Shown here one piece after another: positions 1 to 64,000 of a stretch of DNA of 64,000 nucleotides; positions within the stretch are counted from its first letter, which is position 1, and each line of letters begins with the position of its first letter. The notes under the pieces are model-generated. The model saw nothing but the letters and a program-made list of their open reading frames with translations, ran no database searches and had not been told where the DNA came from. Made by a program: the position numbers and the translations under genes. Source of the DNA: Cytobacillus oceanisediminis (lineage in GTDB: Bacteria; Bacillota; Bacilli; Bacillales; Cytobacillaceae); assembly GCF_022811925.1 (NCBI RefSeq), contig NZ_CP065511.1, positions 582,001 through 646,000 on the forward strand, in the 5' to 3' direction.

Positions 1-74
1 AGGCATAATTCAGCCGTTTCATCCCATTCAAAAAAGGATAACCTATTCATAAAGAATCAATTTTTGAAAAAAGG

Positions 75-103
75 TTATCAAACGCCAATTTCTTTTGTAC
101 AAT
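75..103 (+). promoter_or_regulatory. Candidate sigma-A promoter of yebE-yebG
   Basis: TTATCA (75-80) and TACAAT (98-103) are separated by 17 bases and lie just upstream of the yebE leader. The -10 matches 5/6 and the -35 matches 4/6 of consensus. GATAACC (37-43) and GGTTATC (73-79) form an inverted repeat that overlaps the -35, so an operator here is possible. Confidence 0.5.
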
Positions 104-112
104 AGGGACTTA

Positions 113-150
113 ATGGGGAGAGGGCACCCATATGCCTTTAAATTCCCCAT
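113..150 (+). promoter_or_regulatory. Leader hairpin directly upstream of the yebE ribosome binding site
   Basis: ATGGGGA (113-119) pairs perfectly with TCCCCAT (144-150). An inner AGGGCA/TGCCTT stem lies between them. The hairpin ends at the base before the AAAGGAGG ribosome binding site (151-158). It has no U-tract, so a translational or RNA-stability role fits better than termination. Function is inferred. Confidence 0.4.
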
Positions 151-167
151 AAAGGAGGACGCTTGCA

Positions 168-710
168 TTGCTGGAAAACAGTTTTATTATGGTCGCTATT
201 ATTTTGATCATTAATATTGTATATGTATCATTTTTTACCATCAGGATGATTCTGACGCTTAAGGGACAGAGGTACCTTGCAGCTTTTATAAGTACAATTG
301 AAGTTGTCATTTATGTAATTGGACTGGGGCTTGTTCTGGATAACCTAAATGAAATACAAAATCTGATAGCCTATGCAGTTGGTTATGGAATCGGCGTTAT
401 TGTCGGCATGAAAATTGAAGAGAAGCTTGCTCTTGGCTATATTACGGTAAATGTAATTACAAAGGAATATGACCGGGACCTGCCTAAAGCTTTAAGGGAG
501 AAAGGGTATGGTGTCACCAACTGGGCTGCCAACGGACTGGAAGGTGATCGGATGGCCCTGCAGATCCTGACACCGAGAAAATATGAATTAAAGCTTTATC
601 AGACGATTAAAGAGCTGGATCCTAAGGCCTTCATCATCGCTTATGAGCCAAAAACGATTCATGGCGGCTTCTGGGTGAAATCTGTTAAGAGAGGAAAGTT
701 ATCTCAATGA
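168..710 (+). CDS. yebE: YebE-type DUF2179 (UPF0316) membrane protein
   Basis: This 180-residue integral membrane protein belongs to the UPF0316/DUF2179 family. It has three predicted membrane segments (about residues 8-27, 37-58 and 65-83) followed by a soluble DUF2179 domain from about residue 95. The start is TTG at 168, nine bases after the AAAGGAGG site at 151-158; the next in-frame ATG (189) would cut into the first membrane helix. It overlaps yebG by an ATGA junction, and yebE-yebG lies directly before the purine operon as in B. subtilis. DUF2179 domains are thought to bind small ligands, but no function is established for this protein. Confidence 0.9.
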
Positions 711-913
711 GCAAAGGCAAGAACAAAATGGTGTTTGAGGTCCAGGAAAACGAAACGATTGACCAGTGCCTGGACCGGATACAAAAGGCAGGATATATAC
801 CTGTTAGAAGGACTGAGAAGCCTATTTTTAAAGAAGTTAAGACGGGTGGCAAGGTCGATTATGAACCGGCTGGCCGGCAGATTGTTTTTGAAGCTAAACT
901 AATCGAGAATTAA
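707..913 (+). CDS. yebG: NETI motif-containing protein YebG
   Basis: This 68-residue basic protein carries the Asn-Glu-Thr-Ile motif at residues 15-18 that names the family. The sequence continues with [17 protein letters not shown], typical of YebG. It has no signal peptide or membrane helix. The ATG overlaps the yebE stop (ATGA), which implies translational coupling. The function is unknown. Its stop codon abuts the PurR box region of the purine operon. Confidence 0.85.
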
Positions 914-957
914 AACACGAACATTAATTGTCTGACTTTTAGTATTGTTCGATTTTT
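912..957 (+). promoter_or_regulatory. Pair of inverted PurR boxes
   Basis: Box 1 (912-925) contains CGAAC at 918-922. Box 2, on the opposite strand (944-957), contains GTTCG at 947-951. Both fit the Gram-positive PurBox AWWWCCGAACWWT with one deviation in the CC. The boxes are inverted and about 18 bases apart, the usual arrangement for the PurR repressor, whose binding is relieved by PRPP. They lie immediately upstream of the -35 of the purE promoter. Confidence 0.8.
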
Positions 958-960
958 CGA

Positions 961-990
961 TTGACAGAGTATCAGGTATGTTGTTAATAT
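961..990 (+). promoter_or_regulatory. Sigma-A promoter of the purine operon
   Basis: A perfect TTGACA at 961-966 is followed after 18 bases by TAATAT (985-990). Transcription from about 997 would place the guanine riboswitch at the start of the leader. PurR bound at 912-957 would cover the upstream side of this promoter. Confidence 0.7.
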
Positions 991-1016
991 GGTGGTAGTT
1001 AATAAAACGTGAATAA

Positions 1017-1090
1017 ACCCCTCGTATAATAATGGGAATAGGGCCCATAAGTTTCTACCCGGCAACCGTAAATTGCTGGACTATGAGGGA
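1017..1090 (+). promoter_or_regulatory. Guanine riboswitch (purine aptamer) of the pur operon
   Basis: All purine-aptamer landmarks are present. P1 pairs 1019-1026 with 1082-1089. TATAAT forms J1/2 (1025-1030). P2 is TGGG/CCCA (1033-1036 and 1044-1047) with a 7-base loop. GTTTCTAC forms J2/3 (1051-1058). P3 has the conserved CCGTAAA loop (1066-1072). The base equivalent to position 74 is C1081, which gives guanine rather than adenine specificity. The purE operon of B. subtilis carries the same class. Confidence 0.95.
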
Positions 1091-1163
1091 AAGCTGATAT
1101 GCCCGGCATGTAGAAGGAATGGTTCCTGCCGTTTGCAGGTGTCTTCCTTACGGTTCTTTTTAG

Positions 1164-1215
1164 CCCGGACAGATTACTTTCTCTCATATAAGAGAAGGGT
1201 CTGTGCGGGTTTTTT
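1164..1215 (+). terminator. Riboswitch-controlled terminator with competing antiterminator
   Basis: The sequence from 1164 folds as CCCGGACAGA (1164-1173) with TCTGTGCGGG (one mismatch), an inner TTCTCT/AGAGAA stem, and a U-run at 1210-1215. The P1 3' strand (1082-1093) can pair over 12 continuous positions, including one G-U, with 1177-1188 inside the terminator's 5' half. Guanine binding would lock P1, free 1177-1188 and allow termination. Without guanine the antiterminator would form. This is the standard OFF-switch design, read here directly from base complementarity. Confidence 0.88.
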
Positions 1216-1241
1216 ATATTGGAAGATTTGGAGGAGAAGGA

Positions 1242-1730
1242 ATGAGCGCACAAGCAGCAGTCATAATGGGAAGCAAATCTGATTGGGAGACAATGAAGCA
1301 CGCTTGCGGAATTCTGGAAGAGCTTGAAATCCCTTTTGAAAAAAAGGTTGTTTCAGCTCATCGGACTCCAGATCTTATGTTTGAATATGCTGAGCAGGCA
1401 AGAGACAGAGGAATCAAGGTAATTATTGCCGGTGCAGGAGGAGCGGCACACCTGCCAGGAATGGTAGCAGCGAAAACGACACTTCCTGTCATTGGAGTAC
1501 CAGTGCAATCAAAAGCTTTAAACGGCCTGGATTCATTGCTGTCCATCGTTCAGATGCCCGGCGGCGTCCCAGTTGCAACCGTTGCGATTGGAAAAGCAGG
1601 AGCCACTAACGCCGGATTGCTGGCAGCACAAATCCTTGGCGCTTTTGATACAGCCATTGCAGAACGTCTTCAGTCAAAAAGAGATAAAACAAAACAGGAA
1701 GTACTAGAAAGCAGTGATGAACTTGTCTAA
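1242..1730 (+). CDS. purE: N5-carboxyaminoimidazole ribonucleotide mutase
   Basis: PurE converts N5-CAIR, made by PurK, to CAIR in de novo purine synthesis. The 162-residue protein has the class I motifs GSKSDW (10-15), SAHRTP (38-43) and [12 protein letters not shown] (63-74). The ATG at 1242 follows GGAGGAGAAGG; a longer frame beginning at 1203 would start inside the terminator stem and is rejected. It is the first gene of the operon, directly under riboswitch and PurR control. Its 3' end overlaps purK by 14 bases. Confidence 0.97.
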
Positions 1731-2871
1731 TAAAACAATTTTACCTGGGCAAACGGTTGGAATTATTGGCGGGGGACAGCTCGGGAGAATGATGGCCCTG
1801 GCAGCAAAGGCAAATGGCTTCAGGATTGCCGTTTTGGATCCAGCGGAAGACTCTCCTTGCGGGCAGGTTGCGGATATTAAGATCGTTGGCGAATACGGTC
1901 ATTTAGATTCTATAAAAAAGTTAGCTGACGTCAGTGACGTTGTGACTTATGAATTTGAAAATATCAGTACAGAAGCTCTTGAGTGGCTATGCGCAAATGC
2001 TTTTGTTCCACAGGGGAGCGAGGTGCTGGAGATCACCCAGGACCGGACAAAGGAAAAAGCAGCCATCCAAAAAGCTGGCTGCGAGGTAGCGCCATATGAG
2101 GTCATTACTACTGAAAAAGATATTTATGATAATATAGAAAAGCTTGGCTATCCAGCAGTATTAAAGACATCCAGAGGCGGATATGACGGAAAAGGGCAAG
2201 TTGTGATAAAGAGCGGGCAGGATATTAAGAAAGCTGCACAGCTTCTTGAGAATGGCGTGTGTGTTCTTGAAAAATGGATAGCTTTCGAAAAGGAAATATC
2301 GGTTATTATCTGCCGGACTATTTCGGGAGAAAAAGCGGTATTTCCAGTCGGGGAAAATGTTCATAAAGAAAACATTCTGCACCAGACAATTGTGCCGGCC
2401 ATGATCACAGCTGATGCTGAGGAAAGAGCAGTAAATGCAGCAAACCAGCTGGCAGAAGCTTTAAGCCTTGTTGGTACACTGGCAGTCGAAATGTTTCTGA
2501 CAAAAGACGGACAGATTTACATTAACGAACTTGCGCCTCGTCCGCATAACTCAGGCCATTATTCGATTGAAGCTTGCGAAACCTCCCAGTTTGAACAGCA
2601 CATCCGTGCGGTTTGCAATTGGCCGCTTGGCAGCACGGAGCTATTAAAACCGGCTGTTATGGTAAACATACTAGGAGAGCACCAGGAGCCTTTAATTAAG
2701 AAAATACCTGAATTGGATGACTGGAAGATTCACTTGTACGGAAAAAAGGATGCCAAATATAAACGCAAGATGGGCCATGTCACGCTTTTGCGGAACTCAG
2801 CCGAAGAGGCACTTGAAGAAGCAGAAAAAAGCGGCATTTGGACCCCTGTGAAGGAAAAGATCGGAGGATAA
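1717..2871 (+). CDS. purK: N5-carboxyaminoimidazole ribonucleotide synthase
   Basis: PurK is an ATP-grasp enzyme that makes N5-CAIR from AIR, bicarbonate and ATP. The protein is about 384 residues. It begins with the Rossmann-like [12 protein letters not shown] motif and carries the family sequences [18 protein letters not shown] and [13 protein letters not shown]. The start is ATG 1717, with GTG 1714 directly before it as an alternative; both overlap purE. Its stop is four bases before the purB start, so purE, purK and purB form a tight translational unit. Confidence 0.96.
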
Positions 2872-2874
2872 AAC

Positions 2875-4167
2875 ATGATTGAACGCTATACGAGACCGGA
2901 AATGGGAGCTATCTGGACAGAAGAGAACCGCTTTCAGGCTTGGCTTGAGGTAGAAATTCTTGCCTGTGAAGCTTGGGCTGAATTAGGAGATATTCCGAAA
3001 GAAGATGTTCAGAAAATCCGTGAGAATGCTTCTTTTAATATTGACCGCATTAAAGAAATCGAAGAGGAAACGCGACATGATGTTGTCGCTTTTACTCGGG
3101 CGGTATCTGAAACGCTTGGCGAGGAGCGCAAATGGGTTCATTACGGGCTTACTTCCACAGATGTGGTTGATACAGCGCTTTCATATTTAATCAAGCAGGC
3201 GAATGATATTCTTCTAAAAGATATCGAACGCTTTGTGGAAATCCTGAAAAACAAAGCACAGGAACACAAGCATACAGTGATGATGGGCCGTACGCACGGA
3301 GTGCATGCTGAGCCAACTACTTTCGGTTTAAAGCTTGCATTATGGTATGAAGAAATGAAGCGTAATCTTGACCGCTTTAAAGAAGCAGCTGCTGGTGTGG
3401 AATTCGGTAAAATCTCTGGTGCAGTTGGAACATATGCAAACATCGATCCGTTCGTTGAAAAATATGTGTGTGAAAAGCTGGGCATCCAGCCAGCGCCAAT
3501 TTCAACGCAAACACTTCAGCGTGACCGTCATGCACATTATATGGGTGCGCTTGCGCTGGTAGCCACTTCAATTGAAAAATTTGCGACGGAGATCCGCGGT
3601 CTGCAAAAAAGCGAAACGCGTGAAGTGGAAGAGTTTTTCGCGAAAGGCCAAAAGGGATCTTCAGCGATGCCGCATAAACGCAATCCAATTGGTTCAGAAA
3701 ATATGACGGGGATGGCAAGAGTGATCCGCGGCTATATGATGACTGCGTATGAAAATGTGGCATTATGGCATGAGCGGGATATTTCCCACTCATCAGCTGA
3801 AAGAATCATCCTGCCTGACGCAACAATTGCGTTGAACTATATGCTGAACCGCTTTGGAAATATCGTGAAGAACTTAACAGTTTTCCCTGAAAACATGAAA
3901 CGCAATATGGACCGTACTTTAGGGCTGATTTACTCTCAGCGTGTTCTTCTGGCCTTGATTGACAAGGGCATGACTCGTGAAGAGGCATATGACACTGTCC
4001 AGCCGCGTGCCATGGAAGCATGGGAAAAGCAGGTGCAATTCCGCAGCCTGATTGAGCAGGACGAAACTATTTCATCAAAGCTATCCGTAGCAGAAATAGA
4101 TGACTGCTTTGACTATAATTACCACATCAAGCATGTGGATACCATTTTCGACCGATTAGGTTTGTAA
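2875..4167 (+). CDS. purB: Adenylosuccinate lyase
   Basis: PurB is a homotetrameric lyase of the fumarase/aspartase superfamily. It cleaves SAICAR to AICAR and adenylosuccinate to AMP, releasing fumarate both times. The 430 residues match the family. [10 protein letters not shown] (138-147) contains the conserved catalytic histidine, and the signature loop [10 protein letters not shown] (262-271) carries the catalytic serine. The ATG follows a GGAGGATAAAAC ribosome binding site that overlaps the purK end. A perfect hairpin follows its stop, separating it from purC. Confidence 0.97.
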
Positions 4168-4170
4168 AAA

Positions 4171-4206
4171 AATAAAGAGGTAAAGAGCAGTCTTTACCTC
4201 TTTATT
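4171..4206 (+). terminator. Perfect 16-bp hairpin between purB and purC
   Basis: Bases 4171-4186 pair without mismatch with 4191-4206 around a GCAG loop, four bases after the purB stop. The 3' arm is U-rich but only ATCGGG follows, so there is no clean U-tract. It could be a weak terminator, a processing site or an mRNA-stability element that sets purEKB apart from purC onward. The 115-base gap is among the largest in the operon. Confidence 0.65.
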
Positions 4207-4282
4207 ATCGGGAAATTTCCCAATCTTCTTAATAATGATGTCTAGCAGCTAAGTGCTATTCGAATAAGGGAGGCTCTCCGCT

Positions 4283-5008
4283 ATGGAAAAAGGAGAATTG
4301 TTATACGAAGGCAAAGCCAAAAAGGTATATCAAACAAACGATGAAAATATTGTCTGGATTGAATATAAAGATTCTGCAACAGCCTTTAATGGTGAGAAGA
4401 AGGCAAGCATCAGCGGCAAGGGCCGTTTGAATAACGAGATTACGAGTTTGCTTTTTTCAAAGCTTCATGACCTGGGAATAGAATCTCACTTTATTGAAAA
4501 ACTGTCAGAGACAGAGCAGCTTGTGAAAAAGGTGGATATCATTCCGCTCGAAACAGTGGTCCGCAATGTTGCGGCGGGGAGCTTTTCTAAGAGATTGGGA
4601 GTTGAAGAAGGGAAAGAATTATCGAGGCCGATTGTTGAGTTCTACTACAAAGATGATGAGCTCGGTGATCCGCTGCTGACAGAAGATCATATTGAAGTGC
4701 TTCAGCTGGCTGATAAGCAGGAAGTAGAGCTTTTACAGGAAAAGGCACTTCAGGTCAATGCCATTTTAAGAGATTTTTTCAAAGACCTCGGCATTAAATT
4801 AGTAGATTTCAAGCTGGAGTTTGGTAAAGATGAATCAGGACAAATTCTGCTGGCTGACGAGATTTCTCCAGATACTTGCAGGCTTTGGGATATTGAAACA
4901 AATGAAAAGCTGGATAAAGATGTTTTCCGCAGAGACCTTGGAAATTTAACAGATGCTTATGAAAATATTTTAGCGAGACTGGGAGGCCAAACAGTATGTA
5001 CAAAGTAA
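4283..5008 (+). CDS. purC: Phosphoribosylaminoimidazole-succinocarboxamide synthase
   Basis: PurC joins CAIR and aspartate using ATP to form SAICAR. The 241-residue protein has the N-terminal LYEGKAKKVY motif (7-16) and the SAICAR synthetase signature DEISPDTCRLW (192-202). The ribosome binding site AAGGGAGG lies 8-10 bases before the ATG and could pair weakly with the adjacent CTCC. The gene overlaps purS by 13 bases. It restarts the operon after the hairpin at 4171-4206. Confidence 0.97.
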   Translation: MEKGELLYEGKAKKVYQTNDENIVWIEYKDSATAFNGEKKASISGKGRLNNEITSLLFSKLHDLGIESHFIEKLSETEQLVKKVDIIPLETVVRNVAAGSFSKRLGVEEGKELSRPIVEFYYKDDELGDPLLTEDHIEVLQLADKQEVELLQEKALQVNAILRDFFKDLGIKLVDFKLEFGKDESGQILLADEISPDTCRLWDIETNEKLDKDVFRRDLGNLTDAYENILARLGGQTVCTK

Positions 5009-5250
5009 AAGTTTTCGTCACATTAAGAGAAAGTGTTCTAGATCCTCAAGGAACAGTTGTAAAAAACTCTCTGCATTCCATGAACTACAGCGAAGTGTCT
5101 GATGTGCGCATTGGAAAATACATGGAGCTGACAGTAGAAAAAAGCGACCGTCCTGTTGAAGAAGCTGTGAAGGAAATGTGTGAGCGCTTATTGGCTAATG
5201 TAGTGATTGAAGATTACCGCTTTGAAATTGAGGAGGCTGTTGCCCAGTGA
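4996..5250 (+). CDS. purS: Phosphoribosylformylglycinamidine synthase subunit PurS
   Basis: This 84-residue protein is the small structural subunit of the three-part FGAM synthase (PurL-PurQ-PurS), in which PurS bridges the glutaminase and synthetase subunits. [19 protein letters not shown] is the typical N terminus. It starts inside purC (13-base overlap) and shares a GTGA junction with purQ, matching the need for fixed stoichiometry with the other subunits. Confidence 0.95.
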
Positions 5251-5933
5251 AGTTTGCTGTGATCGTATTTCCAGGGTCCAATTGTGACATCGATATGTAC
5301 CATGCAGTAAAGGATGAGCTCGGAGCGGAAGCCGAATATGTCTGGCATGACGCGGAAAGCTTAGACGAATATGACGGAATTCTTCTTCCCGGCGGTTTCT
5401 CTTACGGAGATTATCTCCGTTCGGGTGCTGTTGCACGCTTCAGCAATGTCATGAGAGAAGTAGTGAAGGCGGCAGAAGCAGGCAAGCCGGTATTGGGCGT
5501 CTGCAATGGATTTCAAATCCTGCTTGAAGCTGGCCTTTTGCCTGGGGCAATGAGAAGAAATGATAGCCTGAAATTCATCTGCCGCACCGTGGAGTTAAAG
5601 GTTGAAAACAATGAAACCATGTTTTCATCTGCATATGAAAAGGATGAAGTAATCAATATTCCGATCGCCCATGGTGAAGGAAACTATTATTGTGATGAAG
5701 CTGTTTTAGCTGAATTGAAGAAAAATAACCAAATCGTTTTTACTTATAATGGAACAAATCCAAATGGCAGTCTGGAAAACATCGCAGGCATTGTCAATGA
5801 AAAAGGGAATGTACTTGGCATGATGCCGCACCCTGAAAGAGCCGTTGATGAGCTTTTAGGGGGAGCAGATGGCCTGAAACTTTTTCAATCAATCGTAAAA
5901 CAATGGAGGGAAGCACATGTCGTTAATGCTTGA
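5247..5933 (+). CDS. purQ: Phosphoribosylformylglycinamidine synthase subunit PurQ (glutaminase)
   Basis: PurQ is the class I glutamine amidotransferase that supplies ammonia to PurL. The 228-residue protein has the nucleophile Cys86 in GVCNGFQ and the His195/Glu197 pair in MMPHPER. The start is GTG at 5247, overlapping the purS stop, with an upstream GAGGAGG site. It overlaps purL by 17 bases. Confidence 0.97.
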
Positions 5934-8133
5934 GCCAAGTCCGGAACAGTTAAAGGCACAGAAGGTATACAAAGAAATGGGTTTGTCTGATGACGAATTT
6001 GCGATGATTGAAAAGATTATCGGGCGTTTGCCAAATTACACAGAAATCGGTTTGTTTTCGGTTATGTGGTCAGAGCATTGCAGCTATAAAAACTCAAAGC
6101 CAGTTTTAAGCAAGTTCCCGACAACAGGAGAGAAAGTACTTCAGGGACCAGGGGAAGGAGCTGGAATTGTTGATATCGGCGACGGGCAAGCAGTTGTTTT
6201 TAAAATTGAAAGCCATAACCATCCGTCTGCAATCGAGCCTTACCAGGGGGCAGCAACAGGTGTCGGCGGGATTATCCGCGATGTATTTTCAATGGGCGCA
6301 AGACCGGTCGCACTCCTCAACTCTTTACGCTTTGGAGAATTGGATTCTCCTCGTGTACGGTACCTTTTTAAAGAAGTAGTCGCAGGCATTGCGGGCTACG
6401 GAAACTGCATCGGCATTCCAACAGTTGGGGGAGAAGTGCAGTTTGATTCTTCCTATGAAGGAAATCCGCTTGTAAACGCTATGTGTGTCGGCTTAATCGA
6501 CCATAAGGATATCAAAAAAGGCCAGGCCCACGGAGTAGGCAACACAGTCATGTATGTTGGTGCAAAAACTGGCCGTGATGGTATCCATGGTGCTACTTTT
6601 GCATCTGAAGAATTAACAGACCAATCAGAATCAAAACGCCCAGCTGTCCAGGTTGGCGATCCATTCATGGAAAAGCTTCTGCTTGAAGCATGTCTTGAAC
6701 TGGTCCAGTCTGACGCACTTGTAGGCATTCAGGATATGGGAGCTGCCGGTCTTACAAGCTCTTCTGCTGAAATGGCCAGCAAAGCGGGATCCGGAATTGA
6801 AATGAATCTTGACCTTGTTCCTCAAAGGGAAACAGGTATGACTGCATATGAAATGATGCTTTCCGAATCACAGGAAAGAATGCTGATTGTCGTGAAAAAA
6901 GGACGCGAGCAGGAGATCGAAGATTTATTTTCCAAATATGGCCTTGAAGCAGTTTCTATCGGAAAGGTAACCGATGATAAAATGCTACGCCTTACCCATC
7001 AAGGGGAAGTGGTGGCAGAGCTGCCGGTTGATGCGCTTGCAGAGGATGCGCCAGTTTATCAGAAGCCATCAAGCGAGCCGGAATACTTCCGCGAATTTCA
7101 GGCAATGGAAAATGAAGTTCCTGCAGTTGAAGATTATAAAGAAACATTGGTAAAGCTTCTCCAGCAGCCGACAATTGCCAGCAAAGAATGGGTTTATGAC
7201 CAGTACGACTACATGGTGCGTACCAATACAGTAGTGGCACCTGGATCAGATGCCGCAGTCATCCGCATCCGCGGCACCCGCAAAGGATTGGCCATGACGA
7301 CAGACTGCAATTCACGATACATGTATCTTGATCCTGAAACAGGCGGCAAAATTGCTGTGGCCGAAGCGGCAAGAAATATCATTTGCTCCGGCGGTCAGCC
7401 ATTGGCGATAACAGATAATCTGAACTTCGGAAACCCGGAGAAGCCTGAAATCTTCTGGCAAATCGAAAAAGCGGCAGATGGAATCAGCGAAGCATGCCGC
7501 ACATTGAATACACCAGTAATCGGCGGAAACGTCTCTTTGTATAACGAAACAAATGGAACAGCTATCTACCCAACGCCTGTCATTGGAATGGTCGGGCTTG
7601 TAGATGACATTGACCATGTGACAACACAATCATTTAAAGCAGCTGGTGATCTTATTTATCTGGTTGGCGAAACAAAGAATGAGTTCGGCGGCAGTGAGCT
7701 GCAGAAGGTAACATACGGCAAGATTTTCGGAAAAGCGCCTGAACTTGACCTCGACAAAGAAGAAAAGGCACAGGAACAAATTTTAAAAGCCATTCGTTCG
7801 GGACTTGTAGCATCTGCCCATGATGTGGCAGAAGGCGGGCTGGCTGTAGCTGCTGCGGAAAGCCTGATCGGTTCAAAAGGTCTGGGAGCGGATATCAAGG
7901 TAACAGGAAATGCGACTTCAGCTTTATTCAGTGAATCACAATCCCGTTTCTTGCTATCTGTAAAAAAAGAAAACCAGGAAGCGTTTGAAAGTTTAGTAGA
8001 TGCGACACTAATCGGTGAAGTAACAGAAGCACCTATACTTTATATCTCCAATGAAGAGGGCCTATTGCTTGCCGAACAAGTTGACGTTCTAAAGCAGGCC
8101 TGGAAAGGAGCCATCCCATGCTTGCTGAAATAA
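5917..8133 (+). CDS. purL: Phosphoribosylformylglycinamidine synthase subunit PurL
   Basis: PurL is the ATP-dependent synthetase subunit that converts FGAR and ammonia to FGAM. At 738 residues it is the 'small' PurL type that needs separate PurS and PurQ, which precede it here. [14 protein letters not shown] carries the conserved histidine (about residue 54), and the protein has the duplicated AIRS-type fold. The ATG follows TGGAGGGAAG. Its end overlaps the purF start by 16 bases. Confidence 0.97.
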
Positions 8134-9515
8134 GAGGACTGAATGAAGAGTGCGGTGTTTTTGGAATCTGGGGGCATCAGGATGCTTCCCAGATCACGTA
8201 TTACGGACTTCATAGTCTGCAGCACCGCGGCCAGGAAGGCACAGGAATGGTTGTTACAGATGGCAAAAAGCTAAAAGGCATTAAAGGTGAAGGCCTTGTA
8301 ACTGAAATTTTTACAGCAGATGCCATGAAGGAACTGGAAGGAAAAGCAGCAATCGGACATGTACGCTATGCGACTGCCGGCGGGGGCGGATATGAAAATG
8401 TCCAGCCTCTGCTATTCAACTCACAAAGCGGAAGTCTTGCGCTTTGCCATAACGGAAACCTGGTGAATGCGACTGCATTGAAGCATCAGCTTGAAGGACA
8501 GGGAAGCATTTTTCAAACGAGCTCGGATACAGAGGTGCTGGCTCACTTAATTAAGCGTGCAGGCTTCTCTTCCCTAAAGGACCGTGTCAAAAATGCTTTA
8601 TCCATGATTAAAGGAGCTTATGCTTTTCTGATCATGACCGAAACAGAGCTGATGGTCGCGCTGGATCCGAACGGCATGAGGCCGCTCTCACTTGGCAAAA
8701 TTGGCGATGCTTATGTGGTTGCATCTGAAACATGTGCTTTTGATGTTGTCGGTGCAGAGTATATCCGCGATATTCTGCCAGGAGAACTGCTGATTATTGA
8801 CGACAATGGATTCCGTTCTGAAATGTTTGCAATGGCCTCTAATATTGCAATGTGCACAATGGAATATGTTTATTTTTCCCGTCCGGACAGTAATATCAAC
8901 GGGATCAACGTTCATACAGCCCGGAAAAATCTTGGAAAGCAGCTTGCCTTTGAGGCGCCAGTTGAAGGGGACGTCGTGACGGGCGTACCTGACTCAAGTA
9001 TCTCTGTCGCGATTGGCTATGCTGAGGCTACAGGCATTCCTTATGAGATGGGCTTGATAAAAAACCGCTATGTGGGCCGGACTTTTATCCAGCCATCCCA
9101 GTCGCTGCGAGAACAGGGCGTAAAAATGAAGCTGTCTCCGGTACGCGGAGTTGTAGAAGGCAAGAGAGTCATTATGGTGGATGACTCGATCGTCCGCGGA
9201 ACAACAAGCAGACGGATCGTCACAATGCTGAAAGAAGCAGGAGCTACAGAAGTGCATGTGCTGATCAGTTCACCGCCGATTAAAAATCCATGCTTCTATG
9301 GAATCGATACATCGACAAAGGAAGAACTGATTGCCGGCAATCATTCTGTTGAGGAAATAAGAGAAATCATTGGTGCGGACACACTTACCTTTTTAAGTAC
9401 AGAGGGTATGGTCAAAGCAATCGGCCGAAAAGACGGACAATGCCTGGCATGCTTCACAGGCCAGTACCCGACGGAGATTTATCCGAGCACTTTGCATCCT
9501 TATGAAAAGGTATAA
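8118..9515 (+). CDS. purF: Amidophosphoribosyltransferase
   Basis: PurF catalyses the first committed step, PRPP plus glutamine to phosphoribosylamine. The 465-residue protein has an 11-residue propeptide before Cys12, the Ntn-type nucleophile (NEECGVFG), followed by SLQHRGQEG. The PRPP-binding loop is [14 protein letters not shown]. The C-terminal [10 protein letters not shown] supplies cysteines typical of the Bacillus-type [4Fe-4S] enzyme. It overlaps purL by 16 bases. A repeat array begins eight bases after its stop. Confidence 0.97.
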
Positions 9516-9522
9516 CACTAAG

Positions 9523-9632
9523 TTGGCCGATAAACTGCTATGTTTGGCCGATAAATATGGGGAATTGGCCGTTAAAACGTGATTTTTGGCCGTTAAAAGT
9601 ACTAATTTGGCCGATAAGTTGAAGAATCGGCC
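9523..9632 (+). repeat. Array 1: 21-bp-period TTGGCCGATAA repeats in the purF-purM gap
   Basis: TTGGCC begins at 9523, 9544, 9565, 9586 and 9607, exactly 21 bases apart, and a degenerate TCGGCC follows at 9627. The core extends to TTGGCCGATAA or TTGGCCGTTAA while the bases between cores vary. The array starts eight bases after the purF stop. In one frame it reads as LADK/LAVK heptads but a stop interrupts, so it is not a gene. The function is unknown. Confidence 0.85.
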
Positions 9633-9670
9633 TTTATATGATTAAGAAAGTACCTTTGAAATACGATAAC

Positions 9671-9796
9671 TGTCTAGCTCCAGCGCCTACCCCCTCGAGG
9701 TCATAAGCCAATCCTCCCAGAAAGGCAAAGAACGCCTTCCCGAGAGGCTCGTCTTATGCTTGTCAGGGGTGAACAAGGCGCTTGCGCTTTTCTAAT
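9671..9796 (+). repeat. Long palindromic interspersed repeat, copy 1
   Basis: This imperfect palindrome of about 125 bases has end arms CAGCGCCT (left) and AAGGCGCTTGCGCT (right), with further internal pairing such as ATAAG/CTTAT. Its first 30 bases (9673-9702) match 18323-18352 at 28 positions. The middle parts of the two copies are unrelated in sequence. It lies within the transcribed pur operon and ends just before the purM ribosome binding site. Confidence 0.8.
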
Positions 9797-9813
9797 ATGG
9801 GGTGAAAAAACAG

Positions 9814-10839
9814 ATGGCAAATGCATATAAACAGGCCGGAGTAGATATTGAAGCTGGCTATGAAGCAGTTTCCCGCATGAAAAAGCATGTACAGAAGACG
9901 ATTCGTCCTGGTGTGCTTGGAGGTTTGGGCGGATTTGGCGGCATGTTCGATCTATCTGAACTTAACCTGAAGGAACCGGTTTTGGTATCAGGTACAGATG
10001 GTGTCGGCACGAAGCTGATGCTCGCTTTTATGATGGATAAGCATGACACGATTGGGATTGATGCGGTCGCAATGTGTGTAAATGATATTGTCGTACAGGG
10101 AGCGGAACCTCTTTATTTCTTGGATTATATCGCCTGCGGAAAAGCGGCGCCAGAACGGATTGAGGCGATTGTTAAAGGTATTGCGGATGGATGCGAACAG
10201 GCTGGATGTGCACTCGTAGGCGGTGAAACAGCCGAAATGCCTGGCATGTACAGTGAAGAAGAATATGATCTTGCCGGATTTGCGGTCGGTGCCTGTGAAA
10301 AATCCAATCTGATTAATGGTGCGGACATCAATGCAGGAGATGTGCTGATCGGTCTTGCATCCAGCGGGATCCACAGCAATGGCTACTCACTTGTCCGAAA
10401 GCTGTTTTTCGAGAAAGCGAATTTGTCCTTAACAGATCATGTAGAAGAATTAGGCTGCACTTTAGGGGAAGAGCTGCTTCGCCCTACAAAAATTTATGTA
10501 AAGCCGCTTCTATCAGCTATGAAGCAATTCAAGCTGAAAGGCATGGCACATATTACCGGCGGCGGATTTATTGAAAATATCCCGCGCATGCTGCCTGAAG
10601 GTCTTGGCGCCCAGCTTAGTGAAAGCAATTGGGAAGTGCCGCCTGTGTTCACGGTTATGGAGAAGATCGGCGGACTGGAACGCAAAGAAATGTACAACAT
10701 TTTTAATATGGGAACAGGCATGGTGATTGCAGCGGATAAAGCAAATGCTGATGAACTGATCGCCTATTTTAATGAAATTGGAGAAAAAGCCTATCTAATG
10801 GGGACAGTAACGGATCGGGAAGGAATTGAAATTCTGTAA
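9814..10839 (+). CDS. purM: Phosphoribosylformylglycinamidine cyclo-ligase (AIR synthetase)
   Basis: PurM closes the imidazole ring, converting FGAM to AIR with ATP. The chosen ATG (9814) gives 341 residues starting [19 protein letters not shown], which lines up with the B. subtilis N terminus. An in-frame GTG at 9802 is embedded in the GGGGTGA ribosome binding site and is therefore rejected. The ATP-binding glycine-rich stretch and GTDGVGTKL are present. The 298-base gap upstream holds array 1 and the palindromic repeat. Confidence 0.95.
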
Positions 10840-10852
10840 TTTGGAGGAAGTC

Positions 10853-11434
10853 ATGAAAAAAATCGCAGTGTTTGCTTCCGGAAGCGGAACGAACTTTCAG
10901 GCCATTGCCGATGCTGTAAAAAAAGGTGATTTGCAGGCTGAGATCGTCTTGTTTGTCTGTGATCGGCCAGGTGCATACAGCACCCAGCGTGCACAAAACG
11001 AACAAGTTCCGCAGTTTGTTTTTTCAGCTAAAGACTATGCTGGCAAAGCAGAGTACGAAAGAGCGATTTTGCAAAGGCTGAAGGAGAGCGGCGCCGAGTA
11101 TATTATTCTCGCAGGCTATATGAGACTGATTGGCCCGACGCTTTTGAAAGAGTTTGAAGGCAGGATTATAAATATCCATCCTTCTCTTCTTCCCGCTTTT
11201 CCAGGTAAGGATGCAATTGGCCAGGCGTTATCTGCCAATGTGAAGGTAAGCGGTGTGACGGTTCATTTTGTAGATGAAGGCATGGATACTGGGCCGATTA
11301 TCGCTCAAGCGCCAGTTGATATAAATGCGGGTGAAACGCTGGAAAGCCTTCAGAAGAAGATACATGAAGTCGAGCACAAACTTTATCCGCAGGTTTTGCA
11401 AAATCTTTTCTATACTAAAATGGTAGAGAACTAA
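10853..11434 (+). CDS. purN: Phosphoribosylglycinamide formyltransferase
   Basis: PurN transfers a formyl group from 10-formyl-tetrahydrofolate to GAR. The 193-residue protein begins [18 protein letters not shown]. It contains the catalytic Asn-His in [12 protein letters not shown] and the conserved Asp in [11 protein letters not shown]. The ATG follows TTGGAGGAAG at a good distance; a longer frame from 10826 overlaps purM and has no ribosome binding site. It is transcribed with purM and purH. Confidence 0.96.
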
Positions 11435-11468
11435 AGTTTATCATTCAACAGAGTCAGGGGGAGCGAAC

Positions 11469-13004
11469 ATGAAGAAACGTGCATTAATCAGTGTTTCCGA
11501 CAAAAATGGCATAACAGAATTTGCCCAGCAGTTAAGCGAACTGGGGTTTGAAATTATCTCAACAGGCGGTACAAAAAAAGCGCTGGAAGAGAGTGGAGTT
11601 CCCGTTATCGGCGTAAGTGATGTGACAGGCTTTCCGGAAATTTTGGAAGGGCGTGTGAAAACATTAAATCCAATGATTCATGGCGGGCTGCTGGCAAAGC
11701 ATGGAGAACCAGGCCACAAACAGCAGCTTGAGGAGCATGGGATTCAGCCTATCCAGGTTGTGTGCGTGAATTTGTATCCGTTCCAGCAAACTATCGCTAA
11801 GCCAGATGTGACAGTAGAGGATGCCATTGAGAATATTGATATCGGCGGTCCGGCCATGCTTCGTGCTTCCGCCAAGAATCATGACTATGTAACGGTTGTG
11901 GTGGATCCGGCCGATTATGAAACAGTTCTTTCACAGCTAAAGGAAACCGGAGAGGTTCAAAAGGAAACACGCCGCAGACTTGCTGCGAAAGTTTTCCGCC
12001 ATACAGCTGCCTATGATGCGATGATCGCTGAATATATGACAGATTTGGCAAATGAAGAAACGCCTGAAAAATTAACGGTTACGTATGAACTGAAGCAAAC
12101 ATTGAGATACGGGGAGAATCCGCATCAAAAGGCTGCTTTTTACCGCAAGCCGCTTGGTTCTGAATTTTCGATTGCTAACGCTGAACAGCTTCACGGCAAG
12201 GAATTATCCTACAACAATATCAATGATGCGGATGCAGCTCTCCAAATCGTAAAAGAATTCTCAGAGCCTGCAGCAGTTGCTGTTAAGCATATGAATCCTT
12301 GCGGAGTGGGGACTGGGGAAAATGTATTCGAAGCTTTTTCAAAAGCTTTCGAGGCGGATCCTGTATCTATCTTTGGCGGCATTATTGCCCTGAACAGGGA
12401 AGTAGATGCTGAGTCAGCGAAAAAGCTATATGAAATTTTCCTTGAAATCATCATTGCACCTTCCTTCTCAAACGAAGCGCTTGAGATTTTAAAAGGGAAA
12501 AAGAATCTTCGTCTGCTGACAATTCCTTTTAATGGAAAAAAGAAAGCCGAGATGAGATTATCCGCAATTGAAGGCGGCTTGCTGACGCAGGAATATGATC
12601 TATTCACTCTTGAAGATGCAGAAGTAAAAGTTGCGACCAAGAGAGAGCCAACAGAAGAAGAGTGGAAAGCACTGAAGCTGGGCTGGAAAGTCGTAAAGCA
12701 TGTGAAATCCAATGCGATTGTCGTAAATGATTCAAACATGACACTTGGAGTCGGTGCCGGGCAGATGAACCGTGTTGGCTCTGCCAAAATTGCACTTGAA
12801 CAGGCTGGAGCAAAAGCGAACGGTGCGGTAATGGCATCCGATGCCTTTTTCCCAATGAACGATACGGTTGAAGCGGCAGCCAAAGCAGGCATCACAGCCA
12901 TCATCCAGCCGGGAGGGTCCATCCGTGATGAGGATTCCATCAAAAAGGCTGATGAGTACGGCATTGCAATGGTCTTTACAGGCGTACGTCATTTTAAACA
13001 TTAA
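11469..13004 (+). CDS. purH: Bifunctional AICAR formyltransferase/IMP cyclohydrolase
   Basis: PurH carries out the last two steps to IMP. The 511-residue protein has an N-terminal MGS-like cyclohydrolase domain ([19 protein letters not shown]) and a C-terminal AICAR transformylase domain containing [10 protein letters not shown]. The ATG follows a CAGGGGGAGCG site. Only 34 bases separate it from purN. A 31-base repeat remnant begins at the base after its stop. Confidence 0.97.
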
Positions 13005-14433
<1,429 letters not shown>

Positions 14434-14456
14434 ATTGTCAGCTCCTTTCAATTTTC

Positions 14457-14486
14457 CAGCCCCCATATAGGGAGCTGGATTTTTTA
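14457..14486 (+). terminator. Terminator of the purine operon
   Basis: CCAGC at 14457-14461 pairs with GCTGG, with an inner CCC/GGG stem, followed by ATTTTTT. The T-run lies on the plus strand only, so it ends the purD transcript but should not block minus-strand transcription into the 37-residue gene. Confidence 0.8.
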
Positions 14487-14493
14487 AAGAAAT

Positions 14494-14784
14494 TTAAGAT
14501 GGATTATACGGGAGAATTTCCTCAACAGCCTCATCATTATTGTGATTGCCTTCCTGCTTTCTCTTTTCCTGAACCATGTCCTGGCCACTTTCAAAAAGAG
14601 CTGTCAAAGGGCAAAAGCGGACAATTCCCTCTGCCACCTTCATGCCTCCCAGCATGGCCATCATGAGATAAGAGTCCCGCCAAGGCCTTTTCACAAGCTT
14701 TGAAGTGCTCCAGGCTAAGACAGTTAATCCGACTGTTATGCGTACTAAGGCATTTACAATGCCGATATTTGGTTTTACATTCAT
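14494..14784 (-). CDS. DUF2892 (YgaP-like) membrane protein
   Basis: This 96-residue protein starts MNVKPNIGIVNALVRI and has two hydrophobic segments (about residues 9-27 and 39-57), matching the DUF2892 fold. The tail from about residue 66 is polar and acidic. The start at ATG 14784 is preceded by GGTGAG; an upstream in-frame GTG at 14802 is less likely. It lies 60 bases upstream of the EYxxD gene on the same strand, so the two may be cotranscribed. The function is unknown. Confidence 0.78.
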   Translation of the reverse strand: MNVKPNIGIVNALVRITVGLTVLAWSTSKLVKRPWRDSYLMMAMLGGMKVAEGIVRFCPLTALFESGQDMVQEKRKQEGNHNNDEAVEEILPYNPS

Positions 14785-14844
14785 AGTTCTCACCACTTTC
14801 ACAAAATTTTTACAATCTTTTACTGATTCTTTAATGCGTTAAAC

Positions 14845-14965
14845 AGTGAAATATGTTACTATAGTAAAACAGGAGAAATGAAAGGGCTTTCTTTATTGAT
14901 TTAAAGCCATTTCACTCATTGATTTTATTCTAAAATCAGAGTCTTTTATATATAGATATCAACAA
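14845..14965 (+). promoter_or_regulatory. yerA promoter region with two leader hairpins
   Basis: A TACTAT -10-like box near 14854 could start transcription. Downstream, TGAAAGGGCTTT and AAAGCCATTTCA (about 14879-14914) form an 11/12-bp stem, followed by a small GATTTT/AAAATC stem near 14930. A TTGATT ... TATATA pair offers a second promoter. No known riboswitch consensus is visible. The assignment is tentative. Confidence 0.35.
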
Positions 14966-14975
14966 GGGAGGGAGT

Positions 14976-16721
14976 ATGGTGCTGGAACAGCGTTACCGTT
15001 GGAAAAACAGGCACTTGCGTGAACATGTTTCCGTATTGGACGGAAAACTGTCACCGACGATATTACTAAAGGACGCTCGTTATCTGAATCAGGCACTTCG
15101 CAAATGGATAACAGCAAATATATGGATTTATGGCGACCGTATTGTTTATGTGGGCGAAAAGCTGCCGGGAAAAATAGAACAGTGTGAGGTCGTTGATTGT
15201 ACAGGGCTCACGCTGGTTCCTGGATATATTGAGCCGCATGCACATCCATTTCAATTATATAATCCCCATTCTCTGGCGAGCTATGCATCGCAGTTTGGTA
15301 CAACAACCTTGATTAATGACAATATGGTGCTTGCTTTACAGCAGGATAAAAAGAAAGCGTTTTCTTTTTTGAAGGAAATGAGAAACATGCCTGCAACAAC
15401 CTATTGGTGGTGCCGATTTGATGCCCAAACGGAAATCCAGCATGAAGAATCCGTTTTTTCGCACGGGAACGTTAAATCATGGCTTGAGCATGATGCTGTG
15501 CTTCAGGGAGGAGAGCTGACTGGCTGGCCGAAGCTATTGGATGGCGATGATATGATGCTTCATTGGATTCAGGAGACAAAGCGGATGAGGAAAAAGATTG
15601 AAGGCCATTTTCCGGGGGCATCCGAAAAAACGCTGGCAAAGCTTATGCTGCTTGGTGCTGATTGCGACCATGAGTCGATGACGGGAAAGGATGTTTATAA
15701 TCGTCTTTTACAGGGATATACCGTATCTCTCAGATATTCTTCCATCCGTCCCGATCTGCCGGTTTTATTGGACGAGATGCATGAAATCGGCATTGATCAA
15801 TATGATCGGATGATCTTCACAACAGATGGTTCCTTTTCCTCCTTCTATGAACAGGGAATCATTGATCATATGATTCGCATCGCCATAGATAAAGGAGTAC
15901 CGGATATCGATGCTTATAATATGGCTACCATTAATGTGGCCCGTCATTATGGAATCGATTATTTGCATGGCTCCATTGCGACAGGAAGGGTGGCCAATAT
16001 TAATTTCCTGTCAGATGAAAAAGAACCAACTCCATTATCTGTTATTGCAAAAGGGGAATGGGTGAAAAGAGACGGTGAAAACTTGCACGCCTATAAGCCT
16101 GTAGAATGGGAAGAATACGGCTTTGAACCGCTGGATATTGATTGGGATCTGACTGCTGATGATATGCAATTCTCGATGCCTTTCGGGATAAAACTGGAGA
16201 ATGCGGTTATTACGAAGCCCTACTCCATCACGATTGACGTATCATCCGAAGAACTGGAGAAAGACCATGATGAATGTTTCTTCATGCTTGTTGACCGGAA
16301 TGGACACTGGCGCATAAATACGGTACTAAAAGGTTTCTCGAAGAGCCTGGATGGAATGGCAAGTTCCTTTTCTAATACCGGTGACATTATCTTAATAGGA
16401 AAAAGCAAACAGGAAATGCTGAATGCTTTTAACCGGCTCAAAGAAATTGGCGGAGGCATTGTCATATCAGAAGGGGGAAGAATTGTCCAGGAAATGGAAC
16501 TCCGCTTAAAGGGTGTGATGTCCCATAAAAATGTGGAGGAATTAATGGAGGAAGAAAAACAGCTGGTGCATTATTTGCGTGATCAAGGCTATAGACATGA
16601 AGATCCAATGTATACGCTGCTCTTTTTCTCTTCAACGCATCTGCCCTACATTAGGATTACCCAGCAGGGAATGTATGATGTAATGAATAAAACGGTACTC
16701 TTTCCAACGATAATGCGTTAA
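14976..16721 (+). CDS. yerA: Adenine deaminase-like amidohydrolase YerA
   Basis: This 581-residue amidohydrolase-superfamily protein is related to adenine deaminase (adenine to hypoxanthine and ammonia) and is orthologous by position to B. subtilis YerA. Metal-binding PGYIEPHAHP follows the N-terminal beta-sandwich. FTTDGSFSS and IDYLHGSIATGRVANI are in the positions expected for the family. The catalytic activity of YerA-type proteins is less certain than for AdeC. The ATG follows AAGGGAGGGAGT. Its position directly after the purine operon fits purine salvage, but it has its own promoter region. Confidence 0.85.
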   Translation: MVLEQRYRWKNRHLREHVSVLDGKLSPTILLKDARYLNQALRKWITANIWIYGDRIVYVGEKLPGKIEQCEVVDCTGLTLVPGYIEPHAHPFQLYNPHSLASYASQFGTTTLINDNMVLALQQDKKKAFSFLKEMRNMPATTYWWCRFDAQTEIQHEESVFSHGNVKSWLEHDAVLQGGELTGWPKLLDGDDMMLHWIQETKRMRKKIEGHFPGASEKTLAKLMLLGADCDHESMTGKDVYNRLLQGYTVSLRYSSIRPDLPVLLDEMHEIGIDQYDRMIFTTDGSFSSFYEQGIIDHMIRIAIDKGVPDIDAYNMATINVARHYGIDYLHGSIATGRVANINFLSDEKEPTPLSVIAKGEWVKRDGENLHAYKPVEWEEYGFEPLDIDWDLTADDMQFSMPFGIKLENAVITKPYSITIDVSSEELEKDHDECFFMLVDRNGHWRINTVLKGFSKSLDGMASSFSNTGDIILIGKSKQEMLNAFNRLKEIGGGIVISEGGRIVQEMELRLKGVMSHKNVEELMEEEKQLVHYLRDQGYRHEDPMYTLLFFSSTHLPYIRITQQGMYDVMNKTVLFPTIMR

Positions 16722-16813
16722 AATATAAAAGTAATGCAATATAATAGAGATAAAAACTGCTCAGTGGAGCTAACATAGAAACTGCATCATAGCAAAATAC
16801 ACAGGGGTGCTAA

Positions 16814-17869
16814 ATGCTAAAAAGATGGATAGCTGTATCAGCGGCGGCAATGCTTTTAGTTTCTGGCTGCAGCAAAGAAAAAGCTGAAGAGCCTGAAAAG
16901 CAGGATACGGAAAAAGCGGAAGAAGCCACAAAAGGGGTCAGCTCTGATAAAGAACTTCCATTTCAATATCCGCTCACAGGCTTCGGATCGGAAACCGAGG
17001 TGGATGGAAGGGCTGTAGCGGTGATGATCAACAATCATCCAAAAGCCCGTCCGCAATCCGGGCTTAACCAGGCTGATGTCGTCTATGAAATGCTGGCAGA
17101 AGGGGATGTGACCCGTTTCCTTGCTATTTTTCAAAGCGAGCAGCCTGAAATGATAGGGCCGGTCAGAAGTTCAAGGGATTATTATATTGAGCTTGCTAAA
17201 GGCTATGACAGCCTCTACATTGCCCACGGCTATAGTCCGGAAGCCAAAGAATTGCTGGATCAGGGCTATATTGATAATCTGAATGGAATGCAGTATGACG
17301 GTACATTGTTTAAACGGGAAAGCTTCCGCCAGGCTCCGCATAACTCCTATATTTCATTCGAAAATGTGCTGAAGGGTGCAAAAGAAAGAAATTATGCGAT
17401 GGAAGACGAACCTGAATCTCTAGATTTTCTGTCGAAAGAAGATGCAAAGGCTATTCAGGGCGAGGATGCTGACTCTGCCATGATCTCCTACTTGGACAAT
17501 GAATTATTCAATGTCATCTATGAATATGATGCGGGACTGGAGAAATACAAAAGGTATTCCAATGGCGAACTTACAGCTGATTACAAATCCGGCGAACCTG
17601 TATTGCTTGATAACATCTTCATTGCAGAAGCAGAGCATAAAGTGGTTGACAGCTCGGGCCGCCGTGATATTAACTTAACTTCTGGGGGGAAAGGGTATCT
17701 CCTGCAAAAAGGGAAAGTGACAGAAGCAGAATGGAAAAATATTGACGGGCGAATTCTTCCTGTATTGAATGGAAAACAGGCTGGCCTGGTGCCAGGAAAG
17801 ACCTGGATCAACATCGTTCCATCAAGCCCGGGCCTTGAGCAAACGGTTTCCTTTGAAGATAAACAATAA
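16814..17869 (+). CDS. yerB: DUF3048 lipoprotein YerB
   Basis: This 351-residue lipoprotein has a signal peptide ending in the lipobox LVSGC, with lipidated Cys19. A charged Glu/Lys linker follows (residues 20-45), then the DUF3048 domain (VAVMINNHPKARPQSGLNQ, GPVRSSRDYYIELAKGYD). It should be anchored to the outer face of the membrane. The ATG follows CAGGGGTG. It lies between yerA and yerC as in B. subtilis. The function is unknown. Confidence 0.9.
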   Translation: MLKRWIAVSAAAMLLVSGCSKEKAEEPEKQDTEKAEEATKGVSSDKELPFQYPLTGFGSETEVDGRAVAVMINNHPKARPQSGLNQADVVYEMLAEGDVTRFLAIFQSEQPEMIGPVRSSRDYYIELAKGYDSLYIAHGYSPEAKELLDQGYIDNLNGMQYDGTLFKRESFRQAPHNSYISFENVLKGAKERNYAMEDEPESLDFLSKEDAKAIQGEDADSAMISYLDNELFNVIYEYDAGLEKYKRYSNGELTADYKSGEPVLLDNIFIAEAEHKVVDSSGRRDINLTSGGKGYLLQKGKVTEAEWKNIDGRILPVLNGKQAGLVPGKTWINIVPSSPGLEQTVSFEDKQ

Positions 17870-17909
17870 TTATGTACAAAACTATTACAATAAAGGGGTA
17901 TGCAAATAT

Positions 17910-18218
17910 ATGCAAATTGATAAGCTAAGAGGCAAAGAACTGGATCAGTTATTTAAGTCTGTTTTATCTTTAAAAGACCTGGAAGAGTGCTATCGCTTCT
18001 TTGATGACTTATGCACAGTAAATGAAATACAGTCCCTGGCTCAGCGTCTGGAAGTGGCACGCATGCTTCGTGAAGGCAAAACATATCATAAAATCGAAAC
18101 AGAAACGGGCGCAAGCACGGCAACCATTTCCCGTGTGAAACGATGCCTCAACTATGGAAATGATGCTTATGAAATGGCGTTGGATAGAATAAAAGAAGAA
18201 GAAGCTGAAAAAGCGTAA
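17910..18218 (+). CDS. yerC: TrpR-like DNA-binding protein YerC
   Basis: This 102-residue protein belongs to the YerC/YecD TrpR-like family. It has a helix-turn-helix near the C terminus (GKTYHKIETETGASTATISR). The ATG at 17910 follows AAAGGGG. A longer frame reaching back to 17769 overlaps yerB and is rejected. An effector has not been established. A strong terminator follows, so yerB-yerC probably ends here. Confidence 0.92.
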   Translation: MQIDKLRGKELDQLFKSVLSLKDLEECYRFFDDLCTVNEIQSLAQRLEVARMLREGKTYHKIETETGASTATISRVKRCLNYGNDAYEMALDRIKEEEAEKA

Positions 18219-18233
18219 ATATTCCTTTTGCTT

Positions 18234-18264
18234 AAACCGATGGGGCTGTTCCCGCGGTTTTTTT
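18234..18264 (+). terminator. Terminator after yerC
   Basis: AAACCG (18234-18239) pairs with CGGTTT (18255-18260), with an inner GGGG/CCC stem, and is followed by a seven-base T-run. Confidence 0.82.
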
Positions 18265-18322
18265 CTTTGTCTTCCATATTAATTTTTTCCACCTCATAAA
18301 GACTTCCTGCTTTTCTTTTTTA

Positions 18323-18493
18323 TCTAGCTTCAGCGCCTAGCCCCTCGAGGTCGCTTCTGGCCAGCTGATGAAGTCAAAAAAACGACTTCATCCACTGACC
18401 TTCCGACGTACAGGATATACTAGTGCCGACGTTGCCACAGGACGTGGCGGCATTTAGTTGACGTTCATCCCTTCCAATGGCGCTTCAGCTTTT
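18323..18493 (+). repeat. Long palindromic interspersed repeat, copy 2
   Basis: This 171-base copy shares its first 30 bases with copy 1 (28 matches to 9673-9702). It ends GGCGCTTCAGCTTTT, which pairs with the AGCTTCAGCGCC start. The interior differs and holds its own hairpin GAAGTC/GACTTC near 18370-18392. It lies between the yerC terminator and the pcrB promoter. Confidence 0.8.
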
Positions 18494-18495
18494 AT

Positions 18496-18524
18496 TTTTT
18501 ATTCCCAATCTTAAATGATATAAT
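18496..18524 (+). promoter_or_regulatory. Promoter of pcrB-pcrA-ligA-camS
   Basis: A perfect TATAAT lies at 18519-18524. The -35 region is T-rich and poor (TTTTTA at 18496-18501). It sits immediately downstream of the palindromic repeat. Confidence 0.55.
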
Positions 18525-18559
18525 GATGAAATGGAATGATAGAATGGAGGCAATTTTGC

Positions 18560-19246
18560 ATGTATGATGTTCGCGAATGGAGCCACGTTTTTAAGCTCGA
18601 TCCGGATAAAAATATATCAGATGAAAACCTGGAAATGATTTGTGAGTCAGGAACAGACGCGATTATTGTGGGTGGAACGGACGGAGTCACTCTGGAAAAG
18701 GTGCTGGATTTAATGGCCCGCATCCGCCGATATACAGTTCCTTGTGTGCTGGAAGTTTCAACCATTGATTCAGTTACTCCGGGCTTTGACTTATATTTTA
18801 TCCCGACAGTCCTTAACAGCCGCGACGTAAAGTGGATTACAGGCCTTCATCAGGAAGCTGTAAAAGAATATGGGGATATTATGAATTGGGAAGAAATTTT
18901 GGTTCAGGGTTATTGCATCTTGAATGAAGAATGTAAAGCGGCACACGTTACCAATTCACGGACAGATCTATCATTGGATGAGGTAAGGGCATATGCCATG
19001 ATGGCAGAGAAGATGTTCAGCCTTCCAATCTTCTATCTGGAATACAGTGGAAAGTACGGAGACGCTGATGTGGTCGCAGAGGTGAAAAATACGCTTGAAG
19101 AAACCGTATTATTTTACGGCGGCGGCATCGTGAATGCAGAGCAGGCAAGTGAAATGGCAGAGCATGCGGACGTAATTGTGGTCGGAAATATCATTTACGA
19201 TGATCTGCAGGCTGCATTGTCCACTGTCGAAGCTGTTCGTGCTTAA
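18560..19246 (+). CDS. pcrB: Heptaprenylglyceryl phosphate synthase PcrB
   Basis: PcrB is a TIM-barrel prenyltransferase that joins heptaprenyl diphosphate to sn-glycerol-1-phosphate, giving an archaeal-type ether lipid precursor. The 228-residue length equals that of B. subtilis PcrB. The phosphate-binding motifs [12 protein letters not shown] and [11 protein letters not shown] are visible. The ATG at 18560 follows TGGAGG; an upstream in-frame start at 18536 has no ribosome binding site. It heads the pcrB-pcrA-ligA-camS cluster. Confidence 0.94.
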
Positions 19247-19322
19247 TTCAGTTGCTGATGATTGTAAAAAAAGATAAAATAGATTATAAGAACATATGTT
19301 TCTATGGTGGTGAAGAGAAGGA

Positions 19323-23616
<4,294 letters not shown>

Positions 23617-23631
23617 GAGGGTGTAAGCTCC

Positions 23632-24801
23632 GTGAAAAAACTGATGATGCTTGCTTTATCCCTAACCCTTCTGCTTGCAGGCTGTGCGCCTAATTTTAAT
23701 AAGCAGGAGGAAGTTGTTCAGGAAGACAAGAACGAAAAGGATAAGGCAATCATTCCGAACTATAAAATTTCAGACAAGTATTATCGAACACTGCTGCCTT
23801 TTGAACCAAGTGAATCCAGAGGTCTTGTGGTCAATAATGTAAGCACCAAATATGATATCAATGAATTTGAGACAGGACTTATGCGAGTTGCGCAAAACAC
23901 GTTTGATCCTGATAAATACTTATTCCAGGAAGGACAGTATCTAAAAAGAGGCACAGTCCAGGCCTGGCTAAACCGTAAATTCACTGACGCTCAGCTGAAG
24001 GAACGCGAGATGAAAGCAGAAGACAATATCGGCTTAAATCCAATGATCGCTGATGGCGGAGATATTGAAAAAAACAATGAAAAAAGCCCGATCTACCTTG
24101 CACATATTCTTGAACACAACTATTTGCTGAAAAATGATGATGGAAAAGTGGGGCTCGGGGGTGTTGTCATTGGCCTTGCCATGAACTCTGTCCATTATTA
24201 TCAAAAGGAACAATATGGCGCCACTTTCGAAACAAAGATTGACCATGATGTCATTGAACGAGAAGGTAAAAAGCTAGCTGAAGAAGTACTGCAGAGAGTA
24301 CGGCAAATCAAAGGCCTGAAAGATGTGCCGGTAACCATTGCTTTGTTTGAACAGCAAGCAAGAACTTCGGTTGTGCCAGGAAGCTTCTTTGCATACGCTA
24401 CGGCAGACAAAGGAAGCACCAAGCTAGGCGGATGGGAAGACGTCAGCGAGAAATATGTCCTTTTCCCTTCAAACTCCGCTGAAAAAAACCATCGTGATGA
24501 TTTAACGGCTTTTCTAAACTTTAAACAGGATGTAGAAACCTACTTCCCGAACTTCAATGGAGTTATCGGGAAAGCCTTCTACGCTCAGGACCAATTGCAG
24601 GAAGTCAATATTGATATCCCCATTCAATTCTATGGAAAAGCAGAAGCGATTGGATTTACGCAATATGTAACAGGGCTTGTTGTCAAACACTTCCCTGAAT
24701 ACATCTCAGTCCAGGTAAATATCTCATCCGTCAACGGCCCGGAAGCGCTAGTAGTTCGGAAAGCAGACCAAAGCGAACCTTTTGTCCATATCTATCAATA
24801 G
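23632..24801 (+). CDS. camS: CamS family sex pheromone lipoprotein (YerH)
   Basis: This 389-residue lipoprotein starts at GTG 23632, 15 bases after ligA. The signal peptide ends in lipobox LLAGC (Cys18). The rest matches the CamS family, named for the staphylococcal lipoprotein whose signal peptide yields the cAM373 pheromone. Whether this signal peptide is processed to a pheromone is not known. It is the last gene before a strong terminator. Confidence 0.9.
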   Translation: MKKLMMLALSLTLLLAGCAPNFNKQEEVVQEDKNEKDKAIIPNYKISDKYYRTLLPFEPSESRGLVVNNVSTKYDINEFETGLMRVAQNTFDPDKYLFQEGQYLKRGTVQAWLNRKFTDAQLKEREMKAEDNIGLNPMIADGGDIEKNNEKSPIYLAHILEHNYLLKNDDGKVGLGGVVIGLAMNSVHYYQKEQYGATFETKIDHDVIEREGKKLAEEVLQRVRQIKGLKDVPVTIALFEQQARTSVVPGSFFAYATADKGSTKLGGWEDVSEKYVLFPSNSAEKNHRDDLTAFLNFKQDVETYFPNFNGVIGKAFYAQDQLQEVNIDIPIQFYGKAEAIGFTQYVTGLVVKHFPEYISVQVNISSVNGPEALVVRKADQSEPFVHIYQ

Positions 24802-24811
24802 AACCAGGGTA

Positions 24812-24847
24812 CCCAGAAGTGCAGAGGATGCACCTTCTGGGTTTTTT
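24812..24847 (+). terminator. Terminator after camS
   Basis: CCCAGAAG (24812-24819) pairs with CTTCTGGG, extended by an inner TGCA/TGCA stem, and is followed by TTTTTT. The 270 bases from 24848 to about 25120 show no supported gene or element. Confidence 0.88.
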
Positions 24848-25123
24848 AAATTTAAGGAGAGAGAATTGTGGGCATGGAGACGAAATTGGAAGCGGTTTGA
24901 GAAAAATGGTAGACATAGAGGGGGCTTAAAGACGAAAAAGGGTCTCCATAGTTCATAGCTGTAAAATGAAAAAGAAGTAAGTAAAACAGACACCATCTGC
25001 TAAGGAATAAGAATAACATTCAATACAGCACTAGAATTTTTTATATAACAGTTTTATCCAAAATCTGCTCTAAGAAGCTTCAACCCCTTATCCTTCTAAG
25101 TGAAACTGCAATTTCTCTCAATG

Positions 25124-25208
25124 GATGTTAATATATAACATCATCGGAGAATGTTTGAAGATAATGTTATTTTCATGTTAATATAGTGTTTGGATGAAAA
25201 CGTTTTAA
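25124..25208 (+). promoter_or_regulatory. pruA control region: palindrome, promoter and cre-like site
   Basis: GATGTTA (25124-25130) and TAACATC (25136-25142) form a perfect 7-bp inverted repeat around ATATA. The promoter TTGAAG (25155-25160) and TAATAT (25179-25184) follows, which puts the palindrome near -58, a typical activator position. ATGAAAACGTTTTAA (25194-25208) resembles a CcpA cre site with two off-consensus end bases. It would overlap the transcript start and suit carbon catabolite repression. The regulators are inferred. Confidence 0.5.
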
Positions 25209-25301
25209 GAGAATAGCAGACCTTGTTCCAGCATGTTTATAGAACGGGACGGGGCGCTACGATCTGGCGTTTGATATTTGTACACACAGGAGGCGGTAAA
25301 A

Positions 25302-26849
25302 ATGGTACAACCTTATAAGCATGAGCCATTCACGAATTTTAAAGAAGAAGAAAATCGTGAAGCATATTTAAAGGGTTTACAAACTGTAGAAAGCTATTTG
25401 GGCCAGGATTATGATCTTTTAATTGGCGGAGAGCGCATTTCTACTGAAGATAAAATTGTATCAATCAATCCTTCTAATAAAGAAGAAGTAGTTGGCCGTG
25501 TTTCAAAGGCAAACCGCGAGCTTGCGGAAAAAGCGATGCAGGCTGCTGTTGAAGCATTCAAAACATGGAGAAAAGTGAAGCCGGAAACACGCGCAGATGT
25601 TTTATTCAAAGCTGCTGCGATTATCCGCCGCCGCAAGCATGAGTTTTCTGCCCTTTTAACAAAGGAAGCAGGAAAGCCTTGGAACGAGGCAGATGCTGAT
25701 ACTGCGGAAGCCATTGACTTCCTTGAGTACTATGCACGCCAAATCTTAACAATCAAAGACGGTGTTCCAGTCAACAGCCGTCCGAACGAATATAACCGTT
25801 ATGACTACATTCCATTGGGAGTGGGGATCATCATCTCTCCTTGGAACTTCCCGCTTGCGATCATGGCCGGCACAACTGTTGCAGCCATCGTAGCAGGAAA
25901 CACCGTTCTATTAAAACCAGCTTCTACAACACCAGTTGTGGCTGCGAAATTTGTTGAAGTGATGGAAGAAGCAGGCCTTCCAAAGGGTGTACTAAACTTC
26001 GTGCCGGGCAGCGGTGCAGAAGTGGGCGACTATTTGGTTGACCATAAAGACACTCGTTTCATCTCCTTCACAGGTTCACGCGACGTTGGTCTTCGCATCA
26101 ACGAGCGCGCTTCCAAGTTAAACGAAGGCCAAATCTGGCTGAAGCGTGTCATCGCTGAAATGGGCGGTAAGGACACAATCGTTGTGGACAAAGAAGCAGA
26201 CCTTGAATTGGCAGCTACTTCAATCGTTGCTTCTGCTTTCGGATTCTCCGGCCAGAAGTGTTCAGCATGTTCACGTGCTGTTGTAGTAGAGGATGTATAC
26301 GATCAGGTTCTTAACCGTGTGGTTGAACTGACTAACGAATTAACGCAGGGCAATCCTGAAGACCAAAGCAATTACATGGGTCCAGTGATTGACCAGGGCG
26401 CATTTGACAAGATCATGAGCTACATCGAAATCGGCAAAGAAGAAGGCAAGCTGATGACAGGCGGAGAGGGAGACAGCTCGAAAGGCTTCTTCATCAAGCC
26501 GACTGTATTCGCAGACCTTGCCCCGGATGCACGCTTAATGCAGGAAGAAATCTTTGGACCTGTCGTTGGCTTCACAAAGGCAAAGGATTTCGACCATGCC
26601 CTTGAAATCGCCAACAACACCGAGTACGGCTTAACAGGAGCTGTGATCACGCAGAACCGTGAGCACATCCAAAGAGCACGCGAAGATTTCCATGTTGGAA
26701 ACTTATACTTCAACCGCGGCTGTACAGGTGCGATCGTTGGATACCAGCCATTCGGCGGATTCAACATGTCAGGAACTGACTCCAAAGCGGGCGGCCCTGA
26801 CTACATTCTTCTGCACATGCAGGCGAAGACTACTTCTGAAATGTATTAA
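25302..26849 (+). CDS. pruA: L-glutamate gamma-semialdehyde (P5C) dehydrogenase
   Basis: This enzyme oxidises glutamate semialdehyde/1-pyrroline-5-carboxylate to glutamate with NAD+, the last step of proline and arginine breakdown. The 515 residues match RocA/PutC-type monofunctional P5CDH. The catalytic Cys lies in [11 protein letters not shown], the general-base Glu in AEMGGKD, and the NAD-binding region in SFTGSRDVG. The ATG at 25302 follows AGGAGGCGG; an in-frame start at 25278 is before the ribosome binding site. No proline dehydrogenase gene is nearby. rocA would be an equally valid symbol. Confidence 0.95.
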
Positions 26850-26868
26850 TAAACCTCCGATTGGAGGC

Positions 26869-26900
26869 AGGAACAGCAACTTTGTTGCTGTTCCTTTTTT
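26869..26900 (+). terminator. Terminator after pruA
   Basis: A perfect 12-bp stem (26869-26880 with 26884-26895) has a TTT loop and a T-run through 26900. Confidence 0.93.
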
Positions 26901-26901
26901 A

Positions 26902-26931
26902 TTGGATATTCAGCACTTTGAAGTATATGAT
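26902..26931 (+). promoter_or_regulatory. Candidate promoter of the nicotinamidase-like gene
   Basis: TTGGAT (26902-26907) and TATGAT (26926-26931) are 18 bases apart, immediately after the pruA terminator and 32 bases before the ATG. Confidence 0.5.
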
Positions 26932-26963
26932 GAAAATAGACCTTTAGATTGGAGTGATGCAAA

Positions 26964-27515
26964 ATGCCAAACAAAGCTTTGATTAATATCGATTACACAA
27001 ATGATTTTGTAGCTGAGGACGGTACCCTGACATGCGGTAAGCCTGGACAGCTGCTGGAAAAGAAAATCTCAGAGCTCACACAAGAGTTTGTCGCAAATGG
27101 GCATTTCACTGTTTTTGCCATTGATGTTCATGATGAAGGAGACATCCATCACCCAGAAACGAATTTATTCCCGCCGCATAATATCAGGAACACGGAAGGA
27201 AGAAATCTTTATGGTTTACTGCAGCAGGTTTATGAAACGAACAAGGAAACTGAAAATGTTTATTTCATGGACAAAACAAGATATTCCGCATTTGCAGGAA
27301 CCGATCTCGAGATAAAACTGAGGGAGCGCGGTATAGAGGAAGTGCACCTGGTCGGTGTATGTACGGACATTTGTGTACTTCATACGGCAGTCGATGCTTA
27401 TAATAAAGGGTTTAAAATAGTGATTCATAAAGATGCTGTCGCATCATTTGACCAGGATGGCCATGAGTGGAGCTTAAGGCATTTTGCAAAGACGCTTGGA
27501 GCAGAAGTAATTTAA
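26964..27515 (+). CDS. pncA: Isochorismatase-family cysteine hydrolase, probable nicotinamidase (YueJ-like)
   Basis: This 183-residue protein of the isochorismatase-like hydrolase fold matches B. subtilis PncA (YueJ) in length. The catalytic triad candidates are Asp10 (NIDYTNDF), Lys104 (MDKTRYSAF) and Cys137 (GVCTDICVLHTA). Asp54 and His56 fit the nicotinamidase metal site. The likely reaction is nicotinamide to nicotinate in NAD salvage. The ATG follows GGAGTGAT. It is a single-gene unit with its own promoter; the B. subtilis partner yueI lies about 4 kb away at 31241. Confidence 0.85.
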   Translation: MPNKALINIDYTNDFVAEDGTLTCGKPGQLLEKKISELTQEFVANGHFTVFAIDVHDEGDIHHPETNLFPPHNIRNTEGRNLYGLLQQVYETNKETENVYFMDKTRYSAFAGTDLEIKLRERGIEEVHLVGVCTDICVLHTAVDAYNKGFKIVIHKDAVASFDQDGHEWSLRHFAKTLGAEVI

Positions 27516-27518
27516 TGA

Positions 27519-27545
27519 TTGCCTGCTTTGTAATTAAGCAGGCAA
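27519..27545 (+). terminator. Hairpin after the nicotinamidase-like gene
   Basis: TTGCCTGCTT (27519-27528) pairs perfectly with AAGCAGGCAA (27536-27545). There is no T-tract, so termination is uncertain; it may stabilise the 3' end. Confidence 0.55.
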
Positions 27546-27604
27546 CACAAAATATTCATTGCCAGCTGAAGGCTGTAACTGTATTGGAGAAACGACTTAC
27601 ATAC

Positions 27605-27635
27605 AAAAAACCCTCTCCACATAGGAAGAGGGTTT
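27605..27635 (-). terminator. Terminator of the symporter gene
   Basis: On the minus strand AAACCCTCT and AGAGGGTTT (27627-27635 and 27608-27616) form a 9-bp stem followed by TTTTTT, six bases after the symporter stop. It may also stop plus-strand transcripts. Confidence 0.85.
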
Positions 27636-27641
27636 CTGCAA

Positions 27642-29111
27642 TTAATTTTTAAGGACAGACTTATACTGATTGTACTGCTCCTGAACTTCTTTTGAAGGTG
27701 CCTTATCCAGAAGGCTGACGATGATGATCGCTAGACCTGCAAATAGAAAGCCGGGCGCCAATTCATACAAATCAAACAGTCCGCCGGTAAGCTGTGCCCA
27801 AACAATTACTGTTACGGCACCAACAATAATGCCGGCAAGGGCGCCATTCCGTGTCATGCGTTTCCAGAACAGGCTCAGGATGATAACTGGCCCGAAGGCT
27901 GCACCAAATCCGGCCCAAGCATAACTGACAAGTTCCAACACCTTGCTTTCTGGGTTATACCCTAAGAAGATGGCAATAATGGCAATACCCAGTACAGCAA
28001 TTCTGCCAACAATCATTTCTTCCTTTTTGGAAGCATTTCTTCTGAAGATGGATTTATAGAAATCCTGTGCCAGTGCACTTGAAGAAACGAGCAATTGAGA
28101 GTCAACTGTGCTCATGATTGCTGAGAGAATGGCTGCTAATAAGAATCCAGCTACCCATGGATTAAATAGTACTTGTGAAAACATGATAAATACTGTTTCA
28201 GAATTGGCAAGCGGTGCATCTGCAAAATAGGCGATACCGGCAAAACCTACAAACAGAGCTCCAAATAACGAAAGAACCATCCACGTCATACCAATCAAGC
28301 GGGCTTTTGGGACGTCGTTTGTTGATTTTAATCCCATAAAGCGGACAAGGATATGCGGCTGTCCAAAGTAGCCAAGCCCCCATGCCAGCAGGGAAACAAC
28401 GCCAACAAAAGTGGCTCCTGAAGCAACATCCAAATGTGTTGGATCGATTGCACTGATTTGATTTAGTGTTTCATTCCATCCGCCAAGCTCCTGAATCGCT
28501 GCAATCGGAATAATAATCAAGGCTAAGAACATTAAAATACCTTGAATAAAGTCTGTCCAGCTGGCTGCCAGGAATCCGCCAAATAATGTGTATGACAAAA
28601 TGACAGCAGCTCCGACCCAAAGCGCGAGTGTATAATCCATCCCAAATGAATTTTCTAATAGAATGGCACCGCCGACTAGGCTGGAAGAAGTATAGAAAGT
28701 GAAAAAGATTAATATGACGATTGCAGAAACTACCCGAAGCAATTTAGAGGTGTCATGGAACCGGTTCTCAAAATACCCGGGAACTGTAATCGAATCGTTG
28801 GCTACTTCCGTGTAGACACGCAATGGCTTAGCTACAAACTGCCAATTCAGATAGGCGCCGACTGCCAAACCTATGGGCAGCCATATTTCACCCATACCGC
28901 CTAAGTAAACAGCGCCAGGCAGTCCCAGCATTAACCAGCCGCTCATATCAGAAGCTCCGGCACTCAAGGCTGCAACTCCAGCTCCAAGCCCTCGTCCGCC
29001 TAAAACATAATCAGATAAATCTTTAGTCATTCTGGCTGCAAGCACGCCAATCAGCAGCATGCCGACCAGATAAACAATAATGGCAATTAACGTTGGTATA
29101 TTTATATCCAT
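27642..29111 (-). CDS. putP: Sodium/proline symporter (PutP/OpuE family)
   Basis: This 489-residue sodium:solute symporter has about 13 membrane segments and takes up proline with Na+. LGGRGLGAGVAALSAGASDMSGWLMLGLP is the family's conserved sodium-site region. B. subtilis carries the osmoregulated proline carrier opuE at this place in the same gene order, so the gene may act in osmoprotection as well as catabolism. The ATG at 29111 follows GAAAGGAGAGG, which lies within the end of the upstream 32-residue gene. The P5C dehydrogenase gene nearby supports a proline role. Confidence 0.92.
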   Translation of the reverse strand: MDINIPTLIAIIVYLVGMLLIGVLAARMTKDLSDYVLGGRGLGAGVAALSAGASDMSGWLMLGLPGAVYLGGMGEIWLPIGLAVGAYLNWQFVAKPLRVYTEVANDSITVPGYFENRFHDTSKLLRVVSAIVILIFFTFYTSSSLVGGAILLENSFGMDYTLALWVGAAVILSYTLFGGFLAASWTDFIQGILMFLALIIIPIAAIQELGGWNETLNQISAIDPTHLDVASGATFVGVVSLLAWGLGYFGQPHILVRFMGLKSTNDVPKARLIGMTWMVLSLFGALFVGFAGIAYFADAPLANSETVFIMFSQVLFNPWVAGFLLAAILSAIMSTVDSQLLVSSSALAQDFYKSIFRRNASKKEEMIVGRIAVLGIAIIAIFLGYNPESKVLELVSYAWAGFGAAFGPVIILSLFWKRMTRNGALAGIIVGAVTVIVWAQLTGGLFDLYELAPGFLFAGLAIIIVSLLDKAPSKEVQEQYNQYKSVLKN

Positions 29112-29117
29112 ACTTAT

Positions 29118-29216
29118 TTATCCTCTCCTTTCAACAAAATATGAGATGCCTGATAGTACGATCAATAATGGCATTGGAATAAGAAGCCAAAGCCACGTCG
29201 CCATAGTGAAATCCAT
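29118..29216 (-). CDS. Symporter small accessory protein (32 aa)
   Basis: The reading frame MDFTMATWLWLLIPMPLLIVLSGISYFVERRG is described here by its parts: a short N terminus, one membrane helix (about residues 7-27) and an ERRG tail. The ATG at 29216 has a near-perfect GGAGGTGA site six bases upstream. Its last codons contain the ribosome binding site of the symporter gene, six bases away, so translation is probably coupled. Tiny single-helix proteins encoded just before sodium:solute symporters form a recognised accessory family. Confidence 0.75.
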   Translation of the reverse strand: MDFTMATWLWLLIPMPLLIVLSGISYFVERRG

Positions 29217-29352
29217 ATGTTCACCTCCATTACTCTATTAGTGTCCCCATTAATACATACGTGGAAAAAGTTCCTTTTATACAGTAACATACAGTTTTGT
29301 GTTTGTGGAAAAATCAGTTTGGGGAATGGTCCACTTTGAAAAGACGTTTATT

Positions 29353-29381
29353 ATCATAACATAATAAAGGTTGATGGACAA
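29353..29381 (-). promoter_or_regulatory. Candidate promoter of the symporter operon
   Basis: Read on the minus strand, TTGTCC (29381-29376) and TATGAT (29358-29353) are 17 bases apart. The implied leader is about 130 bases before the 32-residue gene. No sigma-B type sequence was found here. Confidence 0.5.
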
Positions 29382-29440
29382 AAATCTAAAAAACTATAAA
29401 GATGTAAATGTATAAAAATACGCTATTTCGCATTAATTTT

Positions 29441-29672
29441 CTGTTATATCACATATATCAACATATCTATTCATCCAAATTTATAAAATTAAGTTGACGA
29501 AAAGAGCAGTTTTATTCGCTGGATTAGAAAATTAGCGGTAAATTTTGAAAATTTTTTAAAAAAGGGTTCCCATTATGAATTTACTGTTATATAATACAAA
29601 ACATAGATAATTAATTGTTTTATAACAACTTAGATTTATATTATAACAGTTTATATTTGTCTATCTGTTATG
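29441..29672. promoter_or_regulatory. Cluster of CTGTTATA motifs in the putP-aceA divergent region
   Basis: The 527-base AT-rich divergent gap holds CTGTTATAT at 29441-29449, ACTGTTATAT at 29583-29592, its inverse TATAACAGT at 29643-29651, CTGTTATG at 29665-29672 and a related TATAACAA at 29621-29628. A possible aceA promoter is TTGTTT (29615) with TATTAT (29639-29644). Three copies lie at or near the promoter, so they may be operators. The cognate regulator is unknown. The remaining bases show nothing else. Confidence 0.45.
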
Positions 29673-29743
29673 TTACAGAGGTGTATTACAACTGGGATTT
29701 TGCTCAATGATGATTTTCTAAATTAAAAGGAGGATTTAATCAA

Positions 29744-31033
29744 ATGGCAGATGAAAGAGTGCGTCAGTTGCAGGAACGATGGGAAATGGATGAACGCTGG
29801 AATGGAGTGGAAAGACCGTACACGGCTGAGGAAGTCATCAAATTAAGAGGGTCAATTGATATTGAACATACATTAGCGCGCCGTGGTGCAGAGAAGCTGT
29901 GGAAGCTTGTGAATGAAGAAGCTTTCGTCAATGCATTAGGAGCGTTAACGGGAAACCAGGCTGTCCAGCAGGTTAAGGCTGGGCTGAAGGCCATATACTT
30001 AAGCGGCTGGCAGGTTGCTGCAGATGCGAACCTGTCCGGAAATATGTACCCGGACCAAAGCCTATATCCGGCCAACAGTGTTCCGAGTGTTGTAAAAAGA
30101 ATTAATCAGGCTCTTCAGCGAGCTGACCAGATTCATCATATGGAAGGCGATCATTCCATTGACTGGTTCGCTCCGATTGTAGCAGATGCGGAAGCAGGAT
30201 TCGGCGGCCAGCTTAATGTATTTGAACTTATGAAAGGCATGATTGAATCGGGTGCCGGCGGAGTACACTTTGAGGACCAGCTATCTTCTGAGAAGAAATG
30301 CGGACACCTTGGCGGAAAGGTTTTGCTGCCAACCCAGACTGCTGTTAAGAATTTAATTTCTGCAAGATTGGCAGCGGATGTTATGGGCGTGCCGACTGTA
30401 ATTGTTGCACGGACTGATGCCAACGCTGCAGACTTAATTACCAGCGATGTGGACCCTTATGATGCACCTTTCATTACCGGAGAACGCACACCTGAAGGTT
30501 TCTTCCGTACAAAGGCTGGGCTCGACCAAGCGATCGCTCGGGGATTGGCGTATGCTCCTTATGCAGACCTGGTATGGTGTGAAACATCTGAACCGGACCT
30601 CGATGAAGCGAGACGCTTTGCTGAAGCAATCCATGAGAAATTCCCTGGCAAGCTGTTAGCGTATAATTGCTCTCCTTCATTCAATTGGAAGAAAAAGCTT
30701 GATGACGAAACGATTGCAAAATTCCAGGTTGAGCTCGGCAAAATGGGCTACAAGTTCCAGTTTGTTACTTTGGCAGGATTCCATGCGCTAAATCATAGCA
30801 TGTTTGAATTGGCTCGCGGCTATAAAGACCGCGGAATGGCTGCGTACTCTGAACTTCAGCAGGCCGAGTTTGCCAGCGAAACACATGGCTATACGGCGAC
30901 AAGACATCAGCGTGAAGTGGGTACCGGCTATTTTGACCAGGTTTCCATGGTCATTACTGGAGGTACTTCCTCGACAACTGCTTTGAAGGGATCCACTGAA
31001 GAAGAACAGTTCAGTGAAAAGCAGGAAGCTTAA
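29744..31033 (+). CDS. aceA: Isocitrate lyase
   Basis: AceA splits isocitrate to glyoxylate and succinate, the first glyoxylate-shunt step. The 429-residue protein has the catalytic signature KKCGH at 184-188 (Cys186), the metal-binding DAEAGFGG (148-155) and [10 protein letters not shown]. The ATG follows AAAAGGAGGATTTA. No malate synthase gene adjoins it, unlike the aceBA arrangement of many bacteria. The B. subtilis reference strain lacks this gene. The upstream region carries repeated CTGTTATA motifs. Confidence 0.96.
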
Positions 31034-31083
31034 TTTTTACCGGTATGTAACTTGATTTTTTACCTGTATATTCTCCTATTTTG

Positions 31084-31116
31084 AACCTCTCTTCCATGGA
31101 AGGGAGGTATTTTTTT
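31084..31116 (+). terminator. Terminator after aceA
   Basis: ACCTCTCTTCC pairs with GGAAGGGAGGT (one wobble), followed by ATTTTTTT. Confidence 0.88.
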
Positions 31117-31174
31117 GCTTAAGAGACAAGCACAGTACCTGCTGCAAAAACATACATATTATATAGGCAAAATT

Positions 31175-31203
31175 TGAAATAGTGCATAATACTGAATACA
31201 ATG
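31175..31203 (+). promoter_or_regulatory. Sigma-A promoter of yueI
   Basis: TTGAAA (31175-31180) and TACAAT (31198-31203) are 17 bases apart, 38 bases before the proposed start. Confidence 0.7.
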
Positions 31204-31240
31204 AAAGCATTGAGGTCATATAAGGATGGAGGATGTACAA

Positions 31241-31675
31241 TTGGCTGAAAATATAGATGATTATCTTCAACAGGGGATTCATGGACAGAAACAGACTAAG
31301 CCTGATGAGCGCCGCAAGTTTCTTGGCTCGCTTCGGGAGAGGGTGGTCATTGCCTTGAAGCAGCCGCAGATGAGGGAAGATGGAATCTATCCGCAGGTGG
31401 AAGAGGCCATTAAAGCCAACAGCAAAGCTCATCTTTATTTGAATGGAAATATGAGCTACTCCTATTTATCAAAATATATAAAACTGGCTTCCACCTATAA
31501 GGTCGAATATACAATCGTCACCAACAAAGAACATAATTCAGAGATCGGGCTGGTTCTAGCCTATGACTATGCGATTGATAAACCGGAAATCTTTGTGGAG
31601 AGGAAAACGGTCAAAGAAGAAGCAAAAAAAGAAAAAAAGGGCGGCCTATTTGCCAAACTATTCAAGCGGAAATGA
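31241..31675 (+). CDS. yueI: YueI family protein (DUF1694)
   Basis: This soluble protein of 144 residues (from TTG 31241) belongs to the DUF1694/YueI family; DYLQQGIHGQKQTKPDERR is typical. The C-terminal 25 residues are strongly basic (KEEAKKEKKGG). GGAGG at 31228-31232 sits eight bases before the TTG, whereas ATG 31226 would overlap this site and has no spacing, so TTG is preferred. In B. subtilis yueI neighbours yueJ (pncA); here they are separated by the symporter/aceA block. The function is unknown. Confidence 0.82.
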   Translation: MAENIDDYLQQGIHGQKQTKPDERRKFLGSLRERVVIALKQPQMREDGIYPQVEEAIKANSKAHLYLNGNMSYSYLSKYIKLASTYKVEYTIVTNKEHNSEIGLVLAYDYAIDKPEIFVERKTVKEEAKKEKKGGLFAKLFKRK

Positions 31676-31703
31676 GCAGCGTCTGCGGCGCTGCTCCATT
31701 TTT
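31674..31703 (+). terminator. Terminator after yueI
   Basis: GAGCAGCG (31674-31681) pairs perfectly with CGCTGCTC (31689-31696), followed by CATTTTT. It overlaps the yueI stop codon. Confidence 0.82.
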
Positions 31704-31722
31704 GGGGGAAAGCATCACAATA

Positions 31723-31833
31723 CAGGCCGAAATGCGGAGTTTACCGGCCAAATTTAATAAAATACCGGCCGAAATGCGGGATTTACCGGCCAAATCTAAA
31801 AAATACCGGCCGATACTTCAGCATTTACCGGTC
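31723..31833 (+). repeat. Array 2: 21-bp-period TACCGGCC repeats
   Basis: The core begins at 31723 (CAGGCC), 31744, 31765, 31786, 31806 (CCGGCC) and 31828 (CCGGTC): steps of 21, 21, 21, 20 and 22. Cores extend alternately as CCGGCCAAAT and CCGGCCGAAAT. The array fills the gap between the yueI terminator and the convergent cupin gene. An open frame reading PAEMRDLPAK heptads crosses it but runs through the terminator. Confidence 0.85.
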
Positions 31834-31853
31834 AATGCCAATTGTTCCGATTT

Positions 31854-32210
31854 CTATCCCAAAGGCTTCAGGTACTGATGCGGATCCAAATCAGGACCTT
31901 CAATCACAATTGCAGTCATGCCAAGGTAAGAACCTGATTCATGTTCCTCGCCTTCAGACCAATAAACAGCGGTTCCTTTTTGGACTGCAATTTGCTCACC
32001 GCCAGCAGTTTTAACCCATCCTTCGCCGTCAACGATGAGAAATAGCTGGGGACAAGCTGCCGGATGCATGCCTAAAACACTAATATCCTTAAGATGGATA
32101 CACCCAACTGTAGCTGTTTTGTTCCTGATAATCGGACTGATGCTGGCATTGTGGCTGCTGAATTGAGCAATTTCCCTGCTGACATCCAAATCAAATCGGA
32201 AAAATTCCAT
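31854..32210 (-). CDS. Cupin-domain protein
   Basis: This 118-residue single-domain cupin has the beta-barrel motifs HPAACPQLFLIVDGEGWV and GTAVYWSEGEEHES. The first motif lacks the full H-x-H pattern, so metal binding is uncertain. The ATG at 32210 follows AGGAGGTG seven bases upstream; a longer frame from 32234 begins before this site. The gene is monocistronic and converges on array 2. The substrate is unknown. Confidence 0.8.
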   Translation of the reverse strand: MEFFRFDLDVSREIAQFSSHNASISPIIRNKTATVGCIHLKDISVLGMHPAACPQLFLIVDGEGWVKTAGGEQIAVQKGTAVYWSEGEEHESGSYLGMTAIVIEGPDLDPHQYLKPLG

Positions 32211-32355
32211 AATCGCACCTCCTGTACTTATCATCGCATCCCCATTTATTCGGTTTCGCTTTTCATTTATCCTCTAAAAAGAGAAGCAAACACACAATTC
32301 ACTCAACTCATGGTAAAATAAGCAGAAGATTGCTGAACCAGCTGGCGTGCGCGTA

Positions 32356-32385
32356 TTGCTTTAACGCGTGAAAGTTTGGTATGAT
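32356..32385 (+). promoter_or_regulatory. Candidate promoter of gatCAB
   Basis: TTGCTT (32356-32361) and TATGAT (32380-32385) are 18 bases apart, 48 bases before gatC. The -35 is weak. Confidence 0.45.
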
Positions 32386-32432
32386 CATAATAATTGTGCA
32401 TTGACAGTATTCAATTTTTGGAGGTGGCATTA

Positions 32433-32723
32433 ATGTCGAGAATTTCAATAGATCAGGTTAAGCATGTTGCACACTTGGCGCGGCTTGCAATGACTGAGGA
32501 AGAAGCTGTAGCTTATACCGAACAGCTGGACAAGATGATTTCATTTGCCGAGCTGCTGAATGAGCTTGATACAGATAATGTTGAACCAACATCCCATGTT
32601 CTTGATATGAAGAATGTATTGAGAGAAGATAAGGCGAATAAAGGGCTTCCACAGGAAGAAGTTCTGAAAAATGCGCCGGAACATCAGGATGGCTATATAA
32701 AAGTGCCGTCTATTATTGAGTAG
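32433..32723 (+). CDS. gatC: Asp-tRNA(Asn)/Glu-tRNA(Gln) amidotransferase subunit GatC
   Basis: GatC is the small scaffold subunit of the GatCAB amidotransferase that converts misacylated Glu-tRNA(Gln) or Asp-tRNA(Asn). The 96-residue protein starts [20 protein letters not shown]. The ATG at 32433 follows GGAGGTGG; an upstream in-frame start at 32394 precedes this site. Subunit genes C, A, B follow in the usual order. Confidence 0.96.
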
Positions 32724-32736
32724 GGAGGGGAAAATG

Positions 32737-34194
32737 GTGAGTTTATTTGACCATAAGGTATCGGAACTTCATCAGCTTTTGCATAAGAAAGAAATCACGG
32801 TTACCGATCTTGTCAGCGAATCGTACAAGCGAATCGGTGAAGTGGAAGACAAAGTACAGGCTTTCTTGACACTTGATGAAGAAAGAGCCCGTGAAGTAGC
32901 TAAAAGAATGGATGGAAAAATTGGAACGGACGAAGCGAAAGGCCTATTGTTCGGTATGCCGATCGGCGTGAAGGATAACATCGTAACGAAGGGGCTGCGC
33001 ACAACCAGTGCGAGTAAAATACTTGAAAACTTTGATCCGATTTATGATGCGACTGTTGCATCCAAATTACATAATGCTGAAACCATTACAATCGGTAAAC
33101 TGAATATGGATGAATTTGCAATGGGATCTTCCAATGAAAACTCAGGCTTTCAAATAACCCGAAATCCCTGGAATCTTGAAAGAGTTCCCGGCGGATCTTC
33201 CGGCGGTTCTGCTGCTTCAGTTGCAGCCGGTGAAGTTTTATTTTCTCTTGGTTCCGACACAGGAGGGTCAATCAGACAGCCTGCATCATATTGCGGTGTT
33301 GTGGGGTTAAAGCCTACATATGGAAGAGTATCAAGATTCGGACTGATCGCATTTGCCTCATCTCTGGACCAAATCGGGCCGATTACACGAACGGTTGAAG
33401 ATAACGCATACTTGCTTCAGGCAATTTCAGGTGTGGATCCTATGGATTCTACTTCAGCAAATGTTGAGGTCCCAAGCTATGCTGAAAGCTTGACTGGGGA
33501 TGTAAAGGGGCTGAGAATTGCCGTACCGAAAGAGTATTTGGCCGAAGGTGTAAATGAAGAGGTGCGCCAGTCAGTACTGGACGCCCTGAAAGTGTTAGAA
33601 AAACTTGGGGCAACATGGGAGGAAGTTTCCCTGCCGCATTCGAAGTATGCACTCGCAACGTATTATCTGCTGTCCTCCTCTGAGGCATCGGCAAACCTGG
33701 CGCGCTTTGATGGTGTACGCTATGGCTATAGAACAGCAGATCCTGCGAGTTTAATCGATTTATACAAAAAGACCCGTGCAGAAGGCTTCGGGGATGAAGT
33801 AAAACGCCGTATTATGCTTGGAACATTTGCTTTAAGCTCTGGCTACTATGATGCTTACTACAAAAAGGCACAAAAGGTGCGCACACTGATTAAACAGGAC
33901 TTTGAAAATGTTTTTGAAAAGTATGATGTCATTATTGGACCGACAGCACCAACACCAGCCTTTAAGATTGGTGAAAATACGTCTGATCCGCTGACTATGT
34001 ATGCGAATGATATTCTGACCATTCCAGTAAACCTTGCCGGGGTGCCTGGAATCAGCGTTCCTTGCGGATTCGCGGATGGATTGCCGCTTGGCCTTCAGAT
34101 TATCGGAAAGCATTTTGATGAAAGCACTGTTTACCGCGTAGCACATGCATTTGAACAGGCTACAGAATTCCATAAGCAAAAACCGGGACTGTAA
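32737..34194 (+). CDS. gatA: Asp-tRNA(Asn)/Glu-tRNA(Gln) amidotransferase subunit GatA
   Basis: GatA is the amidase-signature subunit that releases ammonia from glutamine. The protein from GTG 32737 is 485 residues, the same as B. subtilis GatA, and begins [18 protein letters not shown] 32734 is one codon earlier and equally possible. GGGAGGGG lies just upstream. The Ser-cisSer-Lys triad region is visible in [20 protein letters not shown] and [15 protein letters not shown]. Confidence 0.96.
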
Positions 34195-34206
34195 GGGGGG
34201 AAATTC

Positions 34207-35634
34207 ATGAAATACGAAACGGTTATCGGACTTGAAGTACATGTTGAGCTAAAAACAGATTCAAAAATATTCTCGGCAAGCCCAAACCATTTTGGGGCAG
34301 AGCCAAACTCCAACACAACAGTAGTCGATCTCGGCTACCCTGGAGTCTTGCCTGTCATTAATAAAAAAGCAGTTGAATTCGGAATGAAAGCTGCGATGGC
34401 GCTGAACTGTGAAATCGCACCTGTTACAAAATTTGACCGGAAGAATTATTTTTACCCGGATAATCCTAAAGCCTACCAGATTTCGCAATTCGACAAGCCC
34501 ATTGGTGAACATGGCTGGATTGAGATCGAAGTCGACGGCTATAAGAAAAAAATCGGCATTACGCGGATTCATCTTGAAGAGGATGCAGGCAAGCTGTCTC
34601 ACGCTAAAGGCTATTCCCTTGTAGACTATAACCGCCAGGGTACTCCTCTGGTCGAGATTGTATCTGAGCCGGATATCCGAACGCCGAATGAAGCATATGC
34701 ATACCTGGAGAAGCTAAAGTCCATCATCCAGTATACTGGCGTTTCTGACTGTAAAATGGAGGAGGGTTCACTTCGCTGTGATGCGAATATTTCTCTTCGT
34801 CCTGTCGGCCAGGAGGAATTTGGCACAAAGACAGAGCTTAAGAACCTGAACTCGTTTAACTTTGTCCGCAAAGGACTGGAATACGAGGAGAAGAGACAGG
34901 AAGAGATTCTAAGTTCTGGCGGAACAATCCAGCAGGAAACATTGCGCTATGATGAAGCAACCAATAAGACCATTCTAATGAGGGTAAAAGAAGGTTCGGA
35001 TGATTATCGTTATTTCCCGGAGCCTGATTTACTTGATATCCATATTGATGAAGAGTGGAAAGAGCGCATTCGTGCAGAGATTCCTGAGCTTCCAGACCAA
35101 AGAAAGAACCGCTATATTGAAGAACTTGGGCTGCCGGCCTATGATGCAGCAGTCCTGACAGTCACAAAAGAAACATCTGATTTCTTTGAAGCCGCTGTGA
35201 ATAAAGGAGCAGACGCCAAACAGGCTTCCAACTGGGTAATGGGTGAATTGTCAGCTTACTTAAATGCTGAACAAAAAGAGCTGACCGATATTGCTTTGAC
35301 ACCTGAAGGACTTGCCGGCATGATTAAGCTGATTGAAAACGGCACCATCTCTTCCAAAATTGCCAAAACAGTCTTTAAAGAGCTGGTTGAAAATGGCGGA
35401 GATCCGAAAACAATCGTAAAAGAAAAGGGCCTTGTCCAAATTTCGGACGAAGGCGCACTTCTTAAGATTATCGGTGAAACGCTTGATGCGAACCCGCAAT
35501 CCATCGAGGATTTCAAAAATGGAAAGCAAAAAGCAATCGGCTTCCTAGTCGGCCAGATTATGAAAGCCACAAAAGGACAGGCCAACCCGCCGCTTGTTAA
35601 CAAATTATTGCAAGAAGAAATTAAAAAGAGATAA
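34207..35634 (+). CDS. gatB: Asp-tRNA(Asn)/Glu-tRNA(Gln) amidotransferase subunit GatB
   Basis: GatB carries the kinase/transamidase site and the tRNA-binding tail. The 475-residue protein has the family N terminus [13 protein letters not shown], the conserved [17 protein letters not shown] region and [13 protein letters not shown], with the C-terminal YqeY-like helical domain. Its ATG follows AAGGGGGG, 12 bases after gatA. A strong terminator ends the operon. Confidence 0.97.
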
Positions 35635-35638
35635 AAGG

Positions 35639-35665
35639 AAGCTGATGGGACCCCATCAGCTTTTT
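35639..35665 (+). terminator. Terminator of gatCAB
   Basis: AAGCTGATGGG pairs with CCCATCAGCTT around a very short loop, ending in TTTTT. Confidence 0.92.
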
Positions 35666-35797
35666 CTATATTCGACAAATTTACGGTCTATTTCCCAGGA
35701 AAAGATTTGGTTTTACAAAGTGTTACAGCAAATGCAGGAATGAAAGCTGATGACAAAGAATAAAAACTATACAGGAATCGAAAAAAGGAGTGGTTGC

Positions 35798-36358
35798 ATG
35801 AAATTAATGGATTGGTTTGCGAAGGGACTAAGTCTACAAGATTACATAGAGGTGATGAAGGTAAATAAGGAAGAGATGAATGGTATATATAACCGTTTGT
35901 CATTATACGCTGAAGAAAAAGCAAGATTGGCAGATTTTAAGGATACAGGCATGAAAGTGATCGCACTCACTGAAGATTGGTGCGGAGATGCCATGCTGAA
36001 TAACCCAATTCTACTGAAAATTGCAGAGGAAGCCGGTATGGAAGTCCGTTTTATTTTAAGGGATCAGAACCTTGAGCTGATGGATCAATATTTGACTAAC
36101 GGAACATCCAGAGCAATACCCATTTATATTTTTATAGATAAAGCGGGGAAGGAAAAAGCTGTTTGGGGACCTCGTGCCAAACAGGTTCAGGAAATGGTGG
36201 ATGTTGAAAGAAGCAAGCTCCCCGCACAGGATGCTGAAGACTTTAAGGACAAACAAATGAGCATGTACAGGAGATTAACTGCTTCCTATCAGGAGGATTC
36301 TAAGATCTGGCATTTTGTGGCTGATAGTATAATAGATGCTATTGTTTTGGGGAAATAA
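35798..36358 (+). CDS. Thioredoxin-fold family protein
   Basis: This 186-residue cytosolic protein has a thioredoxin-like core. The active-site-like motif WCGDAM replaces the Cys-x-x-Cys of true thioredoxins with Cys-Gly-Asp-Ala, so only one cysteine is present. AIPIYIFIDKAG matches the strand with the cis-proline. A helical N-terminal extension precedes the fold. The ATG at 35798 follows AAAAAAGGAGTGG. It is followed 19 bases later by the nitronate monooxygenase gene. The redox or chaperone role is not known. Confidence 0.8.
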   Translation: MKLMDWFAKGLSLQDYIEVMKVNKEEMNGIYNRLSLYAEEKARLADFKDTGMKVIALTEDWCGDAMLNNPILLKIAEEAGMEVRFILRDQNLELMDQYLTNGTSRAIPIYIFIDKAGKEKAVWGPRAKQVQEMVDVERSKLPAQDAEDFKDKQMSMYRRLTASYQEDSKIWHFVADSIIDAIVLGK

Positions 36359-36377
36359 AGACGGAAGGATGTTTTAT

Positions 36378-37445
36378 ATGGGCTGGAGTCAGAATTTCAT
36401 AACTGCGAAGCTGGGGATAAAATACCCTATTTTCCAGGCTCCTATGGCTGGAGGGATGACAACACCACAATTAATCAGCGAGGTATCCAATTGTGGGGGA
36501 CTTGGAAATATGGGTGCAGGCTATATGAGTTCAGATGAGATAAGGAACGATATAGAACAGATTCGGAATCTGACAGATAAGCCATTTGGCGTCAATCTCT
36601 TTGTTCCGGATAGTGAGGCTTCGGCAGATGCAGAGGACATCAGCAGCATGGAGGATGTGCTCAGCGCTTACAGCAGTGAGCTTGGTATGAAGGAGAAACC
36701 TTCTCTGCCAGAAAAGGATTATGTTGTTTTATACAGAAATCAGCTTGATGTTTTGATGGAAGAAAGGGTGCCTGTTTGCAGCTTTACATTTGGCATACCT
36801 GATTCTGCCATTATTTCTGAATTAAAGAAACAGGGTACGATTATTATAGGAACCGCAACCAATGTAAATGAAGCAGTGGAATGGGAAGAGGCTGGCGCAG
36901 ATGTGATTATTGCTCAGGGGGTTGAAGCCGGGGGGCACCGTGGAACTTTCCACAGCGAAGAAAGCGGGCTTATCGGTTCCATGGCTCTAATACCACAGGT
37001 AGCAGATGCGGTTAGCTGTCCTGTGGCTGCGGCAGGGGGAATAATGGATGCCCGCGGTATTGCTGCGGCTATGGTGCTTGGCGCAGCAGGTGCCCAGCTG
37101 GGAACAGCTTTTCTTACATGCAGGGAAAGCGGGGCTCACTCACTGTACAAGCATGCACTGTTAAATGCAAGGGAAGATCAAACAGCTGTGACGAAAGCAT
37201 TTTCCGGAAAGCTTGCAAGAGGGATTCGCAACAGGTTCATGGTAGAGATGAAGGGTCTGCAGGCATTACCTTATCCATTGCAGAATGATATGACAGCTCC
37301 TATCCGAAAGCAGGCAGCCAAAATGGAGCGGCCGGAGTTTATGTCATTATGGGCCGGACAGGGATTGAGACTGGCTGAAGAGGTGACAGTGAAGGAGCTG
37401 ATGATAAAGCTTGTTAAGGGGACAGAAGCTTTATTGGATAAGTAA
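36378..37445 (+). CDS. Nitronate monooxygenase (2-nitropropane dioxygenase family)
   Basis: This FMN-dependent TIM-barrel enzyme of 355 residues oxidises nitronates such as propionate-3-nitronate. Motifs are PIFQAPMAGG near the N terminus, QGVEAGGHRG (FMN and active-site region) and AAGGIMDARGIAAA with GAAGAQLGTAF for phosphate binding. The ATG at 36378 is ten bases after GGAAGG; earlier in-frame starts overlap the previous gene. It is probably cotranscribed with the thioredoxin-fold gene. The family also contains enoyl-ACP reductases (FabK), which are less likely here. Confidence 0.85.
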   Translation: MGWSQNFITAKLGIKYPIFQAPMAGGMTTPQLISEVSNCGGLGNMGAGYMSSDEIRNDIEQIRNLTDKPFGVNLFVPDSEASADAEDISSMEDVLSAYSSELGMKEKPSLPEKDYVVLYRNQLDVLMEERVPVCSFTFGIPDSAIISELKKQGTIIIGTATNVNEAVEWEEAGADVIIAQGVEAGGHRGTFHSEESGLIGSMALIPQVADAVSCPVAAAGGIMDARGIAAAMVLGAAGAQLGTAFLTCRESGAHSLYKHALLNAREDQTAVTKAFSGKLARGIRNRFMVEMKGLQALPYPLQNDMTAPIRKQAAKMERPEFMSLWAGQGLRLAEEVTVKELMIKLVKGTEALLDK

Positions 37446-37472
37446 AAAGCAGTGCCAAGTGCGGCACTGCTT
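37444..37472 (-). terminator. Shared hairpin between nitronate monooxygenase and ppaC
   Basis: AAGCAGTGCC (37447-37456) and GGCACTGCTT (37463-37472) form a perfect 10-bp stem. The T-run (TTTTT) lies on the minus strand, so it mainly ends the ppaC transcript. The plus-strand tail TTCTGTCTT is weaker. Confidence 0.8.
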
Positions 37473-37477
37473 CTGTC

Positions 37478-38410
37478 TTATTTGCCAGCCAATACGTTTG
37501 TAAGCGGTGGTACGATTTGCTTTTTGCGTGAAACAACGCCCTTTAATACGGCACTGTTGTTTTCAAGTGTTACATCATAAGCTTTTTCAACAGCTGCAGC
37601 TTCTTTGCCAAGAGAGATGGCAACTGAGTCGTTGTTAAGGATGTCAGTTAAAACAAAAACAAAAAGATCAAGCTCTTTGTTATTGATATTTTCAGTAATG
37701 ACAGCTTCCAATTCGTCTTGGCGGCTTAATACGTCATTTAGGTCCACAGCATTAACCTGAGCGATTTCTGTTTTATAGCTTCCCATTTGGAATTCCTTTG
37801 CGTCAAGGGAGATCAACTCTTTCACGCTCTTCTTGCTTAAATCTGCTCCTGCTTTAAGCATTTCCAGCCCAAATTCTTCAGCGTTTACTCCCGCGATTTC
37901 AGCAAGCTCGCGTGCAGCTGCAACGTCCTGATCTGTGCATGTAGGAGATTTGAACAGCAAAGAATCGGAAATGATGGCCGAAAGCATTAAGCCAGCTGTT
38001 GCCTTGCTGATTTCCACTCCGTTTTCCTTGTACATTTTGTTCAGAATAGTTGCTGTGCAGCCAACCGGCTCTGCGCGGTAGTAAAGCGGATCGCTTGTTT
38101 CAAAGTTTGCGATGCGGTGGTGGTCAATAACCTCAAGGATTTTTACATCTCTGATATCATCAGCGCTTTGCTGGAATTCGTTATGGTCCACAAGAATCAC
38201 TTCGCTTGCTTCTTTGGATACTGCCTCAACAAGACGGGGAGCTTCAGCCTTAAAATAATTTAGAGCATATTGTGTTTCTTCATTTACCTGGCCCAGGCGG
38301 ATTGGCTCTGCATCAACGCCTAATTTGTTTTTTAATTCTGCATAAGCAAGTGCTGAGCAGATTGAGTCAGTGTCTGGGTTTTTGTGTCCGAATACAAATA
38401 CTTTTGACAT
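37478..38410 (-). CDS. ppaC: Manganese-dependent inorganic pyrophosphatase
   Basis: This DHH-family (family II) pyrophosphatase hydrolyses PPi to drive biosynthesis. The 310-residue protein carries [10 protein letters not shown] near residues 7-16, VDHNE and IDHH metal-binding motifs, and SRKKQIVPP near the C terminus as the substrate-binding loop. The ATG at 38410 follows AAGGAG; a 13-residue extension up to 38449 lacks a site. It is transcribed alone, divergently from the phosphoesterase gene. Confidence 0.95.
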
Positions 38411-38580
38411 AAGTCCTACTCCTTCTATATGTAATGTTGGTTTTGGCATGCTGTTATTTTACCATATTTCTAATGTAATGGCGGTACAGGGAAAAATCAA
38501 ATTTTGTTTTTTCCAATTGTTAGAGGAAGCTTGGATGTTTTGGAGAAATAAATTAAGGATAGTAAGGAGGAGAGACATAC

Positions 38581-39333
38581 ATGGGGAAAGTAGCTATAAT
38601 TTCTGATATTCATGGAAATATCACAGCTCTGGAGGCGGTGCTGGACAATATCCGCGAACGAGGAATAGAGATTATTTTTTGCCTGGGTGATTTAATAGGA
38701 AAAGGTCCCAACTCCCGTAAAGCAGTTGAACGGATAAAAGAAACCTGTGAAGTGGTCCTCCTTGGAAATTGGGATGATTTCATGCAGAAGCCGCTGGACT
38801 TTGAAGAAGGTCAATGGCATCAGAGACAGCTGGGGGAAGAGGCGTTAGCCTATTTAGGAACACTGCCGTTCCATCACGATTTTTATATGAGCGGTAAATA
38901 TGTAAGGCTCTACCATGCTTCCGCCAAAAGCATTTATCATCGGGTTGTGCCGATGCGGGATTCTTATGAAGAAAAGCTCGCTATGTTTGAGAATACAGAA
39001 AATATTAATGTCGGAGAGGAGGGACTAATTCCGGATGTTGTCGGTTACGGGGATATTCATGCTGCTTTGATTGAACCGGTTCATCCGCAAAGGACACTAT
39101 TCAATACAGGAAGCGTTGGGAATTCCCTGGATATTCCTCAGGCAACCTATGCCATTTTGCATGGGGAATACGAGTCCAAAGAACCTGCACCGTTTTCTAT
39201 CGAGATAGTCCGTGTCCCTTATGATATTGAAAAAGAAATCAGCATTGCCAAAGAAATGGGAATGCCGAATCTTGAGGCCTACGCGCTCGAGCTGCGTGAA
39301 GCGAGATATAGGGGGGCGCCTAAGAAAGTATAA
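38581..39333 (+). CDS. Metallophosphoesterase family protein
   Basis: This 250-residue calcineurin-like phosphoesterase (YfcE/diadenosine tetraphosphatase-like) has the metal-site motifs SDIHGN (8-13), GDLIGKGP, GNWDDF in the GNH(D/E) position, and GDIH in the GHTH position. The changes in the last two suggest altered metal coordination. It is cytosolic. The ATG follows AAGGAGGAGAG. The substrate cannot be told from sequence. Confidence 0.85.
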   Translation: MGKVAIISDIHGNITALEAVLDNIRERGIEIIFCLGDLIGKGPNSRKAVERIKETCEVVLLGNWDDFMQKPLDFEEGQWHQRQLGEEALAYLGTLPFHHDFYMSGKYVRLYHASAKSIYHRVVPMRDSYEEKLAMFENTENINVGEEGLIPDVVGYGDIHAALIEPVHPQRTLFNTGSVGNSLDIPQATYAILHGEYESKEPAPFSIEIVRVPYDIEKEISIAKEMGMPNLEAYALELREARYRGAPKKV

Positions 39334-39336
39334 TCA

Positions 39337-39428
39337 CGGATAAGAAAGAAATAGCCTGTACGCAAATAATTAAAATTATACGTTCATAAAACAAGGCTAA
39401 GCGCACACACATACTTATCCGCACATAA
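39337..39428 (+). repeat. Array 4: degenerate 21-bp-period CGnnnATAA repeats
   Basis: CGGATAA (39337), CGCAAATAA (39361), CGTTCATAA (39381), CGCACACA (39402) and CGCACATAA (39420) are spaced 24, 20, 21 and 18 bases. It is less regular than arrays 1-3 but of the same build, and lies between two convergent 3' ends. Confidence 0.5.
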
Positions 39429-39463
39429 ATTACTGATACAGACAGTTTTTTTACATTTAACTC

Positions 39464-39499
39464 AAAAAAGCTGACTTCCCGCCCAATGCGGAGTCAGCT
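39464..39499 (-). terminator. Terminator of the STAS-domain gene
   Basis: On the minus strand AGCTGACT and AGTCAGCT (39499-39492 and 39476-39469) form a stem with additional inner G-C pairs, followed by TTTTT. Confidence 0.85.
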
Positions 39500-39509
39500 A
39501 TTTCCGTTA

Positions 39510-40535
39510 TTAATAGATCTTCCTGCCTTTTTTGGACAGAGCATAATAAATGCCGTGCTGCAGATTGGTGAAGCAGTTAAATTTAGAAAGATTAAAATTA
39601 GTTTCCGTAATTTTTGTGCCGAGTTCCGGTGAAATGCCAACCAGGATGGTTTCTGTGCCAATCAAGTTGGCTGCTGCAGCCAGCTTACTTAAGAATTCGA
39701 CTGTATAGGCACTGATGGACTGATTCAGCCCGGTCAAGTCCAGGATTAGGCAATCTGCCTGGTGCTTCGGCAGGCTGTGAAGAGTTTTATCCACGAGTTC
39801 TTCAGAGCGGAATTCATCGTATCTTCCCAAAAGCGGGACAACAACGATTCCATCCAGAACAGGAATAACCGGTGAAGAGATTTCTTTAACAAGCTGCTTT
39901 AATTCAATCGTCCGGTCTTCCACTAATTTTTCAAGCTCGCTGATCCTCTTTGATTCTTCACGTCTCGCCAAAGCGTGGATATTTTCCTCAACAGTAACGC
40001 TTGAAGGGAAATAATCAAGCTGGGTGTAATCATGGCCTGCTAACTGATCAGCCGATTTTTCATACCAAAGGCTTGTTCCGAACAAAGCAGAAAATATTCC
40101 TGCAAAGTGTCCTGGCAGAAATGTTCCAGACTCATTTTTTTCTTGTTCTTTGTTAATCTTGTATTCCCAGCTGTCCACGGTTTTGACCCTGGCTGATTTA
40201 TTTTCTGGATCCAGGTCTGTGATTACGAATTTTCCCCAGCCGGCAGAAGCATATATTCTGGGGATAATAGTAGCCACTTCGACTATGGGCAAATTTAAGT
40301 CTTTGAAGAATTTCCCTACCACCATTCCCTGCCTGAAGCCGGTGGTCTCAAGTACAAGGCTGGAAGTTTCTTTTCCTGAAATCTCTTCAATCGTATCGAA
40401 GAAGCTTTTCATGGCGGATTTTATCCAAAATAGGACGGCATCATCACCTTCAAAATTAAACAGGCCTTTTTCCAGGTCCCAATTAAAATCAAAACCATCA
40501 ATTTTTGTTTCAAGCACTAGGCTTTCTTCTGTCAT
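39510..40535 (-). CDS. RsbR-type STAS-domain protein with V4R-like sensory domain
   Basis: This 341-residue cytosolic protein has three parts. The N-terminal region (about 30-190) resembles V4R/XylR-N ligand-binding domains, including GWGKFVITDLDPENKSARVK. A helical linker follows (about 195-225, REESKRISELEKLVEDRTIEL). The C-terminal STAS domain (about 228-330) contains LILDLTGLNQS, near where RsbR/RsbS proteins are phosphorylated. RsbR paralogues build the stressosome that controls sigma-B. The ATG follows a GGGGG site. A near-perfect sigma-B promoter lies upstream, so it is probably a stress-induced stressosome-like sensor. The V4R assignment is by eye. Confidence 0.75.
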   Translation of the reverse strand: MTEESLVLETKIDGFDFNWDLEKGLFNFEGDDAVLFWIKSAMKSFFDTIEEISGKETSSLVLETTGFRQGMVVGKFFKDLNLPIVEVATIIPRIYASAGWGKFVITDLDPENKSARVKTVDSWEYKINKEQEKNESGTFLPGHFAGIFSALFGTSLWYEKSADQLAGHDYTQLDYFPSSVTVEENIHALARREESKRISELEKLVEDRTIELKQLVKEISSPVIPVLDGIVVVPLLGRYDEFRSEELVDKTLHSLPKHQADCLILDLTGLNQSISAYTVEFLSKLAAAANLIGTETILVGISPELGTKITETNFNLSKFNCFTNLQHGIYYALSKKGRKIY

Positions 40536-40604
40536 ACCATTACCCCCTGATATTGATATGTATATTTAAGCAACTTTATTTGTCTCGTAAGTAACCAATA
40601 ATAT

Positions 40605-40629
40605 ATACCCTCAACTTCAAACCTTAAAC
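40605..40629 (-). promoter_or_regulatory. Sigma-B promoter of the STAS-domain gene
   Basis: On the minus strand GTTTAA (40629-40624), a 13-base spacer and GGGTAT (40610-40605) match the sigma-B consensus exactly (GTTTAA-N12-14-GGGTAT). Transcription would start near 40598, about 60 bases before the STAS gene start. Confidence 0.82.
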
Positions 40630-40642
40630 CTATTCTAGAATA

Positions 40643-41302
40643 TTATCTGCGTCTGTTTATATTCAATTTTTTCGACTTTTCATTTACATAAGCGTACATA
40701 ATCTCCTTCTCATTCAAATTGTTTTGCCGCAGCTGCTCTAAAAGCCAATCTTTAGTCTGTCCCAGCAGCTGGAGATTTCGCGTCTGAATTCTGCCATCCA
40801 CAATAACCGCAATAGGGAGACCCTCATCCTGTATGGAGATATTTAAATGTTCGACTGTTACGGGCGTATTGGCCACTTTAGGGATGATGCTCACTTCACC
40901 GATAGGCTCAAGAATGGCGTAATCCACATCCGCAATTTTGGGATAGCCTTTACTTCTTAAGATAGACAGCAGCTGAGTCATGGAGAGGTGGGCTTTTTCC
41001 AGATTGTCTTCTAGAATTTCCCCATTTTTAATCAGCATCGTCGGTTCCCCAAGAAAAAATCGGTTACCAATTTGGTTTAAAGTCAAATAGGAAAAGAGAA
41101 TATGAAGGCCTACAAGAATGGTCAAGGCTGCTAGTGTCGGCCAGTATTCGGTGCTGATGAGAGGTTCAGAGGCAACTGTGCCAACGATTATGATGGCGAC
41201 AAGATCATAAGGAGTCATCTGGATAATTGTCGATTTGCCCATCAGTCTCATAATCATGATTGTGATTAAGTAAAGACTTAATATTTTTAAGATCAAGAAC
41301 AT
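40643..41302 (-). CDS. DUF421 (YetF-like) membrane protein
   Basis: This 219-residue protein has three N-terminal membrane segments (about residues 2-20, 30-50 and 55-77) followed by a soluble DUF421 domain with LIKNGEILEDNLEKAHLSM and VIVDGRI. YetF-family proteins of Bacillus are linked to spore germination or membrane physiology, but the molecular function is unknown. The ATG at 41302 follows AAAGGAG; an upstream TTG is too close to this site. It lies upstream of the STAS gene in the same direction. A second DUF421 gene lies at 59969. Confidence 0.85.
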   Translation of the reverse strand: MFLILKILSLYLITIMIMRLMGKSTIIQMTPYDLVAIIIVGTVASEPLISTEYWPTLAALTILVGLHILFSYLTLNQIGNRFFLGEPTMLIKNGEILEDNLEKAHLSMTQLLSILRSKGYPKIADVDYAILEPIGEVSIIPKVANTPVTVEHLNISIQDEGLPIAVIVDGRIQTRNLQLLGQTKDWLLEQLRQNNLNEKEIMYAYVNEKSKKLNINRRR

Positions 41303-41373
41303 ATGCAAGCTCCTTTGTCTGCACTTTTATTCAAAGGATTTGCTTAATGAACGGCTTTCATGTGAAAAACAAT

Positions 41374-41403
41374 AAAAAAAGCCCGAATGCAGGATCCGGG
41401 CTT
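41374..41403 (-). terminator. Terminator of plsY
   Basis: On the minus strand AAGCCCG and CGGGCTT pair, followed by TTTTTTT, just after the plsY stop. Confidence 0.88.
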
Positions 41404-41406
41404 CGA

Positions 41407-42033
41407 TTATGCTCGTTTTTTATGATCTCTTGGAGGGATGCGGTCATCTTTCAGGCGCTTATCATTGATTTTAGGCTCATTTTTATCAATGAAGTTATTA
41501 ATGTTCGAACGGTGAAGGAAAATCAAAAATAATAGGAAAATAGAAAAGATAAGTTCATGTTCAGTGCCTTCGGTAAATAAGGAATAGAAAAGTAAAGATG
41601 CACCCACCGATAAAGAGCCAAAAAATACATACTTCGTTGCGTAAATGACTGCGACAAAAGAAATGTAGGCGATTAAAAACATCCAAATATTTGCTGCAAG
41701 CAATACACCTGCCGTGGTTGCGATGGCTTTTCCTCCGCGGAATCCTGCAAAGATCGGGAAGCAGTGGCCGGCTACTGCAACCATCCCGACCATTAACGGA
41801 TCGGGCTCAGCGTTCAGGATGACAGGCAATGCTGCAGCAGCTGCTCCCTTGCCCACATCCACCAGCAGAACTGCGATAGCTGCTTTTTTGCCAAGTACCC
41901 TTAGTGTATTAGTCGCACCAGGATTATTGCTGCCATGATCACGGATGTCGATCCCAAAGGCATATTTGCCAATCAATAAGGCTGTAGGAATTGATCCTAT
42001 CAGGTACGCTGCCAAGTAAATAAGAAATGTCAT
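41407..42033 (-). CDS. plsY: Acyl-phosphate:glycerol-3-phosphate acyltransferase PlsY
   Basis: PlsY transfers an acyl group from acyl-phosphate to glycerol-3-phosphate, the first step of phospholipid synthesis. The roughly 208-residue protein has five membrane segments and the three conserved motifs GSIPTALLIGK, DHGSNNPGATNTLRVLGKK and GHCFPIFAGFRGGKA. ATG 42033, with AAAAGGATGG upstream, is preferred to ATG 42042, which overlaps that site. It is monocistronic with its own terminator. Confidence 0.95.
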   Translation of the reverse strand: MTFLIYLAAYLIGSIPTALLIGKYAFGIDIRDHGSNNPGATNTLRVLGKKAAIAVLLVDVGKGAAAAALPVILNAEPDPLMVGMVAVAGHCFPIFAGFRGGKAIATTAGVLLAANIWMFLIAYISFVAVIYATKYVFFGSLSVGASLLFYSLFTEGTEHELIFSIFLLFLIFLHRSNINNFIDKNEPKINDKRLKDDRIPPRDHKKRA

Positions 42034-42248
42034 CGTATCCATCCTTTTTCATCAATATATTCAATAATAGTTTAGAGTTGTCCATTATTTAAAAATATTT
42101 TCACTGCCCTCCTCTATGTAGTCATCGCTTACAGTTTACCATATAATGGTTTTGTTCGAAGCGGGAAATTAATCATTATTTTATTATTAAGCGATGAAAA
42201 AATATGGAAATAAAAGCTTTTTGGTGAGATTTTTTATAAAAAAAAGTA
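42034..42248. other. AT-rich divergent spacer between plsY and the anti-sigma-like gene
   Basis: This part of the 397-base gap carries A/T runs and a possible minus-strand promoter for plsY around 42130-42160. No reading frame, known RNA or repeat could be supported. Confidence 0.4.
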
Positions 42249-42277
42249 TTGAATTATTCGATTCTCTCGATTATGAT
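42249..42277 (+). promoter_or_regulatory. Sigma-A promoter of the anti-sigma-like gene
   Basis: TTGAAT (42249-42254) and TATGAT (42272-42277) are 17 bases apart. The leader to the start codon is about 150 bases, long for a gene of this size. Confidence 0.65.
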
Positions 42278-42430
42278 TGTTTCGGCACTCAAAAAGAAAG
42301 AATGTTATCCGAATAGATATAAGGGAAGCTGATATATTCCAGGATTTATTTGATCAGCAAAATACCCAGCAGGATATTTTCATGTTCCAGATCACTCCGC
42401 TGTCAGGAACATTGGAAGGAGATGATTTTC

Positions 42431-42790
42431 ATGGAGCACTTTTCATTGGAAGAATGGCGGAAATATGTGAAAAATGAGCTGTCAGAACCAGAGCGTGAAC
42501 TCTATGAAGATCATCTCTATATATGTGATCAATGTCTGGAGGTATACCTCGAAGCAATGGACGAGGAGGAGGATTCCTTCCCGGAAATGCCGGGAGATGA
42601 TGAGTTTACCAATCTTGTTATGGCTCAAATTTCAGGAGGAATTCCGGAAGAAGCTGACAAGGAACACAATGAACTTCCCAATAAAGAATCCTGGTTTGAG
42701 CGCTGCTTTCCCATTGCATTTGCCTGCTTTATGGTGATTGGGGGATTAGTAACTATGTACCGGGATAAAAACCAAATAGATCAGGATTAA
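42431..42790 (+). CDS. Orphan zinc-binding anti-sigma factor-like membrane protein
   Basis: This 119-residue protein has an N-terminal zf-HC2-like motif (HLYICDQC, His-x3-Cys-x2-Cys), an acidic linker, and one membrane helix near residues 94-112. That is the layout of ZAS-type anti-sigma factors. The ATG at 42431 follows AAGGAG; an in-frame start at 42350 is far from any site. No ECF sigma gene is adjacent, so its partner, if any, is encoded elsewhere. It has its own promoter and terminator. Confidence 0.72.
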   Translation: MEHFSLEEWRKYVKNELSEPERELYEDHLYICDQCLEVYLEAMDEEEDSFPEMPGDDEFTNLVMAQISGGIPEEADKEHNELPNKESWFERCFPIAFACFMVIGGLVTMYRDKNQIDQD

Positions 42791-42818
42791 CTCTTAACGG
42801 ACAGTTAGGAGTTTTTTT
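42789..42818 (+). terminator. Terminator after the anti-sigma-like gene
   Basis: AACTC-TAAC pairs with GTTA-GAGTT (one internal mismatch), followed by TTTTTTT. Confidence 0.85.
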
Positions 42819-42917
42819 GTGTGCAAAAAGTTTGAAAATTCATTTAAAAATAATTACAATAAAAAGACTAATCAGTTTATTTTATAAGATAAGAATATGC
42901 CCTGGGGAGTGAGAAAT

Positions 42918-43175
42918 ATGGGAAGAAGGCAGGTTCCGCAGGAAATGCAAAAAAAGAGCAAGAGCATCCATCTTGAGCAATGGATCTGGGACTTGGCAGA
43001 GCAGATGCAGCCGTGCCGTTCAGCAGCTATCAGAGATTTATTTCTCGCTAAAGTAAAAGAAGACTTGGTAATGGCCGGATTGGCGGAGGAAAATACTGAA
43101 ATCACAAGTGAACATGCCAGCCTATATATAGAAGAAATTCTGAAAAGAAGTGACATCAGCCAAAAGTGCTGCTGA
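42918..43175 (+). CDS. Small basic protein, ribbon-helix-helix-like
   Basis: This 85-residue protein is not recognised by name. The order basic N terminus, SIHLEQWIWDLAEQM, then SAAIRDLFLAKV resembles a ribbon-helix-helix (CopG/MetJ-type) DNA-binding fold, but this is judged by eye. It ends in CC. The ATG at 42918 follows GGGGAGTGAG. It lies 58 bases upstream of a TetR regulator gene in the same direction and may be cotranscribed with it. No toxin partner is visible. Confidence 0.6.
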   Translation: MGRRQVPQEMQKKSKSIHLEQWIWDLAEQMQPCRSAAIRDLFLAKVKEDLVMAGLAEENTEITSEHASLYIEEILKRSDISQKCC

Positions 43176-43233
43176 TAATATATGCGCGGGAATAACATGA
43201 AGAGAATAAACCAAATACAATGGAGGGACAGAC

Positions 43234-43851
43234 TTGTCGCCTATCGTATCAGAGGAATATAAGCGGAAAAAAAAGAAAGAAATCCTGGCGGGCGCATTGG
43301 CCTGCTTTGCCAAAAAGGGATTTCAGGCAGCGACCATTGATGACATTGTCGCTTATTCAGGAATCAGCAAGGGAGCCATCTATAATTATTTTAAAAGCAA
43401 GGAAGAAATCTATCTGGAGCTTTTGAATGAGCAGACCGAATCAGCTAATGCAAGACTTGCAGAGAAAATTTCCATGTTCTCTTCAGCTGAAGAGAAACTG
43501 GAATATCTTTTTGATTTGTATAGGGATATGAGCCCATTCAGCCAGGAACGAAAAGATAGAATTACTGTACAGCTGGAATTTACGCTGCATTCCTCCAGAG
43601 ATGAGAACTTGAATCGAATTCTGAACGAGCGGGGAAAGAAGTTCTTTTTGAAATTGATAACAGATATTATGGAAGAAGGACAGACTGCCGGGGAATTCCG
43701 TCCGGATGCAGATCCAAACCATGTAGCGGGGTTATTCTGGACTTTTATGGACGGTGCAATGCTTCATAGAGTAATTAATGAAGAATATCCATATAAAACC
43801 ATTATAGATTATGTTAAGAGCCTTGTTTTGCAGAACCTAAAACAGGAATAA
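43234..43851 (+). CDS. TetR/AcrR family transcriptional regulator
   Basis: This 205-residue regulator has an N-terminal TetR helix-turn-helix (AKKGFQAATIDDIVAYSGISKGAIYNYF) and an all-helical ligand-binding domain. The start is TTG 43234 after TGGAGGGACAG. B. subtilis has the TetR regulator YerO followed by the swrC efflux gene between gatB and dgkB. This gene sits in the equivalent place, but no RND pump follows, so its target must be elsewhere or it autoregulates. Confidence 0.88.
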   Translation: MSPIVSEEYKRKKKKEILAGALACFAKKGFQAATIDDIVAYSGISKGAIYNYFKSKEEIYLELLNEQTESANARLAEKISMFSSAEEKLEYLFDLYRDMSPFSQERKDRITVQLEFTLHSSRDENLNRILNERGKKFFLKLITDIMEEGQTAGEFRPDADPNHVAGLFWTFMDGAMLHRVINEEYPYKTIIDYVKSLVLQNLKQE

Positions 43852-44108
43852 TGCTCAACAGCATCCTGCTTAATGCTGATTTTAGATTACATGTCCAAGA
43901 AATATAACTTAATTACGATACTTTTTTGCATAATGAGGGTATAATTCATTTGTGCATCTGACCACTTGTGAAAATAGCTGGAAGTGAATAGAATAGAAAC
44001 GGATGGCAGTGAATAATTGCTAAGCCGAGGACTATCCGCTATGATGTAAAAAGATGGAATAGTATATACGGATTAAGTTTAGATATTTCAATAATAGGAT
44101 GATGGGCT

Positions 44109-45044
44109 ATGAAAAGAGCAAGAATTATTTATAATCCGACTTCAGGCCGGGAAATTTTTAAAAGACATTTAGCAGAGGTTTTGCAAAAGCTGGAGAGCGC
44201 AGGATATGAAACCTCATGCCATGCCACCACAGGTGAAGGGGATGCGATTAAAGCTGCACGGGCAGCTGTTGAACGCCGCTTCGATTTAGTCATTGCAGCA
44301 GGCGGCGACGGTACAATTAACGAGGTGGTAAACGGACTCGCTGAACAGGATTACCGTCCGCGCCTCGGCATTATCCCAACGGGCACAACCAATGATTTTG
44401 CCCGTGCGCTCCATATTCCAAGAGATGTGGAAGCGGCTGCTGATATCATTGTAAAAGGAGATACCATACCTGTCGATATTGGCCGCATAAATGAAAAATA
44501 TTTTATTAATATTGCTGGTGGCGGAAGGCTGACAGAGCTGACTTACGAGGTGCCAAGCAAGCTTAAAACAATGATTGGCCAGCTTGCCTATTACCTTAAG
44601 GGAATCGAAATGCTGCCTTCCTTCCGTTCAACCGAAGTAAGCATCGAGTTTGACGGGAAAATCTTTGAAGGTGAAGCCATGCTTTTCCTTGTCGGTCTGA
44701 CAAATTCAGTAGGCGGGTTTGAAAAGCTAGCTCCGGATTCCTGTATAAATGACGGGCTATTTTCCTTGCTGATATTAAAGAAAACTAACCTTGCTGATTT
44801 TATCCGGATCGCGACAATGGCTGTCCGGGGCGAACATGTAAAAGATCCGAACGTCATCTATACGCAGGCAAACCGCATCAAAGTACAATCCAAAGAGAAA
44901 GTCCAGCTCAATCTTGACGGTGAATTTGGCGGGCTGCTTCCTGCTGAATTCGTAAACCTGTACAGGCATTTGGAAGTATTTGTCCCAATTGACCAGATTC
45001 GTGAAGAAGACCGCCCGACCGATTGGGAAAGTTCCCACGAATAA
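44109..45044 (+). CDS. dagK: Diacylglycerol kinase (DgkB/DagK)
   Basis: This soluble diacylglycerol kinase phosphorylates diacylglycerol, released mainly during lipoteichoic acid synthesis, to phosphatidate. The 311-residue protein has the kinase motif AAGGDGTINEV (Gly65-Asp67-Gly68) and IPTGTTNDFARAL, with the C-terminal beta-domain of the LCB5/DAGK family. The order gatCAB - TetR - dgkB - yefA is conserved with B. subtilis. The start is ATG 44109. The 257-base gap upstream has a TATAAT at 43940 without a clear -35. Confidence 0.94.
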   Translation: MKRARIIYNPTSGREIFKRHLAEVLQKLESAGYETSCHATTGEGDAIKAARAAVERRFDLVIAAGGDGTINEVVNGLAEQDYRPRLGIIPTGTTNDFARALHIPRDVEAAADIIVKGDTIPVDIGRINEKYFINIAGGGRLTELTYEVPSKLKTMIGQLAYYLKGIEMLPSFRSTEVSIEFDGKIFEGEAMLFLVGLTNSVGGFEKLAPDSCINDGLFSLLILKKTNLADFIRIATMAVRGEHVKDPNVIYTQANRIKVQSKEKVQLNLDGEFGGLLPAEFVNLYRHLEVFVPIDQIREEDRPTDWESSHE

Positions 45045-45048
45045 TAGG

Positions 45049-45080
45049 AAGTCCGCTCTATAACAGAGCGGGCTTTTATT
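45049..45080 (+). terminator. Terminator after dagK
   Basis: AAGTCCGCTCT pairs with AGAGCGGGCTT around ATAAC, followed by TTATTTT. Confidence 0.87.
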
Positions 45081-45106
45081 TTAAAATTCATGAAATTGTG
45101 AACGAT

Positions 45107-45196
45107 GTAAATAGAATACTATTTACTGCAAATAGAAGGGTGATTCTGTAAATAGACTGGAAAATATGCTAATAAACGGTTAGATTTTGCAAATAG
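45107..45196 (+). repeat. Array 3: 21-bp-period TGYAAATAG repeats
   Basis: GTAAATAG (45107), GCAAATAG (45128), GTAAATAG (45148), GCTAATAA (45169) and GCAAATAG (45189) are spaced 21, 20, 21 and 20 bases. The first copy also forms a perfect inverted repeat with CTATTTAC (45119-45126). The array lies between the dagK terminator and the rlmCD promoter. Confidence 0.8.
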
Positions 45197-45261
45197 GTAA
45201 GCTAAAGGGTATGCAGGTTCAGAATCTGTACCATATCCATTTCGTATTTAGCCCTGTTTTG

Positions 45262-45270
45262 TGATACAAT
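45262..45270 (+). promoter_or_regulatory. Extended -10 promoter of rlmCD
   Basis: TGATACAAT gives an extended -10 element, with no good -35 at 17 bases, 47 bases before the start codon. Confidence 0.45.
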
Positions 45271-45316
45271 CTGTCTAGTCAAAATAGGTCACGGAATTAA
45301 GCTGAAAAGGAAGAAA

Positions 45317-46699
45317 ATGATGAGCAGAACATTACCGGTGCAAAAAAATGATTATATAGATGTTACATTTGAGGATTTGACCCATGAAGGGGCAGGAGTT
45401 GCAAAGGTGGACGGTTACCCGCTATTTGTGCCGTATGGGCTTCCCGGTGAGAGAGCAAAGGTAAAAGTGATTAAGGTGAATAAGGGATATGGATTTGGGC
45501 GCCTGATCGAGACATATGAAAGCAGCCCATACCGAGTAGAAGCACCGTGCCCGATTTATAAGGAGTGCGGCGGATGTCAGCTGCAGCATCTGAGCTATGA
45601 AGGCCAGCTTCTCGCCAAGGAAAAACAGGTCAGAGATGTTCTGGAAAGAATCGGGAAGCTTGAGGGAGTCAAGGTGCATCCGGTTCTCGGCATGAAGGAT
45701 CCGTGGCGCTACAGAAATAAAGCGCAGGTTCCGATTGGCGAGCAGGAAGGCGGACTGATCGGCGGATTTTACCAGCAGCGCACCCACCAGATCATTGATA
45801 TGAAGGAATGCCTCATCCAGCAGGAAAAAAATGATGAGGTTGTACAAAAGGTAAAGGAAATTTGCGGCCGCTATGGTGTCCGCGCTTATGATGAAGGCAG
45901 GCATAAAGGCGAGCTCCGCCACGTGATGGCGCGCTATGGGCTTGCGACAGGCGAAGTAATGATTGTCCTTGTCACAAGGACGAACGAGCTTCCGCATAAG
46001 CAAAAGATTGTGGAAGAGATTGCATCAAGCATTGAAGGTGTTAAATCCATCGTCCATAATGTAAATTCCAGGAAGACGAATGTGATCATGGGAGATGTCA
46101 CACGAGTCCTTTGGGGCGAAGAAGTGATCTATGATTTTATTGGCGATATTAAATTTGCGATTTCCGCCCGCTCCTTTTATCAGGTAAACCCGGAGCAAAC
46201 GAAAGTTTTATATGATAAAGCTCTGGAATATGCGAATCTGAGCGGAGAAGAAAAGGTTATCGATGCGTACTGCGGAATTGGCACCATTTCGCTTTTCCTG
46301 GCACAGAAAGCAAAAGAGGTGTTCGGTGTTGAAATCGTGCCGGAAGCCATTGAGGATGCTAAAAGAAACGCTGACCTAAACGGTATGACAAATGCTTCAT
46401 TTGCAGTGGGGAAAGCAGAAGAAGTAATTCCTGAATGGTATAAAAAGGGGAACACCGCAGATGTGCTAGTAGTTGACCCGCCGCGAAAAGGCTGTGATGA
46501 AGCTCTACTGAAAACCATTTTAAGCATGAAGCCAAAGAAAGTCGTCTATGTATCCTGCAATCCGGGAACATTGGCAAGGGATCTGCGTATTTTGGAGGAC
46601 GGCGGGTACAGGACCATCGAAGTGCAGCCGGTGGATATGTTCCCTCAGACTATGCATTGTGAAGCAGTCGCGGGATTAGAATGGAGAGAGGGCAGCTGA
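45317..46699 (+). CDS. rlmCD: 23S rRNA (uracil-C5)-methyltransferase RlmCD
   Basis: This SAM-dependent enzyme methylates U747 and U1939 of 23S rRNA in Gram-positive bacteria. The 460-residue protein has an N-terminal TRAM domain (residues 1-65). [4Fe-4S] cysteines are Cys78, Cys84, Cys87 and Cys165. The SAM motif is [11 protein letters not shown], and the catalytic Cys lies in [14 protein letters not shown]. It corresponds to B. subtilis YefA downstream of dgkB. The ATG follows AGGAAG. Confidence 0.94.
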
Positions 46700-46721
46700 C
46701 TTATAGGGAAGCTGCTTTTTT
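46692..46721 (+). terminator. Terminator after rlmCD
   Basis: GCAGCT (46692-46697) pairs with AGCTGC (46710-46715), followed by TTTTTT. The stem overlaps the stop codon. Confidence 0.8.
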
Positions 46722-46804
46722 AGGTTCTCTAAAGAATCCCCATGCTTTTTTTCTTATAATTCTGTAAAATATAGTTTATAGAGTTATTAAATGGGGTGAG
46801 CTAA

Positions 46805-48268
46805 TTGGTCAATGATTTCCCGATACTTGGAAATGATGGTGAATCGATTTATTCCAATCCTGATGAATTGCTCGATTTGTTCCTGAACTGCACGGCAGAT
46901 GGGGTTGCCATCATTGATATGGAGAACCGTTTTATAAGGGTAAATCATATGTATACGATGATTTTTGGCTATACCGAAGAGCAAGTTATTGGCAGGAAGT
47001 TTACCGATTTTCAGAACCCGGAAGATGTGAAGGATATTATAAAACTGGTCAAGCTGGGGAAAGTTTACAGCAATGTGATCACACAGCGCTATCATCAGGA
47101 TGGTTCGGTTCTGGATATATCGGTTTCGTATTCTCCTTTCAGAAATTCCAAGGGTAAAATCATCGCCGTTCTGGCTATATTCCGGGATATGACAGAGTTT
47201 AAAAGCATGGAGAGGGAATTAAGAAAAACCAGGGAACTGTACGATTTGATTACTGAGAATACGACAGATATGATCAAAGTCTTCACAAAAGATCAAACGG
47301 TGATTTATGCATCTCCATCTCATGAAAAAGCTTTGGGATATTTGCCGGTGCAGCTTGTTGGGAAGACCTGCGGCACTGTCATATATTCCGAGGAGGAGAG
47401 AGAAAAGTTTAGCAAGGTATGTCAAAAGCTGCTGGAAACGGGAGAGCCTCAGATCCTTGAAATGAAGATGGATACGATTAATGGCGAAATCGTTTTCGTA
47501 GAGGCAAGCATTTCTCCAATTTTAAACGATAAAGGCGAGATTGAATTATTTGTGGCAGTAGGCAGAAACATAACAGACAGAGTAAATAATGATGCGGCTT
47601 TACGTAACTTGGACCGCCTATCCATTATCGGACAGCTCGCAGCAGGGGTTGCACATGAGATCAGGAATCCGCTGACTTCCTTAAAAGGTTTCTCAAAGCT
47701 GCTCCAATCCAGCGTTAATCAGGAAAAACAGGATGATTATTTATCCATTATTATGGAAGAGCTTGATCGAATTGATATCATTGTCAATGAGTTCATGTCC
47801 CTGGCAAAACCCCAGGCAATTGAGTTTGAGAAAGGGAGCTTAATGTCAATTCTTGAAAGTACGATTAACGTACTTCATCCGCAGGCACTGCTTCACAATG
47901 TTCAAATCCATCTCGATCATCGTGAGAATGATATCATGCTATTATGTTCACCTCCCCAGCTCAAGCAAGTGTTTGTGAACTTTTTAAAAAATGCGATTGA
48001 GGCTATGCCAAATGGCGGAAATGTATATATTAGTGCTGAAAGAATAGAGAGCAGGCGTGTAAGGATTACTTTTGCAGATGAAGGAGCAGGCATTGATGGT
48101 GAAATGCTGAAGTATCTTGGGACCCCATTTTATACGACAAAAGATAAAGGAATCGGTTTGGGGCTCACAGTCAGCAATAAGATAATTCAGGAGCATCAAG
48201 GTTTGATGGCCATCGAAAGTCTTATAGGTGAAGGCACTACGGTGATTGTGGAATTGGATTGTATATAG
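46805..48268 (+). CDS. Soluble two-PAS sensor histidine kinase (KinA/KinE-like)
   Basis: This 487-residue cytosolic kinase has PAS domains at about 19-130 and 140-260, a HisKA domain with the phosphorylated His in GVAHEIRNPLTSLKGF, and a HATPase_c domain (NFLKNAIEAM, DEGAGI, GIGLGLTVS). There is no membrane segment. The kinase core is of the KinA/KinE sporulation type that feeds Spo0F. No response regulator adjoins it, consistent with an orphan phosphorelay kinase. The start is TTG 46805, after GGGGTGAG. The signal is unknown. Confidence 0.88.
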   Translation: MVNDFPILGNDGESIYSNPDELLDLFLNCTADGVAIIDMENRFIRVNHMYTMIFGYTEEQVIGRKFTDFQNPEDVKDIIKLVKLGKVYSNVITQRYHQDGSVLDISVSYSPFRNSKGKIIAVLAIFRDMTEFKSMERELRKTRELYDLITENTTDMIKVFTKDQTVIYASPSHEKALGYLPVQLVGKTCGTVIYSEEEREKFSKVCQKLLETGEPQILEMKMDTINGEIVFVEASISPILNDKGEIELFVAVGRNITDRVNNDAALRNLDRLSIIGQLAAGVAHEIRNPLTSLKGFSKLLQSSVNQEKQDDYLSIIMEELDRIDIIVNEFMSLAKPQAIEFEKGSLMSILESTINVLHPQALLHNVQIHLDHRENDIMLLCSPPQLKQVFVNFLKNAIEAMPNGGNVYISAERIESRRVRITFADEGAGIDGEMLKYLGTPFYTTKDKGIGLGLTVSNKIIQEHQGLMAIESLIGEGTTVIVELDCI

Positions 48269-48277
48269 TGTGTACAG

Positions 48278-48305
48278 CTCATCTCTATAGGGGTGGGTTT
48301 TTTAT
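48278..48305 (+). terminator. Possible terminator after the sensor kinase
   Basis: CTCATC (48278-48283) can pair with GGTGGG using wobble pairs, followed by TTTTTT. The stem is weak and the assignment is uncertain. Confidence 0.45.
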
Positions 48306-48317
48306 TTTCAAAAATGA

Positions 48318-48351
48318 AACACTGCCTTGCAGCACATAGCAAGGCAGTGTT
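48318..48351 (-). terminator. Terminator hairpin of the secreted phosphodiesterase gene
   Basis: A perfect 13-bp stem (48318-48330 with 48339-48351) overlaps the stop codon of the minus-strand gene. The minus-strand tail TTTCATTTTT is a broken T-run. It may act in both directions. Confidence 0.75.
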
Positions 48352-50269
48352 ATAAATCTAAAGCATCTTTTAGAACTTCACCCTCCAAAAAGTCCGGAGC
48401 AGGTATGTCCAGCAGCTTATAGACAGTTGGGGCAATATCCAGTGTGGTAATCGAGCCAATCCAGCTGTCCTTTTTAAAAGAAGGACCGTGTGCAAAGAAT
48501 ACGGCCCTGAGTTCTTTCCGATCAGGATTGCCGCCGTGGCTGCCGAGTTCAATTGCCGGCATATGGGGACTTGTTAGGCTGCTTCCCATCATATAGCCCC
48601 TTGCACCAAGCAGCAAAATGTCTCCCTGGTTAGGGTGCTTATTCTCTTTATTATTTCCATAGGCAATCTGATAAGGTTTTTCTTCCTTTCTAAAAAGGTG
48701 ATGGAAAAATTGCTTCGCTGTTTGATTAAAATGGCTGAATTGCCCTTGCACAATGGAATCACCTGCTGCACCAAAATAGCCTTTTAGGATTTTCGTTTGA
48801 AACTCCGGCTTGATTTTATACTCGCTAAAGAGTTTCTCTACTTGGTCTGCAGCCTTTTCCTTCTCATTTTTAGTGAGGTTTTCATTCAGATAAATTTGTG
48901 CAGCTGACCCGCTGGCTACAGCCATAGCTTTGGAGTTCTCCTCATCCACTTTTCCTTTTTTATCTGTCTTTAAAAGGCCTGCTTCTTTCAAAAGAGTGTT
49001 TGGAGCAAGGATGGTGTGGACTGGTTCCATGCCGTGGTCGGATACAACAAGAAGGTGGTCTTCTTCACTAAGGCTATCCAATGTCTGTCCAACGACTTCA
49101 TCGGAAAGCTTGTATGCCCATTCAATGTATTTCTTATGTTTTTGAGAATTTTCCTCTGAATACCCAGGCTGCTGCGGATCTGTCAGCAGAAAGTGGTGTG
49201 ATTCATGATCAATCTGCGGTGTATAAAACATCAGCAAATCCGGCTGGTATTCTTCTTTAATATAAAGAGACACATCAGTTGCCCAGCTGACAAAGCGTGA
49301 ACTGATTTCTTCGTACTCTTCTCTAGTAATCCACTTTTTTTCAAAAGCCTTTGTATCATCCTGGACGGGGAAAAAGCCGAATTCTGAAAGCAGCTCCTCT
49401 TCAAATCCGTCGGGGCCTTCAATGAGGGCTGACGTAACGGCTGTCCGGTAAATGCTTGCTTTCTCAAGGCCAGGGTCAATTTTTAGCTTAAACCAGAATC
49501 CTGCAGATTCGCCATCAGCTTCAATAGGAATTGACCCCCATTCATTGGCATTGACAATGACATCTTTGGGGTCTGCCGAACGGTTTTCCGAAAAAATGAA
49601 GCGGTTATAGTTGGTCTTTCCATCATCTGAAGTGTCTAAAGCCAATATATAAAGTTCTTTATTCTTTGCTTTTTTTAATGGCAGCTTCAATATAGCTTCC
49701 TTTGTAGGGCTAAAGCTGCTTTCGGTGTGCTTCCAGCTCTCTGCTTTTTTGAACTGAAGCTTATCCAGAGAACTCTCTGCCCAGGTTTCGCCATAATAGA
49801 CTGCGTAATCAGCCTGTGTTCCTGCATCAGGATTTGATCCGGGAAACAGCACTGTGGCAGTTGTTTTGCCGTTTTTTTTGGCTTCTGCCCAAAGCGGGCT
49901 TTTATCGAGCGGATGATGAAAGGCGCTTTCTCCATTTGCCAATTCCTTATGGGGATCCTGCCACTTATTGCTGACCATGCCGGTCTCCGACGGGGCTGCA
50001 CCTGAAGCTATTGCCGCATGAGATGGGGCGGTCAGCGATGGGGTTACGGTTTCGGAATCCTTGGCGGCCACTCCATTCTTCATAAGTTTTTTAATGTGGG
50101 GAAGCTTGTCTTCCTTTACATACTCTTTTGTCAGGTCATTTCTCATTCCGTCAAAGGAAATCAGCACAACCTTGTTTTCCTGTCCAAACGGATCCTCTGT
50201 AAATCCTGAAGAAGGAAATACAATCGATCCTATTAATAAAATAACTATATAAAAATAGTGCTTATTCAT
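48350..50269 (-). CDS. Secreted alkaline phosphatase-superfamily phosphodiesterase
   Basis: This 639-residue protein has an N-terminal signal sequence (about 1-24) and a type I phosphodiesterase/nucleotide pyrophosphatase fold. Metal and nucleophile motifs are ISFDGMRNDL, the Thr in TPSLTAPSHAAIASG, QIDHESHH, VVSDHGM and ELGSHGG. It probably cleaves phosphodiester or phosphomonoester substrates outside the cell. The ATG follows TTGGAGGAAAC. It is monocistronic and opposed to its neighbours. Related proteins include Bacillus YcnE-unrelated alkaline-phosphatase-like enzymes of unknown substrate. Confidence 0.85.
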   Translation of the reverse strand: MNKHYFYIVILLIGSIVFPSSGFTEDPFGQENKVVLISFDGMRNDLTKEYVKEDKLPHIKKLMKNGVAAKDSETVTPSLTAPSHAAIASGAAPSETGMVSNKWQDPHKELANGESAFHHPLDKSPLWAEAKKNGKTTATVLFPGSNPDAGTQADYAVYYGETWAESSLDKLQFKKAESWKHTESSFSPTKEAILKLPLKKAKNKELYILALDTSDDGKTNYNRFIFSENRSADPKDVIVNANEWGSIPIEADGESAGFWFKLKIDPGLEKASIYRTAVTSALIEGPDGFEEELLSEFGFFPVQDDTKAFEKKWITREEYEEISSRFVSWATDVSLYIKEEYQPDLLMFYTPQIDHESHHFLLTDPQQPGYSEENSQKHKKYIEWAYKLSDEVVGQTLDSLSEEDHLLVVSDHGMEPVHTILAPNTLLKEAGLLKTDKKGKVDEENSKAMAVASGSAAQIYLNENLTKNEKEKAADQVEKLFSEYKIKPEFQTKILKGYFGAAGDSIVQGQFSHFNQTAKQFFHHLFRKEEKPYQIAYGNNKENKHPNQGDILLLGARGYMMGSSLTSPHMPAIELGSHGGNPDRKELRAVFFAHGPSFKKDSWIGSITTLDIAPTVYKLLDIPAPDFLEGEVLKDALDL

Positions 50270-50556
50270 TATGTTTCCTCCAAGGTGTAAGTAAATTGGT
50301 ATAAGAGCTTATTCCCTGTATTTCTTATAAATAAACAAAAAATCGACTTTTTACTGGCTCTGGCCACTCAATTGCATGTATGAAGAAGGAAGATATGCAG
50401 ATGCCAAATATACTGACTCCATCAGATAAGCTGATTCAATAGAATCAATAATATTTTTCCAGTCCCAAAAAGGTAGACTGGGAGTTTCTGAATCTATATT
50501 TTTAGAGTAGTCTGCAAAATTCGACAGAAATAAATTAGGGATATGGAGGAAAGTAT

Positions 50557-51660
50557 ATGGCAATTTTAAAAAGTTCATATGGAAACAGAGCTTTATTAAA
50601 AGGGACTGCTGCTGCTGCTATTTTTGCAGGAGGAATCATTTCACCATCAATTCCAGGCTTTTCAAACGAGGCAGTGGCAGAAGCGGCTTCCTATACTTAC
50701 ACAGTGGATGCGACCAGTCTGAATGTCCGTTCCGGTCCCGGAACAAATTATGATCGGATCGGCAGTCTGCCCCAAGGCAGCGGTGTACAGGCAATCGAAC
50801 GCCTTGCCAGCGGCTGGTACAAAATTAACTATAATGGAAATACAGGCTATGTCAGCGGCCAATACGTCAAAACAAATGAAAAACTTTACCGGGTGGATGC
50901 TACATCATTAAATGTCCGAAAAGGTCCGGGATTAAATTACAGCAGTGTCGGCCTTTTAAAAAACGGATCAGTATTAAGTGTCATACATAAGGAAAGCAAC
51001 GGCTGGTATAAAATTTCCTACAACGGAAGCACGGGGTATGTAAGCGGTGATTATGTGACAGCTGGTGATCCCCGTCAGGCAAGGATCAATGTACCGCTCA
51101 TTGCCCAGCGGCCGGAGCTGCCAAGCGGATGTGAAGTGACTTCTCTTGCCATGGCACTGAAATTTTATGGAGTGAATGTCAGCAAAACAACACTTGCAAA
51201 AGAAATGCCATATGACTCAACCAAGCTGGTAAGAAATGCGGATGGTTCTATTAAAACCTGGGGGGATCCTGATGTCGGGTTTGTCGGGACACCTTTTGGC
51301 AACGGCCATACGATAAACCCGGGACCGCTGAAAAAGCTGCTTGATCAGTATCGTCCAGGCGGTGTAAATCTGACCGGAAAAGATTTTTCAGAAATAGAAA
51401 AGGCTGTTTCAGAGGGTAACCCTGTTTTGGCATGGTTTACAATCAGCCATGAAATGCCGAATAATAGAAGCTGGAAAACGCCTGCCGGCAAAACGATCAG
51501 CGCACCGACACCATTGCACTGCATTGTCGTAACCGGTGTGGATGCAGATTATGTTTACTTTAATGACAGTGAAGCAGTTAAGAAAGATGTGAAAATGCCA
51601 AAAGAGAAGTTCATTAAGATTTACAATGCAATGGGCAAGCGTGCATTGGCTGTAAAATAG
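50557..51660 (+). CDS. Exported protein with two SH3b domains and a C39-like peptidase domain
   Basis: This 367-residue protein has a signal peptide (cleavage near 44), SH3b domains at about 47-105 and 112-167 that should bind cell wall, and a peptidase_C39_2 domain from about 178 with Cys192 in LPSGCEVTSLAMAL and a likely catalytic His in PLHCIVVTGVD. YvpB-like proteins have the same catalytic domain. It is likely a wall-associated cysteine protease or amidase; the substrate is unknown. The ATG follows TATGGAGGAAAG. The 287-base gap before it shows no clear promoter. Confidence 0.88.
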   Translation: MAILKSSYGNRALLKGTAAAAIFAGGIISPSIPGFSNEAVAEAASYTYTVDATSLNVRSGPGTNYDRIGSLPQGSGVQAIERLASGWYKINYNGNTGYVSGQYVKTNEKLYRVDATSLNVRKGPGLNYSSVGLLKNGSVLSVIHKESNGWYKISYNGSTGYVSGDYVTAGDPRQARINVPLIAQRPELPSGCEVTSLAMALKFYGVNVSKTTLAKEMPYDSTKLVRNADGSIKTWGDPDVGFVGTPFGNGHTINPGPLKKLLDQYRPGGVNLTGKDFSEIEKAVSEGNPVLAWFTISHEMPNNRSWKTPAGKTISAPTPLHCIVVTGVDADYVYFNDSEAVKKDVKMPKEKFIKIYNAMGKRALAVK

Positions 51661-51664
51661 CCAG

Positions 51665-51700
51665 AAAGCACCTGCGGAAATTTCCGCAGGTGCTTTTTTT
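51665..51700 (+). terminator. Terminator after the SH3b-C39 gene
   Basis: A perfect 16-bp stem (51665-51680 with 51681-51696) folds with the loop formed from its inner bases, and a seven-base T-run follows. Confidence 0.92.
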
Positions 51701-51918
51701 GCAGATAAATATACGTCTCAGGTCTTAGCAAGGATTACTTTTGTGGTCTATGGCGGGCAATCGTGTTATTTTGTATCGTATAACTTGAGAAGTTTTTTAA
51801 AAGTGTTTTAATAGATTTAAGGATGTACGCCTTTTTTGCGGAAAGATGTCTGTGGATGAAACTTTAGGTTTATAAATAACGTATAAATAAGTAGGACTAT
51901 GAGTAGGAGTCGATAAAT

Positions 51919-52575
51919 ATGAATTCCTTTTTAGCATTTGCTTTTCGTTTGCTGACGGCCGTTCCTTTGTCTGTCAGTGTTTGGCTGGCAAGTTACTTTG
52001 CTTTCGGGCAAACCTTCATTATGTCAGGGATATATGGTGCTGGAGCCGGGCTTCTTACTTATTGGGCCGGGGGAGTGATTCAGCGCCGCCGCTTTTTGAA
52101 AAAGCATGGTTTGACGAAAAGGGAATACCAATATATTAAGCGAAATCTTGATGAGGCGCGCCGCAAGATAACCCGTTTGCATAAAGCGATGTTCTCGATT
52201 CGTCACTTCCCGACGCTGAAGCAGCGCATGGAGTTCATGAGGGTGACGAGAAGGATTTACAGACTGACCAGAAGTGAGCCAAAACGCTTTTATCAGGCCG
52301 AGCAGTTTTATTTTTCCCATTTGGATTCCGCGGTGGAGCTGGCGGAAAAGTATGTCTTTCTGTCTTCCCAGCCGAGAAAATCGCGTGAACTGGATCAGTC
52401 CCTACAGGAGACCAGACGTACACTTGATGCACTTACCCATCATGTGGAGGAAGATCTTCACAGGGTTATAGCTGAAGATATTGATCAGCTTCATCTTGAA
52501 ATTGATGTTGCCAAGAATTCGATTGAGAAGATAAAAGATTCAAGAATTCATGATGAAAGCAGGAGATTAAAATGA
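51919..52575 (+). CDS. xpaC: XpaC family protein
   Basis: This 218-residue protein belongs to the '5-bromo-4-chloroindolyl phosphate hydrolysis' family (XpaC). It has two N-terminal membrane segments (about 5-25 and 32-52) followed by a basic, coiled-coil-rich cytosolic region. The family name comes from a screening phenotype and does not prove phosphatase activity. The ATG follows TAGGAG. It overlaps telA by ATGA, and the pair mirrors B. subtilis xpaC-yaaN. Confidence 0.9.
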
Positions 52576-53738
52576 CCGAAGAAAAACCGTCCCTGTTAAA
52601 AAACACTAATTTATTGGATGATCTGATGGCAGATCCTTTTGGGGAAAAGCAGGAGGAAGCTTCCTCACCCTTGCAATCGGAAAAGCGGACAAGACTGATC
52701 GATGTGATCCCGGAAGAAAACCGGGAAAAAGCCTATCAGCTTGCAAAGCAAATCGATCCTGCTAATCACCAGGCGATGATCTCATACGGAACACCGGCTC
52801 AATCAAAGCTGTTATCGTTTTCTCATACAATGCTCGAGCATGTTCAGAAAAAGGACGTTGGTGAAGTGGGAACAATCATCAATGATCTGATGAAGAAATT
52901 CAATGATGTGAATCCGGATGAGCTGAGGCCGGAGAAATCATCCTTTTTTGCGCGTATGTTTGGAAAGATATCCGGTTCTGTTCAGGAAGTCCTATCCAAA
53001 TACCAAAAAACGGGTGCTCAAATCGACCGCATCAGCGTCAAACTGGAAAGGAGCAAGAATGCACTTCTTTCCGACATTGTCATGTTAGATAAGCTTTACG
53101 AAAATAATAAAGAGTATTTTCATGCTTTAAATGTATATATTGCAGCAGGTGAACTGAAGCTTGAAGAGCTTCATGAAAAGAAGATTCCCGAGCTGAAGAA
53201 GAAGGCAGAAGAGTCGAATGACCAGATGAAGTTCCAGGAAGTGAACGATATGATGCAGTTTGCCGACCGCCTGGATAAACGCCTTTATGACTTGAAGCTG
53301 AGCCGTGAAATAACGATTCAAAGCGCACCGCAGATTCGTCTGATTCAGAATACCAATCAGGCATTGGTTGAAAAAATCCAGTCTTCCATCATGACGGCCA
53401 TCCCGCTTTGGAAAAACCAGGTGGCCATCGCATTGACATTGCTTCGCCAGCGCCATGCCGTCGAAGCCCAGAAGAAGGTCTCAAAAACAACTAATGATCT
53501 TCTTTTGAAAAATGCAGAAATGCTGAAAATGAATACAATTGAAACGGCACGTGAGAATGAGCGGGGCCTTGTCGACATCGAAACGTTAAAGAAAACACAG
53601 GAGAACCTGATTTCCACTCTTGAAGAAACCCTGAGAATCCAGGAGGAGGGCCGCCATAAACGCCGGCAGGCAGAACACGACCTGGCCAATATGGAAAATG
53701 ATTTGAGACAGAAGCTGCTGGAGATTAAGGGAAATTAG
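52572..53738 (+). CDS. Toxic anion resistance protein (TelA/YaaN family)
   Basis: This 388-residue cytosolic, largely alpha-helical protein belongs to the TelA family, linked to tellurite and other toxic anion resistance and to cell-envelope stress. Long coiled-coil helices cover about 140-250 and 300-385. The start overlaps the xpaC stop (ATGA), so XpaC and TelA are probably made together and may interact. The biochemical role is unknown. Confidence 0.9.
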
Positions 53739-53748
53739 AGGGATAAAA

Positions 53749-53791
53749 AAAGAGCGATGTTCAATCAAACGTTTGATTGAAATCGCTCTTT
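53749..53791. terminator. Bidirectional terminator between telA and the sensor kinase gene
   Basis: AAAGAGCGAT plus TTCAATCAAAC (53749-53770) pairs with GTTTGATTGAA plus ATCGCTCTTT (53771-53791), with one bulged G at 53759. A-run before and T-rich sequence after allow function on both strands. Confidence 0.9.
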
Positions 53792-53796
53792 GCTTT

Positions 53797-55455
53797 TTAA
53801 ACTGTTAATCCTGCTTCAGGGGCAGGTGTTTGTTTTTTTATAGGCAGCTTGATGACAGCTTCTGTTCCTTTCCCTTTTTCACTATTGAAATAAATGGATC
53901 CATTATGAGATTGGACAATTTTGAAGCTGACTGTAAGTCCGAGGCCGGTGCCTTTCTCCTTCGAAGAATAGAAAGGTTCACCGATCCTGTTAAGGCGTTC
54001 TTCCGACATGCCGCAGCCATCATCCTTAACCAGGATAGTCATCTGCTGGTCTTCCGCCTGCAGTGTAACCGTTACTTTACCGCCATCTCTTGATGCTTCA
54101 ATGGCATTTTTTATTATATTAATAAAAAGCTGCTTTAGCTGATTCGGTTCACATTCAATCATATACACATCCGATTTTAATAGAAATTCTATCTGGACAT
54201 TGTGCATGCTGGCTTCTGTTTTCAAAAGCGAAATGACATTAAAAAGGATTTTTTGAACATCCGCTTTTGTAAAACAAATATCCTGAGGCTTGGCAAGGAG
54301 CAGCAGCTCTCCAACAATATGGTTGATCCGGTCCAGCTCCTCCTGCATGATCTGATAATAGAATTGATGCTTTTCATCTTCCAGCTGCATGAGCTGCACG
54401 AAGCCTTTTAAAGATGTCAGCGGATTTCTGATTTCGTGCGCAACACTGGCAGACAGCTCGCCAACCACAGAAAGCTTTTCGGTGCGGCGCAATCTTTCTT
54501 CAGCTTGCCGAAGCTTTGTCACATCTTTTCCATAGCCGATGATTCCGGCAATTTGACCGTTCACAATGAGCGGAAGCGCGGTGCATTGAATAGTGAGCTG
54601 GCTGCCATTTTTATGATTGAATTCAAATTCACAGGTTTTCGGCTGTTTATCTTCAAGGATGCCTGTAAAGTCTTCAATGGCCTTCATTTTATAAGGAGCT
54701 GGTATGATTTCATTGATGCTTTTACCCAATGTCTCATCAGGACTGTAGCCTGTCACCGCTTTGAATTGGGGATTTACTTTAGTGATGGTGCCATGAAGGT
54801 CAGTCATAAAGACAATTTCAGTATTATATTCAAACAAGGATTTATATTGCTGCTGGCTTTCGGCAAGAAGCTTCTCCACATGCTTTCTTTCTGTAATATC
54901 CCGGCCGATAATGACCAGTCCTTTTCGGCTTCCATCGTCATGAAAGAGCGGCACTTTAATCGTATCAAAAGTTTTTTCTGTTCCGTCAGGCAAAGGAATG
55001 ACTTCTTCGATGCGGGTAATTTTACCGTTTATCCAGGTTTCTTCATCTGAAGTTTCACAGTAGCGAAGTGCGTCTGCATAAAAATCAGTGTACTCGGCCA
55101 GTTCAGAGTCCTTCTTGCCTTTATAATCGGCATTTTCAAGATTGAACAACTTAAGTCCAAATTCATTAGACTCAATCCAGCGGCCCTGTCCGTCTTTAAA
55201 ATTTACAAAGTCAACCATGGAATTGATTAAAGTGGAAAGGCGCTTTTCATCTTCCCTCGAGGCACTGAGCTCATCTCTTTTGCCAATAAAATAATAGAGC
55301 AGCCAGCCTGTAACGATAATGTACAGAAACTCTTTTGCTCTAAAAAGAAAACTGACAAGAGAAGAGGGCTCAAGCATATGCAAAAGGTAGTTCGTTCCGA
55401 ATACCCAAATAAGGCTGATAATTACATATAAGCCCAATACCTTTTTTTTATTCAT
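53797..55455 (-). CDS. Membrane-anchored two-PAS sensor histidine kinase
   Basis: This 552-residue kinase has two N-terminal membrane helices (about 5-24 and 33-55) with almost no external loop, PAS domains at about 72-190 and 200-315, a HisKA domain (SVAHEIRNPLTSLKGFVQ) and HATPase_c (NIIKNAIEAS, DDGCGM, GTGLGLTVS). The core is close to the 46805 kinase and to sporulation kinases. No response regulator is adjacent. It may feed the Spo0F phosphorelay. The ATG is about 12 bases after AGGAGA. Confidence 0.88.
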   Translation of the reverse strand: MNKKKVLGLYVIISLIWVFGTNYLLHMLEPSSLVSFLFRAKEFLYIIVTGWLLYYFIGKRDELSASREDEKRLSTLINSMVDFVNFKDGQGRWIESNEFGLKLFNLENADYKGKKDSELAEYTDFYADALRYCETSDEETWINGKITRIEEVIPLPDGTEKTFDTIKVPLFHDDGSRKGLVIIGRDITERKHVEKLLAESQQQYKSLFEYNTEIVFMTDLHGTITKVNPQFKAVTGYSPDETLGKSINEIIPAPYKMKAIEDFTGILEDKQPKTCEFEFNHKNGSQLTIQCTALPLIVNGQIAGIIGYGKDVTKLRQAEERLRRTEKLSVVGELSASVAHEIRNPLTSLKGFVQLMQLEDEKHQFYYQIMQEELDRINHIVGELLLLAKPQDICFTKADVQKILFNVISLLKTEASMHNVQIEFLLKSDVYMIECEPNQLKQLFINIIKNAIEASRDGGKVTVTLQAEDQQMTILVKDDGCGMSEERLNRIGEPFYSSKEKGTGLGLTVSFKIVQSHNGSIYFNSEKGKGTEAVIKLPIKKQTPAPEAGLTV

Positions 55456-55662
55456 TAGCTTATATTTCTCCTGTTCTCTATCTGGCTGAAAAAAAGAGCT
55501 GGAATTCAGTCAAATAAGTATTTTTTCGCTGTATAATAAAAGAATATAAGTTGCATATACAAATTATTTACAGTTTCTATTCTATATGATTTTAGTAGAG
55601 TCTTCTAGTGCCTAGAAATTAGTAAAGCCATATTATAAGGAATTAGAAAGGGAAGAACAAGC

Positions 55663-55893
55663 ATGTATCTTACCATTAAAGAAACCGCAGAATATTTATC
55701 TTACCCTGAGTCATATGTAGAAAGCTTGATTCAGCAAAAGAAAATACGCGCCATTTATGATGGAGAACAGTATTTAATATATAAGGAACAGTTTGATGCC
55801 CATATAAAGCAGGTGGAAAAATACAGGGAGCTGGTGGAAGAAATACTAAATGAGCCGATACCTGAGGATCGGGATATCAAAGATGAAGATTAA
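55663..55893 (+). CDS. Small excisionase/MerR-type HTH protein
   Basis: This 76-residue acidic protein begins MYLTIKETAEYLSYPESYVE, typical of the helix-turn-helix_17 (excisionase-like) fold, with KIRAIYDGEQYLI as the wing. There is no phage or integrase gene nearby, so it is a chromosomal small DNA-binding protein rather than a mobile-element function. The ATG follows GAAAGGGAAG. It precedes the flavoprotein by 92 bases. Confidence 0.78.
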   Translation: MYLTIKETAEYLSYPESYVESLIQQKKIRAIYDGEQYLIYKEQFDAHIKQVEKYRELVEEILNEPIPEDRDIKDED

Positions 55894-55985
55894 ATAGGAC
55901 AATTTTCCTTGAATCACATTATTTTACAATGATTATTAGTTTGGATAAACTATAAGTAAATAATGTGTTAAAGGAGGAAGTATGG

Positions 55986-56546
55986 ATGTTTGATATCTTA
56001 ATTGTGGGTGCAGGCCCTGCTGGTGCAAGTGCTGCGCTATTTGCTGCAAAAGCGGGCAAGAAGGTAGTGGTTGTGGATAATGATAAAAGCATGACTAAAC
56101 GGGCGTGGGTTGAAAATCATTATGGCGTTATGGAAATCACTGGACCAGAACTGATCGAAACAGGCAAAAAGCAAGCTGCTAAGTTTGGGGCAGAGATCGC
56201 AGAAGGAACTGTTGATAACATTGAAAAAGCTGAAGGAAGTCTTACTGTAACAGCAGGAGAAAAATCATATTCAGCTAAGCATATAATTATAGCTGCGGGT
56301 CTTTCAACTGATTTAGCAGAAAAAGCTGGTTTAAAGACTAAAGCAGGCACCGAGCCGCGCATTAAAACGATTCTGGATGTTGATGCTGACGGCAAGACGA
56401 ATGTCGATGGCATTTGGGCAGCCGGAACCGTTGCAGGAGTCAGCGTCCATACAATCATTACAGCTGGAGACGGTGCAAAAGTTGCGATTAACGTAATTAG
56501 TGAATTGAACGGCGAGCGTTATGTGGACCACGATATAATGAAATAG
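55986..56546 (+). CDS. Half-size FAD-binding oxidoreductase related to thioredoxin reductase
   Basis: This 186-residue protein has the N-terminal dinucleotide motif GAGPAGASAALFAAKAG and a C-terminal FAD segment GKTNVDGIWAAGTVAG ending DGAKVAINV, as in thioredoxin reductase. The central NADPH-binding domain and redox CxxC are absent and the length is about 60% of TrxR. It therefore probably needs a partner for electron supply, or is a simple FAD-dependent oxidase or reductase. ATG 55986 follows AAAGGAGGAAG; an earlier in-frame start overlaps that site. Confidence 0.82.
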   Translation: MFDILIVGAGPAGASAALFAAKAGKKVVVVDNDKSMTKRAWVENHYGVMEITGPELIETGKKQAAKFGAEIAEGTVDNIEKAEGSLTVTAGEKSYSAKHIIIAAGLSTDLAEKAGLKTKAGTEPRIKTILDVDADGKTNVDGIWAAGTVAGVSVHTIITAGDGAKVAINVISELNGERYVDHDIMK

Positions 56547-56551
56547 AAGGG

Positions 56552-56585
56552 AAAGAAGGCTTACCTGGGGCAGCCTTCTTTTTTT
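56552..56585 (+). terminator. Terminator after the flavoprotein gene
   Basis: AAAGAAGGCT (56552-56561) pairs perfectly with AGCCTTCTTT (56572-56581), followed by TTTT. Confidence 0.9.
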
Positions 56586-56742
56586 GTCTATTTTTCCTAT
56601 TAGGTATTTACTAAAATTAACAATAAAACCAAAATATAGATTTTTATACCTACTGCACTCTAGTATCTTGTACCCTTATGATAGTTTTCGAAACATTATA
56701 AAATTTAATGAGCGGAATCTATTATTCTATTGGAGGTACTAG

Positions 56743-58143
56743 ATGAGAAAACCAATTTTAAAAGTGGCATTAGCTTCAACTCTTATCTTTGGAGCTATTG
56801 GAACACAGGCAGTTTTTGCATATCCAGCAGACGTTAAACAGACTCAGCCGGTAAATGTATTCGATAAGAAGGTAGTCAATAAAATTAATGCAGAAAATAT
56901 CTATAATAATATTGATTATCTTTCACAAACCCCGCGTGTAGCCGGTACAGAATCGGAGTATAACGCTGTTCAGTATATTAAAAGCCAATTCGAATCCTAT
57001 GGCTATGAAACAGAGATTCAGCCATTCACGTTTTATGGATATACTCCTCCGAGCAGTATGGAAGTGACCATTGATGGCTATGAAGGAGAACTGCAGCCAA
57101 GATCCTTTACCTATTCAGTCAATGGGGATGTGAGTGGAGAGCTGGCATTTGCTGGGCTGGGCACACCGGAAGAACTGGAAGGCGTTGATCTCACAGGCAA
57201 AATTGCGCTTATCCAGCGCGGCTCCATTTCTTTTGCCGAGAAAGTTTTAAATGCAGCTGAAAAAGGGGCTGCCGGAGTGATTATTTTTAATAATGCAGAG
57301 GGTCCATTAAGCGGCACGCTTGGAGCTCATAATGAAGAATATGTTCCGGCGTTAGCCCTGTCAAAAGCAGAAGGGGAGGCAATTCTTGCATTGCTGGAGA
57401 GCGGTGAAGCTTTATCAGCTTCCCTATCCATTGAAGGTGCGGATGCAGGAGAAAAAATTTCCCACAACGTAATTGCCACAAAGAAACCAACCAACAAAAA
57501 GAAAGCAAACGACGACATTATTGTTGTTGGTTCACACCATGATTCTGTGGCAGGGGCGCCTGGGGCGAATGACGATGCTTCCGGAACAGCAATGACCTTA
57601 GAGCTAGCACGTGTGTTCAAGGATACTCCGACAGATACAGAAATCCGCTTCGTGACATTTGGAGCAGAAGAGCTGGGATTGATCGGATCTTACCATTATG
57701 TTAACAGTCTTTCTGAGGATGAAATCAGCAGAACTATTGCAAACTTTAATCTTGATATGGTGGGAAGCAAGGATGCAGGCGATTTAGTGATGATGACTTT
57801 GGATGGAAAAGAAAATCTTGTAACAGAGCTTTCACAAGCATCCAGTGAAAGGCTGAACGGTGAGCCGACACCAGTATATCAGGGCGGCAGAAGTGACCAT
57901 GTGCCATTTGCTGAAGCGGGCATCTCAGCCGCGTTATTCATTCACAGTCCAACTGAGCCATGGTACCATTCTCCAGAAGATACAATTGATAAAATCAGCA
58001 AAGAAAAACTTCAGGATGTAGCGGAAATTGTGGGTGCCGCCATTTATGATAAGGCACGTTTTGATAACATGGGCCCTAGGCCGAAAAATCAGCATAAAAT
58101 GAAAGCGTCACCTGAAATGGTTCACGAGTTAGATGTAAAATAA
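56743..58143 (+). CDS. Secreted M28 family aminopeptidase with PA domain
   Basis: This 466-residue zinc aminopeptidase has a signal peptide cut near residue 26 (VFA-YP). A PA (protease-associated) domain lies at about 115-230. The M28 catalytic part carries GSHHDS (zinc His), GANDDASG (bridging Asp), FGAEELG (catalytic and zinc Glu), NLDMVG and the final zinc His in PWYHSPEDT. It matches B. subtilis YwaD-type enzymes and should release N-terminal residues from peptides outside the cell. The ATG follows TTGGAGGTAC. Confidence 0.93.
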   Translation: MRKPILKVALASTLIFGAIGTQAVFAYPADVKQTQPVNVFDKKVVNKINAENIYNNIDYLSQTPRVAGTESEYNAVQYIKSQFESYGYETEIQPFTFYGYTPPSSMEVTIDGYEGELQPRSFTYSVNGDVSGELAFAGLGTPEELEGVDLTGKIALIQRGSISFAEKVLNAAEKGAAGVIIFNNAEGPLSGTLGAHNEEYVPALALSKAEGEAILALLESGEALSASLSIEGADAGEKISHNVIATKKPTNKKKANDDIIVVGSHHDSVAGAPGANDDASGTAMTLELARVFKDTPTDTEIRFVTFGAEELGLIGSYHYVNSLSEDEISRTIANFNLDMVGSKDAGDLVMMTLDGKENLVTELSQASSERLNGEPTPVYQGGRSDHVPFAEAGISAALFIHSPTEPWYHSPEDTIDKISKEKLQDVAEIVGAAIYDKARFDNMGPRPKNQHKMKASPEMVHELDVK

Positions 58144-58148
58144 GCAGA

Positions 58149-58186
58149 AGAGCAGCCGTTCCTTTGATGGGAGGCTGCTCTTGCTA
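58149..58186 (+). terminator. Hairpin after the aminopeptidase gene
   Basis: AGAGCAGCC (58149-58157) pairs with GGCTGCTCT (58173-58181), followed by TGCTATT. The T-tract is poor, but the position is right. Confidence 0.65.
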
Positions 58187-58767
58187 TTATACAGTTTCTT
58201 TGCGTTTTTCACGCTTGTTCATCCACCGAAAAAACCTGGTAAGCCAATAGGCCAGCAGGAACAGGGTAATGTAAATAGAAATATATAAATATAATTAACC
58301 CATTTATATTTTTGGAATAAACCATGTGCGACAAGCAAGGGCTTGAAGCCAAATCCGAATCCCAATGCAGTTAAAAGAGCATATAGGTAATAATTTTTTT
58401 TGTTTTTTAAGGTCCATTGATACACGAGCATAATAGTGACAGGGATAATGGCAGCGTCTAATGACAAGCTGGGTATGAAAGGGAGCAGCTGATAAGGGTA
58501 GGCCCACAAACCGAAGCGGATTCCTGCTGTGTCCACATATGAAAAAAGGACATGAACAGCAAACCCAAAAAAGCCGATGTGAAAAATGAGCTTTCGGTCA
58601 ATTTTAAAATATACAAGCACCAAGGGCAGGATGAGCAGACATGTGACAGTCCAAAATTGCCAGGTGCCAAGGTGGGAATATTGCTGCCAGTATTCAATCC
58701 CCTGATGGGTCAGATCTTCTTGAATTGCAACGATTTTGTTGAAGAACTTATCTTGATCGGGTGACAA
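58187..58767 (-). pseudogene. Frameshifted multi-pass membrane protein gene
   Basis: Translation from TTG 58767 (after AGGGAGGG, six bases) gives a membrane protein with about five helices, resembling the CBO0543 family by layout only. In this frame the protein ends abruptly at 58219 with an odd GLPGFFGG tail. A second frame downstream of about 58285 reads YISIYITLFLLAYWLTRF then a basic tail ending KRKETV and stopping at 58187. The break lies in a TATATA run at 58282-58287 and is explained by two extra bases. It could be a true mutation or a sequencing error. Confidence 0.7.
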
Positions 58768-58930
58768 AAAGATCCCTCCCTTATTTCTGCTGATGGTTAT
58801 TTTGTCCATAAGGGTGTTTTTCATGCCCGACACTTTCATATTTTAAAGCTTTAAAAAGACATATTCCCATTTGAAATATGATAAAATGATACAAATTATG
58901 AACTTGGATTTTCTGGAAAGAAGGATCGAT

Positions 58931-59854
58931 GTGAAAAACATAAAAACATACATTCTCCTCACTTCCATCATGGCTTTATGGGGATTGAATGTCAGCATTA
59001 TAAAAATTCTTGTCAGTTATTTTCCTCCGGTTTCGATTACTTCTTTGCGAATACTAACTGCGGGTATAACCGTGTTTTTGATATTAAGCATAATGGGGAA
59101 AGTGAGAAAGCCGAGCTTGAGGGAAATCTCGTACATTGTATTTGGCGGCCTTTTAAGTGTTGTCAGCCACCATCTTTTTCTGGCTATAGGCCTAACGGGA
59201 ACAAGTGCAGTGAATGGGGGGCTTATTCTAGGTGCCGGTCCGCTCTTGACAGCCATACTGTCTTCCATTCTGCTGCGCCATAAGCCTACAGGCATTCAGG
59301 TTATAGGTTTTCTGCTTGGCGGTGCAGGCGTGACTTTTATTGTCCTTTCAGGGAATAAAGGGATATCGAGCTTAACTCCGGGAGATTTCTTTGTGTTCCT
59401 GTCCATTCTTTCACAGGCTCTTAGCTTCATTGTAATCAGCAAGGCTTCGAAAACGCTTGATCCGCGATTGCTGACAGGCTATATGCTGATTTTTGGAGGA
59501 GTGATCCTTTTTGTAATGGCCAGCATTATGGAACCCGGCGGACTTAAGGGTATAACTGAAGCCCCAGCCTATGTTTGGGCTGCATTTGCAGCATCTGCCG
59601 TATTGGCAACAGCTGTCGGCCATATGGTTTATAACACAGCCATCCGTAATATCGGGCCTGCAGAAGCCAGTATTTTTTTGAACCTGAATACCTTTTTCTC
59701 ATTGGCAGGCTCAGCGTTCATTCTTGGTGAAGTAATCACTATAAACCATATGCTCGGGCTGGTTCTTATTGTGGGAGGTGTCCTTTCAGGATCTGGAGCA
59801 TTGGAGGATTTAGTATTCAGGAAGCGGAGAAAAGAAAATAGCCAGTATATGTAA
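58931..59854 (+). CDS. EamA/DMT family transporter
   Basis: This 307-residue drug/metabolite-type transporter has ten predicted membrane helices in two EamA repeats (about 8-140 and 150-290). The start is GTG 58931 after GAAGAAGGATC; the longer frame from 58871 has no site. It probably exports a small metabolite or amino acid, but the substrate cannot be inferred. It has its own terminator and is not linked by operon to its neighbours. Confidence 0.87.
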   Translation: MKNIKTYILLTSIMALWGLNVSIIKILVSYFPPVSITSLRILTAGITVFLILSIMGKVRKPSLREISYIVFGGLLSVVSHHLFLAIGLTGTSAVNGGLILGAGPLLTAILSSILLRHKPTGIQVIGFLLGGAGVTFIVLSGNKGISSLTPGDFFVFLSILSQALSFIVISKASKTLDPRLLTGYMLIFGGVILFVMASIMEPGGLKGITEAPAYVWAAFAASAVLATAVGHMVYNTAIRNIGPAEASIFLNLNTFFSLAGSAFILGEVITINHMLGLVLIVGGVLSGSGALEDLVFRKRRKENSQYM

Positions 59855-59887
59855 AGTGGTCTCTTGACATAGAGATCACTTTTTTTT
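59854..59887 (+). terminator. Terminator after the EamA gene
   Basis: AAGTG-TCTCT pairs with AGAGA-CACTT (one internal mismatch), followed by eight T bases. Confidence 0.9.
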
Positions 59888-59968
59888 GCAAAAAGTGGAA
59901 TAGGGGAAAAGGTGTATTCAAAGTCTGGTAAGGGGAATAGAGAGGCTATAGAGAGAGGAGGAGCATTG

Positions 59969-60646
59969 ATGTATTTATCAATAACAATAAAAATGGCTGT
60001 TGGACTAGTTGCCTTGTTAGCTGTAACCCGTATTCTTGGAAAGAAGGAGCTTTCACAGGTAACTCCGTTTGATTTTGTCTATGCGGTTGTTCTTGGAGGG
60101 ATTATTGAGGAAACCATTTATGATGAAAAAGTAACAACGCTTCAAGTGATCTATTCGGCTTTATTATGGGGAGCATTTATTTACATTATTGAAATTCTGG
60201 CAAAAAAGAAAAATATATTCAGGACGATTTTAAAGGGAAGGGAGTCGGTCCTTGTCAAGGATGGCAAGCTGAATGTGAAGGAGATGGAGAAAAACCATCT
60301 TGAAATGGAACAGCTGAGAACAATGCTGCGCCAAAAAGGAATATTCAGCATGAATGAAGTTAAATACGCTTACCTTGAGACCAATGGCGGATTAAGTGTA
60401 ATGAAATACCAAAAAGAAGAGCCTGTCACTCCTGAAATCATGAAACTTGAGGTGAAGGAAAAGAATCCTTCAACTTTACTGATTGATGAAGGAGAAATAG
60501 TGGATGACGGCCTTAAATTACTGGGGAAAGATGGGGAGTGGCTGAGGGAGTCTATTAAAACAGAAGGCTGCCATAATATTAAAGATATCTTCTGTGCGGA
60601 GTGGTCGGAAGAAGAAGGGTTTTATATCGTAGCTTATAAAAAATGA
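59969..60646 (+). CDS. Second DUF421 membrane protein
   Basis: This 225-residue protein has N-terminal membrane segments (about 2-20, 30-50 and 55-75) and a soluble DUF421 domain with LVKDGKLNVKEMEKNHLEM and LLIDEGEIVDDGL. It has the layout of the 40643-41302 protein but a distinct sequence and a longer, more acidic C terminus. The ATG at 59969 follows GAGGAGGAG. The function is unknown; relatives act in spore or membrane physiology. Confidence 0.85.
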   Translation: MYLSITIKMAVGLVALLAVTRILGKKELSQVTPFDFVYAVVLGGIIEETIYDEKVTTLQVIYSALLWGAFIYIIEILAKKKNIFRTILKGRESVLVKDGKLNVKEMEKNHLEMEQLRTMLRQKGIFSMNEVKYAYLETNGGLSVMKYQKEEPVTPEIMKLEVKEKNPSTLLIDEGEIVDDGLKLLGKDGEWLRESIKTEGCHNIKDIFCAEWSEEEGFYIVAYKK

Positions 60647-60667
60647 GCCTTGCGAATGCTGCAAGGC
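60647..60667. terminator. Hairpin between the DUF421 and hydroxyacid dehydrogenase genes
   Basis: GCCTTGC (60647-60653) pairs with GCAAGGC (60661-60667). The minus strand continues TCATTTTTT, so it can end the dehydrogenase transcript; the plus strand has CCTCTTTATT. Confidence 0.7.
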
Positions 60668-60675
60668 CCTCTTTA

Positions 60676-61638
60676 TTAATATCCCTTTTTATAATCTACT
60701 TGATTAATGCCAGGAGTACCGCTGTTTATGTACTCCTTCAAATTAGGAATGAATATATCTTCAATCACACGCTTGGTATAGTGTTCCGTCGATCCGGCAG
60801 TATGCGGAGTAATGATGACATTATCATGTTCCCATAGAGGGCTGTCTTCAGAAAGCGGTTCTTTTTCAAATACATCCAGCCCTGCACCGGCAATCTGACC
60901 GTTCTGCAGTGCGGCAATCAAATCTGTCTCTTTTACAATTTCACCCCGGCCGATATTGATGAAGAAAGCAGAATCCTTCATGCGGGTAAACTGTTCGGCT
61001 CCGAATAGCTGCCGTGTTTCCTGTGTAAGCGGAAGTGTGACCACAACATAGTCACATAGAGGCAGCACATCGTTCAGCTGACTGGAGGTATACATTTCAT
61101 CTATATACTCTTCAGGTTTTCCGGAGTGCCGAACTCCAATCACCTTCATGCCGAATGCTTTGGCAATCCTGGCAGTTTCTTTCCCGATGGCTCCTGTGCC
61201 AATCATGCCGATGGTTTTATTATGAATTTCAAGCTTCATTCCAGAATGGTGCCATGCCTTAGCTTGCTGATTTTTTACATATGTATGGATTTTGCGGGTG
61301 AGCCCAAGCATTAATGCGAAAATCGTTTCTGAAATGGGGTTAGCATGTACGCCATTTGCGCTGGTAATCTGGATGCCCTGTGATTCCATTTCTGCCAGGG
61401 GCAGGGAATCGACCCCAGCACTCCAGGACTGGAACCACCGGAGGTTGCTGTTTCCCTCAAGGACCATCTCTTTTAGTTCCTTTTTCCAGCCGGCGATAAC
61501 TTCGGCTTCTTTCATCTGATTGTGCCAGCTTGCTGAATCTTTTCCGGAAATGAGCTCCCAATCGGGGATGATTTCTTTAATTTTATCAATCTGTGAGGGT
61601 TCCAGATCATGTGTGACGATACAGGTTCTTTTTGACAT
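60676..61638 (-). CDS. D-2-hydroxyacid dehydrogenase
   Basis: This 320-residue NAD(P)-dependent enzyme reduces 2-keto acids to D-2-hydroxyacids. The Rossmann motif GMIGTGAIGKE and the catalytic Arg/Glu/His set (SWSAGVD region, INIGRGEIV, GLDVFEKEPL, TPHTAGSTE) are present. The ATG at 61638 follows TTGGAGG 9 bases upstream; the frame extending to 61689 has no site. The substrate is unknown; relatives include glyoxylate/hydroxypyruvate reductases. Confidence 0.9.
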   Translation of the reverse strand: MSKRTCIVTHDLEPSQIDKIKEIIPDWELISGKDSASWHNQMKEAEVIAGWKKELKEMVLEGNSNLRWFQSWSAGVDSLPLAEMESQGIQITSANGVHANPISETIFALMLGLTRKIHTYVKNQQAKAWHHSGMKLEIHNKTIGMIGTGAIGKETARIAKAFGMKVIGVRHSGKPEEYIDEMYTSSQLNDVLPLCDYVVVTLPLTQETRQLFGAEQFTRMKDSAFFINIGRGEIVKETDLIAALQNGQIAGAGLDVFEKEPLSEDSPLWEHDNVIITPHTAGSTEHYTKRVIEDIFIPNLKEYINSGTPGINQVDYKKGY

Positions 61639-61810
61639 GTGTGTGATCCTCCAATTTTTATTTTTTTGAAAAGTCTGTAAATATATCATAGTCTATAAAA
61701 CTATAAATGTGAACTATTCTAATAAAATGAAAAATAGCATAGAAATCAGAAGAATAGCAATCAAATCCATAATACGATAAATAAGTTAGTTTAGGTTGAG
61801 CGATACGAAA

Positions 61811-61846
61811 ACAAAAGAGCCCCCGGAAGCTGGAACCGGGAGCTTT
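61811..61846 (-). terminator. Terminator after the 115-residue hypothetical gene
   Basis: On the minus strand AAAGCTCCCGG pairs with CCGGGGGCTCTTT (one bulge), then TGTTTTCG. Confidence 0.75.
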
Positions 61847-61854
61847 ACTATCTA

Positions 61855-62202
61855 TTAAGAGGGCTGAAAACCTATTAATTTTGCTTTCTTATCAACACCG
61901 AGTGTCTGTTTATCCGGGAAGGTAATGACAGAACTGATATAATCCCAGCGGATCAGAAAATGGGTGACGCAATCTTCTTCCTTTTGCTGTTCTTCCGGGA
62001 TGTCGGTACCGTCTTCCTCTTTGACCATAGTACGTTTGAAGCAAGGATTCTCAACCCATATTCCCATGCTTTCTGTCTTGATCAGTTTAACAAGGTACCA
62101 TTCATCGGGCTGATAAATGCCTGTGATGGAGCCGACGAGATCATTTGGAAAGTTCTTGAATTTTATTTGAATTTTTTGTCCTGTAAAGTTTTCAAGATGC
62201 AT
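61855..62202 (-). CDS. Conserved hypothetical protein
   Basis: This 115-residue soluble protein is not recognised. It starts MHLENFTGQKIQIKFKNF and looks like a small all-beta protein with an acidic central insert (KEEDGTDIPEEQQKEED). There is no signal peptide or membrane helix. The ATG at 62202 has an ideal AGGAGG seven bases upstream. It is monocistronic with its own terminator. Confidence 0.7.
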   Translation of the reverse strand: MHLENFTGQKIQIKFKNFPNDLVGSITGIYQPDEWYLVKLIKTESMGIWVENPCFKRTMVKEEDGTDIPEEQQKEEDCVTHFLIRWDYISSVITFPDKQTLGVDKKAKLIGFQPS

Positions 62203-62270
62203 ATATGAACCTCCTGAACATTAAAATTGTTTTTTTATACTCTTCCTTTTTTTGATTGTTTTAAACATCA

Positions 62271-62310
62271 AAAAAGCAAGATCCACACGATTTGGTGAAC
62301 CTTGCTTTTT
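62271..62310 (-). terminator. Terminator of the MBL hydrolase gene
   Basis: AAAAAGCAAG (62271-62280) pairs with CTTGCTTTTT (62301-62310); T-runs exist on both strands. Confidence 0.82.
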
Positions 62311-62312
62311 TT

Positions 62313-63161
62313 CTAACGTTCTCCGTCTACATATTTTCCGTGGTCTGGGACGGCAATTTCATCAAATTCATTTACGAGCTTGGCGAGGCTTTCCCTTAAT
62401 ACAGCGGCAGCCATTGGAATGCCGTGGCCTGTGATGGCGACATCTGGCTGAAGGGCTTCGAGTTTCTGTACGGATGTCCGGGCAGAATCCCAATCAGTTG
62501 TCAGGTAGCGGGGCGGGCCGCTGATTTCCTGTTCCTGGGTGAGCACACTGTATAAGGACTCCTGCTTCACTGTTACGAAAGCATCACCTGCAATCAGCAC
62601 GCGATCCGACTCTCTGAATAGGGAGACATGGCCGGGAGTATGACCTGGTGTGTGAATCCATTTCCATCCTTCCATATAGGGAACATTTCCGTCATCAGGT
62701 AAAGGCTGAACATGGGTTCCGAGATCAATGCCTTCATGCGGAAAAGTGGGAGATATCTTTGCGACAAGTCCGCCTTCAACACTCGCGTCAGGTTTTGGAT
62801 AATCCTGCTGTCCCGTTAAGAATGGCATTTCCAGTGTGTGAGCGTATACAGGAACCTGCCAGCGCTCAACCAAATCGATAATTGCACCAACATGATCAAA
62901 GTGGCCATGTGTAAGAATAATGGCCTTCGGTCTGGCATTCTCTCCAAAGAGTTCTTCCGCCGCATCAATGATTTTCTCTGCAGATTTTGGCATGCCTGCG
63001 TCAACTAGAACCCAGTCGCCAGGCTTTTCTGATATTCGCACAAAACAAACATTCACAATCTGTACTGTCAGGCAGTAGACTCCATCCGCTTCATTAACAA
63101 TCATTCCGCTCGTGGAGGAAGTCATGGGCATATAGCGTTCAGTAGATGAACTTTCCTTCAA
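62313..63161 (-). CDS. MBL-fold metallo-hydrolase
   Basis: This 282-residue metallo-beta-lactamase-fold hydrolase has the metal motif THGHFDHVGA, His in HTPGHTPGHVS, Asp in IAGDAFV and a final GHG. The start is TTG 63161, seven bases after AAGGAGGT; an N-terminal extension to 63314 crosses this site and is rejected. It may belong to the glyoxalase II-like or quorum-lactonase branch, but the substrate is unknown. Confidence 0.87.
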   Translation of the reverse strand: MKESSSTERYMPMTSSTSGMIVNEADGVYCLTVQIVNVCFVRISEKPGDWVLVDAGMPKSAEKIIDAAEELFGENARPKAIILTHGHFDHVGAIIDLVERWQVPVYAHTLEMPFLTGQQDYPKPDASVEGGLVAKISPTFPHEGIDLGTHVQPLPDDGNVPYMEGWKWIHTPGHTPGHVSLFRESDRVLIAGDAFVTVKQESLYSVLTQEQEISGPPRYLTTDWDSARTSVQKLEALQPDVAITGHGIPMAAAVLRESLAKLVNEFDEIAVPDHGKYVDGER

Positions 63162-63276
63162 GGATATTACCTCCTTAGTAATTTTAGAAATAACAGGGCC
63201 TTTATCTTTTTGAGTATACCCGCATGTGAACTTTGTATGCGGCATATTCAGGAGGATGAGGGAATAAATGCAAAAA

Positions 63277-63302
63277 GAGCTCTGCCGCATTTTGGCAGAG
63301 CT
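63277..63302 (-). terminator. Terminator of the zinc-ribbon/TerB gene
   Basis: AGCTCTGCC and GGCAGAGCT (63278-63286 and 63294-63302) form a 9-bp stem, followed on the minus strand by CTTTTTG. Confidence 0.88.
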
Positions 63303-63317
63303 GAGGAATTTCACATA

Positions 63318-64000
63318 TTAAGATAGGAATTCATGAGGGTTTAATCCGAGTTCCATGCAGATCTCTGTAACAGCCTGTTTTTCATTTTGATCAAAGTTCC
63401 CATCAGCATAACCGATCGCTATGCAATAACGGGCTACAAGGCGGGCAATCTCAGGCTTATTTCTTACCCGGCCAACTGCTTTGAAGGCTTCGGCCCGGCC
63501 GATGATCGGGTCCATCTCAATCCGCTGGACGAACATATTGAATTGCTGTATCACTTTTTGTGTATCGAACACTTTTAATTCCTGGCTGCTGTTTACAAAC
63601 TCGACCATCTTTTGGCGTTCAGATGGATCAAGCCTGCCATCTGCCATGCCGACAAGAGCGCATGAAGCTACAACGGCGTCCAGGACATCCTGGCTCTTGA
63701 ATCGTGTAAACAGCTCCTGGGCACGGCGCTTTTGGTCATTGGCCCACTGTGCGTAATCTGTCTGATTAGGCGACCATGAATTGCCGCAGGAATTACAGGT
63801 GAGCTTCAGCTGATTTTTTCCAATAAAGCCGCCAAGAAGTCCTACAGGCCCAAGGATGAGTCCTCCAATCGCCGCTTTTCCAAGGCCAAATCCTTTTTGG
63901 CCGGTGCGGATGTTAGTGGATCCGCAGCGGGTGCAGGCAATATTTCCATCAGTATAGGATTGAGCCTGGACCGGCTGCCCAAAACCTGTCTGCCCGCCAA
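63318..64000 (-). CDS. Zinc-ribbon and TerB domain protein (5' end outside the window)
   Basis: This frame is open from the window edge to the stop at 63318 (about 227 codons). The order is a Gly/Gln-rich start, a CTRC half zinc ribbon, a glycine-rich hydrophobic stretch (GGLILGPVGLLGG), a second CNSC zinc ribbon, then a TerB-like helical domain (MADGRLDPSERQKMVEF and YADGNFDQNEKQAVTEI repeats) resembling tellurite-resistance TerB. The internal ATG at 63647 is not the start. The function is unknown. Confidence 0.75.
   Translation of the reverse strand, partial: GGQTGFGQPVQAQSYTDGNIACTRCGSTNIRTGQKGFGLGKAAIGGLILGPVGLLGGFIGKNQLKLTCNSCGNSWSPNQTDYAQWANDQKRRAQELFTRFKSQDVLDAVVASCALVGMADGRLDPSERQKMVEFVNSSQELKVFDTQKVIQQFNMFVQRIEMDPIIGRAEAFKAVGRVRNKPEIARLVARYCIAIGYADGNFDQNEKQAVTEICMELGLNPHEFLS

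Follow-up and report, generated by a model that had tools for sequence, protein, structure and literature searches.

Dispersed intergenic arrays of short direct repeats at a 20/21-bp step in Cytobacillus oceanisediminis and its relatives

Introduction

Short tandem direct repeats spaced at about two helical turns are known from plasmid iterons and from type II centromeres (parC, ParR). According to PMC9426499, ParR of pSK41 binds 20-bp repeats, and PMC5016525 describes ParR as a superhelix wrapped by DNA, with one iteron per dimer. Dozens of arrays with a comparable layout lie between genes in Cytobacillus oceanisediminis and many of its relatives. They differ from the plasmid systems in that they are dispersed on the chromosome. 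The four arrays in the stretch analysed here (64,000 nucleotides, referred to as the window) have ordinary metabolic-type genes as neighbours, among which a Pfam check revealed neither rep nor parMR genes. A type II partition system was considered and rejected: the genome has three ALP_N matches, and the ParM-like gene at ~156 kb is preceded by unrelated repeats. Two arrays, at 160342 and 163152, are located within ~7 kb of this gene.

Dispersed intergenic copies that are gained and lost between relatives are also typical of REP/BIME, ERIC, RUP, BOX and other interspersed elements (see also PMC2267715). Unlike these, the arrays are direct repeats with a fixed step of 20/21, several core classes per genome and drifting spacers. 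A palindromic stem-loop unit, as in REP/BIME, was not found, since opposite-strand core pairs in genome G000 have no 20/21 period and folding is weak. CRISPR loci consist of repeats with non-homologous acquired spacers. The arrays share with them a leader-like flank (in class D), the alternation of repeat and variable spacer and the loss of whole units, whereas their unit is only 20-21 bp long and the spacers of the array next to purF, which can be aligned between species, are not of the acquired, non-homologous kind. DnaA boxes and parS/Noc sites are chromosomal clusters of binding sites as well. By eye, some class C units resemble the DnaA box, but classes A, A' and D do not look like the consensus of either kind of site, and on this basis DnaA boxes were set aside as an explanation. 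The original prediction that the arrays match no nameable feature class agrees with the literature searched, in which we found no described family and no account of such 20/21-bp arrays, intergenic tandem repeats of Cytobacillus included; as the coverage was partial, an earlier description may exist.

Results

Four arrays in the window

The arrays and the genes that flank them are given below; genes were called by a simple script whose gene ends are sound and whose starts are approximate.

8118..9515, plus strand: purF (amidophosphoribosyltransferase), upstream of array 1; Pfam domains
9523..9632, plus strand: array 1, class A (TTGGCCGATAA / TTGGCCGTTAA), 5 units, step 21; ortholog in relatives
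9802..10839, plus strand: purM (AIR synthase), downstream of array 1; Pfam domains
31721..31833, minus strand: array 2, class A' (GGCCGGTA on the minus strand), 6 units
31854..32234, minus strand: possible cupin-domain gene, 3' end before array 2; Cupin_2 below the Pfam cut-off
38581..39333, plus strand: metallophosphoesterase gene, upstream of array 3; Pfam domains
39337..39440, plus strand: array 3, class C/G (CGCACATAAA), 5 recognisable units, irregular, by eye
44109..45044, plus strand: diacylglycerol-kinase-type gene, upstream of array 4; Pfam domains; used as a search query
45106..45196, plus strand: array 4 (TGCAAATAG / TGTAAATAG), 5 units, the fourth degenerate
45317..46699, plus strand: RNA uracil methyltransferase-type gene, downstream of array 4; Pfam domains

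Array 1 begins 7 bases past the stop of the gene that we take to be purF on the basis of its Pfam domains and the operon order of B. subtilis. Its units start at 9523, 9544, 9565, 9586 and 9607 (steps 21, 21, 21, 21), and the inverted half-unit ATCGGCC at 9626 closes the array. This half-unit is able to pair with the last core as a hairpin (-11.1 kcal/mol, z -2.1 in folding), for which a simple terminator scan gave no terminator call. Array 2 is read from the minus strand, where the first core follows the stop of the cupin gene after 20 bases. Its units start at 31721, 31742, 31763, 31784, 31804 and 31826, with steps of 21, 21, 21, 20 and 22 in plus-strand order, and GGTAAAT and GGTATTT occur in alternate units (period 42, score 153). 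Because TACCGGCC is the reverse complement of GGCCGGTA, and only 1 base away from the array 1 core, arrays 1 and 2 represent one core in opposite orientations.

Array 3 starts 3 bases beyond the stop of the phosphoesterase gene. Its units, placed by eye at 39337, 39361, 39381, 39402 and 39420 (steps 24, 20, 21, 18), bear out its description as less regular than the others. Among relatives L049-L059 there are more regular and expanded arrays in the same slot, with steps of 20, 21, 20 and 21 in L059 and 13 chained units in L050, and we therefore take array 3 to be a decayed true array. Array 4 lies just beyond a terminator-like hairpin, seen by eye, that follows the kinase-type gene (presumably yerQ-like). 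It has unit starts at 45106, 45127, 45147, 45167 (degenerate) and 45188, steps of 21, 20, 20 and 21, and orthologs in L049, L051-L054 and L056. Overall, the neighbours are purF and purM, DUF1694 and cupin genes, phosphoesterase and STAS genes, and diacylglycerol kinase and RNA methyltransferase genes. The sole Rfam matches in the window are a purine riboswitch and one Bacillaceae-1 RNA, both away from the arrays.

The 20/21-bp period

The intergenic arrays with a 20/21-bp period were confirmed as real and far above chance. The array finder accepts steps of 19-23 only, and unrestricted distances were measured separately. Stretches selected for containing hits (9 of the first 20, the C2 stretch and 7 later ones) were excluded, together with the window, from all counts called unbiased. 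Among 83 arbitrary stretches (1.66 Mb) we found 12 intergenic arrays with at least four copies at steps 19-23, one part-genic array and no fully genic one, whereas five control step ranges in the same 1.66 Mb gave 0, 1, 0, 0 and 0 intergenic and 1, 4, 3, 3 and 0 genic arrays. Named Bacillaceae DNA (1.55 Mb) held 37 arrays at the test steps versus 2, 0 and 0 in controls. In 343 intergenic segments from 30 arbitrary stretches, triple 8-mer runs occurred five times at lag 20 and four times at lag 21 and were absent at lags 16-19 and 22-28; shuffled segments (mean of 5) gave 0.0 runs at lag 20 and 0.2 at lag 21. An absence of excess 20-22-bp periods from intergenic DNA had been named as the outcome that would speak against a common design; in the sampled genome the excess is present (12 versus 1).

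Free distances between cores display the same pattern. In G252 they are exclusively 21, 42 and 63 (46, 36 and 25 pairs), in G115 and G090 exclusively 20-21, 40-42 and 60-63, and in G096 the latter ranges are joined by single pairs at 33 and 55. G000, with overlapping stretches counted once, has 102 core pairs at 20-21 as opposed to 0-4 at every other distance from 7 to 38. The step proposed originally, 21 bases, thus needs to be widened: the period is shared, but across 60 arrays the step is 20 in 114 and 21 in 147 of 275 cases, with a mean of 20.49 (finder restricted to 19-23).

Twenty-one bases equal seven codons, and protein-coding heptad repeats would match the step of 21 that prevails throughout array 1 and mostly in array 2. 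Yet steps of 20 and 21 are intermixed and break any frame, so that seven codons are not the reason for the period. Moreover, no open frame is kept through the arrays, and 12 of the 13 unbiased arrays with at least four copies are intergenic, the remaining one being part-genic. We consequently discard coding heptads, to which we assign hardly any probability. One acidic coding repeat at the array step was encountered in a hit-selected stretch.

Core classes and genome-specific core forms

It had been proposed that the arrays share spacing and not sequence, each with a private core. The first half is valid insofar as one period is common to unlike cores, also in other genera, but cores are shared as well. 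Besides the identity of the array 1 and 2 cores, classes recur at many loci: TTGGCCGATAA has 22 exact copies in G000 (control, 2), and class D was found at 14 loci among those fetched. Most classes consist of a GC block followed by ATA, and ATA is present in conserved columns of 42 of 60 arrays, whereas shuffling the consensus letters gives an expectation of 18.1 arrays.

In each of four array-rich genomes, almost all CCGATA cores have a single form. In stretches picked for holding such arrays, the two letters 5' of CCGATA are GT in 57 of 58 cases in G252, TT in 37 of 39 in G115, GA in 104 of 110 in G096 and GG in 49 of 51 in G090. Chained CCGATA units in the bacterium studied here mainly have GA (57/90) or GG (24/90), the forms of G096 and G090. 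Units tend to alternate in an A-B-A-B fashion, lag-2 similarity being higher than lag-1 similarity in 22 and lower in 14 of 36 arrays.

Placement, orientation and folding

As had been noted, each of the four window arrays directly follows a terminator or the 3' end of a gene, but this placement is not general: the 32 array-bearing intergenic regions comprise 21 tandem, 8 convergent and 3 divergent ones. Arrays are co-oriented with the upstream gene in 32 of 50 cases (p = 0.065) and antisense in 18, a count that omits arrays lacking CGATA and two lacking an upstream gene. As there is no fixed orientation, an element of the DNA fits better than a sense RNA. Transcripts of 3' regions might nevertheless include the arrays, which would then be targets of an RNA-binding protein or fold into alternative hairpins, as the terminal hairpin of array 1 between purF and purM and the hairpin-like endings seen by eye after 3 of 11 listed class A/A' arrays (591525, 120993, 3992254) would suggest. 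Against this RNA-level reading stand the weak folding (mean z-score near -0.6 for each strand of 60 arrays), for which RNA structure was rejected as the explanation, the antisense arrays and the lack of an Rfam match at the window arrays; we deem it very unlikely.

The common spacing despite varying cores could also reflect nothing but the shape of the DNA. Phased at two-turn intervals, GC blocks and A/T tracts would bend or wrap it, and the arrays would serve as topological insulators between genes, with gyrase or a nucleoid protein devoid of sequence preference as example users. Compared with random intergenic windows, 36 arrays rank on average at the 68th percentile of predicted bending (KS p = 0.003), and convergent regions are slightly overrepresented (8/32 versus 12% overall). 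The bending effect is modest, though, the surplus of convergent regions is marginal (p = 0.047 relative to regions and 0.12 relative to bases), and both the near-uniform core forms and a coordinated core switch at the purF array point to sequence. We regard shape as an improbable sole cause.

Clustering near the replication origin was also considered, as classes A, A' and D seemed absent from 1.3-3.5 Mb among the matches listed. Since arrays of other classes are present there and some other parts have none, no such clustering is claimed.

Evolution of the arrays among relatives

Cores change less than spacers at most, though not all, loci, and it is the spacers rather than the cores that stand out as fast against the flanks. 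In purF clade I, cores differ by 3.6% and spacers by 15.9%, whereas in clade II the cores (5.6%) differ more than the spacers (2.3%). At the slot downstream of the kinase gene, cores (13.0%) and spacers (23.4%) both exceed the neighbouring non-array DNA (5.6%). L233, with 3.7% for cores, 28.1% for spacers and 18.1% for flanks, is the sole locus with cores slower than the flank, on 3 genomes only, and in its display the left flank is missing for G008, G010 and G019. Cores and flanks are about equal at L017 (10.6% and 11.6%, spacers 31.9%; 4 rows) and at L027 (20.3% and 24.8%, spacers 35.4%; 7 rows, among them G008 with an array of a different class). At L189 (6 rows), cores (11.8%), spacers (15.2%) and flanks (14.8%) are alike; because its spacers are no faster than the flank, this array looks like an unconstrained relic. 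Rows of very unequal length were dropped from the rates at L233, L017, L027 and L189. The ortholog displays cover 13 of 14 relatives for L017, 9 of 14 for L027 (flanks not found in the others) and six for L189.

Comparison of the two purF clades shows a switch at one core position in every one of the four upstream units (161 of 161 comparisons), with spacers that, at 32% difference, can still be aligned; the chance of four out of five fixed core changes falling on one core position is 7.6e-4. In G024, two adjacent cores of the purF array have the same new base. At L027, in contrast to such coordination, units vary one by one. A single slot can carry different core classes in different species, and four different array cores occur across genera in the one that follows the diacylglycerol kinase gene. 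Close relatives lose arrays entirely or by whole units, which argues that no single examined array is essential.

These observations bear on a dispersed repeat family devoid of host function, whose arrays would arise and spread (class D with a common leader), grow and shrink by slippage, and stay internally alike through very short-tract conversion between mispaired cores, the spacers being left to drift. Gains and losses of whole units (the purF array of G003 is one short, G005 retains three cores at L233, and L050 has its chained units), the shared new base in G024, a leader consensus across 27 D-class rows (orthologs counted, some rows not matching), the recurrence of spacer variants within the long arrays of G096 and G090, and the uniform rates at L189 would all be expected of such a family. 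It leaves unexplained why unlike cores have one step and one orientation with other spacings near absent, and in a search for carriers, made for class D, one array had no match in plasmids and one had none in phages. As the cores mostly evolve no slower than the neighbouring DNA, a functionless family is almost as likely as the reading that we favour.

Discussion

Tentatively, we propose from sequence comparison that the arrays are iteron-like platforms for head-to-tail binding by a hypothetical DNA-binding protein. A directional core of ~8-9 bp (GC block, then ATA or ATAA) would be repeated head to tail once per two helical turns, which would place copies of the putative protein on the same side of the helix and let them bind cooperatively and wrap or stiffen the intergenic DNA. 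Specificity would differ from one core class to the next, with core and protein co-evolving. The period, the direct orientation, the near-uniform core forms in four other genomes and the turnover of classes in fixed slots are observed. From these we infer that the protein exists, that it binds cooperatively and that gene insulation or the organisation of the chromosome may be affected. A broader version, in which the platforms are dispersed and interchangeable parts of a hitherto undescribed Bacillales chromosomal code, class-specific putative proteins drift with the arrays into lineage dialects, and slots are re-occupied by the current class, appears doubtful.

Should a protein read the arrays, an appreciable share of the non-coding DNA in many Bacillales would have an unrecognised function, and core forms and coordinated switches would trace protein-DNA co-evolution at many sites simultaneously. 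Otherwise they offer a clear example of a bacterial repeat family in which just the core of 8-9 bp is homogenised and recurs at a fixed helical step, for which we know of no mechanism.

Several observations sit uneasily with the platform proposal: the uncoordinated variation at L027, the faster cores of purF clade II and the occurrence of the GA and GG forms in different genomes. Purely helical phasing would also permit spacings of 31 and 32, each of which is represented in G000 by a single pair.

The four arrays of the window

All four intergenic arrays of short cores placed in the window by the original prediction are present. Together with neighbouring elements they are:

1002-1103: purine riboswitch (RF00167), ahead of the pur genes
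9523..9632, plus strand: array 1, five TTGGCCG[AT]TAA cores, each step exactly 21, beginning 7 bases past the purF stop
9665-9800: dispersed element CTGTCTAGCTCCAGCGCC ... AAGGCGCTTGCGCTTTTC, distinct from the arrays, in the gap from array 1 to purM
18407-18473, minus strand: Bacillaceae-1 RNA (RF01690), 49.5 bits
31721..31833, minus strand: array 2, six units with the minus-strand reading GGCCGGTA, 20 bases after a minus-strand cupin-like gene
39337..39440, plus strand: array 3, irregular, with steps of 24, 20, 21 and 18 by eye
45106..45196, plus strand: array 4, following the diacylglycerol kinase gene, with one of its five units degenerate

Array 1 lies between the same-strand genes purF and purM and ends before purM. 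Its last core and an inverted half-unit, ATCGGCC at 9626, can form a hairpin (-11.1 kcal/mol), for which a simple terminator scan gave no terminator call. The place of array 3 holds more regular versions in relatives, one of them with 13 chained units. The cores had been taken as private to each array; this did not hold, as the classes recur at many loci and the GGCCGGTA core of array 2 is one base off that of array 1.

Several relatives lack the 9665-9800 element in the corresponding spacer, and one part of its left motif was found 22 times in 1.985 Mb. In the purF-purM spacer of G004 (L143) the array ends with its second unit; next to it begins, by eye, an apparent insertion-sequence transposase gene.

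Excess over chance and geometry of the units

Arrays with a 20/21-bp step exceed chance. The proposed check, a genome-wide excess of 20-22-bp periods, was carried out on sampled stretches of the genome of the window and revealed such an excess. Thirty 20-kb stretches placed arbitrarily supplied 343 intergenic segments, in which 8-mer runs of three copies occurred five times at lag 20 and four times at lag 21, but never at lags 16-19 and 22-28; shuffled segments gave 0.0 and 0.2 runs at lags 20 and 21. Across 83 arbitrary stretches (1.66 Mb), steps of 19-23 yielded 12 intergenic arrays of at least four copies, one part-genic and no genic array, whereas five control step ranges yielded 0, 1, 0, 0, 0 intergenic and 1, 4, 3, 3, 0 genic ones. 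This strict test of at least four copies extrapolates to roughly 40 arrays per genome. The 80 named loci, 1,545,501 bases with their genes, contained 37 arrays, as against 2, 0 and 0 in controls, six of the 37 coming from L105 alone.

As for the claimed common 21-bp period, the shared step stands, but lengths of 20 and 21 are mixed: in 60 arrays, a script admitting 19-23 only counted 147 steps of 21, 114 of 20, 13 of 19 and one of 22 (mean 20.49). Same-strand core distances were 21, 42 and 63 only in G252, and 20-21, 40-42 and 60-63 only in G115 and G090; G096 added single pairs at 33 and 55. The genome of the window has 102 same-strand pairs at 20-21, compared with 0-4 at every other distance from 7 to 38, and its opposite-strand pairs have no 20/21 period. 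Units thus follow one another head to tail, with hardly any spacings of one or three turns. Spacers also tend to alternate. In 36 arrays of this genome, mean similarity was 0.489 to the next-but-one spacer and 0.386 to the next (22 arrays higher, 14 lower; p = 0.0005 relative to arrays with their units permuted), and in four other genomes the next-but-one spacer was more alike in 39 of 49 arrays (p = 4e-5). Arrays thus often repeat, in effect, as two-unit blocks of about 41 bp, as array 2 does in the window.

Core classes and their exchange in fixed slots

Class A (GGCCGATA), A' (GGCCGGTA), D (GACCGATA), C/G (TTATGTGCGGATAA and its reverse complement) and other cores were each found repeatedly; TTGGCCGATAA has 22 copies in the genome (control 2). 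Conserved columns contained ATA in 42 of 60 array consensuses (18.1 with conserved letters shuffled) and GATA in 21 (4.1 shuffled), an excess due partly to repeated sampling of class A and D loci and to the six L105 arrays. The letters before CCGATA were GT (57/58), TT (37/39), GA (104/110) and GG (49/51), one form in each of four other genomes, counted in stretches picked for such arrays, where units within one array are not independent. Since GA (57/90) and GG (24/90) are also the two main forms in the genome of the window, forms are uniform within genomes yet not always different between them. At least 12 CCGATA pairs at array spacing occur in 28 of 299 genomes of the order, that of the window included (controls 0-5), with a maximum of 480 in G096 (control 0); with the CCGATA core alone tested, one of 100 other genomes of the phylum had a match, at a single place. 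A leader consensus common to D arrays (27 rows, orthologs included) ends in GCGAAGT and is most marked over its last 25 bases; by the strict pattern, six units were counted at seven of the 14 D loci.

Slots, i.e. fixed intergenic places, can be occupied by different classes in different relatives. At L017, readable in 13 of 14 relatives, we found A' in G001, G010, G005 and G011, preceded in the last two by a single A-like unit; G002 also had A', but with degenerate units. G008 and G024 carried D. In G009 and G012, A units led into a second array, which was mixed in G009 and A' in G012. G007 had a single unit, and G003, G019 and G023 had none. At this slot the genome of the window itself carries one A' unit along with three of A type. 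At L027 (readable in nine of 14), six relatives have A units, G008 has A' and two have none. Within 300 bp of the kinase gene 3' end, 12 of the 80 named loci carry an array of at least four copies, with four unrelated-looking cores.

Cores in the slot 3' of the diacylglycerol kinase gene
TGCAAATA: six loci near C. firmus
ATATTCCT: three Mesobacillus-like loci
CGCGGATA: B. massilionigeriensis
AAGATTAT/GAAAGATT: B. enclensis and Rossellomorea aquimaris

The kinase protein of the window is 100% identical to a Bacillus sp. NTK034 record and 96-99% to several C. firmus/C. oceanisediminis records, which places the organism, by sequence, in the firmus/oceanisediminis group of Cytobacillus; that of L093, titled C. 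oceanisediminis, is 82% identical. At the kinase slot, L093 (Cytobacillus oceanisediminis DE0166) and L101 (Chryseobacterium sp. ISL-80) share the ATATTCCT array with Mesobacillus subterraneus, so these record names may be wrong.

Core and spacer change and possible explanations

The purF-purM array exists in two versions among relatives, clades I and II. Their spacers are 32% different yet alignable, and one core position is altered in all four upstream units (161/161 comparisons); in the fifth, hairpin-forming core the base is unchanged. By chance, four out of five fixed core changes would hit a single core position with a probability of 7.6e-4. Differences inside clade I amount to 3.6% in cores and 15.9% in spacers, whereas clade II has the opposite sign (core 5.6%, spacer 2.3%).

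Rates of change: core, spacer, neighbouring flank
L233 (three genomes): 0.037, 0.281, 0.181
L017: 0.106, 0.319, 0.116
L027: 0.203, 0.354, 0.248
L189: 0.118, 0.152, 0.148
Kinase slot: 0.130, 0.234, 0.056 (flank promoter-like)

Cores are slower than spacers at all measured loci except clade II, barely so at L189, and clearly slower than flank at L233 only.

We tentatively read the arrays as a platform for a putative DNA-binding protein, which would recognise the core and whose copies would line up head to tail along the array, in the manner of ParR. This reading is drawn from the two-turn direct spacing, the directional cores and their near-uniform forms within genomes, as well as from the concerted change of cores whose spacers stayed alignable and from the turnover of classes at fixed slots. 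Its main rival, a repeat family homogenising its own cores by mispairing, ranks barely behind it, both at well under even odds; it is favoured by core rates near flank rates, by long arrays with recurring spacer variants, and by the loss of whole units in relatives, up to complete loss (at L233, G001 and G003 keep the leader with zero units). Weighing the flank rates made us lower our estimate for the platform and raise that for the repeat family. Spacers change faster than neighbouring non-array DNA at L017, L027, L233 and the kinase slot, which neither explanation predicts directly.

Comparison with known systems

ParR of pSK41 is described as binding 20-bp repeats (PMC9426499), and ParR as forming a superhelix with DNA wrapping (PMC5016525); the likeness lies in a protein sitting head to tail on cores, as it would on the arrays. 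The arrays would work like iteron arrays or type II centromeres, but those of the window lack adjoining rep or par genes and were therefore not filed under either. REP-type repeats are palindromes and CRISPRs have acquired spacers, unlike the arrays. A known Rfam RNA was rejected as their identity from matches within the window, and the titles and abstract openings listed by literature searches aimed at such arrays held no description of them.

Outside the window, at about 156 kb of its contig (L380 272-2085), lies a chromosomal gene for a 399-aa actin-like (ALP_N) protein; a 200-aa gene resembling a ParR adaptor comes next, and TTGTATAC/TGTAAAC repeats unlike the array cores stand upstream. 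Judged from sequence, this may be a chromosome-borne ParMRC set.

Genomic context

The 32 array-bearing intergenic regions are tandem (21), convergent (8) or divergent (3), compared with 66%, 12% and 22% of all intergenic regions; convergent regions alone are in excess at the 0.05 level, and they are so solely when compared by number of regions. A, A' and D arrays are co-oriented with the upstream gene in 16 of 25 cases in the genome of the window, and in 32 of 50 with other genomes added; arrays can point either way relative to that gene. GC skew changes sign at about 0.25 Mb and 2.6 Mb of the contig, where the chromosome origin and terminus probably lie.
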